DNA from: Frigidibacter albus
GTDB taxonomy: Bacteria; Pseudomonadota; Alphaproteobacteria; Rhodobacterales; Rhodobacteraceae
Length of the DNA: 33,898 nt
NCBI RefSeq assembly: GCF_009908165.1
Contig: NZ_JAAAUC010000018.1
Coordinates: 1-33,898 of the forward strand
Reading direction: 5' to 3'
The notes beneath the pieces are model-generated. The model did not search any database and was not told the origin of the DNA. It worked only from the letters and a program-made list of their open reading frames with translations. Shown one piece after another: positions 1 to 33,898 of the stretch; the stretch's first letter is position 1; the number at the start of each line of letters is the position of its first letter. The translations under genes were made by a program, and so were the position numbers.

Positions 1-64
1 CCCCGGCCTCATGCTCCTGCAAAATGCCGATGATCTGCTCTTCGGTTCGTATCGTTCGCTTCAT
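1..64 (-). CDS. IS3-family transposase OrfA, N-terminal fragment
   Basis: The ATG is at 62-64 on the minus strand. The 21 visible residues read MKRTIRTEEQIIGILQEHEA, the typical opening of IS3-family OrfA proteins (helix-turn-helix, with the TEEQII.IL.EHEAG pattern). OrfA binds the IS ends and is normally fused to the OrfB integrase by a programmed frameshift. The rest of the gene is outside the window, so intactness cannot be judged. AGAGGACGG lies just upstream as the ribosome site. Confidence 0.8.
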   Translation of the reverse strand, partial: MKRTIRTEEQIIGILQEHEAG

Positions 65-127
65 CGTCCGTCCTCTCCATGGAGCGGACTCTAATCGCAG
101 TTGGAGGAAAAATCCCGTGGCAGGTCA
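1..127 (-). mobile_element. IS3-family insertion sequence, one end (runs off the window)
   Basis: The minus strand starts, at base 127, with TGACCTGCCACGGG, which has the TG start and layout of an IS3-family terminal inverted repeat. About 60 bp later it gives a purine-rich ribosome site (AGAGGACGG) and an ATG opening an orfA-like reading frame. Only the promoter-side end is inside the window; the body lies to the left. The boundary at 127 falls inside the extended reading frame of the neighbouring HNH gene, so the element probably inserted into that gene. The family call rests on the orfA N-terminus and the end sequence; the subgroup is not decided. Confidence 0.8.
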
Positions 128-778
128 GAGCCACTACGGGTGTCCATCCGAAACTCGAGCTACCGAATAGACCTGCAGGATCGAATATCGGCGATCGCAA
201 CCGACCTGGCGAACATCGCCGACATCCGCTCCCACCACCCTGATCTCGCCGACGCGATCGAGCGGCATGGCGATGCTCTGAACGCGGCCGAGAACTCGAT
301 CTTGATCAGGACGACGGCTGACCGGGTCAACGAACTACAGGAACGAATATTCGGGCTCACCAACGCTGCTTCCGCCACAAGGCTCGAGGAAGCTGAAGCC
401 AAGCCCCCGGTTGACGAGGAGGAAATCTACGGCGTCGAGGGGCGTCTGCTGACCAGAATCCACGTCTACAAAGAGCGCGACAAGGGGTTCGCGGCTCGCG
501 CCAAGAAGTTCTACAAGGACAAGAGCGGTGGGAGGTTGGTCTGCCAGTGCTGCGGCATGGACCCCACCGTGGTCTACGGCAAAGATGGCGAACGCTGCCT
601 CGAGGCACATCACAAGATACCGATCGAGGAGCTGCAGCCTGACAGCATCACTCGAGTCGATGAGATGGCGATCGTGTGCGCCAGCTGCCACCGCATCATC
701 CACTCCAAGAAGCCGTGCATTGCGGTGGAAGACCTGGCTGCAGAGATACTCTCCGCTAAGGAGGGCGGCGCGGGGTAG
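128..778 (+). pseudogene. HNH endonuclease, 5' end probably removed by IS3 insertion
   Basis: The C-terminal half is a clear HNH nuclease domain. It has an EGRLLTRIH segment, a first zinc knuckle CQCC, the catalytic EAHHKIP motif, and a second knuckle C-A-S-C-H-R-I-I-H near the end. This matches stand-alone HNH proteins of restriction or defence type, which nick or cut DNA with a beta-beta-alpha-metal fold. The N-terminal 90 residues are helical and unfamiliar. The frame runs leftwards without a good start until it enters the IS3 end at base 127. The only internal candidate is a GTG at 140 with no convincing ribosome site. I therefore read it as an IS-truncated gene, though a short functional protein from 140 is possible. 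It lies outside the integrated element that starts at 890. Confidence 0.7.
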
Positions 779-889
779 TCCGCCTCGGCACTGGCGACAC
801 ATGAAGAGCATTTGCTTCGTCGTGCACACCCCTGCGGCCCGCCGCTGCACCGCGAAAATCCGATTAAGCTTCGTCATTTCAAGGGGTTA

Positions 890-915
890 GGATGGTGCTG
901 TGAGAGAGGATTGAA
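890..915. repeat. attL: left 26-bp attachment core
   Basis: This is an exact copy of the tRNA-Thr 3' end, covering the CCA, the acceptor 3' strand and part of the T arm. It continues as GAATTTTCG instead of GAACTCTCG, so it is not a full tRNA. With the copy at 16846-16871 it marks the crossover region of the element's integrase. Confidence 0.92.
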
Positions 916-991
916 TTTTCGTCAAAAACGCGAGAGCTCCGCACAAGTACCTGATAAATATGAGATTCACGCATCCGCTCCCTAGTCGGAA

Positions 992-1022
992 TAGGACGCA
1001 GACTAGGACAACCGCTAGGACA
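992..1022 (+). promoter_or_regulatory. Left integrase arm-type sites (TAGGACA, 12-bp spacing)
   Basis: TAGGACG at 992-998, TAGGACA at 1004-1010 and TAGGACA at 1016-1022 are spaced exactly 12 bp apart, about 77 bp inside attL. The same heptamer at the same spacing recurs just inside attR (16736-16793) and I noticed it nowhere else. Phased short repeats at both inner flanks of an integrated element are the expected pattern for arm-type binding sites of a tyrosine integrase or its directionality factor. The role is inferred from position. Confidence 0.7.
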
Positions 1023-1034
1023 GTGACCACGTCG

Positions 1035-1092
1035 GCGGCGGACATTCTCGGCAGATCTAGGGGTGGCGTCGCCCCCGAGAAATGTCCGCCGC
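1035..1092. terminator. Large hairpin between the left arm sites and the nuclease operon
   Basis: The left arm at 1035-1051 (GCGGCGGACATTCTCGG) pairs with 1075-1092 over 17 bp with one bulged base. A further inner GGGG/CCCC pairing lies in the loop. It sits about 100 bp after the stop of the minus-strand nuclease gene, so it could end that transcript and shield the attachment site. There is no clear T tract on the minus strand, so a structured RNA or protein-binding site is an alternative. Confidence 0.5.
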
Positions 1093-1190
1093 GCACCAGC
1101 AGATTCGATCGACTTTGCGATTCCGCAAATGCGGAAAGGGTGTTCTCCTGTTCACCCGGAAGCAGTCCACTTCGGAGACCCGGCTCAGTG

Positions 1191-2294
1191 CTAGAGCTCA
1201 AGCTTAGGCTGAAGTGGTGGCTGTGGTTGTTCCGACTTCATGGCATTCTCACCAAGCAAGTCGCGACGAGGAATGTCCGCGAAATCTCCGATGAGTCCTA
1301 GAACCGACTTCCCCTCAATTCCTTCTTGTGACCGGGGGGCACGTATAGCGCGCCGGAACGCTTCATTCTCCAACTGAATAGCTGCCTTGTACAGCTCCAC
1401 CCCCGCGTTTGATCTGGAAAAGCTCTCGATTAATCCCCCGAACGGAGATTTATCGATGGATCGATAAAACATTGTTCGAACTTTCGCAGCAGCGCCCCCC
1501 GTCGAGTCGAGATGCTCAGTTACCAACGCCTCAGCAAACTCGATATATCGCCTTCCGTCACCATCGTCATTCCCACCAAACGTCAACCCCTTCCTAAAAA
1601 AGTCAAGCCTCATTTCATGATCCGACAGCACGTGCTTACGACCGAGATAGTCGGCGGCCATAGCAACGAGGGAACACAAATAGTAGGCACCGCGAGTAAT
1701 TGGGCCGGGCTGCCGCTCCCGCTCAACCGCCACACGCAGTAGCAGACTTGCCTCATCAATCCAATTATTGAGAGCGCCAAAGTTAACGCCAAAGGAAATT
1801 CTTGACTTAGCCTCGTCAATCCGAGCTTTTATGCTCTTTCGATCAACAATTACTTGAGACCAGATAGAGTCAAGCTCTTCAGCATAGTATCTGTCTCCGC
1901 CCACAGAATACTTTCGAACCAAGGAGTCGAAGACGCTACTGGATATTACCTTAACATCCAGCCGCTGAGCAAAGTCGTACACCGCTATTTTAGCACCTTG
2001 CGTTGCAACAATTGCCTCATCTGCCCCTAATGTCACCTGCAGACCCTTCACCCAGATAACGCGCTCAAACGCCTTGCCCCGCCGCTTATTCTTGACGTCG
2101 ACTATGGTAACATTTCGCGAGTGCGCATTTGTTCTCGTGTACACCCAAAGATCGACGTCTGTCACATCTTCGCCGCCTACCTTTACAGGAACCCCGCGCA
2201 CAACGAACGAACCGAGACTAGAGAAGTACTCTCGAAAAGCCTCTTCCGCAGCACCGCCCTTATCAACATTTTTCTCGCTTGCAGCCAAGATCAT
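1191..2294 (-). CDS. PD-(D/E)XK nuclease-like protein, second gene of a two-gene cargo operon
   Basis: The protein has 367 aa. The N-terminal 110 residues have the pattern of a restriction-endonuclease-like fold: a helix with E17/E18, then a beta strand DVTDVDLW with D46/D48, then VTIVDVKNK giving D66-x-K68, followed by a basic segment GKAFERVIWVKGLQ. That is the acidic-D...(D/E)xK arrangement of PD-(D/E)XK nucleases. The C-terminal 250 residues are mostly helical and I do not recognise them. The ATG overlaps the stop of the upstream gene (ATGA) and has a strong AAGGAG site, so the two are translationally coupled. GC is clearly lower than in the element backbone. It sits next to attL, a common cargo slot. 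I infer an anti-phage or self/non-self nuclease; the substrate is unknown. Confidence 0.65.
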   Translation of the reverse strand: MILAASEKNVDKGGAAEEAFREYFSSLGSFVVRGVPVKVGGEDVTDVDLWVYTRTNAHSRNVTIVDVKNKRRGKAFERVIWVKGLQVTLGADEAIVATQGAKIAVYDFAQRLDVKVISSSVFDSLVRKYSVGGDRYYAEELDSIWSQVIVDRKSIKARIDEAKSRISFGVNFGALNNWIDEASLLLRVAVERERQPGPITRGAYYLCSLVAMAADYLGRKHVLSDHEMRLDFFRKGLTFGGNDDGDGRRYIEFAEALVTEHLDSTGGAAAKVRTMFYRSIDKSPFGGLIESFSRSNAGVELYKAAIQLENEAFRRAIRAPRSQEGIEGKSVLGLIGDFADIPRRDLLGENAMKSEQPQPPLQPKLEL

Positions 2295-3529
2295 CTCCTT
2301 CTCAGTACGTTCAGGGAGCGAGAGACACCCGATGAAGGCTCGGAAACGGTTTTCTTCCGCTCTGCCTGTCTAGAAGACTCGGGTCCGCCAAACTGATAGG
2401 CAGTGTTACCGACCGCTGCCTCAGCAACCACCTGAATCGCGTCTCCCTTTAAGATGAGCGCCTTCGCCATCTGCCCGATCTCCGGCTTGTCTAGCGTCAG
2501 ACGATACCCTCTATCACTCTGCGTTACAGTCACCACGCCGCGCCTTTCGAGAATCTTGTAATCCTCTTTGAGGGCTTCAGCCCACCCTTCAACATAGCCC
2601 CGATAAATGAGCCGGTCCATCAGTGCGGAAGGGTTGTTGACACGGCCTCTCGATGAGCTACTTTTGACAATTCCATATGTAAGGCTGGCCGACAGAGCTT
2701 TTGCGTCGTCCAACATATCTGCAAGTCCGCAAGGCATAAACTTAGAAATTGCTTCAGGTTTCGTTACAAACTCAGTTTGGCCATGCTCGTTCGTCACTGT
2801 GCTAACTTCGAAGAAGCCAATCTGGTGCAAGTTGCGCCAGAGCTGATCGCCGAGAACTCGCCTTAGCTCTCCCGCTTGGACACATCCTCGCGACTGCATG
2901 AGCGCTTCGGCCTCATGAAGCCGCTGCTGATCCTGAGGGGACATATTCTCAAGAAGATACTTCGCTTTTTTAGCTTGATCGCGCCTGAAAAGCGAACCAT
3001 TGAAGTACAGGCGATCTTCCCCGGCGCCTTCATAGTCCGTGAATCCGATCTGCTCCGACTGTGAGAATAGATCGCTTAACTGACTTATGGAAAGCCGATA
3101 GGTGTCCGAAATCTCTTGCTCGCAGTCGCTACGCTTGACAGGCGCGCGACTCCCCCGCTCAGCCAGATCAAGCGCTGCTTGTTCTAAGCCAGACGGCTTC
3201 TGAGATTTAAAAATTTCAGTGGCGTGACTAAGAAGACTTCGTTGCGTCACCCCCAGCACGGAGACGCCACCGTTTTCACTAACGTCGACGGTTCCCTGCT
3301 CCGACAGCTCGTGGAGCAAGCCCCTCAGTTCGTGTTTTCTTATGCCGAGCGTTTGAGCCAGTGCAGATAATCTTTCAGCATCAACCGTGGTCTGTTTTTC
3401 TTTCGAAATCACAGAGAGGAGGCGTGCGGACCGACCAGCAGTCGTGATGGACTCGAAATAGGCGCTATCGGTCGCCATGAGCTTTTGATCGTGATGAAGG
3501 AGCCAAGCTCCAGTAGTCTCCTGATCCAT
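2291..3529 (-). CDS. Uncharacterised protein with winged-helix-like segments, partner of the PD-(D/E)XK gene
   Basis: The protein has 412 aa from the ATG at 3527-3529 (MDQETTGAW); a TTG four codons upstream is a weaker alternative. I do not recognise the family. Residues about 30-85 look like a winged helix: ARLLSVISKEK, then SALAQTLGIRKHELRGLLHEL, then a strand pair around VDVSENGGVSVLG. A second similar segment lies near 325-350 (LKEDYKILERRGVVTVTQS). The middle is helical and charged, and the tail is rich in S and R. It overlaps the nuclease gene by ATGA and is the first gene of the pair, so it is probably the sensor or DNA-binding partner of the nuclease. This role is inference from gene pairing only. 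Confidence 0.6.
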   Translation of the reverse strand: MDQETTGAWLLHHDQKLMATDSAYFESITTAGRSARLLSVISKEKQTTVDAERLSALAQTLGIRKHELRGLLHELSEQGTVDVSENGGVSVLGVTQRSLLSHATEIFKSQKPSGLEQAALDLAERGSRAPVKRSDCEQEISDTYRLSISQLSDLFSQSEQIGFTDYEGAGEDRLYFNGSLFRRDQAKKAKYLLENMSPQDQQRLHEAEALMQSRGCVQAGELRRVLGDQLWRNLHQIGFFEVSTVTNEHGQTEFVTKPEAISKFMPCGLADMLDDAKALSASLTYGIVKSSSSRGRVNNPSALMDRLIYRGYVEGWAEALKEDYKILERRGVVTVTQSDRGYRLTLDKPEIGQMAKALILKGDAIQVVAEAAVGNTAYQFGGPESSRQAERKKTVSEPSSGVSRSLNVLRRR

Positions 3530-4255
3530 GTACCTACCCAATGCCCCAGACTACGCCTACGCTAAATCTCCACCCGAGGACAGACAAGGCTTTTCCACTT
3601 CACATGTCGCATTCAGTCACAAATTTCAAAACTGAGTATTTTCGACATGCCTATAGAAACGTCGCTCGTTGCCCTGCACGCGTTCTAGTGAGCCCCGCTA
3701 ATGCGCAAGTGCACTGCGGGGCTGACTTCCCGACTACTCGGTCCCGGTGCGGGCGACGACGGATGCAGCTACGAGTTGGGGCTGCAGGCCTTGGCGTGCG
3801 GGAGGGCGAAGCATCGAAGCGCAGCTAGATTTTGCAGGCGGAGGACACGCCTCGTCTGCCCTTCTACCTGCCAAACAAGTGACGACCCTGAAGTTCTCGT
3901 TCGCCGTATCGGTGTACATCACAGCCCGAAACAGACCTCAATGTGAACCGCGTAAGGTCTCCAGTTGCGCACAAGTCCAAAACCTCACTTTCTGAAGATT
4001 ACGGACAGCGGTAGCCGCCATTCAACGTAGAGCATTTTTCACAATCAGTGAGAAACGGAACCAAACGGTTGCATAGCAACCTGCTAACAGCGACTGAAAC
4101 CCTAATGGATCTGGAGGTACTACCCCCGTTGGGTCCCCTAGCCTCTTTTTTACCCCGTAGGTGATGTTTTGGCATTTCTCCGCTGACGCGGGCCATCACT
4201 TATTTCGAAGACCAGCCGTCAACCCCCTCAGCCCCCTATAGGGCGTTTGGAGGTG
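3530..4255. other. Non-coding cargo spacer with two inverted repeats
   Basis: No convincing gene is visible in these 726 bases. It should contain the promoter of the minus-strand nuclease operon at its left end. Two perfect inverted repeats stand out: AGCCCCGC (3691-3698) with GCGGGGCT (3716-3723), and GGTTGCATAGCAACC (4067-4081). A copy of the CCGCTGACGCGGG hairpin lies at 4180-4192. A 62-codon minus-strand frame at 3734-3922 has no supporting features and may be chance or a decayed gene. Confidence 0.5.
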
Positions 4256-4930
4256 TCAGCAAGCGAGGCGAGACAGTACGTTCTTGACGCTGGAAGGGTG
4301 CCACTTCCCACCGCGCTGCGTCGGCACTTTGGCATCATTCAGGGCATCCGCGATCCCCGCCAGCGTGGCCTTGGCCTTGCGCATCGGCAGGATGATCGAC
4401 GCCACTTGCTGTGCAGCCGCGTCAGCGGCGGCGACGGCTTCGACGTTCCGGGTGCGGGTGTTCTCACGCAGCCCGCCCAACTTGACGCCACGGGCCTTTG
4501 CCGAGGTCAGCGCGGCACGAGTCCTCGCGCCGATGAACACGCGCTCCTGTTCCGCCAGAGCCGCATAGATGTGGAGCTGAAACGGTGTTGCCGTCGGCAT
4601 CGCGGCGACACGAATAGTCAGGCCCTTTTCTTCCATAAGTGTCGCAATTTGTGAGACTTTTCTTGAGAGTCGGTCCAATTTTGCCACCAGAAGCTCCGCC
4701 TTGTGCGCCTTGGCTTCCTCGATGGCCTTGGCCAGTTCCGGGCGGGCTGCCTTGGCCCCGCTCTTCACGTCGGTGAAGGTGCCGACAACCTCGTAGGGTT
4801 CCGGGCTGAACTGAGTCAGGAACAGGGCCACGTCGCGCTCTTGGGCCTCCAGCCCAAGCCCGGACTCGCCTTGCCGCTTGGTGCTGACTCGGTAGTAGAT
4901 CACGTACTTCTTGATGGGGCGGGTGGTCAT
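4256..4930 (-). CDS. Serine site-specific recombinase (resolvase/invertase family)
   Basis: The protein has 224 aa from the ATG at 4928-4930 (MTTRPIKKYVIYYRVST); a GAGG lies 8 bases upstream. An ATG at 4954 would add eight residues. The catalytic serine sits in YYRVSTKRQ near the N-terminus, and the resolvase domain continues through GLEAQERD, FTDVKSGAKAARPEL, LLVAKLDRLSRK and AALAEQERVFIGARTRAAL. The C-terminal 50 residues (LAGIADALNDAKVPTQRGGKWHPSSVKNVLSRL) form the usual helix-turn-helix. It is of resolvase size, not a large integrase. It could resolve multimers of the excised element, invert a segment, or be a passenger. Its cognate site is not identified. Confidence 0.9.
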   Translation of the reverse strand: MTTRPIKKYVIYYRVSTKRQGESGLGLEAQERDVALFLTQFSPEPYEVVGTFTDVKSGAKAARPELAKAIEEAKAHKAELLVAKLDRLSRKVSQIATLMEEKGLTIRVAAMPTATPFQLHIYAALAEQERVFIGARTRAALTSAKARGVKLGGLRENTRTRNVEAVAAADAAAQQVASIILPMRKAKATLAGIADALNDAKVPTQRGGKWHPSSVKNVLSRLAC

Positions 4931-5419
4931 GTCGGGCCTCGTATAAACAAGCATTGTTCGTTGTGCTTTGTATATCGCCGGGTGTCATGATTCGCGAGTC
5001 TTTTCAATATGTTAATTGATGTATTGTGGAGATTTTCGGTGCGGTATGGCGCCCGCGTCAGCGCGGGCGTCGCCGGGTGCGGTGTAGCCCCCGCGTCAGC
5101 GAGGACGTCGCCGGGTGCGGTGTGGCCCCCGCGTCAGCGAGGACGTCGCCGGGTGCGGTGTGGCCCCCGCGTCAGCGGGGACGTCGCCGGGTGCCGTCGG
5201 GATCTCTGGGGCGACGATATGGAGCGGCGCCCACCCGGAATCGGAAAAGAGCGATGTGAACTCCTGAGGGCGCAGCAACCCATCGAGGTCGCCAGCGTCT
5301 GGAGTGGGCTTTCGAATGGTGGGTGGAGCGTTCTAAGTGAAAATACGCACTTCCCCGCCTGCGCTGATATGTTCTATGGTTCGGCAACAGAGAAAATGCA
5401 TTTCACGCTAGGAGCTATC
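4931..5419. promoter_or_regulatory. Intergenic region with tandem repeats upstream of the membrane protein
   Basis: This is the divergent spacer between the serine recombinase and the plus-strand membrane protein. Its first 120 bp hold the recombinase promoter region, then come four tandem 38-bp units (5054-5205), then about 210 bp that must hold the promoter and leader of the downstream gene. An AAGTG...CACTT inverted repeat lies near 5335-5352. The reading frame is open across it, but the codon content looks wrong and the real start is at 5420. Confidence 0.5.
5054..5205 (+). repeat. Four tandem 38-bp repeats
   Basis: Units begin at 5054, 5092, 5130 and 5168, each with CGCGTCAGCG, a near-exact 38-bp period and only a few substitutions. 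Each unit carries CCCGCGTCAGCG(G/A)GG, which folds into a short hairpin, and GACGTCGCCGGGTGCGGTG. Thirty-eight is not a multiple of three, so this is not a protein repeat. The copies are contiguous with no spacers, so it is not CRISPR. The last copy decays after about 30 bp. Confidence 0.9.
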
Positions 5420-6673
5420 ATGTCAGACGTTGAAGCCAGTTCCATTGAAGCTCCGAAGCCCCACGTTATAGGAATTGAGTTTTATTCGAAGCGAGGTAAT
5501 AAGGATGAACTCCTAATTAATTCAGACGAACTAAGGACACCGTTCGATGCTAAGGCAAGATGGTTTTCCTACAGCTTTGCCCGCCCAGTTTTTCTAACAA
5601 GAATTGAGATAGCCTCCAACGGTTATGCCTCGTATGATAAATTTGACATTGAAGTTGATCATGTCGATGGCACCAGACATGAGGAGAGAATTAGCGTAGA
5701 TAATGGGTTTGTTAGACTTCACCTAGGCAAGCTGGCAACCGCGTTCCGGTTTCGGCCTGACAAGAAATATCTTTCCGATCCGAAACTAATTCGCGTCGTT
5801 GCTAGTGGGTACACAGAGAATGAATTTCACGACTTTGAGTGGATCGTAAAGGAGTTTCACTCAAAATCTGCTGCGCTTAGTGAGCGAGAGAAGCTGCTTG
5901 AGCTGAAGGAGGCGCAGTTCTCAGCTCTCAAGGCGCAGCGGACCGAGATTGAAAGTGCCGTTGGAAAGACGAAGGCCGAATACGAGCAGCTAGTGCTTTC
6001 TCTCGCAGCGGCTAAAGACTCCGCGGCAAAGCTGGCTACGCAGGAAAAGGACATGAGGCAAAGAAATTCCAGTGCAGAAGAGACGCTTCGAGACTTGAAT
6101 AGCAGAATTGACAAGGAAAATACCAAGCTTCAAGAGCTCGTAAGGGAGGTGCGTTTGTTTCCAAGTGAGATTGCAGGTTTCGTTAAGGAAGGGAATCGCA
6201 GTATTTTAACCTACATGTTAATTGGCGCTCCATTTCTGATAGTTCTGATAACAATAGTCGTCATGATATTCGTCAACGCGGTCAATCTGACGCAGATATA
6301 CAAGGAGGTGGACCAGATAGACATTTGGACGGTTTTTCTCACAAGGATTCCATTTGTTCTCGTTGCGATTGCGCTAATAGAGGCTAGCGGCTATATAGTC
6401 GGTCGTTTGGTTTTTGAGGTAATAAGAATAAATAGGCAGCGGGTGGAGTTTTCCAAGCTGAGCATAATCGCAAAGGATGTCTCCACGGCGTCGGCTGCGT
6501 ACAGCGAAGAAATGACCGAGCAAGAAATTTATGACTCCGAAACTAAGCTTAAGATGGATCTACTGCGCGAACACATGAAGAACTACGTGGGCAGCGAATT
6601 TGAGTACAAGGGTACTGGTTTAATCGCAGCCATCAAGGGAGTCGCTGAGCGACTTGCGAGAAAGTCTGAATAG
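5420..6673 (+). CDS. Coiled-coil membrane protein with N-terminal beta-rich domain
   Basis: The protein has 417 aa from the ATG at 5420 (MSDVEASSIEAP), chosen for AGGAG five bases upstream and because the longer upstream frame crosses the 38-bp repeats. Residues about 15-145 are strand-rich (HVIGIEFYSKRG, WFSYSFARPVFLTRIEIASN, AFRFRP) and resemble a discoidin-like sandwich. Residues about 150-250 form a long coiled coil of K/E/Q heptads. Two hydrophobic helices follow (IGAPFLIVLITIVVMIFV and VFLTRIPFVLVAIALIEASG), then a charged C-terminal helix. GC is near 45 percent, far below its surroundings, so it was probably acquired separately. It stands alone. A membrane-acting defence effector is plausible; the family is not recognised. 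Confidence 0.65.
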   Translation: MSDVEASSIEAPKPHVIGIEFYSKRGNKDELLINSDELRTPFDAKARWFSYSFARPVFLTRIEIASNGYASYDKFDIEVDHVDGTRHEERISVDNGFVRLHLGKLATAFRFRPDKKYLSDPKLIRVVASGYTENEFHDFEWIVKEFHSKSAALSEREKLLELKEAQFSALKAQRTEIESAVGKTKAEYEQLVLSLAAAKDSAAKLATQEKDMRQRNSSAEETLRDLNSRIDKENTKLQELVREVRLFPSEIAGFVKEGNRSILTYMLIGAPFLIVLITIVVMIFVNAVNLTQIYKEVDQIDIWTVFLTRIPFVLVAIALIEASGYIVGRLVFEVIRINRQRVEFSKLSIIAKDVSTASAAYSEEMTEQEIYDSETKLKMDLLREHMKNYVGSEFEYKGTGLIAAIKGVAERLARKSE

Positions 6674-6766
6674 GTCCGTATGCGAGTGCGATCCCGCACC
6701 GAAAGCGGAAGCACCCATATAGTGATGAAGCGCAAGCGTGAACCGCAGTTCTAACAAGGTCACGAA

Positions 6767-6892
6767 GTGACAGCCGGGCCGTATGGTCGCAAGCTCTTCG
6801 TGCTCGACACGGAGGACGGCAAGGTCATCTGCGTTGATCCCAAGACCGGGGCGCAGATCACCTACAACGCGGATCAGCTATGCAAGGTGTGA
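6767..6892 (+). CDS. Possible 41-aa ORF, likely a gene remnant
   Basis: A GTG at 6767 opens a 41-residue frame ending at the TGA at 6890-6892. It contains KLFVLDTEDGKVICVDPKTG, a regular, protein-like sequence with codon use unlike the AT-richer gene before it. It resembles a single beta-propeller or PQQ-like strand repeat. The 5' side has an in-frame stop 15 codons upstream and no strong ribosome site. I read it as a small protein or the tail of a broken gene. Confidence 0.35.
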   Translation: MTAGPYGRKLFVLDTEDGKVICVDPKTGAQITYNADQLCKV

Positions 6893-6992
6893 CTCGAGAC
6901 AGTCCTGAGGTGGGAGATATTGCCGCCTGATTGCCAAACCCTCGCCACTTTTCGTGCTTACGCCAACGGAAGACGTAGCAAAGGACATTGAT

Positions 6993-7313
6993 ATGAAACG
7001 AGTTTTGCCGCTGGGCCTCGCGCTCGCGCTAGCCGGATGCGTGGAACCTGCAATGATGACAGGTGCCAGCTATCCAGCCATAGCCCCGGAACAGGTTCGC
7101 ATGTCATTCGCGTCCATGCCCGATTGTCCCGGCGCCGCAGAGATCGGTCTGATTCCTCAGGTTGGATCGAACAAGTATGCGCAGGACCGCGCTCTAAATG
7201 CGATCCGCGCGCAGGCCGCCTCGAAGGGTGCGAACCTTGTTCTTATGACCACGCGGCCCACCAGCATGTTGGGCGACATGCTGATCGACGCTGTGATGTA
7301 TCGTTGCCCCTAA
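6993..7313 (+). CDS. Small lipoprotein (DUF4156/RcsF-like)
   Basis: The start is the ATG at 6993 (MKRVLPLGLALALAGC), which has AAAGGA seven bases upstream and gives a textbook lipoprotein signal with lipobox LALAGC, Cys16 being lipidated. The mature part is about 91 aa. Residues RALNAIRAQAASKGANLVLMTT match the conserved core of small DUF4156/RcsF-like outer-membrane lipoproteins (a helix followed by a GAN-V/L strand). Two more cysteines (in MPDCPG and near the end, YRCP) could pair. It probably sits in the outer membrane. It forms a short operon with the next gene. In an integrated element it could alter the cell surface, but no specific role is visible. Confidence 0.65.
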   Translation: MKRVLPLGLALALAGCVEPAMMTGASYPAIAPEQVRMSFASMPDCPGAAEIGLIPQVGSNKYAQDRALNAIRAQAASKGANLVLMTTRPTSMLGDMLIDAVMYRCP

Positions 7314-7331
7314 GCAGTCCAGGAGTTGAAC

Positions 7332-7721
7332 ATGTCAAACTTCATGCAGGTGTGCCTTGTGGCTTGTTATGCGACCTTTTTGGGCACGGGCGAGGCCGCA
7401 GCTTCAATGAAAAGCTATCAGACCTGCTTTCAGGCGTATGTTAATGTCACCGGCTATCTCGGGTGGGCGAAACCATCGGGACTCCGAGCAGAGCGTGCCG
7501 CCTTCGAGGTGGACTTCGAGCGTTTTGTTGCGATGGGGATCGAGCGCTATGGGGAGAGGGCCGTGCGCGCCATGGTGCCGGACCCTGAGGAGGATTTCAT
7601 TGATTCAACCATCCCGATACACGCTATGGACGGGGTGGAGAAGACCACGGCATTGCTGCTGGACATGGTTGCGCCCTGCGGTGGGCCGGATGGCGAGCTT
7701 CGCGCCTTCTATCCAATGTAG
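7332..7721 (+). CDS. Small exported protein of unknown function
   Basis: The protein has 129 aa from the ATG at 7332 (MSNFMQVCLVACYATFLGT), with AGGAG six bases upstream. The first 25 residues look like a signal peptide with cleavage after GEAAA, so the mature protein should be periplasmic or surface exposed. Mature cysteines in KSYQTCFQAY and VAPCGG could form a disulfide. It follows the lipoprotein gene by only 18 bases, so both are probably co-transcribed. I do not recognise the family. An exported pair inside a satellite-like element is often a surface-modification or morphogenesis cargo, but nothing here proves that. Confidence 0.6.
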   Translation: MSNFMQVCLVACYATFLGTGEAAASMKSYQTCFQAYVNVTGYLGWAKPSGLRAERAAFEVDFERFVAMGIERYGERAVRAMVPDPEEDFIDSTIPIHAMDGVEKTTALLLDMVAPCGGPDGELRAFYPM

Positions 7722-7974
7722 CTGACGGGCCGTGGTCGGGCTCAGCACCCCCGGCCATGTCGGCAAGCTGCTGGTGCGCAGGCCGGGCAAGCCTCGGGTG
7801 GTCAGGGACACTGGGAGGAGGTGCTGCTGTAGGCGTTGCGTCAGGTGCCGCGCGAGCTAGAGGCCGGGCGGACAGCCATCTGTCGGGGCGAGCGGCGAGG
7901 CTGCCCAAGGAGCTGGCGGCGCGATGGGGGGCGCTCTATGGTTGTGCTTCACCATGAAAAAGGGAGCCACCCAA

Positions 7975-8226
7975 ATGATGACAGTGGATAACCTGCATCG
8001 GCAGGCAAAGGTTACGGCGGATGACATTTTCGAACACACGCTTTCAGTCGTGTCCGGGGAGTTTGATGTGAAGAGAGGGACGGCGGACTTTAGGAAGTTG
8101 GCCGTCGAACTCGCCCCGGTGATCGCGGCCATAATGAACGTAACCGCTACGGACCTTCGGACCATGCTGGAGCATCAAAGAGCGGAAAGCGAGCTTGAGT
8201 TTCGGCGGAGCCAGCTAGACGACTGA
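7975..8226 (+). CDS. Small hypothetical protein next to the origin
   Basis: The protein has 83 aa from the ATG at 7975 (MMTVDNLHRQAKVTADDIF); GGGAG lies about nine bases upstream. The upstream 50 codons of open frame lack a ribosome site and are not included. The sequence is helical and acidic-basic mixed (FEHTLSVVSGEFDVKRGTADF, then LAPVIAAIMNVTATDLRTML). It ends just before a perfect CCCGC/GCGGG hairpin (8229-8242) and then the iteron region. It may be a replication or regulatory accessory protein because of that position. I do not recognise the family. Confidence 0.5.
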   Translation: MMTVDNLHRQAKVTADDIFEHTLSVVSGEFDVKRGTADFRKLAVELAPVIAAIMNVTATDLRTMLEHQRAESELEFRRSQLDD

Positions 8227-8228
8227 AT

Positions 8229-8242
8229 CCCGCTGACGCGGG
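8229..8242 (+). terminator. Short GC hairpin after the 83-aa gene
   Basis: CCCGCTGACGCGGG is a perfect 5-bp stem with a TGAC loop, three bases after the stop codon at 8224-8226. It is followed by a C run, not T, so it is at best a weak terminator. The same 13-mer core is found at 4180-4192 and, reversed, in each 38-bp repeat at 5054-5205. Confidence 0.4.
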
Positions 8243-8271
8243 CGACCCCCCCCCCACCCGGCAGGTGCTCT

Positions 8272-8597
8272 GGCGGGTGTTATTGCGATCTGGCGGGTGT
8301 TCGGCGGGTGTTATTCGAGCGAGCACCCGCCAAAATTATCCAACGAATACTGGCACTTATCCGTTTTGGCGGGTGTGGCGGGTGTTATTTTGGCATCTTT
8401 ACGCATAGAAAATTACATCTTCTCTCTCGCCCTAAACGTCTAAGAACATATGTGCCCGCTATGTCCCGGCGATGGCCCAATAACACCCGCCACACCCGCC
8501 ACACCCGCCATTTCCGCTAAAGCTATGATAACAAGGCATAAAAATGGCGGGTGTTCCGTCTGGGAACACCCGCCGAACACCCGCCAGAACACCCGCC
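8272..8597. other. Probable replication origin: 9-bp iterons flanking an AT-rich core
   Basis: Twelve exact copies of GGCGGGTGT lie in 326 bp. Forward copies start at 8272, 8292, 8303, 8368, 8377 and 8546. Reverse copies start at 8483, 8492, 8501, 8566, 8577 and 8589, and one imperfect reverse copy is at 8323. Forward copies cluster on the left and reverse copies on the right of an AT-richer core at about 8386-8480. The array ends at the stop codon of the minus-strand primase-helicase gene. Iterons around an AT-rich tract directly downstream of rep are the known plan of satellite origins such as those of SaPIs. I infer that the primase-helicase binds here. Confidence 0.75.
8541..8574 (-). terminator. 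Rho-independent terminator of the primase gene, built from two iterons
   Basis: On the minus strand an iteron and its inverse form a 12-bp stem (GGCGGGTGTTCC / GGAACACCCGCC) with a 5-base loop, followed by ATTTTTATG. It lies about 25 bp after the primase stop codon, as expected for an intrinsic terminator. It also contributes the origin iterons at 8546 and 8566. Confidence 0.7.
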
Positions 8598-8598
8598 A

Positions 8599-11500
8599 TC
8601 AAGGCTCGGTCAGCACCTGCCGATAGCACCAGCTCTTCGCCTTGGCGTCCTTCTCGCGCTCGTACCGGACATTCCACGCCTTTCCGTCGATTTCCACACG
8701 CCGGGTGCGCTTTGCCTCGGCCTTGAACTTGGCCGAGGCCTTGTTGCTGTTGCTGTAGACGACCCGCATCTCGCCGTCCTTGTACTGTTCCGTCTCGCCC
8801 CATTCCAGCCGGGGGACATCATCCATCGCGTGTAGGATGTCGAAGACGCCGATCTTGCCCTTCCGCGTCTCCTCCAGCTTCTTGGTACCGATGTAGAGGC
8901 GGGGGTCATTGCCCAGCTTGGTATGGCTGTGAAAGGCCTCGGCAATCGCCTGAAAGACTTCCCCCATCACGTCGGCCTCGCCGTTTGCCAGATCGTCCTT
9001 CAGCGCCGCAGCATTGCCCATGAAGCCGCGCACTCCTGCTGAATCGAGGATACCGCCCATGATCTCGGCCCAGTTCTCGAACGACGCCAGCGTGTACTTG
9101 CCCGGCTTCTGACCTTCAGCGACCCAATGCTGGATGATCGTCAGGCAGCACCGGACCAGTTCGGCCCGGTTGTCCCGGCACCAGCCACGGATGTCCCTGT
9201 GCCGGAACTTCTCGGGATCACGCAGATCCGGGTGGGGCATCCGGGCATCCATGTCGATCAGGATGCCCCGGCGCAGAAGCTCCTCCGACATCGAGAGCGT
9301 GTTGGCCGCGATGATGAGAACCTGCTTGATCTTAACCGTGACCTTCTGGGACTTGCCGAGGACGCGCGCCTCATAGCCTTCCTCGGGGGCCGTCGCCACT
9401 GATGCCAGCTCAGCGGAATCCATCTCATGATTGACGTTGTCGAAGAAAAGATGCGTCCCCCCGGCGATCAATGCAGCGAACAAGGTCTTGGCGAGTTCGT
9501 CCTTGCCCGGCGGCATGGTCATGGCGGGGGCCTCGAACCCGGTTGGAATGATCGTGGAACAGGCCACCAGATACCCGGCGCCCGTCCCGGGGGCAGGCTT
9601 GTTGACAAGGTGCAGGGGAGTCGCGCCCCGGATCATATCGCGCACGAATGGCAGCAGGATCATCGCCAGTACGTTGGCCACGGCGGGGACGCCGGTTCCG
9701 GTGAAGGCCTGTTCCATGATCTCGGCACGGCTCAACCCGCCCAGCGGGAAATCGGCAAGCACCTCTTCGACAATGTATCGAGCTGCTGCATTGGCTTCAT
9801 CTGCTGTCGGGTGCGGGCTGACGCCCGTCACCTGCAAACCGTTCGGTGATAGATAGACTTCGGCCCCGGCATGGTATCCCGGCGTCGAAACCAACGTCCC
9901 GTCGCTGGCGAAGAAGGGGGTGGTGACGACACGCGACAGGGCAGGCAAGCTGTCGCGGAAAGTTGCGTCATTGAAGACGAATTCCAGATTTTCGCCAGGT
10001 GCCTTCGCCCCCACTTGTCGCTCGCTCTTGTCGGTACTTCTGACCTTGAAGAAGTCGACAATCTTCTGCACCTCGGTAGAGAACGTGAGGTAGTCGAGTA
10101 CCCGAATGCGCCCACGAACCGCGTCAGCGGTTGCGAACTCTTCCATGTACTGGAAGAATGCCGGATCGGTCGAGTTCACGGCACGGATGCGGCCAGCGAT
10201 GTAGTCATTGCGGGCCTTATAGTGATCGTAAACGTCCATCGACCCGGAAGACTTCTTGGCGCCCTTCCGCTTCTGAGAGGCTTTCTCCTCGGTCACAAGG
10301 CCATTGTAGGCCGCCGCCTTGATCGCGGTCTTGCCCGTGACGGCGGTCTTCAGCCGCCCCAATGCCGCCTTGTCCGCCTTCGTCTTGAGCGCCACGCGGA
10401 TCACCTCGCGCACCTCGGGTTCCGTCGTGTCGATGTCGAACGCATCCACCAGCGACAGGAGCGCATCCCTGTTGGAGGCGGCAGTGTCGGCCTCGCGCGC
10501 GGCGCGGTCGGGCAGTACAATATCTTCGAGGACTTCATCATCGTCGGCACCCTCTTCGGGGGTCAAACGGCTAAACGGTCCTTCCCCACCCACGCCCACG
10601 GGGATCATGTTTTCCGCAGCTTCGAGGTCTGCCGGATCAAGAATGCCATCTTCGATGTATTTTGCGAGATAGTTGACGGTATGATGCCGGTCTCTGCATG
10701 AGTGCAGACAGGTAATCGCCGCAAAACCGTGTTCGTGCGCGTCGGGACTCCAAGCGATAGTTGCGTCATCGTCCTCCCGGTCGCTGTGTTCGCTGTCATG
10801 GAACGCGCAGCGCACAACAGCCTTGCCATCCACGTCGCCATCGCGGTGATACGCGCTGGTCCCTTCCATGATCCGGTGCAACTCCCAACGCTGACCATAC
10901 CGTCGGTATAGGCTTGTCACGTTGATAGTCCGGCCGTCCGGGGTCGTCGCCGTAACCGACTCCGGGATAGTCGATACTCGCCCGGCGCTGCCAGCCGCGC
11001 GAAGGAAAGGGTTGTCACCCTCGGTTTCCAGTTCTTCGAACGCCAACGGGCGTCCGCGAAAAACCAACGTGCGCCATTCCGCACCTTCTGGGTGCCGGGC
11101 AGCATAGAAGAAGCGCGACGGGTCCTCGCAAGCTGTGTCATGCTGGACGCCCAGCATCGCAGCCAGAGCCTTCACCTTCGCGCGCCAGATCTTCGCGCCT
11201 TCCTTGGGGTCACGGGTCAGACAGGAAATGTCCACCGGCTGGGCCAGAGGAAGGATCACGCGCATCTTGTGGATGGGCGGGCAGTTGCAGATGACTACGA
11301 TTTCCCCGCCGGTGTCGTGCCGGGCGGTCGCAACCGTGACTTCCCGGATGCACTCTTCACCCAGATTGGGCTTTTCCTGCCGCAGGTACTTCTGGACCGT
11401 TTCATCCGTCACAGCACCATGTCTGATGACCTTGCTGTAATTCAGCTCAAGGGTCTGGGTCATGTGGCGGTAAGACGTGTAGATGACTGCTGCGTAGCCG

Positions 11501-11928
11501 GTCGCTGCGACCTTCTGCACCACGTTGTCAATCGTCGTGCCTTCGTCGATGTCGATCCCGATGGCATACATCTGCCGCATCGAATCTTTCTTGCGCTCGC
11601 CATTGCCCGACACGCCCAGCACAAAGCCGCTGCCTTCCTTCCGGGTGCTCTTCATGTGCCGGGTCAGCTTCGCGTCCAAAAGCTCACGCCAAGTCCCGGT
11701 GGTGGGCTTCCAGCCGTTCGGCTTCGTGCCCATTCCGGGCCTCTTGGGGTCTATCTTCCCGAACGTGACCTGCGCCTCCTGTGACATGAGGTCATCAAAC
11801 GCGGTGGACGCTTGCCCAAGCATGTGGGCGCTGTTCCATGTCTTCTGGTCCCAAGGACGCATACTTTTCTGTTCGCCCACAGGGGCGTTGCTCTGTTCGT
11901 CGAAGGTGTGGGTCGAGTGCTTGTTCAC
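8599..11928 (-). CDS. Primase-polymerase/helicase replication protein
   Basis: The protein has 1109 aa with a GTG start at 11926-11928. Residues about 120-290 show an archaeo-eukaryotic-type primase pattern: GIDIDEG with D126 and D128, IHKMRVILPL, and CEDPSRFFYAARHP. Around 365-410 a CHC2-like zinc finger appears (CAFHD...CLHSCRDRH). The C-terminal part is an AAA+/SF3-type helicase domain with a P-loop-like PAPGTGAG near 778 and a Walker B LFFDN near 830, followed by ITAANT-like sensor text (LIIAANTLSMSEELLRRG). It should prime and unwind DNA at the adjacent iteron origin. It is the last gene of the minus-strand train and follows a 51-aa gene. The P-loop lacks the usual lysine. Confidence 0.85.
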   Translation of the reverse strand: MNKHSTHTFDEQSNAPVGEQKSMRPWDQKTWNSAHMLGQASTAFDDLMSQEAQVTFGKIDPKRPGMGTKPNGWKPTTGTWRELLDAKLTRHMKSTRKEGSGFVLGVSGNGERKKDSMRQMYAIGIDIDEGTTIDNVVQKVAATGYAAVIYTSYRHMTQTLELNYSKVIRHGAVTDETVQKYLRQEKPNLGEECIREVTVATARHDTGGEIVVICNCPPIHKMRVILPLAQPVDISCLTRDPKEGAKIWRAKVKALAAMLGVQHDTACEDPSRFFYAARHPEGAEWRTLVFRGRPLAFEELETEGDNPFLRAAGSAGRVSTIPESVTATTPDGRTINVTSLYRRYGQRWELHRIMEGTSAYHRDGDVDGKAVVRCAFHDSEHSDREDDDATIAWSPDAHEHGFAAITCLHSCRDRHHTVNYLAKYIEDGILDPADLEAAENMIPVGVGGEGPFSRLTPEEGADDDEVLEDIVLPDRAAREADTAASNRDALLSLVDAFDIDTTEPEVREVIRVALKTKADKAALGRLKTAVTGKTAIKAAAYNGLVTEEKASQKRKGAKKSSGSMDVYDHYKARNDYIAGRIRAVNSTDPAFFQYMEEFATADAVRGRIRVLDYLTFSTEVQKIVDFFKVRSTDKSERQVGAKAPGENLEFVFNDATFRDSLPALSRVVTTPFFASDGTLVSTPGYHAGAEVYLSPNGLQVTGVSPHPTADEANAAARYIVEEVLADFPLGGLSRAEIMEQAFTGTGVPAVANVLAMILLPFVRDMIRGATPLHLVNKPAPGTGAGYLVACSTIIPTGFEAPAMTMPPGKDELAKTLFAALIAGGTHLFFDNVNHEMDSAELASVATAPEEGYEARVLGKSQKVTVKIKQVLIIAANTLSMSEELLRRGILIDMDARMPHPDLRDPEKFRHRDIRGWCRDNRAELVRCCLTIIQHWVAEGQKPGKYTLASFENWAEIMGGILDSAGVRGFMGNAAALKDDLANGEADVMGEVFQAIAEAFHSHTKLGNDPRLYIGTKKLEETRKGKIGVFDILHAMDDVPRLEWGETEQYKDGEMRVVYSNSNKASAKFKAEAKRTRRVEIDGKAWNVRYEREKDAKAKSWCYRQVLTEP

Positions 11929-11939
11929 TGTCTTGCCTG

Positions 11940-12095
11940 TCAGTTGCCCGGCGCGAGGATCGTCTGCACCTCTGCCGCCAGCCGCTGGATTTCGCCGCGC
12001 ACATCCTCAAGAGGACGCAGCGACAGGTCAGCGACCTTGTGGCACAGGATCAGAACGTTTTCCTCGTTTGGGTCGTTTTGGTTGGTGGTGTTCAT
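11940..12095 (-). CDS. Small 51-aa protein upstream of the primase gene
   Basis: The ATG at 12093-12095 is preceded by GGAGGG eight bases away, the best ribosome site in this part of the element. The product (MNTTNQNDPNEENVLILCHK...) is helical, with KVADLSLRPLEDVRGEIQRL and AAEVQTILAPGN at the end. It stops 11 bases before the GTG of the primase gene, so the pair is co-transcribed and the weak primase start may depend on coupling. No family is recognised. A replication accessory or primase-regulating role is inference. Confidence 0.6.
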   Translation of the reverse strand: MNTTNQNDPNEENVLILCHKVADLSLRPLEDVRGEIQRLAAEVQTILAPGN

Positions 12096-12310
12096 GGCGT
12101 TTCCCTCCGTTTCAACGGCACGGTTTGTGCTGCTTCTGGGGGAGTATTAGCCCGCAATACCGCAGGCTGGTTAGACGCTTTTATGTTACGTAGCAGATGT
12201 TTATGGCAAGGATGGAAAACTTGAGTATTGGCGTCCGGGGAAACTCAGCTTCAAGCCGACTTTGCCCGAACGGCTTTCCACTTGATCGCTGAGGGAGGGA
12301 AAATATTCCT
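12096..12310. other. Spacer inside the replication gene train
   Basis: There are 215 bases with no gene on either strand that I can support. It must carry the leader of the 51-aa gene at its left end. The base composition is AT-richer (TTATGTTACGTAGCAGATG near 12181), so an internal promoter for the primase operon is possible but not assigned. Confidence 0.4.
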
Positions 12311-12535
12311 TCACGCTGCCGCAGCATCTTGGATGAACCGCCACCCTGCGGGCGGGCCGAGGATGACGTCGCCAGCCTCGATTCTGGCTGCGATCTCGGC
12401 GGCGAGGCGTTCGGCTTCCCGGGCCAAATCCTCGGCAGAAAGCTTCTCTCTGGCCCTCTGCCCGCGCTGCCAACGCTTTCGGTTGGCATCCCGGCGCTTG
12501 GCGTCGACTCCTGCCTGCCTTTGCGCCGGGGTCAT
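12311..12535 (-). CDS. Small basic helical protein (74 aa)
   Basis: The start is the ATG at 12533-12535, overlapping the upstream stop codon as ATGA. The product begins MTPAQRQAGVDAKRRDANRK and has a strongly basic first half, then an acidic-alanine helix (AEDLAREAERLAAEIAARI) and the tail GPPAGWRFIQDAAAA. The pattern suggests a small nucleic-acid-binding or coiled-coil protein. Coupling to the 116-aa gene upstream supports it as a real gene. No family assigned. Confidence 0.55.
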   Translation of the reverse strand: MTPAQRQAGVDAKRRDANRKRWQRGQRAREKLSAEDLAREAERLAAEIAARIEAGDVILGPPAGWRFIQDAAAA

Positions 12536-12882
12536 GCGGCACCCCGTGCTTGCTGCAGCATCCCGCCCGGGTCGAGGTTGAAGATGATGGCGCGCACCCG
12601 TTCGCGGATGGGTCCCGTCTTCACTTCCAGTTCCATGAGGCCGAGGATCTGATCCGGCTTGCGCTCGAAGAATTCGCCCGAGACGTCCAGTTTGAAGCCA
12701 TTCTGTCGGGCCGCGAGGTAAGCGACCCGGGGCAGGTTGGCGCATACCTCCTGCCACTCATAGAGTTCGATTATGAGCGGGATATGGACGTTGAGATGGA
12801 TCGTGTCCGCCAGCAGGGCGGCGACCTCGGTGACGACAGACGACTCAATGGTCGAGTAAGTATCGGAAGCCCTGTGGGCCAT
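12532..12882 (-). CDS. Hypothetical protein (116 aa) of the small-gene train
   Basis: The start is the ATG at 12880-12882 (MAHRASDTYSTIESSVVTEV), with AAGGA upstream; the longer open frame to 12936 has no ribosome site. The sequence alternates helix and strand (IHLNVHIPLIIELYEWQEV, KLDVSGEFFERKPDQILGLM, RVRAIIFNLDPGG). The next gene overlaps it by ATGA. No recognised domain. It is probably a replication or regulatory helper of the element. Confidence 0.55.
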   Translation of the reverse strand: MAHRASDTYSTIESSVVTEVAALLADTIHLNVHIPLIIELYEWQEVCANLPRVAYLAARQNGFKLDVSGEFFERKPDQILGLMELEVKTGPIRERVRAIIFNLDPGGMLQQARGAA

Positions 12883-12990
12883 GACTGGAGTCCTTGATTT
12901 GATTTTGGGAAGGGTGACGAGCTGGCCGTGAACCAACCCAGCTCGCCTATTGGCGCAAGTGCCTACCGGGCGGCCCCGCCGCCGGTCATT

Positions 12991-13017
12991 CCGCCCGGCG
13001 CCTATCGCGCCGGGCGG
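12991..13017. terminator. Strong GC hairpin between two small-gene groups
   Basis: CCGCCCGGCG at 12991-13000 pairs perfectly with CGCCGGGCGG at 13008-13017 around a 7-base loop. It lies between the 87-aa gene (ending 13099) and the 116-aa gene (starting 12882). No T run follows on either strand, so it may pause or attenuate transcription and not fully stop it. Confidence 0.5.
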
Positions 13018-13098
13018 GCTGTCTGGTGTGTGGCGCGACAGGGCGGGGAGTCCCTGCCACGCCCTTCCTGCCCGGGCATGGCAACCCCGGCAGAAACT

Positions 13099-13362
13099 CT
13101 ATCTGCGGCGTCGCCGTCGCGGCTCACAGGACTCATCAGCCTCTCGGATCGACCGCGCGGCGGCGGGCGTCAACTGGCGTGGCTGGTCTTGTGCACCACG
13201 GACAAGCATCAGTAGCAGCGTCATATACTGTTGGGCCGTCAGCACCTTTCCGTTGATCGTGGTGCGCGTCTGATCTGGTCGCGGCGGGCTAACATATGTG
13301 GCGGGATGGCCCCTGTCGGCGATGATCTGCGCGGCGAGCGCTTCCAGCTCCTGCGAATTCAT
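13099..13362 (-). CDS. Small hypothetical protein (87 aa) with arginine-rich tail
   Basis: The ATG at 13360-13362 overlaps the stop of the upstream gene as ATGA. The product begins MNSQELEALAAQIIADRGHP, has a central strand segment RTTINGKVLTAQQYMTLLLML, and ends in RRRRRR. The basic tail suggests nucleic-acid contact. It is the last of five coupled genes that start at 14803. No family recognised. Confidence 0.55.
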   Translation of the reverse strand: MNSQELEALAAQIIADRGHPATYVSPPRPDQTRTTINGKVLTAQQYMTLLLMLVRGAQDQPRQLTPAAARSIREADESCEPRRRRRR

Positions 13363-13556
13363 GGCCAGACCTCCAGATCCGCGCCCGGATGCAGGATCTG
13401 GAGGACGCAGTTCGTCCAGACAGCAGAGAAGGTTTCGCCCGTTGATCTCAGCCGGAAACTATCCGGCCCAAGGCGCTCCCATCCGGCCCAGAAGTTCGGC
13501 GCGTCTGATCTGGAGGCAGAAATCAGGCGGTTTAGGATTTCATCAGATACTGACAT
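13359..13556 (-). CDS. Small hypothetical protein (65 aa)
   Basis: The ATG at 13554-13556 overlaps the preceding stop as ATGA, and the gene itself ends in an ATGA overlap with the next one. The product starts MSVSDEILNRLISASRSDAP and is rich in W, F and L in its second half (FWAGWERLGPDSFRLR, TNCVLQILHPGADLEVWP), suggesting a small beta-sheet fold. The double coupling is the main evidence that it is translated. Confidence 0.5.
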   Translation of the reverse strand: MSVSDEILNRLISASRSDAPNFWAGWERLGPDSFRLRSTGETFSAVWTNCVLQILHPGADLEVWP

Positions 13557-14041
13557 CAGAGCATACCGGCTGCACGCGCCGCACTGATACGTTCCGCAGG
13601 TGGCAACCGCCGCAGCATCAGCAGGAATTTCGCCTCATCTTCCGCCGAAGGTGATGCAGGCTTTCGGGCGGTCGCAGCCCGTTCCGCAGCGCGGGCAGCT
13701 TCCAGTTCCCGTCCGAAGTTGAGGCGCTGGTAAGGATTCATCCGGGCGAGTTCCGCGTGAATCTCTCCCTCACCCCGGGCGAGCTGGCGCGTGACTTCCA
13801 CCTTGTGGGCTTGCTGCCCGATATGCGGAAGCCGTCGAAGTTCGGTCAGAGCGTCTGCCGTATTCAGGCCCATTTCGCTGAAAGTGGCGAGCTTCACCGA
13901 AGGACAGCTTTTCAGATCGTCGGCGGTGATCGACAGGCCAGCGTCGGCGGCTGCCGCCCGGACCATGTCGAAGATGCCGTCGAAGCGGGCTTGCAGGCGG
14001 GCATCGCCCGCCACGGCTTGGTCGAAATTATGCGTAGTCAT
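13556..14041 (-). CDS. Hypothetical protein (161 aa) of the regulatory train
   Basis: The ATG at 14039-14041 lies inside the end of the upstream gene (14-base overlap), and its own stop overlaps the next start. The product is largely helical (DQAVAGDARLQARFDGIFDM, then AADAGLSITADDLKSCPS, then a long charged helix ELARMNPYQRLNFGRELEAA). The C-terminal motif FLLMLRRLPPAERISAARAA is amphipathic. I do not recognise the family. Its place between a HTH-like gene and other tiny genes suggests a regulatory or replication-associated role. Confidence 0.55.
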   Translation of the reverse strand: MTTHNFDQAVAGDARLQARFDGIFDMVRAAAADAGLSITADDLKSCPSVKLATFSEMGLNTADALTELRRLPHIGQQAHKVEVTRQLARGEGEIHAELARMNPYQRLNFGRELEAARAAERAATARKPASPSAEDEAKFLLMLRRLPPAERISAARAAGML

Positions 14042-14300
14042 TCATGAATCTCACATGCTCAAAGTCTGCAGAAGTGGGTTGCGGGGCGGGGGGCGCGTCG
14101 TTGGAAACGACGGGATCGGTGAGGCCTTTGACCTGTGCGGCGCTGATCCGGTGCGCGGCGGCGATGATCGCGGTGAGGGCGTCGCAGGAGCTTAGGACTT
14201 GGGCGATTCCAGCGTCGGTACCGCCCCCACGCCGATGGATGCGGGCACAGCATTTGGCCGAGGAAAGCGCGAGGCGGCGAAGGGCTGAAAGTTCGTTCAC
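14028..14300 (-). CDS. Small hypothetical protein (90 aa), GTG start
   Basis: The start is the GTG at 14298-14300, which overlaps the upstream TGA stop (GTGA). The longer open frame to 14402 runs inside the upstream gene and is not used. The product begins VNELSALRRLALSSAKCCAR and continues with HRRGGGTDAGIAQVLSSCDALTA, which is helical with three cysteines. It ends with a flexible proline-rich stretch. No family recognised; the coupling on both sides is the evidence for a gene. Confidence 0.45.
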   Translation of the reverse strand: MNELSALRRLALSSAKCCARIHRRGGGTDAGIAQVLSSCDALTAIIAAAHRISAAQVKGLTDPVVSNDAPPAPQPTSADFEHVRFMNDYA

Positions 14301-14803
14301 GCTACGATCTCCGACGTGTGGAGCAACGCGAAGATCCGGGCTTTCACCGCCCAATTCTCGGGCACGGTCGAGGGGTTGCCGGTGATCGCGTATGCGAGGC
14401 ACCCACCGTCGCGTAGGATAAGAACCCTGAGGACTTCGGCGTCGGCAACCCAGCCGCTGGACTTCACAGCCTGCGCGAGGCCGTCAAAGAACTCCCTGCG
14501 GATGTGGGCGATGCGAAAGGCTGCGCCATGTACGTGGCGGATCAGAAACCGCTCCAGCGCCTCGGTCGCGGGAAGATCTACCCGCCCACCCACAACCGTC
14601 TCCCCGGTGTCTTCGACCGCGCGCGCCAGCAGGGCAGGCACGGCATAGGCGTACTTATCCGGCAGCCCCGCAAGTACGTCGGGCAGGGGATAAAACTTGA
14701 CGCCATTCACGGTCGTCGCGTTCACATTCTTGAGGCGGGTGTAGACCTGCCGCGCGCTTGCGTGGCAGCATTCTTGGTAGTCTTTCTGGGTCACGCGGAG
14801 CAT
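14297..14803 (-). CDS. Helix-turn-helix-like protein heading the small-gene train
   Basis: The protein has 168 aa from the ATG at 14801-14803. The first 50 residues (YQECCHASARQVYTRLKNVN, then VNGVKFYPLPDVLAGLPDK) look like an AlpA/excisionase or MerR-type winged helix: a recognition helix, then a wing leading into Y-P-L-x-D-V. The remaining 110 residues are helical and unknown. It is the first gene behind a promoter covered by an 18-20-bp palindrome, so it may be an autoregulator, an excision factor for the neighbouring integrase, or both. The assignment is by pattern only. Confidence 0.5.
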   Translation of the reverse strand: MLRVTQKDYQECCHASARQVYTRLKNVNATTVNGVKFYPLPDVLAGLPDKYAYAVPALLARAVEDTGETVVGGRVDLPATEALERFLIRHVHGAAFRIAHIRREFFDGLAQAVKSSGWVADAEVLRVLILRDGGCLAYAITGNPSTVPENWAVKARIFALLHTSEIVA

Positions 14804-14841
14804 CTGGTCACTTTTTCATTTCACGATCAATCTATTCTTGA

Positions 14842-14870
14842 CTTATACTCTGTTTTCGCGGGTGAGTCGA
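14842..14870 (-). promoter_or_regulatory. Sigma70-like promoter of the small-gene train
   Basis: On the minus strand TCGACT (14870-14865) as -35 and TATAAG (14847-14842) as -10 are separated by 17 bp. The transcript would begin about 30 bases before the ATG at 14803. The -35 box lies inside the palindrome at 14859-14878. Confidence 0.5.
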
Positions 14871-14878
14871 GTCACCCG
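14859..14878. promoter_or_regulatory. Palindromic operator candidate over the promoter
   Basis: CGGGTGAGTCGAGTCACCCG is a 20-bp palindrome with one mismatched pair. It covers the -35 box of the promoter reading into the replication train. This is the expected place for a repressor that keeps the element silent. Confidence 0.6.
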
Positions 14879-14926
14879 ACGATTCGGTCGTTATTTTTTG
14901 CAGATGGATGAAGCGGTCCGCGCATG

Positions 14927-14948
14927 AAAAAGCCCGCTGAACGCGGGC
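14927..14948 (-). terminator. Rho-independent terminator of the integrase gene
   Basis: On the minus strand GCCCGC (14948-14943), a short loop, GCGGGC (14937-14932) and TTTTT (14931-14927) form a standard intrinsic terminator. It lies about 155 bases after the integrase stop and before the next promoter, so it insulates the small-gene train from integrase transcription. Confidence 0.75.
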
Positions 14949-15103
14949 CTTCAGCATCTCTGTAAATTGGCGGCACCCCCCGACGCCACCCCACCCACAC
15001 GGCGAGACGGCGGCCCGGAGATGGGGGTGGGGCGGCTAGGTGGCGGCGCAGCTCGGCACGGGGCGGCTGGAGCTGGCGAGGGGATGTCCCTGCGGCTTGC
15101 AGA

Positions 15104-16729
15104 TCAGGGCTGGTCTGCGCGCCCTGCCCCGCCGTCCTTGGTCAAGAACGGGATCACGGCTTCCATCGCTTCGAGCTTCTCTTGCAGCAGATCCGCACCG
15201 CCGTAGTTGGATTCTGTGTAGTCCTCACCGTCCAAGCGCCCCGCGATCAGGCGGCGAATCTCTGGGTCAATCTTGGCGCGCCGCGCGGCATCGGTCCACG
15301 AGTGGCGGAAACTGTGGAAGACCAATCCATCATCAGTGAGTTCGAGCGGGGTGCGGACGTACCGGCTGAAGCGTTCGCCATAGGTTTCGGTGTAGCGCCC
15401 CCGGTCATTCAACCGCACCTCGCGCGGCGTCTTTAGCTTGGTGCGGTTGTCTGTGTAGTTTTCAAGGAACAGCATCTTGCCCCCCGCCTGACGGCGGCGG
15501 GCAACAAAGTCACCGAACCCCGCATCCATCAAGGCCACGGGAACGGGGATGGTGCGGAAGCTGTGTTTGTTCTTCACCTTCTGGTCCTCACCTTCGTCGG
15601 TAATGCTGATCGTCAGCAGGTTCCCCCAGTTCGCCACGTCGGCCACATAGAGCTGCCCGATTTCTTCGCGCCGCGCCCCGGTGAATGCCGAAAAGATCGG
15701 TGCCCAGCGGTCGAGGGTGTCTTCGTGGAAACGCGCCGCGCAGTGAGGCAGGATCAAGCGGACCTGCGCAGGTGAGAACGGCTTCGTGTCGTCTTTCGCC
15801 CGCTCCGAGTGCTTCTGCTTGGCCTTGATGATCGTGTATTTTCCGAACGGGTCAGCCTTGATGAGGCCAAGCTGATTCATCGCATACGTAGCCAGCGCCT
15901 TCATGTGATCTATGCGGGTCTGCCTGATCTTGTCGCCCATCGTGTCCAGCCCCTTCACCTTCGCAACCTCAATGGCTTTGCGGATTGGCAGGTCTTGGAC
16001 GCGCTTCTCTCGGGTGATCGGCAGGCCTTTCAGGGCGTCGGAAAACGCGCTCAGGTGCGACTTTTCCCATTTGGCGATGGCAATATCGCCATGCAGTTCT
16101 ACCCACCGGCGGACGGTGTATCGCAGCGAATCCCGGAACTGCTTCGTGTAGCTCTTGTCATCGGCCATCCGCTCTGCAAGTTCGCGGATGCCGGTCACAC
16201 CTTCGTCAAGGAAGGCTGGCGCGGGCGGCACCGCCACCTCCAGCGTGGCGGAGATAGACTTCAACCTGCGAATTTCTGCCGTGATGGTGGTTTGGAAGGC
16301 TTCGTGCGCCGCCAGATCGGCCTTGAGCTGGATTTCCCGCATGACGTCGGGTGATAGCTCTTCGTCATCTGCGATGTCGGTTGCACCGTGACCCGCGATC
16401 AGGAACGCCGCCTGCTGACGCAGGCTTTCGACCGCGCGGGGTAGATACTGCCGCCCACCCAACGACTCCACAGCACCGGCGTCAGCCGGGAACAGTAACG
16501 CCTTAAAGCGCGCATCATCGGCCCTGTGTTCCGCGTTGCGCACTTGCACGTCGAAAGCCGCACGTTGCGCCCTCACCTGTCGCTCGGCTTCGCTGGGATC
16601 CCGCGATCCCGTACTCCGCTCGAAGGCGACCTTGCCGCCGTATTCTTGCCGGATCGCAGGGGGGATCGGAATGTTGAGGTGATAGTACCCGCCGCGCTGC
16701 TTGGTGAATCTCACTTTTTGCAGGGTCAT
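15104..16729 (-). CDS. int: Tyrosine site-specific recombinase (integrase)
   Basis: The protein has 541 aa from the ATG at 16727-16729 (MTLQKVRFTKQRGGYYHLNI). A GTG at 16762 would extend it through the arm sites and is less likely. The N-terminus is a beta-rich arm-binding domain and the middle is a helical core-binding domain. The catalytic domain has the first arginine in FTGARREEIGQL, the HxxR box in FHSFRHSWTDAAR, and the nucleophile tyrosine near the end in the DYTESNYGG region. It lies next to tRNA-Thr and attR, transcribed away from the tRNA, and should catalyse integration and excision between the 26-bp cores. Phased TAGGACA repeats lie directly upstream, so the protein may also repress its own gene. 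Confidence 0.92.
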   Translation of the reverse strand: MTLQKVRFTKQRGGYYHLNIPIPPAIRQEYGGKVAFERSTGSRDPSEAERQVRAQRAAFDVQVRNAEHRADDARFKALLFPADAGAVESLGGRQYLPRAVESLRQQAAFLIAGHGATDIADDEELSPDVMREIQLKADLAAHEAFQTTITAEIRRLKSISATLEVAVPPAPAFLDEGVTGIRELAERMADDKSYTKQFRDSLRYTVRRWVELHGDIAIAKWEKSHLSAFSDALKGLPITREKRVQDLPIRKAIEVAKVKGLDTMGDKIRQTRIDHMKALATYAMNQLGLIKADPFGKYTIIKAKQKHSERAKDDTKPFSPAQVRLILPHCAARFHEDTLDRWAPIFSAFTGARREEIGQLYVADVANWGNLLTISITDEGEDQKVKNKHSFRTIPVPVALMDAGFGDFVARRRQAGGKMLFLENYTDNRTKLKTPREVRLNDRGRYTETYGERFSRYVRTPLELTDDGLVFHSFRHSWTDAARRAKIDPEIRRLIAGRLDGEDYTESNYGGADLLQEKLEAMEAVIPFLTKDGGAGRADQP

Positions 16730-16735
16730 CTGGCC

Positions 16736-16793
16736 TGTCCTAGTTTTTGTCCTAGCGGACACTAGGACATAAACTAGGACAAACGCTAGGGAA
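16736..16793. promoter_or_regulatory. Right integrase arm-type sites (TAGGACA, 12-bp spacing)
   Basis: Reverse copies are at 16736-16742 and 16748-16754. Forward copies are at 16763-16769 and 16775-16781, with a variant TAGGGAA at 16787-16793. Both groups have a 12-bp period, matching the three copies inside attL. The array lies between the integrase start codon and attR, so binding here could serve both recombination and control of the integrase promoter. Confidence 0.75.
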
Positions 16794-16845
16794 AAGGCGC
16801 GAGTAAATCCTTGTTTTTGCGTATGTTCTTATAATTCAAGGGGAT

Positions 16846-16871
16846 GGATGGTGCTGTGAGAGAGGATTGAA
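16846..16871. repeat. attR: right 26-bp attachment core inside tRNA-Thr
   Basis: This is the exact partner of 890-915. It covers the CCA end, the discriminator, the 3' acceptor strand and part of the T arm of tRNA-Thr, so integration leaves the tRNA intact on this side. Confidence 0.92.
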
Positions 16872-16923
16872 CTCTCGACCTCACCCTTACCAAGGGTGTG
16901 CTCTACCACTGAGCTACCACAGC
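16849..16923 (-). tRNA. tRNA-Thr(GGT)
   Basis: A full 75-nt cloverleaf with encoded CCA. The acceptor stem GCTGTGG pairs with TCACAGC. The D arm is GCTC...GAGC. The anticodon arm is CACCC-TTGGTAA-GGGTG with anticodon GGT. The T arm is GAGAG-TTCAATC-CTCTC. Its 3' end is the integration site of the 16-kb element. Confidence 0.95.
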
Positions 16924-17050
16924 GCCGGGGCCAAGTGCATCTGCTTGCGCATCTGCGTTTCGGCCGGTGTGGGCGCGGATTTAGACGCAAAGCCGGGGCA
17001 GCGCAAGCGCAATCTGGACCCTTTTCGCCATCCGCGCTACAGAGGCGCAG

Positions 17051-17221
17051 ATGGAACGCGAAGCCGGGAAAAAGCAGGGCAAAACCGCAGCGGACGGGCG
17101 TGAGGCCCGGCTGAAGGCGGCGCTGAAGGCCAATCTTGCCCGGCGCAAGGGGCAGGCGAAGGCGCGCGCCGCGGCGGATGCGGACGATGCCCCGGACGGC
17201 GGCAGCCAGGATAAAGACTGA
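17051..17221 (+). CDS. Small charged hypothetical protein upstream of murA
   Basis: The protein has 56 aa, ATG at 17051 with AGAGG upstream. The product (MEREAGKKQGKTAADGREAR...) is a very basic alanine-rich helix (LKAALKANLARRKGQAKARA) with an acidic tail (ADADDAPDGGSQDKD). Codon use fits the GC-rich chromosome. A small lysine/arginine protein in front of murA is something I recall from Rhodobacteraceae, without a known function. It lies 70 bases before the murA start and may be co-transcribed. Confidence 0.6.
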   Translation: MEREAGKKQGKTAADGREARLKAALKANLARRKGQAKARAAADADDAPDGGSQDKD

Positions 17222-17290
17222 CGGGCCGGGCCCGGGCGCACCGCGCCTGCACGGCGCGAACAACAACAAGACGCAAAGCGAGGCAGGCAG

Positions 17291-18562
17291 ATGGATTCGA
17301 TACGGGTGGTGGGCGGCGCGGAACTCAACGGGCGGATCCCGATTGCCGGGGCCAAGAATGCCTGCCTGACGCTGATGCCGGCGACGATCCTGACGGATGA
17401 GCCGCTGACGCTGACCAATGCGCCGCGGCTGTCGGACATCCGCACCATGACCGCGCTGCTGCAATCGCTGGGGGCCGAGGCGGCCAGCCTGCAGGGCGGG
17501 CAGGTGCTGGCGCTGTCGAGCCATGACCTGTCCAACCTCCATGCCGACTATGACATCGTGCGCAAGATGCGCGCCTCGATCCTGGTGCTTGGGCCCATGC
17601 TGGCGCGGCACGGGCAGGCTGTGGTCTCGCTGCCCGGCGGCTGCGCCATCGGCGCGCGGCCCGTAGACCTGCACCTGAAGGCGCTGGAGGCGATGGGGGC
17701 AGAGCTGGAGCTGCGCGAGGGCTATATCCATGCCCGCGCGCCGATGGGCGGGCTGCGCGGCGCGGTGATCGACTTCCCCTTCGTCTCGGTCGGGGCCACG
17801 GAAAACGCGCTGATGGCGGCCACGCTCGCCCGCGGCACCACCGTACTGAACAACGCCGCGCGCGAGCCGGAAATCGTCGACCTTGCCCGCTGTCTGCGCC
17901 GCATGGGCGCGCAGATCGAAGGTGAGGGCACTCATACCATCACAGTGCAAGGCGTCGACCGGCTCGGCGGCGCCACCCATCCTGTGGTCGTGGACCGGAT
18001 CGAGCTTGGCACCTACATGCTGGCCCCGGCGATCACCGGCGGCTCGGTCGAGTGCCTTGGCGGGCGGCTGGAGCTGATCGGCGCCTTCGCCGAACGGCTG
18101 GACGCAGCCGGCATCGCGGTCGAGGAGACCCCCGACGGGCTCAAAGTCACCCGCCGCAACGGCCGGGTGAACGCGGTGGATGTGGTGACGGAACCTTTCC
18201 CCGGTTTCCCGACTGACCTTCAGGCGCAGATGATGGCGCTCCTGTGTACGGCCGAAGGAACCAGCGTGCTGGAGGAGAGGATCTTCGAGAACCGCTTCAT
18301 GCACGCGCCCGAGCTGATGCGGATGGGCGCGCGGATCGAGGTGCATGGCGGCACCGCCACCGTGACCGGCGTCGACCAGCTCAAGGGTGCCCCGGTGATG
18401 GCGACCGACCTGCGCGCCAGCGTCAGCCTGATCTTGGCCGCGCTGGCGGCGCAGGGCGAGACGGTGGTCAGCCGTGTCTACCACCTCGACCGCGGCTATG
18501 AGCGGGTCGAGGAGAAGCTGCGGGCCTGCGGCGCCACCATCGAACGGGTGCAAGGCGATTGA
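17291..18562 (+). CDS. murA: UDP-N-acetylglucosamine 1-carboxyvinyltransferase
   Basis: The protein has 423 aa, the usual MurA length. It transfers enolpyruvate from PEP to UDP-GlcNAc, the first committed step of peptidoglycan synthesis, in the cytoplasm. The catalytic cysteine is C118 in [17 protein letters not shown], and K22-N23 in AGAKNACL form the substrate-binding pair. The [19 protein letters not shown] motif near the C-terminus is typical. Both inside-out alpha/beta repeats are intact, so the enzyme should be active. A GAGG-containing leader precedes the ATG. It is followed by a DUF2948 gene after a small 17-bp duplication. Confidence 0.97.
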
Positions 18563-18566
18563 GGGG

Positions 18567-18596
18567 ACTGGGCGAGTGAAGGAACTGGGCGAGTGA
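18567..18596 (+). repeat. 17-bp tandem duplication after murA
   Basis: ACTGGGCGAGTGA occurs at 18567-18579 and again at 18584-18596, a 17-bp period in the short murA-DUF2948 gap. It duplicates the area just upstream of the next gene's ribosome site and looks like simple slippage. Confidence 0.8.
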
Positions 18597-18609
18597 GGGA
18601 ACCAGCGAC

Positions 18610-19086
18610 ATGACCGATGCACGTTTCGAAGACGGCGCCGAAACCGCGCTGAGCCTGCTGGCGCAATCGCCCGAGGATCTACCGGTGATCTCGGCCCTGC
18701 TGCAGGACGCGGTGCTGCCCGCGTCAGAAATCCGCTGGGACCGCAGCGCGCGCAAGCTGGCGCTGCTGGTCAACCGCTTCCGCTGGGAAGACCGCGAGGC
18801 GGCCGAACGTGAGGGGCGGCCCTATGAACGGGTCCGCGCGCTGCTGGTGATCGGCGATGTGCAGCGCGTCGTCTCGCAAGGCGTGCCGCGCGGCGACGCC
18901 GATACCGTGCTGTCGATCCTGTCGCTGGACTGGCAGCCGGCCGAGGATGGCACCGGCCGGCTGGTGCTGGTGCTGGCCGGCGACGGCGCCATCGCGGCCG
19001 AGGTGGAATGCCTCGATCTGACCCTGCGCGATGTGACCCGGCCCTATCTGGCGCCCTCCCGCAAGGCCCCAGGCCACCCGGATTGA
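18610..19086 (+). CDS. DUF2948 family protein
   Basis: The protein has 158 aa. The pattern AQSPEDLPVISALLQDAVLP, then WDRSARKLALLVNRFRWED, then VLSILSLDWQ and LVLAGDGAIAAEVECLDLTL matches DUF2948, a family of alphaproteobacteria that commonly follows murA and precedes hisD. The function is unknown; the fold is a mix of strands with short helices and no signal peptide. Here it is separated from hisD by an opposite-strand gene, which breaks the usual order. Confidence 0.88.
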   Translation: MTDARFEDGAETALSLLAQSPEDLPVISALLQDAVLPASEIRWDRSARKLALLVNRFRWEDREAAEREGRPYERVRALLVIGDVQRVVSQGVPRGDADTVLSILSLDWQPAEDGTGRLVLVLAGDGAIAAEVECLDLTLRDVTRPYLAPSRKAPGHPD

Positions 19087-19131
19087 CGCCTGTGCGATCT
19101 GCCCGCGGGTCTGGGCTGACCTCAGGGCCGC

Positions 19132-20238
19132 TCACGCACAGGCGGCGCGTTGGGGCACGATGCCTTCAAAACTCGTTTCCAGCGTCAGGGACGGATCCGG
19201 CTGCCCGTAATCGGCGGCTTTCTCCCACTCCTGCAAAAACAGGTCGGCCGCGCGCATCGGATAGGTCCCGTCGTAGAATATCCGGTTGCAAGGCGTTCGA
19301 TCCGCAACCGATCTCAGATACTCGGCATAGGGACTGTCGTTGAACTTGAAACCGGACTCGACCATATACATCCTGTCGGTCTTGTTGCACACAATCATGT
19401 CGTGGGCATAACTGCCCGGCCCAAGGAGGATGCCCATGGCACTTGCAAAGCTGGCAATGCCGGCTTCGCGGGACCGGATCAGCCTTTCATGCAGATACTC
19501 GATAAGCTGATGGTCTGCGGGCGTATCCTTGCTGTGGACAGACGGCGACCTTTCGCGCGTGTGGCGCGCCCTGACATAGGCATGGAGCACCTGGGTGCCG
19601 ACAGCCTGAATCCGGAACATCGTGAAATACTTCGAACCCTGGAATTCGATCCTCGTGTCGATATACTCGGTGTTATACCGCGTCGGATCGACGGCGTCGC
19701 CGGGCGCCAGCACGCGCGTTGCCTTTCCTGACCCGATCTCGCTGTTGCTGAAGACGATCGCTTCGGGCGATGCCTCATCTATCATCCGGGGCATCTGGAT
19801 TCCGTTGGCAGACAGGTACTTGTTTGCCGTCCTCTTGTTGGAAATGATCGACCCCGCCCGCCGCGTGCAGAAGACGAACCCGGCCCGCCTTTCCGCGGCT
19901 GCCACCCTCTGCGTGTAGGGAAATGGCAGCTCTTCGTTGAACAGGTGAATGATGGCCGCATTTTTGTCGACAGCATGGCGGTCGAGGCCATCTTCATCCC
20001 AGACGAAGAAGCAATCCACCCCCTTCTCCGCCATTCTCTGCGTGAACCCGGGAAAATAATCCCATTGATAGACTTTCGCCTTCGCCCAGAATCCGAACCG
20101 TGTGAATCCGGTGATCACGATACGGCGGGGCCGGTTGGCCGGTGCGGCAATGCCGGGCAGCTGGCGAAACTGGTTGTCGATCCACGTGAGGTCCCGAGGT
20201 TTTATCCCCTCGGACAGCGGCGACTTGACAAATATCAT
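19132..20238 (-). CDS. ATP-grasp-like protein of unknown function
   Basis: The protein has 368 aa from the ATG at 20236-20238; an adjacent GTG at 20241 is an alternative. The middle (SIISNKRTANKYLSANGIQM) has the K...L...GI(x)P signature where ATP-grasp enzymes begin their ATP-binding domain. Later segments FTMFRIQAVGTQVLHAYVRA and YMVESGFKFNDSPYAEYLRS resemble the metal/ATP-binding strands (R...A...R; E...F). Such enzymes ligate carboxylates to amines or thiols. The N-terminus (RRIVITGFTRFGFWAKAKVY) could be a Rossmann-like pre-grasp domain. It lies opposite to and inside an otherwise conserved murA-hisD neighbourhood, with lower GC, so it was probably inserted. The substrate is unknown. Confidence 0.5.
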   Translation of the reverse strand: MIFVKSPLSEGIKPRDLTWIDNQFRQLPGIAAPANRPRRIVITGFTRFGFWAKAKVYQWDYFPGFTQRMAEKGVDCFFVWDEDGLDRHAVDKNAAIIHLFNEELPFPYTQRVAAAERRAGFVFCTRRAGSIISNKRTANKYLSANGIQMPRMIDEASPEAIVFSNSEIGSGKATRVLAPGDAVDPTRYNTEYIDTRIEFQGSKYFTMFRIQAVGTQVLHAYVRARHTRERSPSVHSKDTPADHQLIEYLHERLIRSREAGIASFASAMGILLGPGSYAHDMIVCNKTDRMYMVESGFKFNDSPYAEYLRSVADRTPCNRIFYDGTYPMRAADLFLQEWEKAADYGQPDPSLTLETSFEGIVPQRAACA

Positions 20239-20629
20239 CACTCAAAAACCTCGGCTTTGGCCGCCGTCCGCAAAAGCAAACCGGCCCCTGGAGAATCGCC
20301 CGTTTTGAAGAAATGATCAACCCGGCACATTAAAAAAACTGCTGGCCGAGGCCGAATACGGGCCGCCCCGGTTCCGGCAACCGTCGCTGCCTGGCGCCAA
20401 CCCATCGAAATCAGAAGCAAGGCGCAGGTCAGCGAACGAGGCAAGTGAGACAGCCCTCGGCAAAGGCCCCATGACCCCGCCGCGAGCGCCTGGCAGGGCG
20501 CCGCCCCGCGCCCGAGCCCATCAGCTGCATCACAGCGCCGCGCCCCACCCCGCCCGACCCGGACCAGTCCTCGCTTGAGGCGCGCCCCCTGCCCCTGTAA
20601 GCGGTGGGCGACAGCCGCAGGAGTGCCCG
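20239..20629. promoter_or_regulatory. Divergent spacer before hisD
   Basis: There are 391 bases between two divergent genes. It must hold the promoters of both. The left 120 bases are AT-richer (ATTAAAAAAACTGCTGG near 20328) and fit the incoming gene. The right part is GC-rich chromosome and ends in CAGGAG, the hisD ribosome site. A 68-codon minus-strand frame (20238-20444) ending at the neighbouring start codon is open but has no ribosome site and is not called. Confidence 0.45.
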
Positions 20630-21940
20630 ATGCCCCAGTTCCTGACCACCTCCGAGCCCTCGTTCGAAACCGCCTTCACCGCGCTATTGGGCCTCAAGCG
20701 CGAGGATGCGCCCGATGTCGATGACGCCGTGGCCGCCATCATCGCCGATGTCCGCGCCCGCGGCGACGCCGCCGTCATCGAGCTGACCGCGAAATTCGAC
20801 CGTCTGGACCTGACCTCCGCCACCCTCGCCTTCACCGCGGCCGAGATCGAGGCCGAATGCGCCAAGGTCTCGCCCGAGGACCGCGCCGCGCTGGAACTCG
20901 CCGCCGACCGCATCCGCGCCTACCACGCCCGCCAGCTGCCCGAGGATGCCTGCTGGCAGGACGAGCACGGCGCCACCCTCGGCTGGCGCTGGACGCCGGT
21001 CAGCGCCGCCGGGCTCTACGTTCCGGGCGGGCTCGCCTCCTACCCCTCCTCGGTGCTGATGAACGCCGTGCCCGCCCGCGTCGCCGGGGTCGAGCGGCTG
21101 GTGATCTGCTGCCCGACCCCCGGCGGCGTGGTCAACCCGCTGGTGCTGCTGGCCGCCCGCATCGCCGGGGTCGACACCATCTACCGCATCGGCGGCGCGC
21201 AGGCGATTGCGGCGCTGGCCTATGGCACCGAAACCATCGCCCCGGTGGACAAGATCACCGGCCCCGGCAATGCCTATGTCGCCGCCGCCAAGCGCCGGGT
21301 CTTCGGCCGCGTCGGCATCGACATGATCGCCGGCCCCTCGGAAATCCTGGTCATCGCCGATGCAGACAATGATCCCGACTGGATCGCGCTCGACCTGCTC
21401 AGCCAGGCCGAGCATGACGAAAGCGCCCAGTCGATCCTGATCACGGACGATGCCACCTTCGGCCGCGCCGTCGCTGCCGCCGTCGACAAGCGCCTTGAAA
21501 CGCTGGAACGCCGTGCCATCGCCGGGGCCAGCTGGCTCAACAACGGCGCCATCATCATCACCCAGGACCTCGAGGAAGCCGCCCGGCTTTCCAACCGCAT
21601 CGCCCCCGAACATCTGGAGCTTTGCGTGGCCGATCCCGACGCCCTCGCCACCCGCATCACCCATGCCGGCGCCATCTTTCTGGGAAGCTGGACGCCCGAA
21701 GCGATCGGTGATTACGTGGGCGGGCCGAACCATGTGCTGCCCACCGCACGCTCGGCGCGGTTCTCCAGCGGGTTGTCGGTCATGGATTTCGTCAAGCGCA
21801 CCACCCTTGCCAAGATGACCCCCGGCGCGCTGGCCGCCATCGGCCCCGCCGCCGAACGCCTCGCCATATCCGAAAGCCTGCAGGCGCACGGGCTCTCGGT
21901 TCGCGCGCGGCTGGACCGGCTGAACGGGGGCGCGGAATGA
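20630..21940 (+). CDS. hisD: Histidinol dehydrogenase
   Basis: The protein has 436 aa, the normal length. It oxidises histidinol twice with NAD to give histidine, the last step of the pathway, using one zinc ion. Conserved segments include GLYVPGG(L)ASYPSSVLMNAVPARVAG, YRIGGAQAIAALAYGTETI, DKITGPGNAYVAAAKRRVFG, DMIAGPSEILVIAD, LLSQAEHDESAQSILIT and RIAPEHLEL, covering NAD, zinc and catalytic (E/H) residues. The start is the ATG at 20630 with CAGGAG upstream. It opens a coupled operon: the stop overlaps the next ATG (ATGA). The other his genes are not in the window, as is common in this family. Confidence 0.97.
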   Translation: MPQFLTTSEPSFETAFTALLGLKREDAPDVDDAVAAIIADVRARGDAAVIELTAKFDRLDLTSATLAFTAAEIEAECAKVSPEDRAALELAADRIRAYHARQLPEDACWQDEHGATLGWRWTPVSAAGLYVPGGLASYPSSVLMNAVPARVAGVERLVICCPTPGGVVNPLVLLAARIAGVDTIYRIGGAQAIAALAYGTETIAPVDKITGPGNAYVAAAKRRVFGRVGIDMIAGPSEILVIADADNDPDWIALDLLSQAEHDESAQSILITDDATFGRAVAAAVDKRLETLERRAIAGASWLNNGAIIITQDLEEAARLSNRIAPEHLELCVADPDALATRITHAGAIFLGSWTPEAIGDYVGGPNHVLPTARSARFSSGLSVMDFVKRTTLAKMTPGALAAIGPAAERLAISESLQAHGLSVRARLDRLNGGAE

Positions 21941-22833
21941 CCCCCCAAGGGCGTTCGCTCGAACTGTTTTTCGTTGACGGCCGACCGGGTGGGCTTACCA
22001 CGGCAGAGGTCTTCAACTGGACGGGCCATGTCCTGAGAATTCCGCGCACCGAGATTGTTCGCGGGCTCTCTCGCGAGCAGGCGAAATTCACCGGCGTCTA
22101 TCTGTTACTCGGTGAGCATGAGGGGCGTCCTTACGCCTATGTGGGTGAGGGCGAGGAGGTTGCCGAACGCATCCGCTCGCATGACGCAAAGCGAGATTGG
22201 TGGAGCGAGGCAGTGATCATCACCACGCTCTCTAACAACCTGCACAAGGCCCATGTGAAATACCTCGAGGCGCGAATCGTCGAAAAGGCTCGAGCCGCCG
22301 CGGTGAGCAATCTGGAAAATGGAAACACCCCTCCCCGCTCAAGCCTGAGCGAGGCCGCAGTCGCGAATATGGAGGAGTTCCTCAGCACACTCGATATCGC
22401 ACTGGCCGCCCTCGGCATCGACCTCATGAATGATCGTCGCCGTCGCGCCGTGGTCAGCGCGGCGGTCGGAACGACAGCCCAACAGATGTTCGCGCAGCCT
22501 AGGTTTGAATGTGTCGGTGAGAAAGGTGCGCTCCGCGCCCATGCACTGCTAGATGGTGAGGTCTTCAGCGTTCAGGCTGGCTCGATGGCCCGAAGCTCGT
22601 GGGTTGGCATCGAGGGCGGCTACAAACCACTCTATAGCAAGCTGGTTGAAACCGGCGTGATCGTGAACGACGGCGCATCTAGGAAGTTCGCAGACAGTTA
22701 TGCGTTCAGCAGTCCATCCGCAGCAGCAGCCGTTGTCCTCGGGCGCGCGGCGAATGGTCGGTTGGAGTGGAAGATGGCAGATGGCCGTTCCTACGCAGAG
22801 TGGGAGCGGGAAATGTTGGGAGCAGTGGAATGA
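21937..22833 (+). CDS. GIY-YIG nuclease-like protein with C-terminal DUF4357
   Basis: The protein has 298 aa. Residues about 50-120 form a GIY-YIG-type domain: GVYLLLGEHEGRPYAYVGEG corresponds to the GIY...YIG strands, then a basic VAERIRSHDAKRDWW, and the glutamate in VKYLEARIVEKA corresponds to the metal-binding E. The C-terminus (FSVQAGSMARSSWVGIEGGY, then YAFSSPSAAAAVVLGRAANGR, then WKMADGRSYAEWE) is a clear DUF4357 domain. This family is often found with restriction or defence genes. Both ends overlap neighbours by ATGA, so it is spliced into the hisD operon. Its GC is lower than its neighbours. The nuclease specificity is unknown. Confidence 0.8.
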   Translation: MTPQGRSLELFFVDGRPGGLTTAEVFNWTGHVLRIPRTEIVRGLSREQAKFTGVYLLLGEHEGRPYAYVGEGEEVAERIRSHDAKRDWWSEAVIITTLSNNLHKAHVKYLEARIVEKARAAAVSNLENGNTPPRSSLSEAAVANMEEFLSTLDIALAALGIDLMNDRRRRAVVSAAVGTTAQQMFAQPRFECVGEKGALRAHALLDGEVFSVQAGSMARSSWVGIEGGYKPLYSKLVETGVIVNDGASRKFADSYAFSSPSAAAAVVLGRAANGRLEWKMADGRSYAEWEREMLGAVE

Positions 22834-23309
22834 CCCGCATCTGCCGCATCGAGATCGACGATTCGGGCCTGCCCGCGCCGACGCCGGAGATCGAGCAGGA
22901 GCGCCGGGTGGCGATCTTCGATCTGCTGGAAGACAACAGCTTCGCCCTTCCCGGGCGCGGCGGCGCCCCCGCGCCCGACGGCCCCTTCGTGCTGGCCCTT
23001 GCCATGCGCGAAGGCCGGCTGGTGTTCGACACCACCACCGAAGCCGGGGCCAAGGCCGCCGAGTTCCATCTGTCGATGGGGCCGTTCCGGCAGGCGGTGA
23101 AGGACTATTTCCAGATCTGCGCCAGCTATTTCGAGGCGGTCAAGCGCCTGCCCCCCAGCCAGATCGAGGCCATCGACATGGCCCGCCGCGGCATCCACAA
23201 CGAGGGCGCGCGGATCTTGCAAGAACGGCTGGAGGGCAAGGCAGAGCTGGACATCGACACCGCCCGGCGCCTCTTCACCCTGATCTGCGTCCTCAATACC
23301 GGGAGCTGA
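22830..23309 (+). CDS. UPF0262 family protein
   Basis: The protein has 159 aa from the ATG at 22830, which overlaps the previous stop (ATGA). It matches UPF0262: MTRICRIEIDDSGLPAPTPE, EQERRVAIFDLLEDNSFALP, FVLALAMREGRLVFDTTTE, FRQAVKDYFQICASYFEAVK, PSQIEAIDMARRGIHNEGA and the final LFTLICVL. The family is restricted mainly to alphaproteobacteria and typically lies after hisD; its function is unknown. It is cytoplasmic with no signal peptide. Confidence 0.93.
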   Translation: MTRICRIEIDDSGLPAPTPEIEQERRVAIFDLLEDNSFALPGRGGAPAPDGPFVLALAMREGRLVFDTTTEAGAKAAEFHLSMGPFRQAVKDYFQICASYFEAVKRLPPSQIEAIDMARRGIHNEGARILQERLEGKAELDIDTARRLFTLICVLNTGS

Positions 23310-23310
23310 T

Positions 23311-23805
23311 TTGGCCAGACCGCTGCCCACCTCTGTGCTGTTCTGCTGCGACCATAATGCGGTCCGCTCGCCGATGGCCGAGGGGCTGATGAAAAAGCTG
23401 TTCGGCGACAAGGTCTATGTGCAGTCGGTGGGCGTCAAAAGCGACCTCGAGGTGGACGGCTTCGCCGTCGCCGTCTGCGCCGAGATCGGGGTCCATCTGG
23501 ACCGCCACCGCACCCGCAGCTTCGACCAGATGCAGGACTGGGGCGATGACCTGTCGGGCTTCGATCTGGTGGTGGCGCTGTCCCCCGCCAGCCAGCGCCG
23601 GGCGCTGGACCTGACGCGCTTCTATCATCTCGATGTCGAGTACTGGCCGATCCTCGACCCCACCGGCCTTGCCGAAGGGCGCGAGGGCAAGCTGGCCGCC
23701 TATCGCCAGACGCTCGACCAGATCCGCGACCGCATTCTGGGCCGGTTCGGCCCGGTGCCCGAACAGGCCCCGATGGGCCAGCAAAGCAAGGAGACAGGGA
23801 CATGA
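23311..23805 (+). CDS. Low-molecular-weight protein tyrosine phosphatase family protein
   Basis: The protein has 164 aa with a TTG start at 23311 (GGGAG five bases upstream). The N-terminal loop VLFCCDHNAVRSPMAEGLMKK holds the C-x5-R-S phosphatase signature (C13...R19-S20 in the numbering from the TTG). The conserved aspartate is in YWPILDPTG near residue 115. It hydrolyses phosphotyrosine or, in arsenate-reductase relatives, uses the same cysteine chemistry. In Rhodobacteraceae it normally lies between UPF0262 and infA, as here. Its stop overlaps the next gene (ATGA). Confidence 0.88.
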   Translation: MARPLPTSVLFCCDHNAVRSPMAEGLMKKLFGDKVYVQSVGVKSDLEVDGFAVAVCAEIGVHLDRHRTRSFDQMQDWGDDLSGFDLVVALSPASQRRALDLTRFYHLDVEYWPILDPTGLAEGREGKLAAYRQTLDQIRDRILGRFGPVPEQAPMGQQSKETGT

Positions 23806-24212
23806 CCGTTGATGCAGGCGCCGTGATCGCCGCCTATTACCGCGCCTTCAATGCCGGCGATGCGACCGGGATGCTGGCGCTGCTGGCCGATGACGTGGAA
23901 CACCATGTCAACGAAGGCGGCATCCGCCGCGGCAAGGCGCTGTTTGCGGAATTCTGCGGCCATATGGGCGTCAGCTACCGCGAGACGCTGACCGATATCG
24001 TGATCTTCTCCGCCCCGGACGGCACCCGCGCCGCCGCCGAATTCACCGTGAACGGCGAATACCTGCAAACCGACCCCGGCCTGCCCGAGGCCAAGGGCCA
24101 GCGCTACATCCTGCCCGCCGGCACCTTCTTCGCGCTTCGGGACGGGCTCATCACCCGCGTGACCACCTATTACAACCTGTCGGACTGGGTGAAGCAGGTC
24201 TCGGTAGCATGA
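23802..24212 (+). CDS. NTF2/SnoaL-like (ketosteroid-isomerase fold) protein
   Basis: The protein has 136 aa. The opening VIAAYYRAFNAGDATGMLAL-LADDVEHHVNEGG is the signature of SnoaL/NTF2-like proteins, a helix pair followed by a cone-shaped beta sheet. Later strands are TRAAAEFTVNGEYLQT and ILPAGTFFALRDGLITRVTT. The substrate is unknown. It overlaps the phosphatase stop and the next GNAT start by ATGA, so it is tightly co-translated with both. Confidence 0.85.
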   Translation: MTVDAGAVIAAYYRAFNAGDATGMLALLADDVEHHVNEGGIRRGKALFAEFCGHMGVSYRETLTDIVIFSAPDGTRAAAEFTVNGEYLQTDPGLPEAKGQRYILPAGTFFALRDGLITRVTTYYNLSDWVKQVSVA

Positions 24213-24802
24213 GCAGCGATGTGCAGGTCCGGGTGCTGACCGGCGCGGCGCTCGATGCCGCGCTCGATGATGTCGCCCGCCTGCGCATGGCGGTGTTCCG
24301 CGACTGGCCCTATCTCTACGAGGGTACGCTGGAGTATGAGCGCGTCTACCTGCGCAACTACCAGACCTCGGAAAATTCCGTGCTGGTGGGTGCCTTCGAC
24401 GGCGATGACCTGATCGGCGCCTCGACCGGCGCCCCGATGGAGGATCACGCCGGCGAGTTCTCCGCCGCCTTCTCGGGCACCGGGCTGGCGCTGGAGGATA
24501 TCTTCTACTGCGCGGAATCGGTGCTGCTGCCCGAATACCGCGGCCGCGGCCTCGGCCATGCCTTCTTCGACGCGCGCGAGACCCATGCCCGCGCCCTCGG
24601 CCGCGCCAGATCCGCCTTCTGCTCGGTGGTCCGCCCCGAGGATCACCCGGCCCGGCCCGCAGGTTACCGCACCCTCGATGCCTTCTGGCGTGGCCGCGGT
24701 TACGCCCCCCTGCCCGGCGCCGTCGCGCAGTTCAGCTGGACGGATGTCGGCGACAGCTATGACAGCCGCAAGCCGCTGCAATTCTGGATCCGGGATCTCT
24801 GA
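24209..24802 (+). CDS. GNAT-family N-acetyltransferase
   Basis: The protein has 197 aa. The acetyl-CoA-binding segment is ESVLLPEYRGRGLGHAFFDA (Q/RxxGxG/A: R-G-R-G-L-G), preceded by the strand NSVLVGAFDGDDLIGASTGA. It probably acetylates an amine, but the substrate is unknown. It starts in an ATGA overlap with the NTF2-like gene and is followed by a nitrilase-family gene 33 bases away. GNAT plus nitrilase neighbours are a recurring pair, suggesting linked work on one small molecule or peptide amide. Confidence 0.88.
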   Translation: MSSDVQVRVLTGAALDAALDDVARLRMAVFRDWPYLYEGTLEYERVYLRNYQTSENSVLVGAFDGDDLIGASTGAPMEDHAGEFSAAFSGTGLALEDIFYCAESVLLPEYRGRGLGHAFFDARETHARALGRARSAFCSVVRPEDHPARPAGYRTLDAFWRGRGYAPLPGAVAQFSWTDVGDSYDSRKPLQFWIRDL

Positions 24803-24835
24803 CCCCTGCCCTGCCCCGCCGCAAAGGACACCGCC

Positions 24836-25729
24836 ATGAAGATCGCCGCCGCCGCCTACCCGCTGGACTGGTTCGATGACTGGCAGGGCTATGAGGACAA
24901 GCTGACAGCCTGGGTGGCCGAGGCCGCAGGCCAAGGCGCCGAGCTTCTGGTCTTCCCCGAATACGGCGCGATGGAGCTGGCCAGCCTCGGCGGGGCCGAG
25001 GTCGCGGCGGATCTCGAGGCCGCCATCCGCATGGTCGCGCAGCACGGGCCCGCGGCGGATGCGCTGCAGGGCCGGCTCGCGCGTATGTATGACATACATA
25101 TCCTTTCCGCATCGAAACCATATTACCCGGACCCCAGCTCCCGCCCCGTCAACCGCGCCAGCCTGTTCGGCCCGCAAGGGCTGATCGGCCATCAGGACAA
25201 GGTGATGATGACCAGGTTCGAGCGTGAGGATTGGGATGTGGTGGCGGGTGGCAGCCTGACCGTGTTCGACACCGAGCTTGGGAAGATCGGCGTAACCATC
25301 TGCTACGACAGCGAATTTCCTCTGCTGGCACGGGCGCTGGCAGAGGCGGGGGTGGAAATCCTGCTCTCCCCCTCCTGCACCGACACCCTCGCCGGCTTCA
25401 CCCGCGTCCGCGTCGGCTCCATGGCCCGCGCCCTCGAAAACCAATGCGTCGTCGTCCACGCCCCCACCGTCGGCCTTGTCCCCTGGTGCCCCCCGGTCGA
25501 TGAAAACATAGGCCGTGCAAGCATTTACGGCCCGCCCGACCGGGGCTGGCCCGAGACCGGGATTCTCGCCGAGGGGGCCCTCAACGCCCCCGGCTGGGTC
25601 TATGCCGACATCTCGCTCGACCTCGTCCGCCGCAGCCGCGCCGATGGCGGTGTGATGCCCTTTGCCCACTGGCCCGAACAGGCCGCCGCCGCCGCCCATG
25701 TCACATTCACAGGCCGGGAACCGCAATAA
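24836..25729 (+). CDS. Carbon-nitrogen hydrolase (nitrilase superfamily)
   Basis: The protein has 297 aa, the normal size. The catalytic triad is visible: E in LLVFPEYGAMEL (about 42), K in GHQDKVMMTRFE (about 122), and C in GVTICYDSEFP (about 155). The family hydrolyses amides, nitriles or carbamyl groups. The substrate cannot be read from the sequence. It ends the hisD-to-nitrilase run, after which a hairpin and the infA leader follow. Confidence 0.9.
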   Translation: MKIAAAAYPLDWFDDWQGYEDKLTAWVAEAAGQGAELLVFPEYGAMELASLGGAEVAADLEAAIRMVAQHGPAADALQGRLARMYDIHILSASKPYYPDPSSRPVNRASLFGPQGLIGHQDKVMMTRFEREDWDVVAGGSLTVFDTELGKIGVTICYDSEFPLLARALAEAGVEILLSPSCTDTLAGFTRVRVGSMARALENQCVVVHAPTVGLVPWCPPVDENIGRASIYGPPDRGWPETGILAEGALNAPGWVYADISLDLVRRSRADGGVMPFAHWPEQAAAAAHVTFTGREPQ

Positions 25730-25768
25730 GCCTTGAATTGTTGCCCGGGTAGGAGCATTTAAGCGGCG

Positions 25769-25785
25769 CCCGCCGAACAGGCGGG
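25769..25785 (+). terminator. Hairpin between the nitrilase gene and infA
   Basis: CCCGCC (25769-25774) and GGCGGG (25780-25785) surround a GAACA loop and are followed by TGTTT. It lies in the 76-base gap before infA and may be a weak terminator or part of the infA leader. Confidence 0.5.
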
Positions 25786-25805
25786 TGTTTCAAGACGGAG
25801 TGACC

Positions 25806-26024
25806 ATGGCCAAGGAAGAACTGCTCGAATTCCCAGGCGTCGTGAAGGAACTCCTGCCGAACGCGACATTCAGGGTCGAGCTGGAAAACGGCCATGAGAT
25901 CATCGCACATACGGCAGGCAAGATGCGCAAGAACCGCATCCGCGTTCTCGCGGGCGACAAGGTGCAGGTCGAGATGACCCCCTATGACCTGACCAAGGGG
26001 CGGATCAATTACCGCTTCAAGTAA
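25806..26024 (+). CDS. infA: Translation initiation factor IF-1
   Basis: The protein has 72 aa, exactly the family length, and is a single S1/OB fold: [60 protein letters not shown], and the final GRINYRFK. It binds the A site of the 30S subunit during initiation. GGAG lies six bases before the ATG. The maf gene follows directly; its start appears to lie inside the end of infA. Confidence 0.98.
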
Positions 26025-26607
26025 GACCGGGCCGCTGCTGATCCTGGGATCGGCCAGCCCGCGCCGGAAGGAAATTCTGGCGCAACTGGGCATCACGCCC
26101 GACGCGGTGCGCGCCCCCGACATCGACGAAGACCCGCGCCGGGGCGAGCTGCCCCGCCCCTATTGCGAGCGCATTGCCCGCGAAAAGGTGCTGGCCGTTC
26201 AGGCGGGCGCCGATGATATCGTGCTGTGCGCCGACACGACCGTCGCGCTTGGCCGCCGTATCCTTGGCAAGCCGCGCGATGCGGGCGAAGCGGCGGAATT
26301 CCTGCTCGCCATGTCCGGCCGGCGCCACCGGGTGCTGACCGCGGTGGCGGTGCGGCGCGGCGCGCAAGTGTGGGAGCGACTGGTAGAGACTGTGGTGAAG
26401 ATGAAACCGATTTCCGATACCGAACTGAACGGCTATCTCGCCACCGGCGACTGGCAGGGCAAGGCAGGGGCCTATGGCATCCAGGGGCCGGCCGGGGCGT
26501 TCTTCCCGTGGATCCAGGGCAGCTATTCGGCGGTGATGGGCCTGCCCGTCACCGAAACTGCGCATCTGCTGGCTGCGGCGGGCTATCCGGTCTGGGGGCG
26601 CGCATGA
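26008..26607 (+). CDS. maf: Maf-like nucleotide pyrophosphatase, probable non-ATG start
   Basis: The conserved N-terminal motif [20 protein letters not shown] begins about base 26035, yet the frame has no ATG, GTG or TTG between the stop at 25990-25992 and base 26107. The first GTG, at 26107, would delete the SASPRR active-site motif. The best start is the ATT at 26008 inside infA, giving 199 aa, or a CTG at 26035/26038. Other motifs are intact: [49 protein letters not shown], and [14 protein letters not shown] with the catalytic D. It hydrolyses non-canonical nucleoside triphosphates. Its stop overlaps the RNase start (ATGA). Confidence 0.88.
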
Positions 26608-27668
26608 AGGGCCGGGTTGTGGTTCTGGGCAGCCTGCGCGGCCGCGAGGCCGCGGCGCTGCTGGTCGATGGCCGGCTGGAGGATCTGCTGATCGAGCCGG
26701 GCGAGACCGCGCCCCCCGGCGTCGGCGCGATTTTCCGCGCCGTGGTCGACCGGCAGATGAAGGGTCAGGGCGGGGTTTTCGTGAGACTCCCCAATGGCTT
26801 GAAGGGCTTTCTTCGGGAAACCGGCGGGCTCGCCCCCGGCCAGACGCTGCTGGTGCAGATCTCGGGCCACGCCGAACCCGGCAAGGCGCTGCCGGTCAGC
26901 CTGCGCCTCTTGTTCAAGTCGCGCCTCGCCATCGTCACCCCCGGCGTGCCCGGCCTCAACCTCTCGCGCCGGGTGCGCGAGACGGACGAGCGGGCGCGGC
27001 TGGAGGCTGTTGCCGCCGCCGCCATGGCCGGCTGCGAGTTCGGACTGATCGTCCGCTCTGCCGCCGAAGGCATGGACGAGGCCGAGCTGGCCGAAGACAT
27101 CGCCGCCGTCCGGGCGCTGGCCGAGGCGGTCAGCGAGGATCTGACCGGCGGCCCCGAGCTGCTGGTCGATGCCGCCGGCCCGCATGAAACCGCCTGGCGC
27201 GATTGGGCCGATCCCGCGCCCGACGAGGTCGCCGAGGGCGAGACCGCCTTTGCCGATCACGGCGTCGAGGATCTGGTGCTGGACCTCCTGGACCCGGTGG
27301 TGCCGCTGCCCGGCGGCGGCTCCATGGCCGTGGAACCGACCCGCGCGCTGGTCGCGGTAGACGTGAACACCGGCGCCGATACCTCGCCTGCCGCGGGGCT
27401 GAAGGCCAATATCGCCGCCGCCCGCGACCTGCCCCGCCAGCTGCGCCTGCGCGGGCTTGGCGGCCAGATCGCCGTGGATTTTGCGCCGATGCCGAAGAAG
27501 GACCGCGCCACGCTGGAACAGCAGCTCCGTGCCGCCTTCCGCGCCGAGGGGGCCGAAACCAGCCTCGCCGGCTGGACCCCGCTGGGGCTGTTCGAGCTGC
27601 AGCGCAAGCGCGCCCGCCAGCCGCTGACAGAGGTGCTGGCCGAGGTGATGAAGGAGACCCGCGCATGA
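26604..27668 (+). CDS. Ribonuclease E/G-type endoribonuclease, short form
   Basis: The protein has 354 aa, shorter than RNase G (about 490) or RNase E. It keeps an S1-like segment early ([34 protein letters not shown]) and the catalytic RNase H-like core [20 protein letters not shown] plus [20 protein letters not shown], where the aspartates of DVNTG and VDFAPM bind metal. The C-terminus ends soon after [17 protein letters not shown] and lacks the zinc-link and small domain. This short form after maf is what I recall for Rhodobacteraceae. It overlaps maf and yacG by ATGA. Confidence 0.9.
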
Positions 27669-27862
27669 GCTGCCCGATCTGCGCCAAGACGACGGACGAG
27701 AAATACCGCCCCTTCTGCTCGCGCCGCTGCGCCGATATCGACCTCGGCCGCTGGCTGACCGGCAGCTACGTCATCCCCGGCGAGGCGCTGGAAGAGGACG
27801 AGGCGGCGCTTTCGTTGCCGGATGAGGACGCGGACGAGCCGGCCCGGCGCAAGCCCCACTGA
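27665..27862 (+). CDS. yacG: DNA gyrase inhibitor YacG
   Basis: The protein has 65 aa. The zinc-binding pattern C-P-I-C ... F-C-S-R-R-C-A-D-I-D-L-G-R-W is diagnostic for YacG, a small zinc-finger protein reported to bind GyrB. The tail is acidic. It starts in an ATGA overlap with the RNase gene and ends the infA-maf-RNase-yacG group, followed by tRNA-Phe. Confidence 0.93.
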   Translation: MSCPICAKTTDEKYRPFCSRRCADIDLGRWLTGSYVIPGEALEEDEAALSLPDEDADEPARRKPH

Positions 27863-28002
27863 ACCTCTCCGGGCTTGCAGAGGGAAACCGCACGGGGCCG
27901 CCGAAATTTGCGCAGAACCCACTGGACAGCCCCCGCCCCTTCCCCTAATACCGCGCCACCAAGGCAGACATGCCCCCGGCTGATCCCTATGATCGCCCCG
28001 GC

Positions 28003-28078
28003 GCCCGGATAGCTCAGTTGGTAGAGCAGCGGATTGAAAATCCGCGTGTCGGCGGTTCGAATCCGTCTCCGGGCACCA
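28003..28078 (+). tRNA. tRNA-Phe(GAA)
   Basis: A full 76-nt cloverleaf with encoded CCA. The acceptor GCCCGGA pairs with TCCGGGC. The anticodon arm has loop TTGAAAA with anticodon GAA. The T arm is GGCGG-TTCGAAT-CCGTC (one wobble). The sequence just after it leaves conserved chromosome, which suggests an integration boundary. Confidence 0.97.
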
Positions 28079-28361
28079 CTTAAGTCTCTGAAAACAAGCG
28101 GATAAAAACTGCGGGTTCAACCGCAAAGACTGTTGCGACTGCGGCGGGGACACAGCGGGGACACAGCAACGTTCTCCACATGTTTCTGAATGTCGGGCGG
28201 CGGTGAGCGAAGAAACTCACGGAACCACCCTTGACGAGGCCGAGTCTCGGCCGAGAAAGGTCGCGGGAGCAAGAAGCGGTCAGGGACAACTGCCCTTTGA
28301 GCCACGGCGAGCGAGAACCGGGGCCCTGCGCCGGTTGACGATGGACCACCGTTACGTTGGC
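28079..28361. other. Spacer between tRNA-Phe and the giant helicase gene
   Basis: There are 283 bases with no supported gene. An 11-bp tandem repeat (GGGGACACAGC twice, 28146-28167) and a palindrome GGCCGAGTCTCGGCC (28238-28252) stand out. The palindrome lies downstream of the minus-strand helicase gene and could serve as its terminator. No copy of the tRNA-Phe 3' end is seen in the rest of the window. Confidence 0.5.
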
Positions 28362-31300
28362 TCAGTCGAACACCAGCTCCGGCAGGACCGCTTCCCACTC
28401 CTCCCGGCGGATATGGGCGCGGTATTCCTCCTTGTTGTCAGACTTGCGCCAGCGCACGATCGCGCCGACTTCGCCGCGAAGGAACGTCCTGTTGCGCGGG
28501 GGCGACCAGGACTTTGCCATACGCCCGAGCTTGGCGCCGTGCGCGTCTTTGATCAGCCATGCCTCCCCCTCTGCGACTAGGTGAACCCGGTCGCCGACGC
28601 TGGCTGCGGCGATGGCTGCGAGCGAGGTATCTCCCGTCCGCAGCCGGCCCGGCCAGGACAGATCCACCAGCTTCAGGCTGGGCATCTCGTAGGCGTAGCT
28701 CGCAGGCATCGCGCTGTCCCGGTCCGGACTCACCTTCCGGTGCAGCACATGGCCCTCGCCGCGCTTCAGGATCGTGTGCGCTCCGCTGGCCATGATCGCA
28801 AGGCTGCGGCGGGCACGGGTCATGGCGACGTAGAACAGGCGGCGCGGCGCATCGGTATCTTCGCCGGCCGAGAGCGCGTCCCAGCTGCCGTTCAGGATCA
28901 CCACATCGTCGAACTCCAGCCCCTTGGCCCGGTGCGCGGTCAGCAGCAGCAACCCGCGCTGCTCACTGCGGGTGTCGCGGCCCCACTCGGCGAACCATTC
29001 CACCAGGTCGGGCACCGGCATGGTCTTGTCGGCGAGCTCACGGGCCAGCGCAGCGACGCCCTCGGCGATCAGGTCGCTCCAGCGGTTGCGGTGCAGCGTG
29101 TTGACGATTTGAACGAGGTCGGCGATCCCCAGGAGGCTCGCCGGATCCCGCCGCATCGCGGCCACGAAGGCCTGCATCTCGCGCAGGCGCCAGATGTTCG
29201 GCAGGCTCTCATTGGCCATCTCGACCGGGATGCCAAGCGCCTCGGCATAGGCACGCACCGGCGCGAGCCTGCGCCAATCGCGGGAGATGATGGCGGCCCG
29301 GCTCCAGCTCCACCCCGGATCGAGCCGTGACAGCCGCACCAGCTCATCCAGCGCCGCCATCGCCTGTTCCGCATCGCCGGGCGGAGCATCAAGCACCTGC
29401 ACCCGCCCCTGCGCGACGGGATCGAGCGCCGCCATCTCGCCTCCCGGCGCGGCCTTGCTGCGCTTGCGGTCGACGGTGATGTCATGGCCGGCCTTCATCC
29501 GCTCTGCCGCCGGGGTGATGACGGCATTGGCGGCTTCGATGATGTGGAGCGTGGATCGGTAGTTCTCGGTCAGGAACTCTGCCCTGGCTTTGTAATCGGC
29601 CTCGAACTGCCGGATGTAGCGGATCGACGCGCCGGCGAAAGCGTAGATGTTCTGGTCGTCATCCCCCACGGCGAACACGCTGAGCCGCAGGTCGGGATCT
29701 TCCAGCGAGCGGCCGGCGACCGCGGCGATCAGCGCGTATTCCTCGGGGCCGATATCCTGGTATTCGTCCACGAGGATCCAGCGATAGCCCTGGATCAGCG
29801 TGTCGCGCTGCGCCTCGGCTTCGGCCTTGCCGAGACCCTCGCCATTCAGGAGGCGCACCGCTTCCATCACGATGCCATCGAAATCGCGCGCCTCCGCCGA
29901 GGCGCCGGCGAAGCTTGCGCCGACCAGGCGCATCGCCAGCGCGTGGCAGGTGGAGACGGTGACGTGGTTCGCTTCATCGCCGATCAGGTGGCGCAGCCGG
30001 GCGCGGATCTCGGCGGCGGCATGGCGGTTGTAGCTGAGCACCAGGATCTCGCGCGGATCTTCGCGCTTCACCCGGATCAGATATGCAATGCGGTGGACCA
30101 GCACGCGGGTCTTGCCTGACCCGGGCCCCGCAAGCACCAGCACGTTGGTCTGCTCGCGGTCATCCGACACGATCTTCTGCTGCACCGGATTGCCGAGCGC
30201 ATCGACGATGGTCTTCCAGGAGGTGCCGGTGGTCTGGCGCCGGATCTCCACGCCCTTGCCGGGCATCCAGCGGCGCAGGAAGGCATCGCGGTCCAGCACA
30301 AAGTAGTCTTCGGACAGGCGCTGCGCCTGATCCATCGCGGCCAGCCCCTTTTCCGCATAGGCCGCCATCACATGGGTCTGGATCGTCTGCTCGGCGTAAT
30401 GCTCCTCCAGCGGGATGAAGTCCTTCTGGGTGAATGCGCGCGGCTCCGGGTTCAGATGGACCGTCATTGCCGGGCGGAAGACGGTCAGCCCCTTTCCGAG
30501 CGAGATCACCTCTTGCTCATGCAGCCACAGCAGCCCGCGCTCCATCAGCTTGGTCATGTCCTGCACGCCGCTGCCGCGCAGGAAGGCGTCCCCGGTCAGG
30601 GTGGCGAGCAGATTGCCCATCGTCGTCTCGACCTGAATGTCCTTGCCGCGGGTGCCCTTGCTGACCTTGCCCAGCAGATGGGCCATCAGCAGCTCTGCCG
30701 CCTGTCGCCGCAGGGTGGCGGTCTGTTCCAATGCCGCCCAGGACCGTTGCAGCGTCACCTGCAGGGTGTTGCGCGATGCCTTGCGCAGGCGGATGTTGCC
30801 CCGGCCGCCATCCTGGTCACGGCCATCGCGGGCGATGCCCCGCAGCAGCCGCTCGAGGATATCCGGCCGCACGGCCGCGTGGCCCGCATCGCGGAGCGCC
30901 TGACAGGTCTCGGACAGGTGCAGCGGGATGCCCCCCGCAGACTCGGCATCCGGATCGGCCTCGCGCATCATGGCGATCATGTCTAGCTCGAGCCGCGAGG
31001 CCAGCTCGAATCGCTGACGGGACTGGCCCTCGACCCCGACATGGACGCGCGCGGTGACGACCAGATCGTTCATTGCGATGCCCAGAACCTCCAGATCGGC
31101 CATCGCCTTGTTCAGCCCGCCTCCCGTCAGGCCGCTGACGCCGCTCAGCTCATCGGTAGAGACGCCCTGATCGGCCGGCGCGTTCATCAGGTGCTGGACG
31201 ATGGCCAGCAACTGCGCGCAGCGCGTGCCGGTGATGTTCGCCTTCGAGAGGATGCCACCGACCTCCTCCAGCGTGCGGATCCGCAGCGAGGACGGGAAGA

Positions 31301-33539
31301 CCTGAACGCGGTTCTCCTCGCGGGTCAGAAGTGTCGCCTCCTCCAGCCAGGACACGGCGGTCTTGACGCGGGTGTCATCGGTCGCGCTGTCGCGCTCGAA
31401 CTCCTGGTCGCGTTCGGCCCGGACAATCTCACCGGCCGTCGCCACGACCTCGCCCTTCTTCTTGCCGCGCTCGTCCAGCCGCCGCAGCGCCTTGAGGATC
31501 GCTCCGATCTCGTGCCGGGCAAGCCGCGAGCGGGCAGAGAGCGAGAACTGCCGCTCTACATCCTCGGAGGCGAACAGCAGCACGCAATTGGCATGGGCGC
31601 GGTCCCGGCCGGCGCGGCCCGCTTCCTGCAGGTAGTTCTCCAGCGATCCGGGAATGTCACCGTGGATGACCAGGCGGATGTCGGGCTTGTCGATCCCCAT
31701 GCCAAAGGCGTTGGTCGCGGCGATGATCCGCAAGGCGCCGATGCGGAAGCGTTCCTGCACGTCGCGCTTCTCGTCGGCGGTCAGACCCGCATGGAAACGC
31801 TCGGCCAGCAGGCCCTGCTGCTTGAGGAAATCCGCCACGCGCTCTGTCTCGCCGCGCGTCGCGCAATAGATCACCGCGCCCGACGCGCCCTCCTGCGGTA
31901 GCTTGGCCTCGATCACGTCGAGGATGTCGGTCAGCTTGGTGTTCCGCTGCGTCTCGCGCACCTCGAAGCTGAGGTTGGTGCGCACCGCGCCGCCATCGAG
32001 CAGCATCAAATCGGCCCCCAGGCGCGTCTGGAAGTGCTCGCAGATATCCCGCACCACCTCGGGCTTGGCGGTCGCGGTCAGGCACAGCACCGGCGCCGGC
32101 GCCGGTGGAAGATCGCCCGAGAACTCCTTGATAAAGCGCGAGATGTAGCGGTAATCCGGCCGGAAATCGTGGCCCCATTTCGACACGCAATGCGCCTCGT
32201 CCAGCACCCAGAGCCCGACCTCGCGCTGCGCCAGGACGGACCGCACGGAGCTGCTGCGCAGCTGCTCGGGCGAGATCAGCAGCATCGCCGCCTCGCCCAT
32301 CCGCACCTGGTCCATCGCGTTCTGGCGCTCCGGCATCGACAGCATGCCGTTGATGGTGACAGCGGAGGAGATGCCCGCCCGCTCCATCCCCTGCACCTGA
32401 TCGGACATCAGCGCGACCAAGGGGGAGATCACCACCGTTAGCGCCCCGGTCTTGTCGAACTTCGACAGCGCCGGGATCTGGTAGCAGACCGACTTGCCGG
32501 TGCCGGTCGGCAAGATGCCAAGGATGCTCGCGCCGTGCATCGCCTCGTCCACGATCCGCTCTTGCAGGGGGCGGCCCATGTCGTCCACCGGCTGCGGACG
32601 GAAGGCATCGAAGCCGAACCACCGCGACAGAGCGCGCACGGGATCGTTCTTCTCGCGGCACCAGGCGCAGTCCGGGCTGTCGCAATCGGTGTCGCGCAGA
32701 TGGCGCACGATCAGCGCTGCCTCGCGGAACCGCATCCGCACCCAGGGTGGCATGACGGACTCGCCCCCCGCCACGGTGATCCAGGACAGCGCATAGGCCA
32801 TCGGCCAGCCCAGTTGCGGGCTGGAGAGCCGACCCAGCGTCTGTTCCACCCGGTGCCCGCAGGCGCGGTCGTCAAGCATCCTCAGGATGGCTGTTTCCGC
32901 TGCCGGGGCCGTTGGTGCCTCTGCGCCGCGGACATGGCGGAACAAGGCGTCGAAGCCCGCGGCGCCCTCCGCCCGGGTGGTCAGGAAATGGTAGGCGGTC
33001 AGGGCGTAGGGGTCTTCCACATTCAGCCGTTCGAACGCGGCAAGCTGGTTCTCAAGCACTTGGAAGACCAGAAGTGCGTCCAGCTCGGGATCATTCACAT
33101 GGCCTGCCTGAAGGCGCCCGTCCTGATAGTGTTTGACCAGATGGTGGTAGGGATTGCGCGGGAAGGCGAGCGGGTTCAGCCACAGCGTGTCGATGGGCGA
33201 GGCGGCCAGCCGGTGCAGACGCGGCCGGGCTGCCGCAAGGTGCGGCAGGTCATGCTGCAGGATGTTGTGCCCGATCAGATGGTCCGCGCCCTCCAGAGCC
33301 GCCTCCAGCCGGTCCAGCGCTGTGGCCAAGTCGCCCTTGCGCGACAGGATGGGTGGGGCTCCATCGGCCCGAACGGCCGCCAGCGCAAAGATCCGCGCGG
33401 TTCGAGGGTCAACCTCCAGATCGACAGACACGCAGCACGCCAGAAACCTGTTCAGCGGGTCAGGCATCGAGCCGAAATTATCCAGAGCAATCATACGGTA
33501 GAACAGACACCGATCATTGTCGCGCGACAAGAGAAACAT
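28362..33539 (-). CDS. Exonuclease-RecQ-UvrD fusion helicase/nuclease
   Basis: The protein has 1725 aa; the start is uncertain (ATG 33539, or ATGs 15 or 24 codons later, none with a clear ribosome site). Residues about 35-160 form a DEDDh-like 3'-5' exonuclease (VSVDLEVD, HNILQHDLPHL, AGHVNDPELDA). A small cysteine cluster CDSPDCAWC follows near 290. About 335-720 is a RecQ-type SF2 helicase: ILPTGTGKSVCYQ (345), WVLDEAHCVSKWGHDFRPDY (447), AVIYCATRGETERV and QEAGRAGRDR (638). About 720-1120 is winged-helix/unknown. About 1130-1600 is an SF1A UvrD-like helicase: LAGPGSGKTRVL (1138), VDEYQD (1257), AVGDDDQNIYAFAG, TAHRAKGLEF and FYVAMTRARRSL. It lies alone between tRNA-Phe and an IS66 end, so it is probably accessory DNA; an anti-phage role is inference. 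Confidence 0.85.
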   Translation of the reverse strand: MFLLSRDNDRCLFYRMIALDNFGSMPDPLNRFLACCVSVDLEVDPRTARIFALAAVRADGAPPILSRKGDLATALDRLEAALEGADHLIGHNILQHDLPHLAAARPRLHRLAASPIDTLWLNPLAFPRNPYHHLVKHYQDGRLQAGHVNDPELDALLVFQVLENQLAAFERLNVEDPYALTAYHFLTTRAEGAAGFDALFRHVRGAEAPTAPAAETAILRMLDDRACGHRVEQTLGRLSSPQLGWPMAYALSWITVAGGESVMPPWVRMRFREAALIVRHLRDTDCDSPDCAWCREKNDPVRALSRWFGFDAFRPQPVDDMGRPLQERIVDEAMHGASILGILPTGTGKSVCYQIPALSKFDKTGALTVVISPLVALMSDQVQGMERAGISSAVTINGMLSMPERQNAMDQVRMGEAAMLLISPEQLRSSSVRSVLAQREVGLWVLDEAHCVSKWGHDFRPDYRYISRFIKEFSGDLPPAPAPVLCLTATAKPEVVRDICEHFQTRLGADLMLLDGGAVRTNLSFEVRETQRNTKLTDILDVIEAKLPQEGASGAVIYCATRGETERVADFLKQQGLLAERFHAGLTADEKRDVQERFRIGALRIIAATNAFGMGIDKPDIRLVIHGDIPGSLENYLQEAGRAGRDRAHANCVLLFASEDVERQFSLSARSRLARHEIGAILKALRRLDERGKKKGEVVATAGEIVRAERDQEFERDSATDDTRVKTAVSWLEEATLLTREENRVQVFPSSLRIRTLEEVGGILSKANITGTRCAQLLAIVQHLMNAPADQGVSTDELSGVSGLTGGGLNKAMADLEVLGIAMNDLVVTARVHVGVEGQSRQRFELASRLELDMIAMMREADPDAESAGGIPLHLSETCQALRDAGHAAVRPDILERLLRGIARDGRDQDGGRGNIRLRKASRNTLQVTLQRSWAALEQTATLRRQAAELLMAHLLGKVSKGTRGKDIQVETTMGNLLATLTGDAFLRGSGVQDMTKLMERGLLWLHEQEVISLGKGLTVFRPAMTVHLNPEPRAFTQKDFIPLEEHYAEQTIQTHVMAAYAEKGLAAMDQAQRLSEDYFVLDRDAFLRRWMPGKGVEIRRQTTGTSWKTIVDALGNPVQQKIVSDDREQTNVLVLAGPGSGKTRVLVHRIAYLIRVKREDPREILVLSYNRHAAAEIRARLRHLIGDEANHVTVSTCHALAMRLVGASFAGASAEARDFDGIVMEAVRLLNGEGLGKAEAEAQRDTLIQGYRWILVDEYQDIGPEEYALIAAVAGRSLEDPDLRLSVFAVGDDDQNIYAFAGASIRYIRQFEADYKARAEFLTENYRSTLHIIEAANAVITPAAERMKAGHDITVDRKRSKAAPGGEMAALDPVAQGRVQVLDAPPGDAEQAMAALDELVRLSRLDPGWSWSRAAIISRDWRRLAPVRAYAEALGIPVEMANESLPNIWRLREMQAFVAAMRRDPASLLGIADLVQIVNTLHRNRWSDLIAEGVAALARELADKTMPVPDLVEWFAEWGRDTRSEQRGLLLLTAHRAKGLEFDDVVILNGSWDALSAGEDTDAPRRLFYVAMTRARRSLAIMASGAHTILKRGEGHVLHRKVSPDRDSAMPASYAYEMPSLKLVDLSWPGRLRTGDTSLAAIAAASVGDRVHLVAEGEAWLIKDAHGAKLGRMAKSWSPPRNRTFLRGEVGAIVRWRKSDNKEEYRAHIRREEWEAVLPELVFD

Positions 33540-33705
33540 CGATGCAGGGAGAGCTTCGGGGCATGGCGTTGGTGCAGCGTCACGACGGCAACCGTCGCCA
33601 TAGAGACTCTGACCACGGCCTGGGGTTACTCGTCGCCCGTGCAGACCGCTGTTGCACGCGGGGCGCGCGGGGGCGTGTGGTGTCCGTCGAAGCGTGAAAA
33701 CGGCA

Positions 33706-33741
33706 GTAACCGACGTTACGGACGCGTTACAAACGGGTTAC
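33706..33741 (+). promoter_or_regulatory. Phased GTTAC repeats upstream of the giant helicase gene
   Basis: GTTAC occurs at 33715, 33726 and 33737, exactly 11 bp apart, with an inverted copy (GTAAC) at 33706-33710. The set lies about 170 bases upstream of the minus-strand helicase start and just before the IS66 end. One-turn phasing suggests cooperative protein binding; the role is unknown. Confidence 0.5.
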
Positions 33742-33771
33742 AGCACAACCAATTGAAAAGGTTGTAGTAAA

Positions 33772-33898
33772 GTAAGCGTCCGGCCTGACCGCTATCGGTT
33801 CCAGCGCCAGGGCAGCAGGTCGTCGACCTTTGTGATCTTGTAGTCTGGGATGCGGGCTAGGGTGTCGGCGAGCCAGGCTTGGGGATCGACGGCATTGA
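33772..33898 (-). mobile_element. IS66-family element, one end (runs off the window)
   Basis: The element begins with GTAAGCGTCCGGCCTGACC. IS66 ends characteristically start with GTAA, and the transposase stop lies 20 bases inside. Only the TnpC end is in the window. It follows the phased GTTAC repeats directly. Confidence 0.8.
33792..33898 (-). CDS. IS66-family transposase TnpC, C-terminal fragment
   Basis: The final 35 codons read NAVDPQAWLADTLARIPDYK, then ITKVDDLLPWRWNR and a TAG stop at 33792-33794. This is the well-known C-terminal end of IS66 TnpC (DPQAWL.D.LARI...DLLPW.W). The rest of the gene lies outside the window. Confidence 0.9.
   Translation of the reverse strand, partial: NAVDPQAWLADTLARIPDYKITKVDDLLPWRWNR

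Follow-up and report, generated by a model that had tools for sequence, protein, structure and literature searches.

What is the segment that adjoins the tRNA-Thr(GGT) gene in this contig, and if it is a phage satellite, on which phages would it depend? The window analysed here is the whole stretch of 33,898 nt, an entire contig of Frigidibacter albus. An earlier note had read the segment, from sequence alone, as a complete satellite-like element devoid of virion and conjugation genes.

The element and its gene map

The two 26-bp repeats on which that reading was built are indeed identical and bound an element of 15,982 bp; a repeat match of this kind has a chance expectation of about 1e-9, and the 3' end of the tRNA-Thr gene holds 23 of the 26 bp. 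The GC content is 0.582 in the element versus 0.669 in the right flank. The first ~130 bp of the contig are repetitive, with matches on nine further contigs of the same genome, so the left flank, of just 889 bp, adjoins an assembly break. The element carries its own tRNA-proximal integrase, as the note had proposed, and thus combines an integrase with att repeats at a tRNA gene, as expected of a site-specifically integrating satellite. In Pfam, this integrase reached 26.9 bits for DUF6538 (cut-off 27) and E=0.02 for Phage_integrase, below that family's cut-off; its cluster groups proteins from 7 other loci.

Table 1. Features of the element and its integration site (positions in the window).
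Feature	Position	Strand	Remarks
Att-like 26-bp repeat, far end	890..915	+	exact copy of 16846-16871
367-aa cargo	1191..2294	-	one chance-level NCBIfam match
412/416-aa winged-helix-like cargo	2291..3541	-	weak VpaChn25_0724 phage-family match, E=2e-4, below cut-off
Short serine recombinase/resolvase, cluster C1	4256..4954	-	Pfam Resolvase, 7e-26
506-aa coiled-coil protein, cargo	5153..6673	+	weak SMC-like coiled-coil matches alone
Lipoprotein-like 119-aa cargo, cluster C34	6954..7313	+	DUF4156, E=9e-4, below cut-off
129-aa small cargo ORF, cluster C35	7332..7721	+	homologue adjoins a Rep in G259
83-aa ORF, no assignment	7975..8226	+	phrog_1231 at just E=0.018
Iteron array, 12 exact 9-bp units, both orientations	8272..8597	.	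probable replication origin
Rep, primase-polymerase (AEP) + SF3/D5-type helicase, 1109 aa	8599..11928	-	phrog_10537, 5e-168
Small ORF, 51 aa, no assignment	11940..12095	-	
Small ORF, 74 aa, no assignment	12311..12535	-	
Small ORF, 116 aa, no assignment	12532..12882	-	
Small ORF, 87 aa, no assignment	13099..13362	-	
Small ORF, 65 aa, no assignment	13359..13556	-	
C2, 161 aa, putative scaffold mimic with scaffold C-terminal motif	13556..14041	-	PSSM, hhalign, HMM
Scaffold motif copy 2, weaker, C2 C-terminus, residues 139-161	13559..13627	-	
Scaffold motif copy 1, C2 residues 94-116, IHAELARMNPYQRLNFGRELEAA	13694..13762	-	
C24, 90 aa, conserved small protein between C13 and C2	14028..14300	-	
C13, 168 aa, winged-helix-like N-terminus + helical C-terminus	14297..14803	-	AlphaFold pLDDT 89.4
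Tyrosine integrase, DUF6538-like N-terminus, cluster C5	15104..16762	-	PHROG integrase, 8e-16
Att-like 26-bp repeat, 3' end of tRNA-Thr gene	16846..16871	+	
tRNA-Thr (GGT), integration site	16849..16923	-	ARAGORN; Rfam

Structure comparison of a predicted Rep model of modest quality bore out the proposed primase-polymerase/helicase: Foldseek matched PrimPols, the SaPI5 primase-helicase and PriRep1, among others, and the predicted protein is a primase-helicase on this basis. The Rep profile had no match at E<=0.01 among PDB sequences. At the sequence level, Rep is 34% identical to gp116 of phage DSS3P8 and matches 66 phage records, 54 of them across 80% or more of its length; DSS3P8/MD18-like phages lead the list and 38 records are from Caulobacter phages. 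In the contig collections (genome and viral), a single-sequence query found nothing and an alignment query gave matches. In a tree, the element's Rep falls with those of other elements close to the DSS3P8/RcXuper/MD18 clade, though its branch is long and the grouping moderately supported. The iteron array that the note had placed directly after Rep consists of 12 exact copies of the 9-mer GGCGGGTGT/ACACCCGCC, which occurs only twice more in the window, and is probably the replication origin. At least six copies of a 9-mer were found downstream of Rep in 12 of 24 Rep loci, this one included. No such array stands beside Rep in the four phages checked, and the idea that the element's origin mimics a helper origin was not supported.

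C13 could be an excisionase or regulator, or a packaging protein. Its profile gave ten matches in 394 genomes, nine of them at most 4.1 kb from a Rep match, and its predicted fold matched nothing at E<=0.001 in the PDB or a viral library. The resolvase is present in 16 of the 18 bounded elements described below (hand-coded table). Among the cargo, the 367-aa protein matched neither Pfam nor PADLOC at E<=0.1; by eye it has residues that we take to resemble a PD-(D/E)XK motif. The 506-aa protein shows two apparent membrane helices, also judged by eye, and the lipoprotein-like protein has a homologue in element G074C38. By gene order, the 412/416-aa cargo occupies the slot of a tape-measure gene in several relatives. 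Weak Nif11 and T6SS-immunity matches to small ORFs were judged to be chance.

Scaffold-like, packaging and tail genes in a family of elements

A search of related genomes, which the note had called for at tRNA-Thr, found the same kind of element, but at nine tRNA isotypes: 18 elements bounded by tRNA-end repeats, all from one bacterial family (Roseobacter/Rhodobacter group). Their size is 14.2-16.2 kb in 14 of the 18 (median 15.5 kb), and both size and gene order recur across the isotypes, which supports a coherent integrative element of satellite plan. G126C234, with a 19-bp match internal to the tRNA, was left out of this count; the weakest boundaries kept are those of L089 (15 bp) and G288C13/L094 (two 15-16-bp pieces). 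In several relatives the cargo slot holds restriction-modification or other defence-like genes.

The note had described a train of tiny regulatory genes and had seen no packaging or helper-interference gene. The small ORFs are there, but one of them, C2, has the motif in which the head scaffold of DSS3P8/CbK-like siphophages ends, and a weaker second copy of it. Ranked with a PSSM of this motif among 824 proteins, the C2 of this element is fifth; the best five all belong to cluster C2, as do eight of the best 12, and the other four are small proteins from loci of the same kind in which C2 was not found. In the named-genome loci (386 proteins), the top ten places all go to proteins of these elements that are short or belong to the TerS block. 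When the DSS3P8 scaffold HMM was run against 18 proteins of the window, C2 came out best (E=0.004; next 0.49). In hhalign, the C2 family aligned with the scaffolds at P=1.8e-4 and a probability of 48.8%, confined to the ~20 residues of the C-terminal motif, compared with P=0.005 for the unrelated pair C2 and TerS. The motif varies in strength: of 12 C2 proteins, four lie at ranks 17-38 of 824 and one (G244) is equalled by 12 of 1000 shuffles; in the named-genome loci, six C2 proteins (L089, L091, L095, L096, L102, L104) score below 30, at ranks 12-30 of 386. The motif copies look like the coat-end of the helper's scaffold, which C2 may mimic much as CpmB of SaPIs does.

Relatives add further phage-like genes, absent from the note's account. 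Their TerS (cluster C4) is homologous to that of DSS3P8/CbK-like phages (hhalign probability 97.6%, E=2.7e-12, 109 columns; five other pairings gave 0.2-7%). A tape-measure protein, found in nine loci, is related to that of DSS3P8 near both ends in eight of them; eight of the nine are 52-60% of the DSS3P8 length, and eight have a single open reading frame, that of L102 being in two parts. For the first three compared, identity to DSS3P8 gp046 is 54-71% over the N-terminal 46-49 residues and 36-72% in C-terminal pieces spanning 86-118 columns; in four of the nine the C-terminus is of a YGG..N type, unlike DSS3P8. The phages matched by two of these tape measures are largely those matched by Rep, and the phage range of the DSS3P8 scaffold is similar. 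L089 also holds a copy of DSS3P8 gp041 (60% identical over 156 of 159 aa), apparent gene flow that we count in favour of a phage satellite. By HMM, neither TerS nor a tape measure is recognisable in the element studied here. C13 and TerS are not alternatives for one slot, since G074C15 and G064 have both and no homology between the two was found. In bounded elements, tape measure and TerS tend not to occur together (Fisher p=0.0015), a relation that was not used as evidence: the rows are kin and hand-coded, and the unbounded loci L090 and L101 carry both.

Structural genes in homologous elements would, according to the note, mark this one as a deletion remnant. Relatives do have a few tail and packaging genes, but portal, major capsid, large terminase and tail-tube genes of the DSS3P8 type were found in none of 16 elements, some of them cut by contig or stretch ends. 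The ten window proteins scanned against PHROG matched no virion family at E<=0.1, and the element appears to lack a complete virion gene set, as a satellite would. For relatives, PHROG was viewed through 25 families listed of 117 (149 proteins, i.e., 153 chosen minus 4 spanning two stretches) and 25 listed of 51 (85 proteins), so that rare virion genes may be hidden; virion-labelled families among the 25 of 51 all trace to two proteins, in L101 and L089. In agreement with the note, no relaxase was found by Pfam and NCBIfam among the scanned genes of the window, nor among the 25 listed of 70 Pfam families matched by 149 proteins from 11 relatives.

A proposed satellite of CbK-like phages and rival readings

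Taken together, Rep, tape measure and scaffold all indicate the same helper group, phages with prolate heads and long tails such as DSS3P8 (prolate head, ~300-nm tail). We consider it likely (probability roughly 0.7) that the element represents a new family of phage satellites and sits here in integrated form, has DSS3P8/CbK-like siphophages as helpers and works like SaPIs and PLEs.

The strongest competitor, which we still regard as unlikely, keeps the satellite but gives this copy another helper group, the C2 motif being shared by descent only. It would account for the missing TerS and tape measure, and the YGG..N termini suggest helper switching; the high rank of this element's own C2 and the position of its Rep near the DSS3P8 clade argue against it. 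Less probable still is an integrative element or integrative plasmid that moves by conjugation, as a mobilizable element, or by natural uptake, and whose phage-like genes were picked up as accessories or serve as anti-phage decoys. A serine resolvase and iterons recall plasmids, several relatives carry defence-like cargo, and Rep has partial plasmid homologues (20 records, chiefly its helicase half, none covering 80%). However, the relaxase or conjugation genes of an ICE or IME were not seen in the scans above, the scaffold motif, TerS and tape measure all lead to a single phage group, and the tight ~15.5-kb size suits packaging.

Descent by deletion from a DSS3P8/CbK-like prophage seems very improbable, even though Rep, tape measure, TerS and scaffold end all resemble one phage group and DSS3P8 itself has an integrase gene. 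Such a remnant would hardly recur with one size and gene order at nine isotypes, carry its own iterons in half of the loci, match the scaffold over the C-terminal motif alone, or keep tape measures that are mostly open, shortened and yet related near both ends. Neither the major capsid gene nor the other head genes of such a prophage were detected in the element, and a DSS3P8-type major capsid gene was found in none of 394 genomes of the bacterial family, including the element's own; the same query found the gene in three of five viral records. A helper would therefore have to come from outside.

As a satellite of CbK-like phages, the element would, upon infection, excise via its integrase, perhaps with C13 as excisionase, and replicate from its iterons using its own Rep, the serine resolvase resolving multimers. 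By competing with the helper scaffold, C2 would make helper coat protein assemble a small closed shell, with room for ~15.5 kb rather than ~146 kb. The satellite's TerS, where present, would serve packaging; this copy would rely on the helper's TerS or C13. Relatives with a tape measure probably shorten the helper tail, giving virions with tails about 40-48% shorter. The two-motif reading of C2 and the size of the small capsid are inferred. Whether the family remodels both virion dimensions is close to an even bet, slightly on the doubtful side: C2, often with two coat-binding motifs, would turn a prolate ~146-kb head into a ~15-kb one, and the shortened tape measure of about a third of the elements, plus in one the gp041-type gene, taken as a tail terminator gene, would cut a ~300-nm tail to roughly 160-180 nm. 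This element would work in the same way, cargo having taken over the slot of the tail ruler.

Alphaproteobacterial phage satellites appear little described, and a literature search gave none for Rhodobacteraceae. This family is tied through separate genes to a named, cultured helper group, which makes it directly testable, and suggests that parasites of CbK-like phages, a long-standing tool of Caulobacter research, exist in related hosts. With one 15-kb chassis that occurs both with TerS and tape measure and without them, it forms a natural series in which to study scaffold and tail-ruler mimicry, and its Rep family is a proposed primase-helicase for CbK-like phages, which are said in print to lack a primase.

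Comparison with known satellites

P4-like satellites combine an integrase with a primase-helicase and an iteron origin, as does this element; their hallmark genes are psu, sid, delta and ash. No P4-named family was matched by the window proteins in Pfam and PHROG scans, libraries that may lack such models. P4 Sid is described as an external scaffold that switches capsid size, whereas C2 resembles the C-terminus of an internal one.

SaPIs and other PICIs are likewise about 15 kb, att-bounded and equipped with their own replication module, and PICIs are marked by stl/alpA type regulators, the PICI pri-rep and cpm/pti/ppi genes. Window proteins matched no PICI-named family in scans with Pfam, PHROG and NCBIfam, libraries that may also lack such models, and Rep is PriRep-like by fold only, through its ties to the SaPI5 primase-helicase and PriRep1. 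The putative scaffold mimic would be a further likeness: in SaPIs, CpmB/Rcm shares operon I with TerS and is described as acting by scaffold competition (PMC12409344). The family differs in its hosts, in its proposed CbK-like helper of ~146 kb, in the tape measure of nine loci and in a mimic of ~160 aa with one or two motif copies. Putative tape-measure genes are noted in accounts of capsid-forming PICIs and of E. coli satellites with capsid, tape-measure and baseplate genes (PMC12987554, PMC10448857). Those satellites encode coat proteins, whereas no DSS3P8-type coat homologue was found in 16 elements of this family.

By description rather than by sequence, the family resembles the PLEs of Vibrio cholerae in its large proposed helper and in the tape measure of relatives. 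The PLE helper ICP1 is a large phage of ~125 kb, the PLE scaffold TcaP is reported to be external (PMC10945586), and the PLE tape measure is described as giving chimeric, shorter tails (PMC12987554). The tape-measure length gap is 95 aa between PLE and ICP1 and ~730-870 aa between eight of the nine loci here and DSS3P8.

Boundaries and anatomy of the element

The earlier note had described 26-bp repeats, a tRNA-Thr, an integrase, a replication gene and iterons at this locus, and this observation was confirmed by the identity of the two att repeats and by the gene content. The repeats enclose 15,982 bp, and the 3' end of the tRNA gene supplies 23 of the 26 bp.

Features of the element, in order from the tRNA side
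Feature	Position	Remark
tRNA-Thr(GGT)	16849-16923	minus strand
26-bp repeat, tRNA side	16846-16871
Integrase
C13	14297-14803	protein cluster
C24	14028-14300	protein cluster
C2	13556-14041	161 aa; candidate scaffold mimic
More small ORFs
Replication protein (Rep)	8599-11928	1109 aa
Iterons	8272-8597	twelve exact 9-bp units, both orientations
Small cargo ORFs
Coiled-coil cargo ORF
Short serine recombinase (resolvase)	4256-4954	cluster C1
Two far-end cargo ORFs
26-bp repeat, far end	890-915

A 367-aa cargo ORF (1191-2294) shows spaced acidic residues and a VDVKNK motif, which we take to be reminiscent of PD-(D/E)XK nucleases, and together with its winged-helix-like neighbor it may form a defense pair. 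The start of a 506/554-aa ORF is uncertain, since four tandem copies of a GC-rich 38-bp unit (5038-5189) sit there. The window is the entire contig of its genome; approximately its first 130 nt (1-130) are a repeat that recurs on nine further contigs of this genome and probably represents the end of an insertion sequence where the assembly breaks off. A 1725-aa ORF (28362-33539, minus strand) lies between tRNA-Phe (28003-28078) and the contig end.

A family of elements and its replication protein

Rep matches at E≤0.001 were present in 46 of 394 genomes of the bacterial family, distant matches to the helicase half included. The stretches around 31 of these loci were screened for exact second copies of the 3' end of a tRNA gene. 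With the window counted, 12 of 32 loci were bounded by such repeats, and in 19 others the stretch lacked either a tRNA or a repeat; G126C234 was dropped as a bounded element, its match being 19 bp long and internal to the tRNA. A search of named genomes with the Rep alignment returned 18 loci, six giving new bounded elements. The 18 bounded elements lie at nine tRNA isotypes and range in size from 12.9 to 25.0 kb; the median is 15.5 kb, and 14 fall within 14.2-16.2 kb. Named hosts, labeled Paracoccaceae or Roseobacteraceae, include Citreimonas salinaria (DSM 26880, L097), Gemmobacter aquatilis (DSM 3857, L089), Thalassovita taeanensis (two elements), Silicimonas algicola, Pseudoruegeria sp., Boseongicola sp., Pseudotabrizicola alkalilacus and Pseudohalocynthiibacter aestuariivivens. 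Loci of Azospirillum and Pseudaminobacter (L099, L106) contain Rep, and the remaining gene set is absent from them.

When the 18 bounded elements were coded by hand, Rep was found in 18, an integrase in 17, a C2 family or motif protein in 17, the resolvase in 16, the small terminase subunit TerS in 10, C13 in 9 and a tape measure in 6. The integrase of one relative (G327) appeared as two weak pieces, suggesting a broken gene. The conserved order is integrase, a C13/C24/C2/TerS block, small genes, Rep, in some cases iterons, resolvase, and cargo or tape measure, with the integrase at the opposite end in some elements. A C13 profile searched against the 394 genomes gave ten matches, nine of them at most 4.1 kb from a Rep match; the tenth was the weakest (E=7e-4). 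Cargo in several other elements was defense-like, comprising Eco57I-type methylases, a C5 methylase adjoining an HATPase gene, and DarT1-NADAR, NERD and Vsr domains in one protein each. A different conserved cluster (C6-C12) surrounded Rep in six genomes (G029, G065, G128, G366, G264 and G342; L051, L054-L058 and L060); the helicase half of this Rep resembles that of the window Rep, and the cluster is perhaps another kind of mobile element.

The window Rep matched phrog_10537 (5e-168), and by tblastn 66 phage records, 54 of which covered at least 80% of its length. Identity was 33-34% to DSS3P8, V10, MAL1, MD18, RpAliso and RcXuper, followed by 38 Caulobacter, 8 Brevundimonas and other records. 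The 20 plasmid records matched in part, none of them reaching 80% cover. A PDB sequence search gave no match at E≤0.01. Foldseek with a modest AlphaFold model (pLDDT, 70.3; pTM, 0.39) retrieved AsfvPrimPol (4e-6), the S-2L PrimPol AEP domain (2e-4; TMt, 0.54), PriRep1 (7e-5), the SaPI5 primase-helicase (1e-4) and other SF3-type helicases, so that by structure comparison Rep combines an AEP primase-polymerase with an SF3/D5-type helicase. A 9-mer with at least six copies was found within 700 bp after Rep in 12 of 24 Rep loci (window included), the motif being particular to each locus and control windows reaching maxima of 2-8 copies. The 700 bp upstream of Rep in L102-L105 and G074C38, which belong to the C13-carrying subgroup, hold repeated GCTTCAAGC/CTTGAAGCC motifs, GCTTCAAGC in 3-5 copies.

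In a midpoint-rooted Rep tree, with moderate support at some forks and the window row on a long branch, DSS3P8, MD18 and RcXuper sit among the elements and phiCbK elsewhere, which suggests from sequence more than one exchange of Rep between phages and elements. CbK-like phages are described as having no primase gene in the DSS3P8 paper (excerpt of PMC4961962). gp116 of DSS3P8 (L073:44627-48439) and its homologues in L131-L133 fall into one family with the window Rep; since the latter models as a primase-polymerase and helicase, gp116 is probably the primase-helicase of CbK-like phages.

Scaffold motif and virion-type genes

C2 proteins, mostly about 150-170 aa, carry, at their end or internally, a motif that resembles the final residues of gp030 (LSPQQRINFARRHGL in the relative G075 versus MSPQQRMNYARKHGL in DSS3P8). 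gp030 is encoded by the gene preceding the major capsid gene of DSS3P8, and several records of CbK-like phages annotate the homologous protein as head scaffolding protein. We scored a PSSM built from three roseophage scaffold ends on 824 proteins from all first-round loci. C2 proteins took ranks 1-5, 9, 11, 12, 17, 18, 28 and 38, and ranks 6, 7, 8 and 10 went to other small proteins from the same kind of locus. The window C2 was fifth of 824, a score that 0 of 1000 shuffles reached, and has a second, weaker motif copy at its C-terminus. Among 386 proteins of L089-L105, a set overlapping partly with the first-round loci, the top ten comprised seven C2 proteins, two other small block proteins and a 307-aa TerS; six further C2 proteins ranked 12-30. 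Moreover, hhalign paired C2 with the scaffolds at P=1.8e-4 (probability, 48.8%; 22 columns; 45% identity), compared to P=0.005 for the unrelated pair C2-TerS and P≥0.15 for four other pairings, and the DSS3P8 scaffold HMM ranked C2 best of 18 window proteins (E=0.004; next, 0.49). The 307-aa TerS-type protein, from a Nioella element (L101:7621-8544), ranked fourth of 386 with the scaffold-like motif LSPQRQKNLARHHAI; by its sequence it may be a scaffold mimic fused to TerS.

C4 proteins matched the phage TerS family encoded beside the large terminase subunit TerL (probability, 97.6%; E=2.7e-12). Proteins of 1041 and 1053 aa from two relatives matched PHROG tape-measure families (8e-33 and 1e-54); their matches to Pfam TMP_2 and Tape_meas_lam_C stayed below cut-off. 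Phage relatives of these two proteins (74 and 63 records, 38 Caulobacter each) were largely those of Rep. Nine loci have a tape-measure gene, eight encoding 957-1093 aa and one 508 aa (L090), versus 1825 aa in DSS3P8. In the three compared first, the N-terminal 46-49 residues were 54-71% identical to gp046, and C-terminal pieces were 56%, 72% and 36% identical over 86, 101 and 118 columns. Alignment near both ends to a phage tape measure was seen in eight of the nine loci, the exception being L090. Five C-termini are DSS3P8-like or cut and four are of the YGG..N type; the cut one (L102) is split into 957 aa and a 114-aa ORF matching the phage C-terminus. One locus (L089) encodes a homologue of gp041, with 60% identity across 156 of 159 aa and the PHROG label "tail completion or Neck1", and L101 encodes a protein matching PHROG "tail assembly protein".

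We then compared 16 elements, at E≤0.01, with 26 proteins of DSS3P8: TerS, TerL, the protease and 23 from the virion block. Six of these elements (L094, L098, L100, L101, L105 and L090) either stop at the end of a contig or stretch or lack a defined far boundary, and two tape-measure carriers, G074C38 and G409C67, are outside this set. The sole matches were to the scaffold end (two elements), gp041 (one), tape measure (seven) and TerS (two). In Antarcticimicrobium luteum, one locus (L090, 7208-18700) combines C13, a scaffold-motif protein and the 508-aa tape measure with a phage-like TerS that shares 35% identity with gp206 across 162 columns; no tRNA or att was found in its stretch. In the window element, HMMs found neither TerS nor tape measure. 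The earlier interpretation of the locus as a satellite with no visible helper-related gene is thus supported for the satellite plan but not for the missing helper-related gene, given the scaffold motif of C2 and the TerS and tape-measure genes of relatives.

Proposed mode of action and known satellites

The proposed helper type, DSS3Phi8, is CbK-like; its prolate head measures about 130 x 40 nm and its tail about 300 nm (excerpt of PMC4961962). At its nm-per-residue ratio, tape measures of 959-1093 aa predict tails of 158-180 nm. A DSS3P8-type major capsid gene was not found in the 394 genomes of the bacterial family, own genome included; in the control, the query found the gene in three of five viral records.

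Beside the observed anatomy, att sites, family and homologies, a mode of action can be proposed. Int would excise the element, possibly with C13 as excisionase; C13 is a winged helix by model, and its highest-probability viral match among the matches listed was an excisionase fragment, but at E=1.7. Rep would replicate the element from the iterons and the resolvase would resolve multimers. C2 would compete with the helper scaffold and lead to small-head assembly; scaffold competition is reported for CpmB and proposed for Rcm (excerpt of PMC12409344), and a prolate-to-isometric switch has a precedent, by another route, in SaPIbov5 (excerpt of PMC8569155). Packaging would proceed through the element's own or the helper's TerS, and tape-measure carriers would yield shorter tails, as reported for PLE (excerpt of PMC12987554).

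We found no paper on phage satellites of Rhodobacteraceae, most subscription papers and bioRxiv lying outside the coverage; judged by title and the start of the abstract, none of the papers retrieved for roseophage satellites or for phage-inducible chromosomal islands in alphaproteobacteria dealt with the subject. Tape measures in satellites have precedents, since putative tape-measure genes were already noted in other putative satellites (excerpt of PMC12987554) and in E. coli satellites (excerpt of PMC10448857). What does seem to be new is the family itself, the helper group, the extent to which the tape measure is shortened, and a scaffold mimic with up to two motifs. By analogy, this would be a satellite family working like SaPIs and PLEs, likened to them by mode of action and not assigned to those families.
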